Shown: in pieces, positions 1-20,613 of the stretch
Layout: each line of letters starts with the position of its first letter
Numbering within the stretch: position 1 is the stretch's first letter
IMG/VR virus record: IMGVR_UViG_3300042340_000252
Span: 1-20,613 of that record
Origin: a virus
Length of the DNA: 20,613 nucleotides
Reading direction: 5' to 3' (one strand)
Program-made: the position numbers and the translations under genes
Notes under the pieces: model-generated
The model's database searches: none
Told to the model about the DNA's origin: nothing
The model's input: only the letters and a program-made list of their open reading frames with translations

Positions 1-127
1 CATACTTACGTTAAGATATTATGTAAGCATGTAATCAAGGAATGTGGATGGAATCCTATTTGTCATTTTAGATTCTAGAATCTAAATCGACGAGTAGGAT
101 TGGACAGAGTGGGGGGGGGTGGCATAT
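1..127. repeat. Left terminal inverted repeat, 127 bp
   Basis: Bases 1-127 are the exact reverse complement of 20487-20613; identity stops at 128 (A here, T on the other side). It contains an imperfect inverted repeat at the very tip (1-9 against 23-31, 8 of 9 pairs), a 50-bp imperfect palindrome (52-101) and a G9 tract (111-119). No ORF crosses the outer 97 bases. The best start of the first gene (119) lies inside the repeat. It could be a true linear-genome terminus, one arm of an inverted repeat around an invertible or unique genome segment, or an assembly-graph overlap, since 127 is a common k-mer length. Confidence 0.97.
52..101. repeat. 50-bp imperfect palindrome in left repeat
   Basis: The arms 52-76 and 77-101 pair at 21 of 25 positions around a centre between 76 and 77. 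The inner 20 bases (67-86, TTTAGATTCTAGAATCTAAA) are a perfect palindrome. The outer ends AATCCTA and TAGGATT also pair. A weak -35-like TTGTCA (60-65) lies in the left arm, so the palindrome could be an operator over an inward promoter. A recombinase, resolvase or telomere-protein site would also fit. The function is unknown; only the symmetry is certain. Confidence 0.8.
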
Positions 128-1153
128 AACGAGGTGACTGTGCAAGGTTTATTAATAGAAGGTATGCTGTTTGCTAACTATAAACAATTAGCTACAGCTT
201 TAGGTGAAGAGCCGAAGTCAGGCAAATCAAGAGAATTGCAATTAGAACGCTGGAGTAAAGCATTCGCATGGCGTAAGAGAGGTAATAAGATAATCATCAC
301 AGAGATATTCGAAGGGCCAGATACACAAACATTGATAAGTAGACTAAGTTTGCTGAGTTTGTACAAACTTTTAATCATGGTCAGCGTGTATCCACAAATT
401 TTAAAAGATAGTGAAATTTCAAAAGCTGAAAATCAAAACTTCAATAATCCTGGAATTTTAGCTGGTGTAGAAAGGAGAAAACTTTTATACTGGCTGGGGA
501 TTATAAATAAGGATTGTTTTGAACGTATGGTGCAGAAGAAGGAAGATGCAGTAGAGAAGGAGTTTTTTCAAGCGCTGCGAAGTAAGAACTTTTACACAAT
601 ACTTGTAGCGTTGGAGCAGTTGCAGCAGGATAAAGTTCTGCATGTGAGTAAAAGCTACATGGTACAGAAGCAAGGTGAGTTTACTCTGTATCCTTCGGAA
701 GTTATGGAAACGGTGCAGATAGATGCAGCATACAGGGAAATTCTTAACTCTTACGGTTACATGAGTATGCAGGAAGTTTTCTTGAAAAAGACTTCTAAAA
801 CTTTTTACAAAGAGTTGGGGCAAGTGCTGAAAGTGAAGCATGGGATTCTGTTCCACGAGGAGAGTTATACTTTCGGAGGAGTTCCAGAGTATATGCTGCA
901 GTACTTACGAAGTATGGAAGGTTTTGATTTGTGTAAAATTGAAATTCAAAAATATCTCAATAGTAAAAGCGCTGCTCGGATGAAACTCTGGGCACAAGCA
1001 CAATGGAGAAATTATGTAGAAACTAAAGATATAGTATTTTCTAAAGATTGGAAAAACAAACAACTTCCAGATGACTTTGTAAATAAAATTGAAGATTTCA
1101 TTGGAAGGTACATTTACACAGAAACTTTTAGTTTGGAGAATCAAAATGGTTAA
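119..1153 (+). CDS. Hypothetical protein, 344 aa, start inside the terminal repeat
   Basis: The frame opens after a TAG at 95-97. The first usable start is GTG at 119, directly after the G9 tract, which could serve as a crude ribosome site. GTG at 140 or ATG at 164 are alternatives. The first ~65 residues (helix, a Lys/Ser-Gly-Lys-Ser stretch, then an Ile-rich strand ending in GP) resemble, from memory, a winged-helix-like N-terminal domain common in Firmicutes phage and plasmid proteins; the rest is mostly helical and unrecognised. It overlaps the dUTPase start by 8 nt, so the two are probably co-transcribed. It may bind DNA and, being next to the terminus, is a candidate initiator or terminus-binding protein; that is speculation. 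The gene could be cut at its 5' end if the true genome continues past the repeat. Confidence 0.7.
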   Translation: MAYNEVTVQGLLIEGMLFANYKQLATALGEEPKSGKSRELQLERWSKAFAWRKRGNKIIITEIFEGPDTQTLISRLSLLSLYKLLIMVSVYPQILKDSEISKAENQNFNNPGILAGVERRKLLYWLGIINKDCFERMVQKKEDAVEKEFFQALRSKNFYTILVALEQLQQDKVLHVSKSYMVQKQGEFTLYPSEVMETVQIDAAYREILNSYGYMSMQEVFLKKTSKTFYKELGQVLKVKHGILFHEESYTFGGVPEYMLQYLRSMEGFDLCKIEIQKYLNSKSAARMKLWAQAQWRNYVETKDIVFSKDWKNKQLPDDFVNKIEDFIGRYIYTETFSLENQNG

Positions 1154-1640
1154 ATTAGGTGCGCAGGTGATTAGATTGAATCCAGATGTTAATTTCCCTC
1201 TGCCGAAGTATGGTACAGATGGAAGCGCAGCTCTGGATTTGTATGCAAACATTGAGCATGATGAAGTGCTGTTTGCAGGTGAGAATAAAAAGATACCAAC
1301 AGGATTGAAGTTATGGCATGGTAATCCCGAATATGCAGGGGTGATTCTTCCACGGAGCAGTGGTGGTAGTGGTGGTATGAATCTTAAGAATCTTGTTGGT
1401 CTGATTGATTCAGACTACCAAGGTGAGTTGATTGTAAATGTCTGGAACAATAATGATGTAGGGAGTATTACAATACCAAGCTGGAAACGTGGTGTTGCGT
1501 TTGCACAGATTACTTTTGTACATGTTGCACAGTTAGTAATGGAAGAAGTTAAGGAATTCAGTGAAGAAACATTGCGTGGTTCTGGTGGGTTTGGGAGTAC
1601 AGACCACCTTGATATTAATTTTGGAATGGGAACTAAATAA
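1146..1640 (+). CDS. dut: dUTP diphosphatase (trimeric dUTPase)
   Basis: Hydrolyses dUTP to dUMP and pyrophosphate, which keeps uracil out of DNA and supplies dUMP to the thymidylate synthase encoded next. All five motifs of the trimeric family are present in order: motif 1 around residues 28-35 (AALDLYAN), motif 2 PRSSGG at 69-74, motif 3 GLIDSDYQGE at 85-94, motif 4 RGVAFAQI at 115-122 and the glycine-rich C-terminal motif 5 RGSGGFGST at 144-152. The length of 164 aa is normal. ATG 1146 is chosen over an in-frame ATG at 1089 because it follows GGAGA by 6 nt and because the family begins there; the longer form would carry 19 extra residues. The stop abuts the thyX start without a gap. Confidence 0.95.
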   Translation: MVKLGAQVIRLNPDVNFPLPKYGTDGSAALDLYANIEHDEVLFAGENKKIPTGLKLWHGNPEYAGVILPRSSGGSGGMNLKNLVGLIDSDYQGELIVNVWNNNDVGSITIPSWKRGVAFAQITFVHVAQLVMEEVKEFSEETLRGSGGFGSTDHLDINFGMGTK

Positions 1641-2513
1641 ATGAACATAACACAAACATTAGAAAAAGATGTACTGGATTATGGTTTTGTAAAACTTCTT
1701 AATTTAAGTGGGCCAACCAGAAGAGGTGAGCAGGTCTTTGATGCTGATGATGTTGACCCAGCACAAGTAGCAAGGATAAGTTTTGACAACTTTGAGCAGG
1801 ATAGAACTCTTGAGCAGGATGAAAGACTTTATGAATACCTGCTTTCCAACGGGCATAATACTCCAGTGGAAATGATCGAAACCTGGTGGCATATGAAAAT
1901 GCCTATCTTCGTAGCAAGGCAGTTTGTAAGGCATAGAACAGCTTGCATTAATGAAGTCAGCGCAAGGTATGCCACATTGCCTGAAGAATGGTATACTCCA
2001 GAAGATAAAAACGTTGGTATTAAGGGAGGCAGTAATAAGCAGGGAAGACTTCTGCTGTGGGATGAGCTGACTACAAAACAGAAAGATATTATAATTAAGT
2101 TTCGGTATAAACTTGACGACACTTGTCAGGAATCTTATAACGAGTATTTGTATTACTTAAACTCTGGCATAGCACCAGAACTTGCAAGATGCTTTCTTCA
2201 CGTAAACCATTACACTCACTGGATCTGGAAAATGGATCTTAGTAACCTGATGCACTTTATGAGTCTACGCTGCCACAGCCATGCACAGTGGGAAGCTCAG
2301 CAATATGGTGATGCAGTATATGAGTTGTTGAAGCAGTTCCTACCAAAAAGTATGCAACTGTTTGATGAATATAAAAGGAAAGCTACTCCACAGGAACTTA
2401 CTCATTTGCAGGAAGCTTTGTTGCTGTTGGATTACAATGCAGCACAATTTGATGAACCTGGAGAAGCGATGCAAACAGTGCGTAAGTTCTTTAAAAGACT
2501 GGGGGTGAAGTAA
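1641..2513 (+). CDS. thyX: Flavin-dependent thymidylate synthase ThyX
   Basis: Makes dTMP from dUMP with methylenetetrahydrofolate and FAD/NADPH. The ThyX signature RHR-x7-S is seen as RHRTACINEVS at residues 97-107, followed by ARY. The upstream GHNTPVEM (71-78) matches the usual GH-x-S/T-P-x-E segment, and the C-terminal AQWEAQQYG fits the AQWE-type substrate-binding helix. The length of 290 aa is slightly long for the family (about 220-250), with extra sequence at residues ~110-145 and a C-terminal helical tail. ATG 1641 directly follows the dUTPase stop, so translation is probably coupled. The dut-thyX pairing gives a self-sufficient dUTP to dTMP route without host ThyA. Confidence 0.95.
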   Translation: MNITQTLEKDVLDYGFVKLLNLSGPTRRGEQVFDADDVDPAQVARISFDNFEQDRTLEQDERLYEYLLSNGHNTPVEMIETWWHMKMPIFVARQFVRHRTACINEVSARYATLPEEWYTPEDKNVGIKGGSNKQGRLLLWDELTTKQKDIIIKFRYKLDDTCQESYNEYLYYLNSGIAPELARCFLHVNHYTHWIWKMDLSNLMHFMSLRCHSHAQWEAQQYGDAVYELLKQFLPKSMQLFDEYKRKATPQELTHLQEALLLLDYNAAQFDEPGEAMQTVRKFFKRLGVK

Positions 2514-2926
2514 TGGGTATGTCAATAAAAACAAACCCTGACAGTAATAAAACTACTATTATAACATCATTAGGTAGTTTATCATTCTTCCCAGAAGAGT
2601 GGGATTTACTTGTTAAAGCGCTGCAAGGCTTAGCTGCAGCACCTGAAAAAGTTTCAAATAAAGAAGAATTTCCACACTACTTTAAAGAACTACCTGCAGG
2701 AACTACTCATGTTGACATATACATGGTACTGGCTTTGTTTGATGTTACAGATCAAGCAATAGGACATGCAGTTAAGAAGTTAATGTGTCCTGGGCAGCGT
2801 GGTGATAAAAGTAAAATGCAGGATTTAGAGGAGGCTGTTAAAACTCTAAAGCGAGGTTTGGACGTGATGAAAGTTATAGAGGCATTGAAAGAGAGCCAAC
2901 AGAACCACTCTCTGCCTTCATCCTAA
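2513..2926 (+). CDS. Conserved phage-type hypothetical protein, 137 aa
   Basis: No catalytic motif is visible. The central and C-terminal parts (HYFKELPAGTTHVDIYMVL, then HAVKKLMCPGQRGDK and a regular helix) look like a family of small conserved proteins I recall from many proteobacterial phages, of unknown function. The start ATG overlaps the last base of the thyX stop (TAATG) and follows a GGGGGTGAAG stretch that can act as ribosome site; a second in-frame ATG lies two codons on. It is the last gene of the tightly packed left operon. Confidence 0.8.
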   Translation: MGMSIKTNPDSNKTTIITSLGSLSFFPEEWDLLVKALQGLAAAPEKVSNKEEFPHYFKELPAGTTHVDIYMVLALFDVTDQAIGHAVKKLMCPGQRGDKSKMQDLEEAVKTLKRGLDVMKVIEALKESQQNHSLPSS

Positions 2927-2936
2927 AGGTTTACTT

Positions 2937-3389
2937 ATGAACAGTCGCCAACGCTCAACGAAAGCCGAACGAATAGCGGCAAAATCCGTATTGAAGGGTA
3001 TATGGGAAAAAGCCTTTCAGGAAGGAAAATTTACCATCACTTATTCTGCTCAAGAAAAGGAAAATACGGAAAAATGCCGGATACTTCACCAAGCACTATG
3101 CGACTATAGAAAGGAGGTAAGGAAAAACCAGAGTAAAGATTTCGATCTTTTTCTCATTATTAACGCTTGTTCTATCTCTAAGAAAGGAGAGTTATGCATA
3201 GAAATAACCCGTAAACCTGGGGCGTTTAGTAATCGAACGTCTACAATTTTAGAATTGATTACAGAGTACCCAGAGTTAGGACTTAGTCCGAACCTCGAAA
3301 GCGGTACATTAGCAACTTCTAATATGCTCGGTTCAATTAATCGTGAGTTTGAAAATAATTTCAAAAACATGAAAAAATCACTTGCGTGA
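2937..3389 (+). CDS. Hypothetical protein, 150 aa
   Basis: Not recognised. The protein starts with a basic helix (RQRSTKAERIAAK), has a mixed middle and ends in a basic tail; no membrane segment or Cys cluster is seen. ATG 2937 follows AAAGG by about 8 nt. Codon choice looks different from its neighbours (more CGA, AAA TCC and AGG-type codons), which may mean a recent arrival. The promoter of the next gene overlaps its last few codons, so it closes the left transcription unit. Confidence 0.7.
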   Translation: MNSRQRSTKAERIAAKSVLKGIWEKAFQEGKFTITYSAQEKENTEKCRILHQALCDYRKEVRKNQSKDFDLFLIINACSISKKGELCIEITRKPGAFSNRTSTILELITEYPELGLSPNLESGTLATSNMLGSINREFENNFKNMKKSLA

Positions 3390-3408
3390 ATTAAGAAGTT
3401 TCTATAAT
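3382..3408 (+). promoter_or_regulatory. Sigma70-like promoter for the 197-aa gene
   Basis: A perfect -10 TATAAT (3403-3408) has TTGCGT (3382-3387) upstream with a 15-bp spacer; a 16-bp spacing to CTTGCG is the alternative. It lies at the end of the preceding gene and would start transcription near 3415, giving a ~55-nt leader before ATG 3471. The spacer is shorter than ideal, so strength is uncertain. Confidence 0.6.
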
Positions 3409-3416
3409 ATGAACCC

Positions 3417-3443
3417 ACGGTTTGAAAAAAGCCGTTTTTTAAT
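3417..3443 (+). terminator. Short hairpin plus T-run in the leader (terminator or attenuator)
   Basis: ACGGTTT (3417-3423) can pair with AAAGCCGT (3428-3435) with one bulged G, followed by a run of T then AATTT. It may end transcripts from the left operon. Because it lies just downstream of the predicted start site near 3415, it would also sit in the leader of the next gene and could act as an attenuator. The stem is weak. Confidence 0.45.
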
Positions 3444-3470
3444 TTAATCAAAATCCCAGAGGAAAATACC

Positions 3471-4064
3471 ATGAACACAGAAGCAAAAAAAGTATCAAAC
3501 GTAGTTGTTATGAACGATGGCAGAGAAGTTGATTTCGGCGTCAGAGGTAAACTGAAAAAAGAAATCACAATCGACGGTTCAGTTGTTACTACCAAAATTG
3601 ATGCTGTAAGCGGTGACAGTTTCACCTTCACAGCAGATATGAACTCTCACGTCCTGGCCATCCAATTGTTTGCAAACGGTATCAGCCAGAAGTTAAGTGA
3701 CTCAGTTGTTAAAGCTGGTGATGATCCAGAAGATATTGCTGCAGCTGTTGAAAGAACCATTCAGCAATTGAACGACGGTATCTGGACTCAACGTGCTACA
3801 AGTGAAGGTCTGGTTCGTGGTTTCGCTGAATTGTACGAAGCAATCCGCAGAGTTAAAAACTACGTTGTTGGTTCTGCAGAACATGCAGCGTTGAAAACCA
3901 GTTTGTTAGGCAAATCAGAAGAAGAACTGAAAGCCTACAAATCAAACAAACTTATCAAAGCTGTGCTGGCGGACATTGCAGCTGAAAAAGCAGCAGCCCG
4001 TGCCGCTAAATTGGCTACAGGTTCTGATGAAGGTTCAGATGTTGATGAATTAGAAGGTTTGTAA
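3471..4064 (+). CDS. Conserved phage-type protein, 197 aa, probably highly expressed
   Basis: The function is unknown. The N-terminal half looks beta-rich (NDGREVDFGVRGKLKKE, then SGDSFTFTADM). The middle has an Ala/Glu helix and a Trp segment (LNDGIWTQR). The C-terminus is a Lys/Ala helix followed by an acidic tail ending DELEGL. This layout matches, from memory, a conserved phage family near replication genes whose members also end in an acidic DEL-x-x-L tail. The acidic tail resembles those of single-stranded DNA-binding proteins, but I see no OB-fold signature. It has its own promoter, a strong AGAGGAAAA ribosome site, two downstream terminators and richer codon choice (AAC, TTC, GGT, CGT) than its neighbours, all signs of high expression. 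Confidence 0.8.
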   Translation: MNTEAKKVSNVVVMNDGREVDFGVRGKLKKEITIDGSVVTTKIDAVSGDSFTFTADMNSHVLAIQLFANGISQKLSDSVVKAGDDPEDIAAAVERTIQQLNDGIWTQRATSEGLVRGFAELYEAIRRVKNYVVGSAEHAALKTSLLGKSEEELKAYKSNKLIKAVLADIAAEKAAARAAKLATGSDEGSDVDELEGL

Positions 4065-4085
4065 ACACCTCTGGGGTGTTGTTTT
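4064..4085 (+). terminator. Small hairpin with T-run after the 197-aa gene
   Basis: AACACC (4064-4069) pairs with GGTGTT (4075-4080) across a 5-base loop and is followed by GTTTT. It starts inside the stop codon of the preceding gene. It is probably the weaker first half of a tandem terminator. Confidence 0.5.
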
Positions 4086-4089
4086 AGGG

Positions 4090-4125
4090 AAGCCCACTGG
4101 GAGTAATATCTCAGTGGGCTTTTTT
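4090..4125 (+). terminator. Strong rho-independent terminator
   Basis: AAGCCCACTG (4090-4099) pairs perfectly with CAGTGGGCTT (4112-4121) over a 12-base loop and runs into six T (4120-4125). It ends + strand transcription just before the convergent - strand operon. On the - strand the stem is followed by TTCCCTA, so it would work poorly in that direction. Confidence 0.88.
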
Positions 4126-4139
4126 ACTGATGGGGAAGG

Positions 4140-4427
4140 TTATTCGCACATATTGCAGCAACCGAAAGATAATTCACTTTCAAGCAGTGTAACTAATAAA
4201 GAATATTCTGCAAGAGTTATCTTGTATTTTTCAAGAACTTCTGAGGTAGGTTGATAGCATTCAAACTGTCTATCGTAGCAACCATAAAATTCTTCTTCTA
4301 TACAGGTCGGTTCTGCATAACCTTTATCATCCCCAGCCCCAAAATCATCTAGATCAGCCTCTATTCCGTTTACAGTTAGTTGACTAGCTGCACAGTAATC
4401 CTCACAGCGTTCAAATTCGTATTTCAT
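4140..4427 (-). CDS. Cys-rich conserved phage-type hypothetical protein, 95 aa
   Basis: The last gene of the - strand operon. It is acidic and rich in cysteine, with CEDYC near the N-terminus and CCNMC near the C-terminus, preceded by a helix (EKYKITLAEYSLLVTLLE) and LSFG. This arrangement is familiar from small proteins of enterobacterial phages, of unknown role. The Cys pairs could bind a metal, but there is no proven zinc-finger pattern. Its start is 2 nt from the stop of the upstream gene, with a weak GGGA ribosome site. Confidence 0.75.
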   Translation of the reverse strand: MKYEFERCEDYCAASQLTVNGIEADLDDFGAGDDKGYAEPTCIEEEFYGCYDRQFECYQPTSEVLEKYKITLAEYSLLVTLLESELSFGCCNMCE

Positions 4428-4429
4428 AA

Positions 4430-4921
4430 TTATTCCCAGGTCTGATCTATGTAAGGTTTGTATTCTGAATCTTCAATTTCATCTTCTGACTCTGGCCACA
4501 CATCTTCAGATAAAGTATCAGCTACAATTTCCAAATCTGCCTGCTCGAAGTCATCTACAAAAATGTAGGGTTCTTCCTGCATTGGCTGCAGCACCAAATC
4601 ATTAGAATCAATAACTGATGGGTCTGCCTGCCAGGTAAGTAATTGAAGCTCTTTAATCTTTTCTTCCAGTCTTGCTGCAGTACGACTGGCTTCTTCATAA
4701 GCAGCTTTTTGCTTTTCACGCAGAGTAGTTATAGCTTTCAGAGTGTATTCTTCTTGAGAGAGTGCAGGTAATTCTACAACAAATACCTGCTCTGCATTTA
4801 TAACTACGTCAGTGTCACCTAACCACCAGGTTCTATCAGGCGGTATTAAGTAATATTCCATCTGTTTTTTACTTTCGTTGAATTTTGCAACAAGTGATGC
4901 TGTGATTTTTTCTAAGGCCAT
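4430..4921 (-). CDS. Hypothetical coiled-coil protein with acidic tail, 163 aa
   Basis: Not recognised as a known enzyme. Residues ~55-95 form a predicted coiled coil (LREKQKAAYEEAS, then ARLEEKIKELQLL). The last ~50 residues are strongly acidic (repeated DD, EDEIEDSE) and end in Trp-Glu. The DNA-mimic-like charge of the tail is suggestive of a protein that binds a host protein, but this is only a guess. The start has GGAG 8 nt upstream on the - strand, and the gene sits between two small phage genes in the same operon. Confidence 0.72.
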   Translation of the reverse strand: MALEKITASLVAKFNESKKQMEYYLIPPDRTWWLGDTDVVINAEQVFVVELPALSQEEYTLKAITTLREKQKAAYEEASRTAARLEEKIKELQLLTWQADPSVIDSNDLVLQPMQEEPYIFVDDFEQADLEIVADTLSEDVWPESEDEIEDSEYKPYIDQTWE

Positions 4922-4935
4922 GATAATTCTCCAGG

Positions 4936-5157
4936 TTATTTTAGTTCGTAAATAAAAGTTTTTGCTAATCTAGCATAGCGGAACTGGATATGAGTATATC
5001 CATCTTTTTTCAGATCTGCTGTTTGTTGTTTATTTGCATAGAAATAATTTCCCAAGAAGCAGAAGTTGAAATCTTTGTTAGCATCCCAGTCTGTTAGAAC
5101 AGCTGCTCTGCTTTTGTAATCACGCCCGTAGGCTGGTGTTGCGGTTATGGTTTTCAT
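4936..5157 (-). CDS. Small conserved phage-type protein, 73 aa
   Basis: It begins with a beta strand and the motif TPAYGRDYKSRAAV, which I recall from short proteins shared by many proteobacterial phages; the function is unknown. Trp, aromatic and basic residues follow and no membrane segment is seen. A clear AAGGAG lies 6-7 nt before ATG on the - strand. It is 14 nt from the next gene of the operon. Confidence 0.75.
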   Translation of the reverse strand: MKTITATPAYGRDYKSRAAVLTDWDANKDFNFCFLGNYFYANKQQTADLKKDGYTHIQFRYARLAKTFIYELK

Positions 5158-5176
5158 AAATACTCCTTACACAGAG

Positions 5177-5674
5177 TTAAAAATAAACAATTGTATCAAT
5201 AAGCACTCGATCTTCAGCTTTAAGCGCTTTCCAGCCTGCTACAGTCTGGTAGCCCTTCATCAGATAACCTGAATCTGATAATCTAGCTAAAGCATGGGCA
5301 TAATTTTTACCAAACACTTCTACATAACCAGATTTATTTGGTGTATGGACTTTAAAATACCAGAAAGTGCATTCTGATAAATCTTCTTCAGTCTGAATAT
5401 TCCAAGGTTTTTGGTGGTTTCTTAAAATATTCTGCATTTCTGCAGAATGCGCAGAACCTGGTGCTGTGTTGTAGATTGCTTTAGGTAATAATAAATTGGC
5501 TAATCCTAGAATATGAAAGCTGTCGCTTTCATCACTCACATACATAAACCTGAAAGCATCCAACCAAACTCTGTACATATTTTCGCCAAGTTCCATTGGA
5601 GTTTCTACCCTGCAGTTATCCCACAGAGCGCTTAAGAGATCAGCTTTTTTATCGTATATAGATTCAGTGTTCAT
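5177..5674 (-). CDS. Hypothetical protein, 165 aa
   Basis: Not recognised. It is a mixed, fairly aromatic soluble protein (WYFKVHTPNKSGYVEVFGKN, then a helix and a C-terminal hydrophobic strand). The C-terminal ~60 residues, with a beta hairpin followed by YAHALARL, resemble a small domain seen in other phage proteins of unknown role. The ribosome site AAGGAA lies before ATG on the - strand; spacing to both neighbours is 9-20 nt. Confidence 0.7.
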   Translation of the reverse strand: MNTESIYDKKADLLSALWDNCRVETPMELGENMYRVWLDAFRFMYVSDESDSFHILGLANLLLPKAIYNTAPGSAHSAEMQNILRNHQKPWNIQTEEDLSECTFWYFKVHTPNKSGYVEVFGKNYAHALARLSDSGYLMKGYQTVAGWKALKAEDRVLIDTIVYF

Positions 5675-5683
5675 TACAGTTCC

Positions 5684-6076
5684 TTACAGATATTTGTTAA
5701 TAAATAGCCATTCCACTATTTCAGGAGAATAGCCGTCTGGAGTTAATTCACAGAGAATTGTAGTAATTGATCCCCTGTACATTCTACTCAACGTGCCTGA
5801 CCTGCTGATTACTTTTTTAGGCAGGTCTTTTCTAATACTTTCATCTACATATCTTAAATAAGATTCTAGCAGATGAAAGTGATTTCTATGCAGACATTCA
5901 CGCACGAGTGCAATGAATACTGGTTCTGGTAGGGCAATTAGAATACGCTTAACTGTACGCAGTGTAGAAATCTGCCTCATAGTATTTGTTTCTGATCTAC
6001 GTTTAAGCTGATCTATTGTTAGTTCTGTTTTGTTCACAGGAATTTCTCCGAAAGTGCTGTTAATTATTGTTTTCAT
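5684..6076 (-). CDS. Hypothetical basic protein, 130 aa
   Basis: Not recognised. The protein is basic and helical (TIDQLKRRSETNTMRQ, LRTVKRILIALPEPVF), with no Cys cluster or membrane span. TGAGGA precedes the ATG on the - strand. The start is 2 nt from the stop of the promoter-proximal gene, so it is co-transcribed. Confidence 0.68.
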   Translation of the reverse strand: MKTIINSTFGEIPVNKTELTIDQLKRRSETNTMRQISTLRTVKRILIALPEPVFIALVRECLHRNHFHLLESYLRYVDESIRKDLPKKVISRSGTLSRMYRGSITTILCELTPDGYSPEIVEWLFINKYL

Positions 6077-6078
6077 TT

Positions 6079-6342
6079 TTAATCCTCAAAGTTTTGTTTT
6101 TCTGCCCAGGCCAAGTAAGCTATTTCAGCTTTAGTTGGTTTTGCTATAGGATCATTTTTAAATTTAATAAACATTGCTCTGTATGTGACAACAGAATTAA
6201 GTATCTCTACTTTTATGTCTTTCAGTATTTTTTCTTTAACAGATTCTGTTTGAACATCATTATAAAGATCAATCATACAGTCAATCTGACCTGGACGCAT
6301 TTTTAAGTTTTGTAATTCTTGGAACCAGTTTTCTGTTTTCAT
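6079..6342 (-). CDS. Hypothetical protein, 87 aa, first gene of the - strand operon
   Basis: The frame is open further upstream, but ATG 6342 is chosen. It follows AGAGGT/AGAGA, and the longer version would begin upstream of the operon promoter (6380-6408). The product is helical (ENWFQELQNLKMRPGQID, then a Val/Glu/Lys-rich helix) with a C-terminal WAEKQNFED. It is unrecognised. Being promoter-proximal, it is likely the most strongly made of the six. Confidence 0.68.
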   Translation of the reverse strand: MKTENWFQELQNLKMRPGQIDCMIDLYNDVQTESVKEKILKDIKVEILNSVVTYRAMFIKFKNDPIAKPTKAEIAYLAWAEKQNFED

Positions 6343-6379
6343 TCTCTGTACCTCTGTCGGTTGGTTATTAAGTCGATTA

Positions 6380-6408
6380 ATCATACCAAACAAGACGAAA
6401 CAATGCAA
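6380..6408 (-). promoter_or_regulatory. Sigma70-like promoter of the - strand operon
   Basis: Read on the - strand, TTGCAT (6408-6403) and TATGAT (6385-6380) are separated by exactly 17 bp. Transcription would start near 6373, leaving a ~30-nt leader before ATG 6342. The -10 box overlaps a small palindrome GATTAATC (6375-6382), a possible regulator contact. Confidence 0.7.
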
Positions 6409-6447
6409 ACAATATGATTGATTTATACCTTTATATAATGCATGTAA

Positions 6448-6475
6448 TCGAGTAACTCGAATCAATGCGATTGAT
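6448..6475. promoter_or_regulatory. Two adjacent palindromes between divergent promoters (putative operators)
   Basis: TCGAGTAACTCGA (6448-6460) is a perfect palindrome around one base. It is followed immediately by ATCAATGCGATTGAT (6461-6475), a perfect inverted repeat with a 3-base centre. Both lie between the - strand promoter (6380-6408) and the + strand promoter (6488-6516), where a repressor or activator could control both. The small ribbon-helix-helix-like protein at 6960 is a candidate partner, by position only. Confidence 0.5.
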
Positions 6476-6487
6476 GCCTAAATAGGA

Positions 6488-6516
6488 TTGACACGTTCAA
6501 TACGCTTTGTTACCAT
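6488..6516 (+). promoter_or_regulatory. Sigma70-like promoter of the main + strand operon
   Basis: Consensus TTGACA (6488-6493), a 17-bp spacer and TACCAT (6511-6516). Transcription would start near 6523, ~40 nt before ATG 6563. This is the best -35 box in the window and probably drives the long rightward replication operon. Confidence 0.75.
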
Positions 6517-6562
6517 AAGCCATCGACCAAAAACCCCAAACAGCGTACCAGAGGAATTATTT

Positions 6563-6958
6563 ATGTCAGACACATTTTTAGATGATTTTGCACAGTTTGA
6601 AGCAGACTTATTCGCTGGTAAATTCGATCACATGGTAGGAAAACTTACTACTAAAAAACCAAAGAAGCAGTCAAAAGAAGTAAAACAACTGCTTGCTAAA
6701 CCAGCAGAACCAGCTCACAAAGTCACTTTCCCGACTGCTGTTGCTTTTGTCAGCCAAGAGTTGGAAGTGACCTGTGTATGTGGTCATATTTCAGTATTTT
6801 TAACAAAAGAAAGGCAGGTAAAAATGTCTTACGAAAAAACAGGCCGGAGTTTCTTAATGGACGCTGATAAAGAAACTTCCCATCTACAACTGCCAGAAGA
6901 GAAAATGACTTCTCAACTGAAAGTTTACAGCTGCAATTGCTGCAGCAAAGGATCCTAA
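6563..6958 (+). CDS. Hypothetical protein with Cys pairs, 131 aa
   Basis: Not recognised. It has an acidic/aromatic N-terminus, a Lys-rich linker (KKPKKQSKEVKQ) and a C-terminal domain with CVCG and CNCC about 50 residues apart, which could form one zinc site. ATG 6563 follows GAGGAA by 6 nt; a longer reading from TTG 6488 is rejected because that codon is the promoter -35 box. It is the first gene of the rightward operon, one base before the next gene. Confidence 0.75.
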   Translation: MSDTFLDDFAQFEADLFAGKFDHMVGKLTTKKPKKQSKEVKQLLAKPAEPAHKVTFPTAVAFVSQELEVTCVCGHISVFLTKERQVKMSYEKTGRSFLMDADKETSHLQLPEEKMTSQLKVYSCNCCSKGS

Positions 6959-6959
6959 A

Positions 6960-7235
6960 ATGAAAGCAGCAAAGCTTTCGGTAACAGTTCCAGGGTATGT
7001 TATGCCAATGCTGGAATTAATCTTAACCCCAGAGTGGTGTCCTAATATGCCAAAAGGCAGCATGTCATCTTTGATAAGTAACCTTCTGCAGAAGTATTTA
7101 GAAGAATACTTCAACACAGATATTCTATCACTGATTGAATTTATGGAGAATAATCCAGAAATCAGTCTGGTAGAAATGACCAAGTATTTTGAAGATGCTC
7201 GTATTGAGCGTCTGGCACTGGAAGATGTGTTATGA
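6960..7235 (+). CDS. Putative ribbon-helix-helix-like small protein, 91 aa
   Basis: The N-terminal strand KLSVTVPGYVMPMLELIL followed by GSMSSLISNLLQKYLEEYF resembles phage proteins with a ribbon-helix-helix-like fold (beta strand, turn, amphipathic helix with a conserved Gly/Ser-x-Ser-S start). Such proteins often bind DNA as dimers. The C-terminal helix is acidic. It overlaps the helicase start by 4 nt (ATGA). A role as regulator of the nearby divergent control region is possible but is inferred only from fold resemblance and position. Confidence 0.7.
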   Translation: MKAAKLSVTVPGYVMPMLELILTPEWCPNMPKGSMSSLISNLLQKYLEEYFNTDILSLIEFMENNPEISLVEMTKYFEDARIERLALEDVL

Positions 7236-8626
7236 GTACAGAAAAAGAATTTAAACTGACTCCAAGCCAAGATGCAGCGATTAAAGACCTGTCAACCTGG
7301 TGGCAGATGAATAAAAACTCTGACGCACCTTCCTTTGTTAGAAATAACATTGTATTAAAAGGTGGCCCAGGTACAGGTAAAACATTCTTAGCTAAGTATT
7401 TTGCAGAACAACTGCCTGAGTGTGTTCCGTTATTTACTGCACCAACTAACGAGGCAGTAAGACAGCTGGAAATTTCTCTACAAGGAAAAAGTCCAACAAA
7501 AACCACTTACAGTGCCTTAGGTTTAAAACTAAGTATGCGCAGCTTTAAGCAAAAGATTTATCAAAGTAAACTTCCCAGTGATTTCGACAATTACAACTTG
7601 CTGGTTGTTGATGAATCATCTATGGCAGGTCTACGGGATAAAACTGAAAAAGGTGCTGCAGATGACCTGATGGATTATGTTCTAGGCTGCGGTATGCGAG
7701 TGATCTGGTTAGGTGATTGGGCGCAGCTTCCTCCAGTCAGTTCAACCACTGGTGAAAGTCCTGTGTTTGAGCAAAAATTTCCAGAAATTGAACTTTTGGA
7801 AGTTAAAAGGCATTCTGGTGACATATTGCAATTTGCCAGTATGATTAGGGAAGAATTGAAAAAACCTGTAAGAAACTTACCAAAAGAAATACCAGCTGGT
7901 GTTAGTATTAAAAACAGGGATTCTGCTGGTATGATGACTTTTACTGCAGATGAATTCCATGCGATCATAGAAGATCGGGCCAGAATCCTGACATGGACTA
8001 ATGGAGTTACAAAATACTCTAAAGTTCCTGGTGTTAATGAGTACAATACCAGAATACGCCATGCTTTATTTGGTGCAGAGCTAGCAGAAGAATCAGACAT
8101 CTGGCCATCAGATAGAATCCTGATGGCATCCCCTCTGATGAATACGGATGACCAAGAAAAACTAAGTCTGGAAAATTTAATGAGTGCTGAATGGAAAATG
8201 CTTGCTTCGGTAAATACCAGAGCAGAAGTTCTTTCCGTTGAACCCTGTACTATTCTTGGTGTTGAATGTCACAAAACACTGGTTGCCTTGGAAGGTGGTA
8301 CAGATTCTACTATTTACATTCCAACCAAAGCAGGACAATTAGTAAAAAGTGCTCAAGAAAAAATCCTGATGGATTTAGCAATTAAAGCTGGTGATGCTCA
8401 ACTTGCTGGTAAAGCTTGGACAGTTTATCACACTTACCGTCAGGCTTTTGCAGATGTTAAGCATACCTACTGCGTAACAACTCACCGCAGTCAGGGTAGT
8501 ACAATACCGCATGTTTTTGTTGATGTAGGAAATATTCTGCAGAACAGAGACAGATTGGTAGCTTTTAAGTCTTTGTATGTAGCCAGCACCAGGGCTGCTG
8601 AATCTTTAACTCTATGCCTGAGATAA
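7232..8626 (+). CDS. SF1 DNA helicase (Dda/RecD/Pif1-like)
   Basis: An ATP-driven helicase, probably 5'-3', for replication fork remodelling or recombination. Motifs in order: Walker A GPGTGKT (45-51), motif II VVDESS (126-130), motif III GDWAQLPPV (161-169), THRSQGST (417-424; the motif V/Va-type segment of UvrD/RecD-like proteins) and the C-terminal YVASTRA (449-455; motif VI with its arginine). The length of 464 aa equals T4 Dda-type enzymes. It overlaps the preceding gene by ATGA. No hexameric DnaB-type helicase is seen, so this is the only helicase in the window. Confidence 0.92.
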   Translation: MSTEKEFKLTPSQDAAIKDLSTWWQMNKNSDAPSFVRNNIVLKGGPGTGKTFLAKYFAEQLPECVPLFTAPTNEAVRQLEISLQGKSPTKTTYSALGLKLSMRSFKQKIYQSKLPSDFDNYNLLVVDESSMAGLRDKTEKGAADDLMDYVLGCGMRVIWLGDWAQLPPVSSTTGESPVFEQKFPEIELLEVKRHSGDILQFASMIREELKKPVRNLPKEIPAGVSIKNRDSAGMMTFTADEFHAIIEDRARILTWTNGVTKYSKVPGVNEYNTRIRHALFGAELAEESDIWPSDRILMASPLMNTDDQEKLSLENLMSAEWKMLASVNTRAEVLSVEPCTILGVECHKTLVALEGGTDSTIYIPTKAGQLVKSAQEKILMDLAIKAGDAQLAGKAWTVYHTYRQAFADVKHTYCVTTHRSQGSTIPHVFVDVGNILQNRDRLVAFKSLYVASTRAAESLTLCLR

Positions 8627-8630
8627 TCTT

Positions 8631-9119
8631 ATGGACATTAACCAAGCAATAAATACCCTGTATCAAGGTTATGTTTTAAAAGTTGTTTTTTGTGAATTAA
8701 TAATTACAGATGAAAAATCTTTAGCAGATAAAGTACGGTATTCGTACACTTCACCTGTGCCAGTACCTGCTGGAACAAAAGTAGTAGTAGAGTCTGGATT
8801 AAGTAATGCTGATAGAGCTGTATACCAAGTTGTTACTGTAGTTGAATGTGGTACTGAAGAATTGTTAGATTTATCTGCTAAGCACGTTTACCGTCCAATA
8901 GTAAGTCTTTTGGATACTGCAGAACATTTTGAACGCATCGAACAGATTGAAACTATCAAAAAAGGTTTCCAGCAAAAGATGCGTCAAAACTTAAGAAACC
9001 AGATAATGGAAGAATTAAAACAAGCACTGCCTGCTGATATTGATCTTACCTCCATAGTAGGCGAAGTTGCTAAGGAGCAGGAACCAATAGTAGAGTTACC
9101 TACTGAATTTATACTATGA
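8631..9119 (+). CDS. Hypothetical protein, 162 aa
   Basis: Not recognised. The N-terminal ~90 residues look like a small beta-rich fold (VPAGTKVVVESG, YQVVTVVE). Residues ~100-145 form an amphipathic helix (FQQKMRQNLRNQIMEELKQ) that could be a coiled coil or partner-binding arm. The start has only a weak ribosome site and is 4 nt after the helicase stop, so it probably relies on translational coupling. It overlaps the next gene by ATGA. Confidence 0.72.
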   Translation: MDINQAINTLYQGYVLKVVFCELIITDEKSLADKVRYSYTSPVPVPAGTKVVVESGLSNADRAVYQVVTVVECGTEELLDLSAKHVYRPIVSLLDTAEHFERIEQIETIKKGFQQKMRQNLRNQIMEELKQALPADIDLTSIVGEVAKEQEPIVELPTEFIL

Positions 9120-9436
9120 CTTTAGATTTCTTAGAAGCACCGGCAGGTGATTTTACTGACGATCAGGAAACACTTACACCAGAGCAATTTAGAGAACTTA
9201 CAGCACAGATTGAAGAACTAAGAACTAGACTTTCTTCTGGCGGTAACATAACTCTGGATGAAGCTAGGCAAATCGGTGTATGGTTCAGAGCTAGGCGACG
9301 AAAAGCGTTTTCTGTAATGAAAGAAAAGAACCCGCCAAAAGAACGAGCTACCAAAGCAGCAGGAACTAAAACTAAAAAAGTTCTTACTGCAGCAGAGCAA
9401 CAAGAAATACTTAACAAACTTTTAGGTGACTTATGA
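9116..9436 (+). CDS. Hypothetical basic protein, 106 aa
   Basis: An acidic N-terminus is followed by a helix (EQFRELTAQIEELRTRL), a conserved-looking TLDEARQIGVWFRARRRKAF segment and a Lys/Ala-rich tail. The E-A-R-x-I-x-x-W-F-R-x-R-R pattern recurs in small phage proteins of unknown function. It is coupled to both neighbours by 4-nt ATGA overlaps. Confidence 0.74.
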   Translation: MTLDFLEAPAGDFTDDQETLTPEQFRELTAQIEELRTRLSSGGNITLDEARQIGVWFRARRRKAFSVMKEKNPPKERATKAAGTKTKKVLTAAEQQEILNKLLGDL

Positions 9437-9681
9437 ATAACAGTCAAAGGCAAGCAGCGATTTCAAGTCAATTTGCAAAAGTAACTAGTAAAGCTACTGC
9501 TGCGGAAAAAATGACAGAAGCTTTTGCAGGAATGCCAAGTAATAAAGTAAAAGTAATTAATACTGAAATAGCATTGCTTGCTGCCTATGATAGAATAATT
9601 AACCAAACCAATCTACAGCGTAAAGTTGTGCTGGACAGATTGCAAAACTTAAGTATCCAGATAACTAAGGAGTCAAAATGA
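9433..9681 (+). CDS. Hypothetical helical protein, 82 aa
   Basis: Not recognised. It is an almost all-helical, Ala/Lys-rich protein without Cys or membrane segment. TAGGTGA precedes the ATG, which overlaps the previous stop (ATGA); the next gene again overlaps by ATGA. It belongs to the run of four small genes between helicase and nuclease. Confidence 0.7.
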   Translation: MNNSQRQAAISSQFAKVTSKATAAEKMTEAFAGMPSNKVKVINTEIALLAAYDRIINQTNLQRKVVLDRLQNLSIQITKESK

Positions 9682-9917
9682 AAGAATTTATAGACATGGG
9701 GGTGCTGCCAGTAATGATACAACTGGCAATAGCATTCGTAGTTTCTTATGTTTTTGTGCTGGTAGTAATGGGGCCAGTGATTAACAAAAGAGTAGCAAAG
9801 CAGTGGATTTATGCCAGCTTTTCTAACAAATTAGATATTATCATGTTCTGGCATGTATTGCTGATCAGTATGATAAGTGTAATTATTCACAATGTTTTAG
9901 TCTTTGCAGGAGTTTAG
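9678..9917 (+). CDS. Small membrane protein with two predicted spans, 79 aa
   Basis: Hydrophobic segments at residues ~8-32 and ~54-77 flank a basic loop (NKRVAKQW), giving a two-span inner-membrane protein, probably with both ends on the same side. The ribosome site AAGGAG is strong and the start overlaps the previous stop. The role is unknown: phage two-span proteins of this size include holins and superinfection-exclusion proteins, but a holin would be odd in the middle of a replication operon. Confidence 0.72.
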   Translation: MKEFIDMGVLPVMIQLAIAFVVSYVFVLVVMGPVINKRVAKQWIYASFSNKLDIIMFWHVLLISMISVIIHNVLVFAGV

Positions 9918-9918
9918 T

Positions 9919-10893
9919 ATGGCACTTAAAACACTATTTCCTTTGGTTATAGACAGCACAATGCTTATGGAAGCTGATGACTGTCCTATGGCTTTCTTCC
10001 GCAAGTATCTGCAGCACTTAAGTAGTGGTTACGAAAGTACAGACCTCATTGCAGGTAAAGCCTTCGCTCGCGGTCTGGAAGTTACAAGGAAAGCCTATTT
10101 CAATGACGATGCTGATCCTGAGTTTGCAATTGCAGCTGGTGTTGAAGCTCTGATAGAATCTTATGGCGACCATGAACCTTTTTCTGCTAAAAAAACAGCA
10201 GAAAAAATGTGCAGTGCTTTAGAACTGTACTTTATGCATTATCCACTGGGTATTGATGATGTAGTGCCAGCAAAACTCTCAAACGGTGAATATGCTATTG
10301 AATACAGTTTTGCACAGGAACTACCGTTTGAGCATCCAGATATTCCAGGACTGCCAATCATAATTACTGGCCGTGCTGATATGTTAGCAGAGTATGCTGG
10401 TAGGTTATGGGTAGTGGATGAAAAAACTACTGGTTCTGCTTTTACAAAAGACTGGCCTAAACAATGGGATACTCGTGGACAGTTCAGTACCTATCCTTGG
10501 GGGCTGAAAAAAGATGGTATTCCAGTAGCAGGTGCTATCATTCGTGGTGTGAGTATGGCTGCAAAAGATATTAAGTTCCAGCAATGCGAGTCAATCCGTG
10601 GTGACTGGCAACTTGATATTTGGGAGTTCCAGATGCTTAAAAAAGTAGAAGCCCTTTTGCAGAAGTATACAGAATGGAAAGCTTCTGGTAAACATCCAAG
10701 TTACTATTTCTTTGGTAACTGGGCATCAAGCTGTATGAAATACTTTAGGCCATGTCAGTTCCAAGACCTATGCAGAAGTAGAACATCTGAACAATTCTTG
10801 GAAAGCCAGTACGACCAGTATATCTGGTTGCCACATAAACAAGAACGTATGGAACTTAACACATACCTGGACTCAATAGGATATTCAAAATGA
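9919..10893 (+). CDS. PD-(D/E)XK nuclease with Fe-S-type cysteines (Cas4/RecB-like)
   Basis: A probable DNA exonuclease for recombination or end processing. The nuclease core shows GRAD (151-154), then DEKT (167-170) and Q188-x3-Y192, matching the motifs of RecB/Cas4-type nucleases. One Cys near the N-terminus (C22) and three near the C-terminus (C272-x6-C279-x5-C285) fit the 4Fe-4S staple of AddB/Cas4-like proteins. The length is 324 aa. ATG 9919 is chosen because AGGAG lies 6 nt upstream; an upstream TTG (9904) is unlikely. It overlaps the following Sak4-like ATPase by ATGA, so the two are probably partners. Confidence 0.88.
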   Translation: MALKTLFPLVIDSTMLMEADDCPMAFFRKYLQHLSSGYESTDLIAGKAFARGLEVTRKAYFNDDADPEFAIAAGVEALIESYGDHEPFSAKKTAEKMCSALELYFMHYPLGIDDVVPAKLSNGEYAIEYSFAQELPFEHPDIPGLPIIITGRADMLAEYAGRLWVVDEKTTGSAFTKDWPKQWDTRGQFSTYPWGLKKDGIPVAGAIIRGVSMAAKDIKFQQCESIRGDWQLDIWEFQMLKKVEALLQKYTEWKASGKHPSYYFFGNWASSCMKYFRPCQFQDLCRSRTSEQFLESQYDQYIWLPHKQERMELNTYLDSIGYSK

Positions 10894-11813
10894 CAGAACA
10901 AACAGAAATAAAACCTTTTTACGATGGTAAACCTGTTACTGAAATAGATTATAGTAATTATCCAGCTATTTTAGAGAACTTAGATAGAGCTAAAACTTTT
11001 AAAACTCTAATCTATGGCGAAGCTGGTACAGGTAAAACCTGCTCAATACGTACTCTACTAAATACTGGGCAAAAAGTACGCTTCTTAGCCGCAGAAAATA
11101 ACGCATTATCTGGTATAGCAGCAGCTCTTCGTCTGTGGCAAACTGAGCAAAAGAAAACCGGCAAACTTGAGCTTGACCCAGAACAATTTGCTGTAATGAT
11201 ACCAACTAGACCAAAGCGGGGCATTGCTGATATAATCAAAAACCAAACTAAATTCCTTGACCTGGCTCTTGACAAGCAAACTACAACTGCTGATCCTGAG
11301 CGTAGAAAGTACACTCGCTATTTAGAAGTTTTGAAATCTACCAGTGCTTTTGTTGATACTACCTCTGGTAAAAACTTCGGTAACGTAGAAGATTGGGGTG
11401 CTGATACTACTTTTGCAGTAGACTCACTTACAATCATCTGCGAAGCTATTGTACAAGGTACTGTAGGTGGTAAACTTGCTACTACTCAGCAGGAATGGGG
11501 TATCATGCAGAAAACTGTTATTGAATTTATGAGATTCCTAACAGAAGATTTACGTTGTAATGTTGTAATACTGGGCCATCCTACGAAAGAAACTGACCAA
11601 TTAAACGGTGGGCAAAAAATCTACCCTGCGAATTTAGGTCAAGCTCTGAATAATCTGTTGCCCAGCTACTTCACTGAAGTTCTTTACTCCTATCGCAGGG
11701 GCAAAGATTTCTTATGGTCAACTCAACATAATCAAGCTGTAACCAGACAAACAGTGTTACCACTGAGTAATGAGTTACAGCAAGATTTTGCTCAATTCTT
11801 TAAAGGAAATTGA
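10890..11813 (+). CDS. RecA-fold ATPase, Sak4-like single-strand annealing/recombination protein
   Basis: The Walker A motif GEAGTGKT is at residues 43-50. A Walker B-like FAVDSL is at 175-180. A sensor-type strand NVVILGHP lies further on, typical of the phage RecA/Sak4-like NTPase group (AAA_24-like). The length of 307 aa fits. It sits between a Cas4/RecB-like nuclease and an SSB-like protein, the usual neighbourhood of Sak4. It probably promotes strand annealing or exchange with that SSB. This assignment rests on motifs and context. Confidence 0.82.
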   Translation: MTEQTEIKPFYDGKPVTEIDYSNYPAILENLDRAKTFKTLIYGEAGTGKTCSIRTLLNTGQKVRFLAAENNALSGIAAALRLWQTEQKKTGKLELDPEQFAVMIPTRPKRGIADIIKNQTKFLDLALDKQTTTADPERRKYTRYLEVLKSTSAFVDTTSGKNFGNVEDWGADTTFAVDSLTIICEAIVQGTVGGKLATTQQEWGIMQKTVIEFMRFLTEDLRCNVVILGHPTKETDQLNGGQKIYPANLGQALNNLLPSYFTEVLYSYRRGKDFLWSTQHNQAVTRQTVLPLSNELQQDFAQFFKGN

Positions 11814-11847
11814 GAGTCTGGTAGACTTTAAATTAATTTACCCTAAA

Positions 11848-11872
11848 GCAGCACCGGGGTAGAGTGTGCTGC
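11848..11872 (+). promoter_or_regulatory. Hairpin in the leader of the SSB-like gene
   Basis: GCAGCAC (11848-11854) pairs with GTGCTGC (11866-11872) over an 11-base G-rich loop, with no T-run after it, so it is not a terminator. The same stem letters occur in the terminator on the other side of the gene (12440-12468). A smaller hairpin AGTCT/AGACT lies just upstream (11815-11827). It may be an mRNA stabiliser, a processing site or an autoregulatory binding site. Confidence 0.55.
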
Positions 11873-11896
11873 ATACTTAATCAAAGAGAAAATATC

Positions 11897-12415
11897 ATGG
11901 CTAAATCAGAAGAATTAGTAAACTCATTTTTAGATGCTGTTAACGATGACAGCGCAATGAATACTGAGTACCTTGTGTGCCCAGAACTCGAAAGCGCTCC
12001 AGCTACAGTTGAAAAAATTGAAGTCAACGTGGGTACTTACACTGACAAGAAAACTCAGCATGAACGTAAGTGGGCCAACCTGCAGTTAGTCTGGGATATC
12101 GACAGTGACGAAGCTCGTCAGGTAGTAAAACGTGACAAAGTATCTGTGCGTCAAACCATCATGCTGGCTTTCAACAAAGATGAAACAGCTCTGGACAATG
12201 ACAACAATCAAACACTAGGTCGTCTGTTGAAAATGTTTGAAATTGACAAAGCAGGCAAGACAAACGGGCAGCTGTTTGAATCTTTCGTAGGTCGTTTTGC
12301 TTATGTGAAAGTTGTTCAGCGTCATATCCAAAACAAAGAAAAAGAACTGCAATACGACAGTGAAGGTAATCCTCGTATGATGCCTGAAGTCGTGGCGGTT
12401 TCTACTTCGGCATAA
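11897..12415 (+). CDS. SSB-like protein (putative single-stranded DNA-binding), 172 aa
   Basis: No catalytic motif is seen. The middle shows alternating strands with aromatic and basic residues (KKTQHERKWANLQLVWDID, then RDKVSVRQTIMLAF), consistent with an OB-type beta barrel. A helix-containing part with LGRLLKMF follows, then a final strand FAYVKVVQRH. Family assignment is by resemblance and context after a Sak4-like ATPase. ATG 11897 is chosen over an in-frame GTG at 11864, which lies within the leader hairpin. It has its own leader and a strong terminator and uses more favoured codons than its neighbours, so high expression is likely, as expected for a DNA-coating protein. No acidic DDDIPF-like tail is present. 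Confidence 0.72.
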   Translation: MAKSEELVNSFLDAVNDDSAMNTEYLVCPELESAPATVEKIEVNVGTYTDKKTQHERKWANLQLVWDIDSDEARQVVKRDKVSVRQTIMLAFNKDETALDNDNNQTLGRLLKMFEIDKAGKTNGQLFESFVGRFAYVKVVQRHIQNKEKELQYDSEGNPRMMPEVVAVSTSA

Positions 12416-12439
12416 AACTTTAGCACTCTAAGCAACGAT

Positions 12440-12472
12440 AGCAGCACTCAGTCTTTATGGGTGCTGCTTTTT
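12440..12472 (+). terminator. Rho-independent terminator after the SSB-like gene
   Basis: An 11-bp stem (AGCAGCACTCA 12440-12450 with TGGGTGCTGCT 12458-12468, one G-T pair) has a 7-base loop and ends in a run of five T (12468-12472). It should end or lower read-through between the SSB-like gene and the methyltransferase. The next small gene starts only 11 nt after it. Confidence 0.85.
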
Positions 12473-12482
12473 AGGAGCTAAC

Positions 12483-12602
12483 ATGAAAGAATTTCTAATT
12501 TGGTTTAAAGACCTGATAGTTTTATTTACTTTAATGCTTCCCAGAGCTTTCTGCAAATGGGTAAATGCAAAAGTAGATAAACTATTCGATGACGTATTTT
12601 AA
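12483..12602 (+). CDS. Very small hydrophobic protein, 39 aa
   Basis: ATG 12483 follows AGGAG at the ideal distance and gives MKEFLIWFKDLIVLFTLMLP followed by a basic then acidic tail. The N-terminal ~25 residues are hydrophobic enough to lie in or on the membrane. The function is unknown. The good ribosome site and fit between terminator and next gene support that it is real. Confidence 0.6.
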   Translation: MKEFLIWFKDLIVLFTLMLPRAFCKWVNAKVDKLFDDVF

Positions 12603-12613
12603 CTGGAGCATAT

Positions 12614-14005
12614 ATGTCAGAAGTAATGTTTGTAAAGATTTCGGAAATTAAAGTACCACCTAACAGGTTTCGTCAATACTTTTCTGACAAAAATTTGGGT
12701 GATTTGCAGGATAGTATAAGCTCAGGTATGGGGCTTATCAATGCAATCACTCTGAAACATAACATGGAGATTTCTACTGGAGAATCCAGACTTAAAGCAA
12801 TTACTCTACTGCATGATATAGGGCAGCCAGTCTTTTACCACGGCGAACGTGTCCCAGAAGGCTGTATTCCTGCGCTGATAATATCTTCTTCACTAGAAGA
12901 GTTAGACTATCTGCAAGCAGAACTACAGGAAAATACTTGCAGAGAAAACTTCTCCTTTATTGAGGAAGCACAAGCTGTAGCCAAAATCGCTGCAATAAAA
13001 CAAGCAATGATTGACGCTACAAAAGTGAAAGAAAAACCTGTATTTGTTCTTGGGGTTCCACTGAAGAAAATAAGTAAGGAAGCTATCCAAGAAACTGCTA
13101 AACAAGTTTACGAAGGTAAATCTGGGGAATACTACGATCAGTCAGTAAAAGATTCTCTTAAGATTGTTACCTTCATGGAAAGCAATCCTGACAAAGCACA
13201 GCAAATTCTTAAAGCTAAGGATAAGAAAGAAGCAGTATCAATTATGCGTAGAGCTGAAGAATCTGACACCCGCAGCAGGTTAGCCTTAGCTCAAGGTAAA
13301 TCTTTCAACAGCAGTATTCACACAGTAATCAATGGTGACTGTCTGGAAGAATTAACAAAACTACCTGCAAAAAGCTTTGATGTGTGCTTGACAGACCCAA
13401 TCTATGGTATTAATGCTGGAAACTTTGGTAATGCTGCAGGTAAGATGGAAAATCTATCTCATAACTATGATGATAGTCCAGAGAACTTTAGAGCAATACT
13501 GAAACCAGCTCTACAGCTTGTAAGCAAAGTTCTTAAAGACAGAGCACATATTTATCTGGCCTGCGATATTCGTAATTACTTCACATTGTGTGAGTTTCTT
13601 ACTGCTTCTAATATGCCTGGTAATCCCTGGAAGATAACCAACGCACCATTCATCCAGTACAAATTAGCTGGTGGTCGTATTCCTAGACCTGGATTCACAC
13701 CACGCAGAAGTTATGAGCTCTGGCTTTATGCTTACAGAGGTGAAAAACAGGAATATAAATGTATAAATGACGTAATTGAATGCGTCAGTGATAAAACAGA
13801 AACCCATGGTGCAGGTAAACCAAAAGACCTACTCAAAACATTCTTAAGTAGAAGCTGTATGCCTGGGGATACTGTACTCGACTTCATGGCTGGTACTGGA
13901 AGCATTCTGCCTGCTGCACATGAACTTAAAATCAAAGCAACTGCTATTGAAATTTCACAAGAATACTATGGCAGATGTTTGGAAAGATTGAAAGAATTAA
14001 AATAG
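12614..14005 (+). CDS. ParB-like nuclease domain fused to DNA methyltransferase, 463 aa
   Basis: The N-terminal ~130 residues resemble a ParB/Srx fold: RFRQYFSDKN, then STGESRLKAI (54-63) in place of the usual GERR, then QENTCRENFSFIEEAQA (105-121). The C-terminal ~220 residues form an N4-cytosine/N6-adenine methyltransferase of the beta order: motif IV TDPIYG (260-265, a variant of DPPY) before motif I LDFMAGTGS (422-430), followed by AIEISQEYYGRCLERL. Such fusions are known in phages, where they may protect phage DNA. No restriction enzyme is nearby, so it looks like an orphan methylase. The start follows TGGAG. The second Pro of DPPY is Ile here, which may affect target-base preference. 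Confidence 0.88.
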   Translation: MSEVMFVKISEIKVPPNRFRQYFSDKNLGDLQDSISSGMGLINAITLKHNMEISTGESRLKAITLLHDIGQPVFYHGERVPEGCIPALIISSSLEELDYLQAELQENTCRENFSFIEEAQAVAKIAAIKQAMIDATKVKEKPVFVLGVPLKKISKEAIQETAKQVYEGKSGEYYDQSVKDSLKIVTFMESNPDKAQQILKAKDKKEAVSIMRRAEESDTRSRLALAQGKSFNSSIHTVINGDCLEELTKLPAKSFDVCLTDPIYGINAGNFGNAAGKMENLSHNYDDSPENFRAILKPALQLVSKVLKDRAHIYLACDIRNYFTLCEFLTASNMPGNPWKITNAPFIQYKLAGGRIPRPGFTPRRSYELWLYAYRGEKQEYKCINDVIECVSDKTETHGAGKPKDLLKTFLSRSCMPGDTVLDFMAGTGSILPAAHELKIKATAIEISQEYYGRCLERLKELK

Positions 14006-14039
14006 TAATTTTAACAGTTATATAACACTGGATCATTCA

Positions 14040-16499
14040 ATGATAGATGCAGATTCTCTGGTTTACATCCCAAAAGCAAAATTTCTACGCCAACGCAGCA
14101 TCATGCTTATTGCTGACTGCCCACTTGAGCAAGAAGTTAAAAAGAAAGCAGCATTCTCTTCACAGAGTGCTGCCTCTATGTTCAATGAACTCAATAAAGT
14201 TGGGGTACAGCGCCTTCATATTCACACTTCTTATTTGTTCAACTTCCGCCCAGAAAAAGCAGATTTAAATGCTTTGTTTCACATAACTGGTTTACCTGTT
14301 AGTGAGTACACCTTCTGGCCTCAATCCAAGAAAGACAGTATTCTTAATTTTGCGTATAATGACCTAATAAACCTGCGTGAAGAAATCAAGGAAGTAAATC
14401 CATCTTTGATTATTTGCACAGGTCGCTGGGCACTTTACTTTCTTACTGGAGAAACAACTTTAGCAGATACTCGTAAGTCACCCTGGGGAACTTTAACTAA
14501 GTGGAGAGGTTCACATCTGCAGTTAGGTTCCTTCTGGGAATACACTGACCCTCATGTAGTGTTACCAATCTACCCACCGACTGCTGCTTTTCAACTACCA
14601 GAACAATCAGTAGTAATTCGTCAAGATTACATTCGTGCTGGTATCTTAAGTAAAGCAGCAGTTCAAGGTAATATTCGTGACTATGTAGAACACCTGCAGG
14701 ATGTAACTTACATAACTTCTCCAACTTTTAAACAAGTAAAAGACTGGCTCACCAGAGAACTGCTTTGTTTAGAACAAGGTGAAAAAGAATATGCTGTTGA
14801 CGTTGAGACTGTAGCAGGTTTTCATGATTGTATTGGTATTGCATCTTCAAGCACTGAATGTATCTGCATACCTTGGGCAACTATGAAAAATCCAGCTTAT
14901 TGGAGTGAAGCAGAAGAAGTAGAACTGATTTATCTGCTACATACTTTCTTATCCCATCCAAACTGTAAGCACATAGGCCAGAATTACACCTATGACATTC
15001 AGTACGAATGGAGAGATTTACTTGTTAATGCATATCCTGCATTCGACACTATGGTAGCACAGCATGCAATGTTTGCTGGTCTTGAGAAAAAGCTAGCTTT
15101 CCTTTCTTCTCTATATTCCAAAATTCATAGATACTGGAAGGATGAAGGAAAACGTACTGCTTCAAGCACCGATAAGCAACGCTGGATTTACAACTGTAAA
15201 GACTGTTGCAGAACCTACGAAATAGCTCAAGTACAAAAAAGAATGTTATCCGCTTCACCACAGAACATTCAAAATGTATTCAAAACCCAGTGTTATGAAA
15301 CCTTACCAACCATAGTAAGAATCATGCGTAGAGGTTTAGATACAGATACTTTCACAAAGAATGCTCTGTATAAGGAACTCGTACACGCTATGGAAGAACT
15401 GCGTAAAGAACTAGATTACATAGTAGGTGAACCTTTTAACCCGCTGTCTCCTGACCAAAAGAAAGCACTATTCTATGATCTATTTGACTTACCTACTCAG
15501 TATGATCCAAAAACAAAACAACCTACACTGGGAGCACAAGCACTTATAAACTTATCTGAGCAGTTCCCGCTGATACGTCCGTTTGCCGAGCGTTGCAGTG
15601 AGTATGGTAATTTGAAAACATTTAGTTCTACTTTCCTAAAAGCAGCAACTGACATTGATGGAATGATGCGAACTTCTTACAATGTATGTGGAACAGATAC
15701 CTACAGGCTGAGCAGCAGTGAAGATGCTTTTGGTACTGGTCTTAATCTGCAAAATATTCCCAAAGGAGGTAGGACAGTAACTGGTAGAATTCTTCCTAAC
15801 TGCAGAGCATTATTCATACCACCACCAGATCACGATTTCTTCGACATTGACCTGGATAGCGCTGACTTACGAATAGTAGTTGCTGAAAGTGGTGCATCTG
15901 GACTGCAAGAAATGCTTGATGCAGGTTTAAAACCTTATGTTGAAATGATGAAGGAATACTACAATGATCCTACAAAATCAAAACACTCTGACGAATACAG
16001 AATCTTTAAAGGTTTTGCGCATGGTACTCATTACCTTGGTTCTGCTGCTGGGCTTGCTGCACGCTTGGGGCTTCTGGTACATGAAATCGACAAACTTCAG
16101 AAATGGTACTTTGGGCGGAATCCAGAAATCGCAAAATGGCACAAAGAACTTAAATCACAAGTCCTCAACAGAGGCTGGATTGAAAACGTGTTTGGTTATA
16201 GACGGTACTTCTGGAATAAGAAGGAACCCACCATCATGCAGATCGCAGCGGCCTGGAAACCACAAAGCACGGTAGGACTTTTAATTAACAAAGGTGCTGT
16301 AGCTTTGGATAAGTATGAACCAGATGTTCAGGTTCGTTTGCAGGTTCATGACTCTCTTGCTGGTACTTTTCCAACAGCTAAGAGTTATTTACCTGATGTA
16401 ATTAAATCCCGCTGTGAGATACCACTACCTTATGAAGTACCAATAATTATTCCTGTAGATATTAAAACTAGCTCAGTTAGCTGGGGAGCCTGTGGATGA
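14040..16499 (+). CDS. Family A DNA polymerase with N-terminal uracil-DNA-glycosylase-like domain, 819 aa
   Basis: The replicative polymerase. Residues ~20-200 resemble family 4 uracil-DNA glycosylase (IMLIADCPLEQE at 21-32, SLIICTGRWALYFLTGE at 122-138, LPIYPPTAAFQLPE at 175-188). The catalytic GEAPG-type motif is lost, so it is probably non-catalytic. SPO1-type polymerases are known to carry such a domain. Proofreading motifs are intact: D254-x-E256, N315-x3-D319 and Y384-x3-D388. Polymerase motif A is DLDSADLR (604-611), motif B RIFKGFAHG (654-662) and motif C VHDS (769-772). In motif B the usual Tyr/Phe is His661. No 5'-3' exonuclease domain is present. The ribosome site before ATG 14040 is weak (TGGATC). 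Confidence 0.93.
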   Translation: MIDADSLVYIPKAKFLRQRSIMLIADCPLEQEVKKKAAFSSQSAASMFNELNKVGVQRLHIHTSYLFNFRPEKADLNALFHITGLPVSEYTFWPQSKKDSILNFAYNDLINLREEIKEVNPSLIICTGRWALYFLTGETTLADTRKSPWGTLTKWRGSHLQLGSFWEYTDPHVVLPIYPPTAAFQLPEQSVVIRQDYIRAGILSKAAVQGNIRDYVEHLQDVTYITSPTFKQVKDWLTRELLCLEQGEKEYAVDVETVAGFHDCIGIASSSTECICIPWATMKNPAYWSEAEEVELIYLLHTFLSHPNCKHIGQNYTYDIQYEWRDLLVNAYPAFDTMVAQHAMFAGLEKKLAFLSSLYSKIHRYWKDEGKRTASSTDKQRWIYNCKDCCRTYEIAQVQKRMLSASPQNIQNVFKTQCYETLPTIVRIMRRGLDTDTFTKNALYKELVHAMEELRKELDYIVGEPFNPLSPDQKKALFYDLFDLPTQYDPKTKQPTLGAQALINLSEQFPLIRPFAERCSEYGNLKTFSSTFLKAATDIDGMMRTSYNVCGTDTYRLSSSEDAFGTGLNLQNIPKGGRTVTGRILPNCRALFIPPPDHDFFDIDLDSADLRIVVAESGASGLQEMLDAGLKPYVEMMKEYYNDPTKSKHSDEYRIFKGFAHGTHYLGSAAGLAARLGLLVHEIDKLQKWYFGRNPEIAKWHKELKSQVLNRGWIENVFGYRRYFWNKKEPTIMQIAAAWKPQSTVGLLINKGAVALDKYEPDVQVRLQVHDSLAGTFPTAKSYLPDVIKSRCEIPLPYEVPIIIPVDIKTSSVSWGACG

Positions 16500-16645
16500 T
16501 AGAAGATAAAAACCTGTGCCCAAAATGTAGAGTAGGTATGCTGCTTTTCTGGTCATTTAAATACAAAATATGCATCAACTGTCACACGATTTATCCCTGG
16601 CCACTTGATGAAGGGCAGAAACCTTTAATTCAACACCAACGCTGA
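16496..16645 (+). CDS. Tiny zinc-ribbon protein, 49 aa
   Basis: It overlaps the polymerase stop by ATGA. Two Cys pairs, C8-x2-C11 and C26-x2-C29, form a classic four-Cys zinc ribbon, followed by YPWPLDEGQKPL. Small phage proteins with this layout are common and of unknown function. The tight coupling to the polymerase suggests co-production and perhaps a replication role. Confidence 0.75.
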   Translation: MIEDKNLCPKCRVGMLLFWSFKYKICINCHTIYPWPLDEGQKPLIQHQR

Positions 16646-16652
16646 GAGTCTT

Positions 16653-16925
16653 ATGAAGAATTATAACTCCCGAAAATGGCTCAATCCTGAAGATTCACAC
16701 TTCACTGGCAGTATAGTCTGTTTCGACGGTGACGTCTGCAATCAGGGACGTCCACAGGAACGCTACACTTTCGTAGAAGTAGCCAGTTGCCATACCAAAG
16801 TAAAACTTCACAGCAACAAAAACGATGGTGCTGAGGCTACAAAAGAATTCATTGGTAAACTGGAAATCTTGATTACTGAACTACAATCATTCCAGGACTA
16901 TCTGATTTTAAAGGAGTATCCATGA
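16653..16925 (+). CDS. Conserved phage-type hypothetical protein, 90 aa
   Basis: A beta-rich N-terminus (HFTGSIVCFDGDV), then YTFVEVASCHTKVKLH and a C-terminal amphipathic helix. This order recalls a family of small phage proteins with no known function. It starts 7 nt after the zinc-ribbon gene, with GAGAG upstream, and its stop overlaps the next start (ATGA). Confidence 0.76.
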   Translation: MKNYNSRKWLNPEDSHFTGSIVCFDGDVCNQGRPQERYTFVEVASCHTKVKLHSNKNDGAEATKEFIGKLEILITELQSFQDYLILKEYP

Positions 16926-17152
16926 AAAACAAACGAAAATCTAATAACGATTTCTCCACTATGACACTGCAGGAAGCTATTCTCTGGACTGAACAAAACA
17001 CTGCAATGGCTGATGTATGCAAACGCCTTCGCAGCAGAGCAGTAGCAAAACTCTTACTCAACCACTGTAGAGAACTTGAAATCCAGCTGCAAAAAGCTAG
17101 AGCATTACAATTTCACGCTGAACGTATCGCAACCCGTTACCAACCAGACTAA
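16922..17152 (+). CDS. Hypothetical basic helical protein, 76 aa
   Basis: Not recognised. It is Arg/Lys/Leu-rich and helical (EAILWTEQNTAMADVCKRL and EIQLQKARALQFHAERI), possibly a coiled-coil dimer. A strong AAAGGAG precedes the ATG, and the start overlaps the preceding stop. Confidence 0.7.
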   Translation: MKNKRKSNNDFSTMTLQEAILWTEQNTAMADVCKRLRSRAVAKLLLNHCRELEIQLQKARALQFHAERIATRYQPD

Positions 17153-17154
17153 TT

Positions 17155-17388
17155 ATGCAAAAAATAAACACAGAAACATTCACAAAGAATCCTTCCGTAG
17201 CTGCTCGGATGAAAACAGTAATACTTTCAGTGGCGATAGCTAGAGAACTGCAATCTAACTGGCGTGCTTGTGCTGCAAAGTATGAACGTGCAACTTTAGG
17301 TTCAGTTAAGAAATTCTGTAAAGAACTGCAAACCTTCTCTGATGAAGCTCTGGATAGAGCCATTCACTCACTTACACTGGAGTTATAA
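17155..17388 (+). CDS. Hypothetical helical protein, 77 aa
   Basis: Not recognised. The protein is basic and helical (VAARMKTVILSVAIARELQ, KKFCKELQTFSDEALDRAI). It has no clear Shine-Dalgarno site and starts 2 nt after the previous stop, so translation by re-initiation is likely. Confidence 0.65.
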   Translation: MQKINTETFTKNPSVAARMKTVILSVAIARELQSNWRACAAKYERATLGSVKKFCKELQTFSDEALDRAIHSLTLEL

Positions 17389-17389
17389 C

Positions 17390-17656
17390 ATGGTACATTT
17401 TGCTACTCGTGGTGGTGATAAGAGAGTTCTAGGCTACATTGTTAATGCCCAGAGACCTGTCACCCGTAATGAAATAAAGAAAGCTTTGGTTGCTTATATC
17501 TCTAATGACGGTGTGAATATCAGCTTAAGCTCTTTGTTACACAAACAAATGATTTCTGAAACTAACTATAAATTCAAACCTACAGAACTTGGTATTGAAA
17601 AGTACAAAGAAATTTCAACTAGAGGTACAGCAAATGATCTGCCTATATTGCAATAA
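17390..17656 (+). CDS. Putative winged-helix DNA-binding protein, 88 aa
   Basis: The start ATG 17390 is preferred (one base after the upstream stop, with GGAG before it) over an in-frame ATG at 17342. Residues ~12-75 show helix, RPVTRNEIKKAL (a helix-turn-helix second helix), LSSLLHKQMI and a short hairpin with YKFKPTELG, the usual layout of a small winged helix. It could be a transcription regulator of the operon, but no operator is identified. Its end overlaps the next gene by 23 nt. Confidence 0.65.
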   Translation: MVHFATRGGDKRVLGYIVNAQRPVTRNEIKKALVAYISNDGVNISLSSLLHKQMISETNYKFKPTELGIEKYKEISTRGTANDLPILQ

Positions 17657-17831
17657 AGAAATTACTGATCCATGGGTTAACCAGCTAAGGCACAAACCTT
17701 GTAATAGAAAGTTCCGTGCTGATACTATTCGGGCGAAACGATTAGCAGAAAGGGAAGAAAGATTACTCTGCAGTAAACCTCTGCATGATGAATCGTGTCT
17801 AAGCGCAACCAAGTTTAACCATGTACCCTAG
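17634..17831 (+). CDS. Small zinc-finger-like protein, 65 aa
   Basis: ATG 17634 follows AGAGGT; a longer in-frame reading from 17589 is less likely. C3-x2-C6 and H20-x2-C23 give a compact CCHC-type metal site, followed by a highly basic helix (RKFRADTIRAKRLAEREER). This looks like a small nucleic-acid-binding protein. It overlaps the previous gene by 23 nt in a different frame, an unusually long overlap for this operon. Confidence 0.68.
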   Translation: MICLYCNKEITDPWVNQLRHKPCNRKFRADTIRAKRLAEREERLLCSKPLHDESCLSATKFNHVP

Positions 17832-17909
17832 CTTACCTTAACACTCAAACGATGCCCAGAGAACGGCTCTGTTAAGCCCTATTTCACCACTTCATACGGC
17901 CAAACCACT

Positions 17910-18143
17910 ATGAAACCACTATTTATCATTACACTACTACTAACCCTAACCAGCTGCGGCTATCAACATTTTACAAAACCTGGTGTATCTTCTTACACTC
18001 AGCAGGAAGATGAAATGCGCTGTGAATCACTTGCTTATCAACAAGCAACTGCACTGCATGGACAAAACTCTATGATTGAACTTGCAGTGCTTCCACGGAA
18101 GTCTGAATGTATGCAGCGTCTTGGTTATACTGGAGTGCGATGA
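17910..18143 (+). CDS. Small lipoprotein, 77 aa
   Basis: A type II signal sequence: hydrophobic residues 4-14 followed by lipobox LTSC with the lipidated Cys at 16. The residue after it is Gly, not Asp, so outer-membrane sorting is expected in a Gram-negative host. The mature part has two more Cys (in EMRCES and SECMQRLGY) that may form a disulfide; such C...CM-x-x-x-GY ends are common in small proteobacterial lipoproteins. It is preceded by a 78-bp gap and a weak ribosome site. It could be a superinfection-exclusion lipoprotein, or an Rz1-like spanin part without a partner; the role is unknown. Confidence 0.8.
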   Translation: MKPLFIITLLLTLTSCGYQHFTKPGVSSYTQQEDEMRCESLAYQQATALHGQNSMIELAVLPRKSECMQRLGYTGVR

Positions 18144-18313
18144 TGCCAACAGATATAAAGTTCAACTGGACGGTAAGTAATTTTAGATTTCTTATTTACA
18201 AATTTGAAACAGGTGGAGTATTTAAATACACTGTATTCGAAGCTTGGAAAAAGAAACCTTCTACTACCTTATGGTTATTCTGGTTCTCATTCACTTTTAG
18301 GAGAGTAAAATGA
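18140..18313 (+). CDS. Hypothetical aromatic-rich protein, 57 aa
   Basis: ATG 18140 overlaps the lipoprotein stop (ATGA), with TGGAG upstream; ATG 18143 is equally possible. The product is rich in Phe, Trp and Lys (FNWTVSNFRFLIYKF, LWLFWFSFTF) and may associate with the membrane, as its gene follows the lipoprotein. Not recognised. Its last codons lie in the first copy of an 18-nt duplicated junction. Confidence 0.62.
   Translation: MMPTDIKFNWTVSNFRFLIYKFETGGVFKYTVFEAWKKKPSTTLWLFWFSFTFRRVK
18295..18312 (+). repeat. 18-nt direct repeat, copy 1 (gene junction)
   Basis: TTTTAGGAGAGTAAAATG is repeated exactly at 18536-18553. Each copy contains the end of one gene, the ribosome site GGAG and the start codon of the next. 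The 241-bp unit between them holds one small gene, as if that gene had been inserted or duplicated at the junction. Confidence 0.85.
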
Positions 18314-18549
18314 CAGAAACTGGTACTAAACCTCAACTTTTGCATTGGTTTTGTTTTTCATACACTGGATCCTGTAATACAACAGGAAAATCAGTTACAG
18401 CATCTACTTACACTGGATATCTTAGCAGGAAAATCACAAAACCGATTATAGAAAAAAATAAGGTATTTGCTGGTGTAACAGAAGATTCTGTTTTAATAGG
18501 AGTTTTCTATCTCGGTAGGATGCCAAGAAATGAATTTTTAGGAGAGTAA
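18310..18549 (+). CDS. Hypothetical protein, 79 aa, between direct repeats
   Basis: Not recognised. The Thr/Ser/Lys-rich N-terminal half includes two Cys (CFSYTGSCN), followed by a hydrophobic strand (SVLIGVFYLGRM). The gene lies between two exact 18-nt junction repeats, so it behaves like an inserted cassette. Its good ribosome site (AGGAG) and lack of frame damage suggest that it is expressed. Confidence 0.65.
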   Translation: MTETGTKPQLLHWFCFSYTGSCNTTGKSVTASTYTGYLSRKITKPIIEKNKVFAGVTEDSVLIGVFYLGRMPRNEFLGE

Positions 18550-18553
18550 AATG
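18536..18553 (+). repeat. 18-nt direct repeat, copy 2 (ligase start)
   Basis: Exact copy of 18295-18312, supplying the ribosome site and ATG of the ligase gene. Confidence 0.85.
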
Positions 18554-19468
18554 CAAGTAACAAAACCACAGAAAGCTGTTAACGCTGAAATGTCCCACAT
18601 TAGATTCCCCTGTATTGTGTTCCCAAAAATCGACGGAGTACGCGGGATCAGAATCTTACCCCATTTCACTGGACGAACCCTCAAACCTTTTGCTAACTGG
18701 TGGCTTACAGATACATTAAGTAACCCAGTTCTACATGGGCTTGATGGTGAACTGGCGAATGGGTCTGTTACTTCCAGCTCACTGTGTAGGGATACTACTT
18801 CCTACTGCAACAGCTTTGCTCAAAAGACCTCCAGTGTAATCCCTGCATGGTATATCTTTGACTACATCACTCCTGAAACAGCACATCTTCCTTACCACTC
18901 CCGCTGGGAACTTGCGCAGAAGTTGGTTCAGAAACTCACCAAAGATACTGATGCTTTTTACTTTTTGAAACTTGTTCCTCATGCAACCATCTGCAACACG
19001 CTGGAAGAAGTGGAAGCCTGCCATCAAGACTTCATATCTCAGGGTTTTGAGGGTACTGTAGGAAGGGATTTCTTCCGCCCACATAAAAACGGCAGAGCAA
19101 CTACGCGTGAAAATGGGTTCTGGAGGATTAAAGATTTTGTTTCAGACGAAGGGGTCATCATAGGTTATGAAGAAGGTCAAACAAACCTTAATCCTGCAAT
19201 CATTAATGAACTGGGCTACACTGAGCGCAGTTCCCACCAGGACAACAAAATACCAAACGGTATGATTGGAAACCTGAAGATCTGGTACAAAGGTCGGGAA
19301 GAAACTATCAGCACTGGTTCAATGACTCATGCTGAACGCACTCTCTATTTCAATGATCCTTCACTTATTTTGAATAAAATCTGCACCTTCACTCACATGC
19401 CTTATGGTGCTAAAGATAAATTACGATTTGCGCAGTTTGCAAATTTCCGTTGTGACCCTGACCTTTAA
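18551..19468 (+). CDS. ATP-dependent DNA ligase (T7-like, small)
   Basis: Seals nicks in DNA through a lysyl-AMP intermediate. Motif I is KIDGVR (26-31), with Lys26 as the likely adenylated residue. Motif III/IIIa-type segments are DGE (65-67) and YIFDYI; motif IV is FEGTVGRD (166-173) and motif V WRIKDF (191-196). The C-terminal ~95 residues are consistent with an OB-fold domain. The length of 305 aa is close to the minimal phage ligases. AGGAG lies 7 nt upstream within the 18-nt repeat. It is expected to join Okazaki fragments or recombination products. Confidence 0.92.
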   Translation: MQVTKPQKAVNAEMSHIRFPCIVFPKIDGVRGIRILPHFTGRTLKPFANWWLTDTLSNPVLHGLDGELANGSVTSSSLCRDTTSYCNSFAQKTSSVIPAWYIFDYITPETAHLPYHSRWELAQKLVQKLTKDTDAFYFLKLVPHATICNTLEEVEACHQDFISQGFEGTVGRDFFRPHKNGRATTRENGFWRIKDFVSDEGVIIGYEEGQTNLNPAIINELGYTERSSHQDNKIPNGMIGNLKIWYKGREETISTGSMTHAERTLYFNDPSLILNKICTFTHMPYGAKDKLRFAQFANFRCDPDL

Positions 19469-19479
19469 GGAATTAAATT

Positions 19480-19656
19480 ATGACTGAGAAGAAAGACCTA
19501 ACTGCTTACTGGTGCACTTGCGCCACTGATCCAACCAAATGCTTAGGATGTGCTGTTGATAAACTTGTTGCTCAGGTGTTAGGCCCAATTGGTACAGCTT
19601 TCCTAGAGCATAGGACTTATAAAATTATTCAACCACAACAGAAGGAGAGGAAATGA
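19480..19656 (+). CDS. Tiny Cys-rich protein, 58 aa
   Basis: ATG 19480 follows AAGGA. Four Cys in C12-x-C14-x6-C21-x2-C24 make a compact probable zinc site, followed by a hydrophobic helix and a basic tail. The stop overlaps the next start by 4 nt (ATGA), which supports a real gene. The function is unknown. Confidence 0.7.
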   Translation: MTEKKDLTAYWCTCATDPTKCLGCAVDKLVAQVLGPIGTAFLEHRTYKIIQPQQKERK

Positions 19657-19859
19657 GCCTACGACACGACTCTGAACTGATGATAGAATCAATAGCTATT
19701 GCAACTGCAACTAGATGGCAGCGTTTGTATAACGAATACCAAACTGTAGAAAAGATCACTCCGAAAGAAGGCTGGCCACCGGAACTATGTTTCTACGTTA
19801 CTAACCGCTATGCACCTGGCTGCAACAACAAAGACCCTAACTACCGACCTGACTTATGA
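19653..19859 (+). CDS. Hypothetical protein, 68 aa
   Basis: Not recognised. The N-terminal half is one helix (MIESIAIATATRWQRLYNEY); the C-terminal half holds WPPELCFYV and a YAPGCNNKDPNYRPD tail. GGAGAGG precedes the ATG, and both ends overlap neighbours by ATGA, so it is probably made together with the exonuclease. Confidence 0.66.
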   Translation: MSLRHDSELMIESIAIATATRWQRLYNEYQTVEKITPKEGWPPELCFYVTNRYAPGCNNKDPNYRPDL

Positions 19860-20464
19860 AACCAATTAAAGCAATCATCCTTGATACAGAAACTACAGGT
19901 TTCTCTTCCCCAGAACCTGTTGAAATCGCCTACCTTAAACTAGGACACCTACATGACTATACTCCAGAAACTTTCCTTTCTGGTCATGACTATTTTGAAC
20001 AAAGATTTAACCCAGGAAAACCAATTGATTATTCTGCATTCCAAATACATGGAATCAGTAAACAAATGGTACTGGGCTGCCCTCAGTATCACATTGATCT
20101 TTTGGAGCTTCCTGACTCTGTTGAGTATCTTATCTGTCACAATATATCTTTTGATTTACGAGTTTTGAAATGTAAAAATTCAGGTTTTGATTCTGACATT
20201 CATTTGAATTTTAAACCGATCTGCACCATGAAACTTGCAAAGCGACTGTGGCCGGATTTACCTTCGTACAAACTGGTGGCTATTATGGAAGAGCACTTTC
20301 CAGCTATTTCAACCAAATTAACTGAAAAAGCCCATGGTGCTTACAGGGATACTCTCTTGTGCTTACTGATTATATGGAAAGCTGTGCAGGATTATGAACT
20401 AACATCCTGGGAGGAACTTCACCAACTGTGTGAGCAGAAGGTAAAGAAAATTAAAAAAGAATAA
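19856..20464 (+). CDS. DEDDh 3'-5' exonuclease (DnaQ-like), 202 aa
   Basis: Removes nucleotides from 3' ends. The exo I motif is D10-T-E12 (ILDTETTG), exo II HNISFD (95-100) and exo III H160-GAYR-D165, giving the DEDDh set. The IHGIS segment (64-68) is the usual conserved element of the DnaQ group. Since the polymerase already has its own proofreading domain, this may act in recombination, nucleotide recycling or RNA-end processing. It is the last gene, ending 22 bp before the right inverted repeat. Confidence 0.92.
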   Translation: MKPIKAIILDTETTGFSSPEPVEIAYLKLGHLHDYTPETFLSGHDYFEQRFNPGKPIDYSAFQIHGISKQMVLGCPQYHIDLLELPDSVEYLICHNISFDLRVLKCKNSGFDSDIHLNFKPICTMKLAKRLWPDLPSYKLVAIMEEHFPAISTKLTEKAHGAYRDTLLCLLIIWKAVQDYELTSWEELHQLCEQKVKKIKKE

Positions 20465-20486
20465 ATTGCTTGATGAATTTTGTAAA

Positions 20487-20613
20487 ATATGCCACCCCCC
20501 CCCACTCTGTCCAATCCTACTCGTCGATTTAGATTCTAGAATCTAAAATGACAAATAGGATTCCATCCACATTCCTTGATTACATGCTTACATAATATCT
20601 TAACGTAAGTATG
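20487..20613. repeat. Right terminal inverted repeat, 127 bp
   Basis: Exact reverse complement of 1-127, including the C9 tract (20495-20503). The inner edge lies 22 bp after the exonuclease stop. The 22 bp between are AT-rich, with no clear terminator. Confidence 0.97.
20513..20562. repeat. 50-bp imperfect palindrome in right repeat
   Basis: The mirror copy of the palindrome at 52-101. The 20-bp perfect core is at 20528-20547, and the arms match at 21 of 25 positions. Confidence 0.8.

Follow-up and report, generated by a model that had tools for sequence, protein, structure and literature searches.

A 20.6-kb viral contig with perfect 127-base inverted ends is probably the replication arm of a two-arm PolA phage

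Gene content and the inverted ends

The window, the whole 20,613-base stretch of viral DNA analysed here, has a GC content of 39%, and all of its proteins that matched families of known function are assigned to replication or nucleotide metabolism (Table 1). For the assigned genes, this agrees with the replication-only content described in the initial annotation, which had also reported the lack of a family B polymerase; the corresponding profile (PF03175) was absent from the window and the polymerase that is present belongs to family A (PF00476). A profile search of the window returned no family match for a terminal protein, though the many small open reading frames (ORFs) without a family could hide one, and no structural PHROG was found among the ORFs scanned. 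The N terminus of the polymerase (14040-14600) has a weak match to the uracil-DNA-glycosylase superfamily (PF03167, E = 9e-5) that narrowly misses the curated cut-off. Based on the GAGG motif that precedes its GTG codon, the first gene probably starts outside the left repeat.

Table 1. Genes and repeat elements of the window
Feature	Coordinates	Strand	Remarks
Inverted repeat, left copy	1..127	+	Noncoding; ends 12 bases before GTG 140, where the first gene probably starts
Near-palindrome, 50 nt	52..101	+	25-nt arms, perfect 20-bp core TTTAGATTCTAGAATCTAAA
First gene, phrog_36702	140..1153	+	Function unknown; GAGG at 131-134 before GTG 140
dUTPase	1149..1640	+	
ThyX-type thymidylate synthase	1641..2513	+	
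Dda-like SF1 helicase	7232..8626	+	Homologues in the same order in relatives
PD-(D/E)XK nuclease	9904..10893	+	
Sak4-like AAA ATPase	10890..11813	+	
ParB-like N terminus with N6/N4 DNA methyltransferase	12614..14005	+	
Family A DNA polymerase with 3'-5' exonuclease	14040..16499	+	PF00476
ATP-dependent DNA ligase	18551..19468	+	
RNase T-type exonuclease	19856..20464	+	Final gene before the right repeat
Inverted repeat, right copy	20487..20613	-	Noncoding; begins 22 bases past the stop of the last gene (20464)
Near-palindrome, second copy	20513..20562	-	Same 50-nt element, in the right repeat

A comparison of the two ends of the window confirmed the perfect 127-bp inverted terminal repeats that had been proposed: the terminal segments are 100% reverse complementary, with identity breaking off abruptly from base 128. 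The second-best inverted pair recovered in a search of the window spans 40 nt at 70% identity, and 127 matching bases cannot be the product of chance. The repeat, a noncoding element of 127 bases or more that contains the 50-base hairpin, is probably genuine, and tRNA and Rfam searches returned no match. A run of nine G residues inside the repeat (positions 111-119; C in the right copy) could have caused a local loss of coverage in short reads. From the sequence alone, bases 1 and 20613 need not be the ends of the molecule.

As RNA, the near-palindrome of the left copy is predicted to fold into a hairpin of -22.8 kcal/mol on the + strand (with two G-U pairs), compared to -16.2 kcal/mol on the opposite strand. 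Neither strand has a U tract downstream of the hairpin, and the element was not affirmed as a canonical intrinsic terminator.

Relatives and the two-arm layout

The whole window had no match amongst phages by megablast, while the polymerase led to a closely related fragment of 11.3 kb (L005), with 94-97% identity at the DNA level, and additionally to many divergent phages. The conserved gene order of the window and its relatives (helicase, PD-(D/E)XK nuclease, Sak4, ParB-methyltransferase, and PolA) recurs as the same cassette in records of 38-41 kb (G003, G004, G005, G008, G009, and the GenBank record MW202489). The relatives of this length carry an extra structural arm with a terminase and a portal. 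In MW202489, an early arm of ~19.2 kb and a late arm of ~20.7 kb are convergently transcribed, such that the 20.6-kb window is about the size of one arm.

A primase is strongly conserved in the group, with a strong profile match in all 11 of the relatives checked and a position directly after PolA where the maps could be read. Even with every filter disabled, the same profile gave no match in the window, and the portal protein of the group was likewise not found, leaving a record that looks truncated. Due to the lack of both the portal and the primase, the window looks incomplete and resembles one arm of a two-arm genome; the missing primase could lie in the absent part. The description of the window as a phage replication arm is supported by the cassette that it shares with one arm of the ~38-41-kb phages, and the contig is a divergent new member of this known kind of two-arm PolA phage.

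Several features vary within the group. Most of the ORF at 8631-9119 (window positions 8636-9119) is missing from L005, where the alignment skips from 8635 to 9120, a strain-level indel. The L005 polymerase (L005:7439-10828) possesses an in-frame insert of ~311 aa at FAHG/THY (equivalent to 16024/16025 in the window, where it is absent) that begins with CVTGDHEILT and finishes with GHISVTGN. In all likelihood the insert is an intein located close to motif B of the polymerase; no intein (Hint) Pfam match was returned for it. In several relatives (G006, G007, G008, and G009; L036-L045), two adjacent genes together encode the family A polymerase, with the break at approximately residue 577-585 of the window protein, as might arise from a true split, a frameshift, or a split intein. 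The ParB-like/methyltransferase fusion is kept beside the polymerase throughout the group. An ORF of 180 bases in MW202489 (L050:39992-40171) annotated as 'class d beta-lactamase oxA-58' is far too short for the enzyme, and the label is probably a misannotation.

Several relatives have a strong hairpin immediately behind their final early gene, at the convergence of the two arms. Such a hairpin occurs after the primase at 12% of 91 loci, compared to 0% of random stretches, a trend rather than a count of independent cases, as the loci include copies of the same record. The score of the window hairpin falls within the range of those in the relatives. G008 possesses its own hairpin in two copies, evidence that duplication of these elements can occur within the group. 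Being noncoding and holding a hairpin comparable to the terminator hairpins of some relatives, the window repeat may be a duplicated arm-boundary terminator. A terminator role for the window hairpin is only a guess, due to the missing U tract.

Sequences that might belong to the remainder of the genome were sought in several ways, in collections that may leave out other records from this genome. The repeat core was not found elsewhere in exact scans of viral and of bacterial and archaeal contigs, and scans of viral contigs with the first gene, the last gene, and ThyX recovered no relative spanning the window ends. Profile scans for the portal and the primase returned no late-arm partner near 39% GC, with the lowest GC content at 45.6% amongst the portal loci and 40.3% amongst the primase loci (L157); L157 has no similarity to the repeat.

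Repeat length and the origin of the ends

The length of the repeat is identical to the largest k-mer of JGI metaSPAdes assemblies, for which a run of this type used k = 33, 55, 77, 99, and 127 (PMC10434106), and the authors of CheckV have observed terminal repeats accumulating at the k lengths of assemblers (PMC8116208). We infer that the record was assembled at k = 127. Across 37 long relatives (30 plus G003-G009, the latter of 30.6-45.5 kb), nine overlap directly at their termini by exactly 127 bases, six do so by 114-123 bases, and 22 show no overlap, while an inverted terminal repeat was found in none of the 37. In toy de Bruijn graphs constructed at k = 127 from the core of the window, the unitig measured 20,613 bp and its two ends shared exactly 127 bases in inverted orientation, an outcome that was the same for true repeats of 127 to 1500 bases, whether in circular two-arm or in linear genomes. 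As such, the exact length reports the assembler and sets no more than a lower limit of 127 bases on the underlying repeat. Length alone cannot separate a circular from a linear genome, a distinction that instead comes from the missing late arm and primase and from the layout of the relatives.

Taken with that layout, the contig is most probably the replication arm of an ordinary two-arm phage of ~40 kb, for which the assembly broke at an inverted repeat and 127 is the assembler overlap. The source would be a divergent (39% GC) dsDNA phage whose early, or replication, arm lies in the genome between two inverted copies of a repeat of 127 bases or more. The assembler would merge these copies into one node and halt there from either side, with each contig end keeping exactly k = 127 bases of the node in opposite orientations; identical repeats of this length at both arm boundaries are expected to break a short-read assembly in such a fashion. 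In this reading, the left copy is the k-mer vertex at which the assembly graph terminates, and it holds the inner 127 bases of a repeat that we infer to continue outward beyond the contig ends. The ends would be graph break points instead of molecular termini, and the late (structural) arm and the primase would lie beyond them. The fragment reading draws support from the repeat edges, which adjoin a gene start and a gene stop in a window whose interior is only ~4% noncoding. Counted against it are the missing late-arm contig, the lack of a second contig with the repeat core, the absence of a long inverted repeat from the eight long relatives searched, the hairpin without a U tract, and the capacity of a linear genome with a real inverted terminal repeat (ITR) of at least 127 bases to yield the same ends.

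This last point is the basis for a rival reading as a truly linear phage, satellite, or plasmid replicon of ~20.6 kb or slightly longer, with real ITRs, a family A polymerase, and an undescribed end mechanism, as would fit the perfect inverted ends, the content of only replication genes, and the noncoding repeat with its hairpin. It is nevertheless very improbable given that the repeat length equals k, that none of the 37 long relatives has inverted ends, that the window lacks both a family B polymerase and the primase of all relatives checked, and that long relatives with the same cassette have a structural arm. The narrower version, in which such a replicon has ITRs of at least 127 bases and no structural genes and is possibly a satellite of a related phage, is marginally less probable again. 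If true, a linear PolA replicon with ITRs would break the usual tie of inverted ends to protein-primed family B polymerases; the novelty that the initial annotation had suggested along these lines is unsupported, as the length is that of the k-mer, the ends of the relatives are direct or without repeats, and the late genes and primase are missing.

A chimeric join, in which a library or amplification chimera attached the left-end sequence in inverted orientation to the right end of a genome without an inverted repeat, is unlikely, though less so than a linear replicon. A single chimeric node would likewise leave exactly k bases, and misassembly is the explanation later given for the inverted end repeats of roseophage SIO1 (PMC6775973), but both repeat edges are intergenic in a sequence that is 96% coding, where a chimera formed at random would be expected to interrupt a gene in most cases. 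Least credible of all is a linear phage with N15-like hairpin telomeres, for which the 50-nt near-palindrome, present with its perfect 20-bp core in both ends, would be the protelomerase target. The palindrome is imperfect, no protelomerase family was matched amongst the window ORFs scanned, and its two flanking sequences (51 and 26 nt) are different, such that head-to-head joining would not yield the observed ends; this explanation was rejected.

With the assembly break as the preferred explanation, the contig offers a clear example of a fragment passing as an 'ITR' contig, and comparing the repeat length with the assembler k provides a cheap test for contigs mistaken in this way. In a survey of IMG/VR by CheckV, amongst contigs with a completeness estimate, the high-quality standard was reached by 33.2% of ITR contigs compared to 90.0% of contigs with direct terminal repeats (DTRs) (PMC8116208).

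Comparison with known systems

Perfect inverted repeats at both sequence ends are shared between the window and the protein-primed ITR phages, including the Salasmaviridae (e.g., phi29) and the Tectiviridae (e.g., PRD1). These phages possess a family B polymerase and a terminal protein, whereas the polymerase of the window belongs to family A and no family B polymerase was found.

The cobaviruses (roseophage SIO1 and the Lentibacter phages ICBM1-3) resemble the proposed genome of the window in having two arms and a length of ~40 kb, a likeness of layout only, and none of them occurred amongst the polymerase matches listed. Their two arms are separated by a bidirectional terminator and their genomes have direct terminal repeats of 159-173 bp (PMC6775973). 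The inverted repeats of SIO1 were judged most likely to represent misplaced ends or misassembly, its relatives having direct terminal repeats (PMC6775973).

The nearest parallels are in MW202489 (Bacteriophage sp. ctMlz233, 40,250 bp) and the IMG/VR record 3300022744_000013 (G009, 40,531 bp), which share the five-gene order of the window at ~29-54% protein identity. Both are full-length and possess the structural arm and the primase that the window is without, while the window differs from them in its lower GC content (39%) and in its additional ThyX, dUTPase, ligase, and exonuclease.
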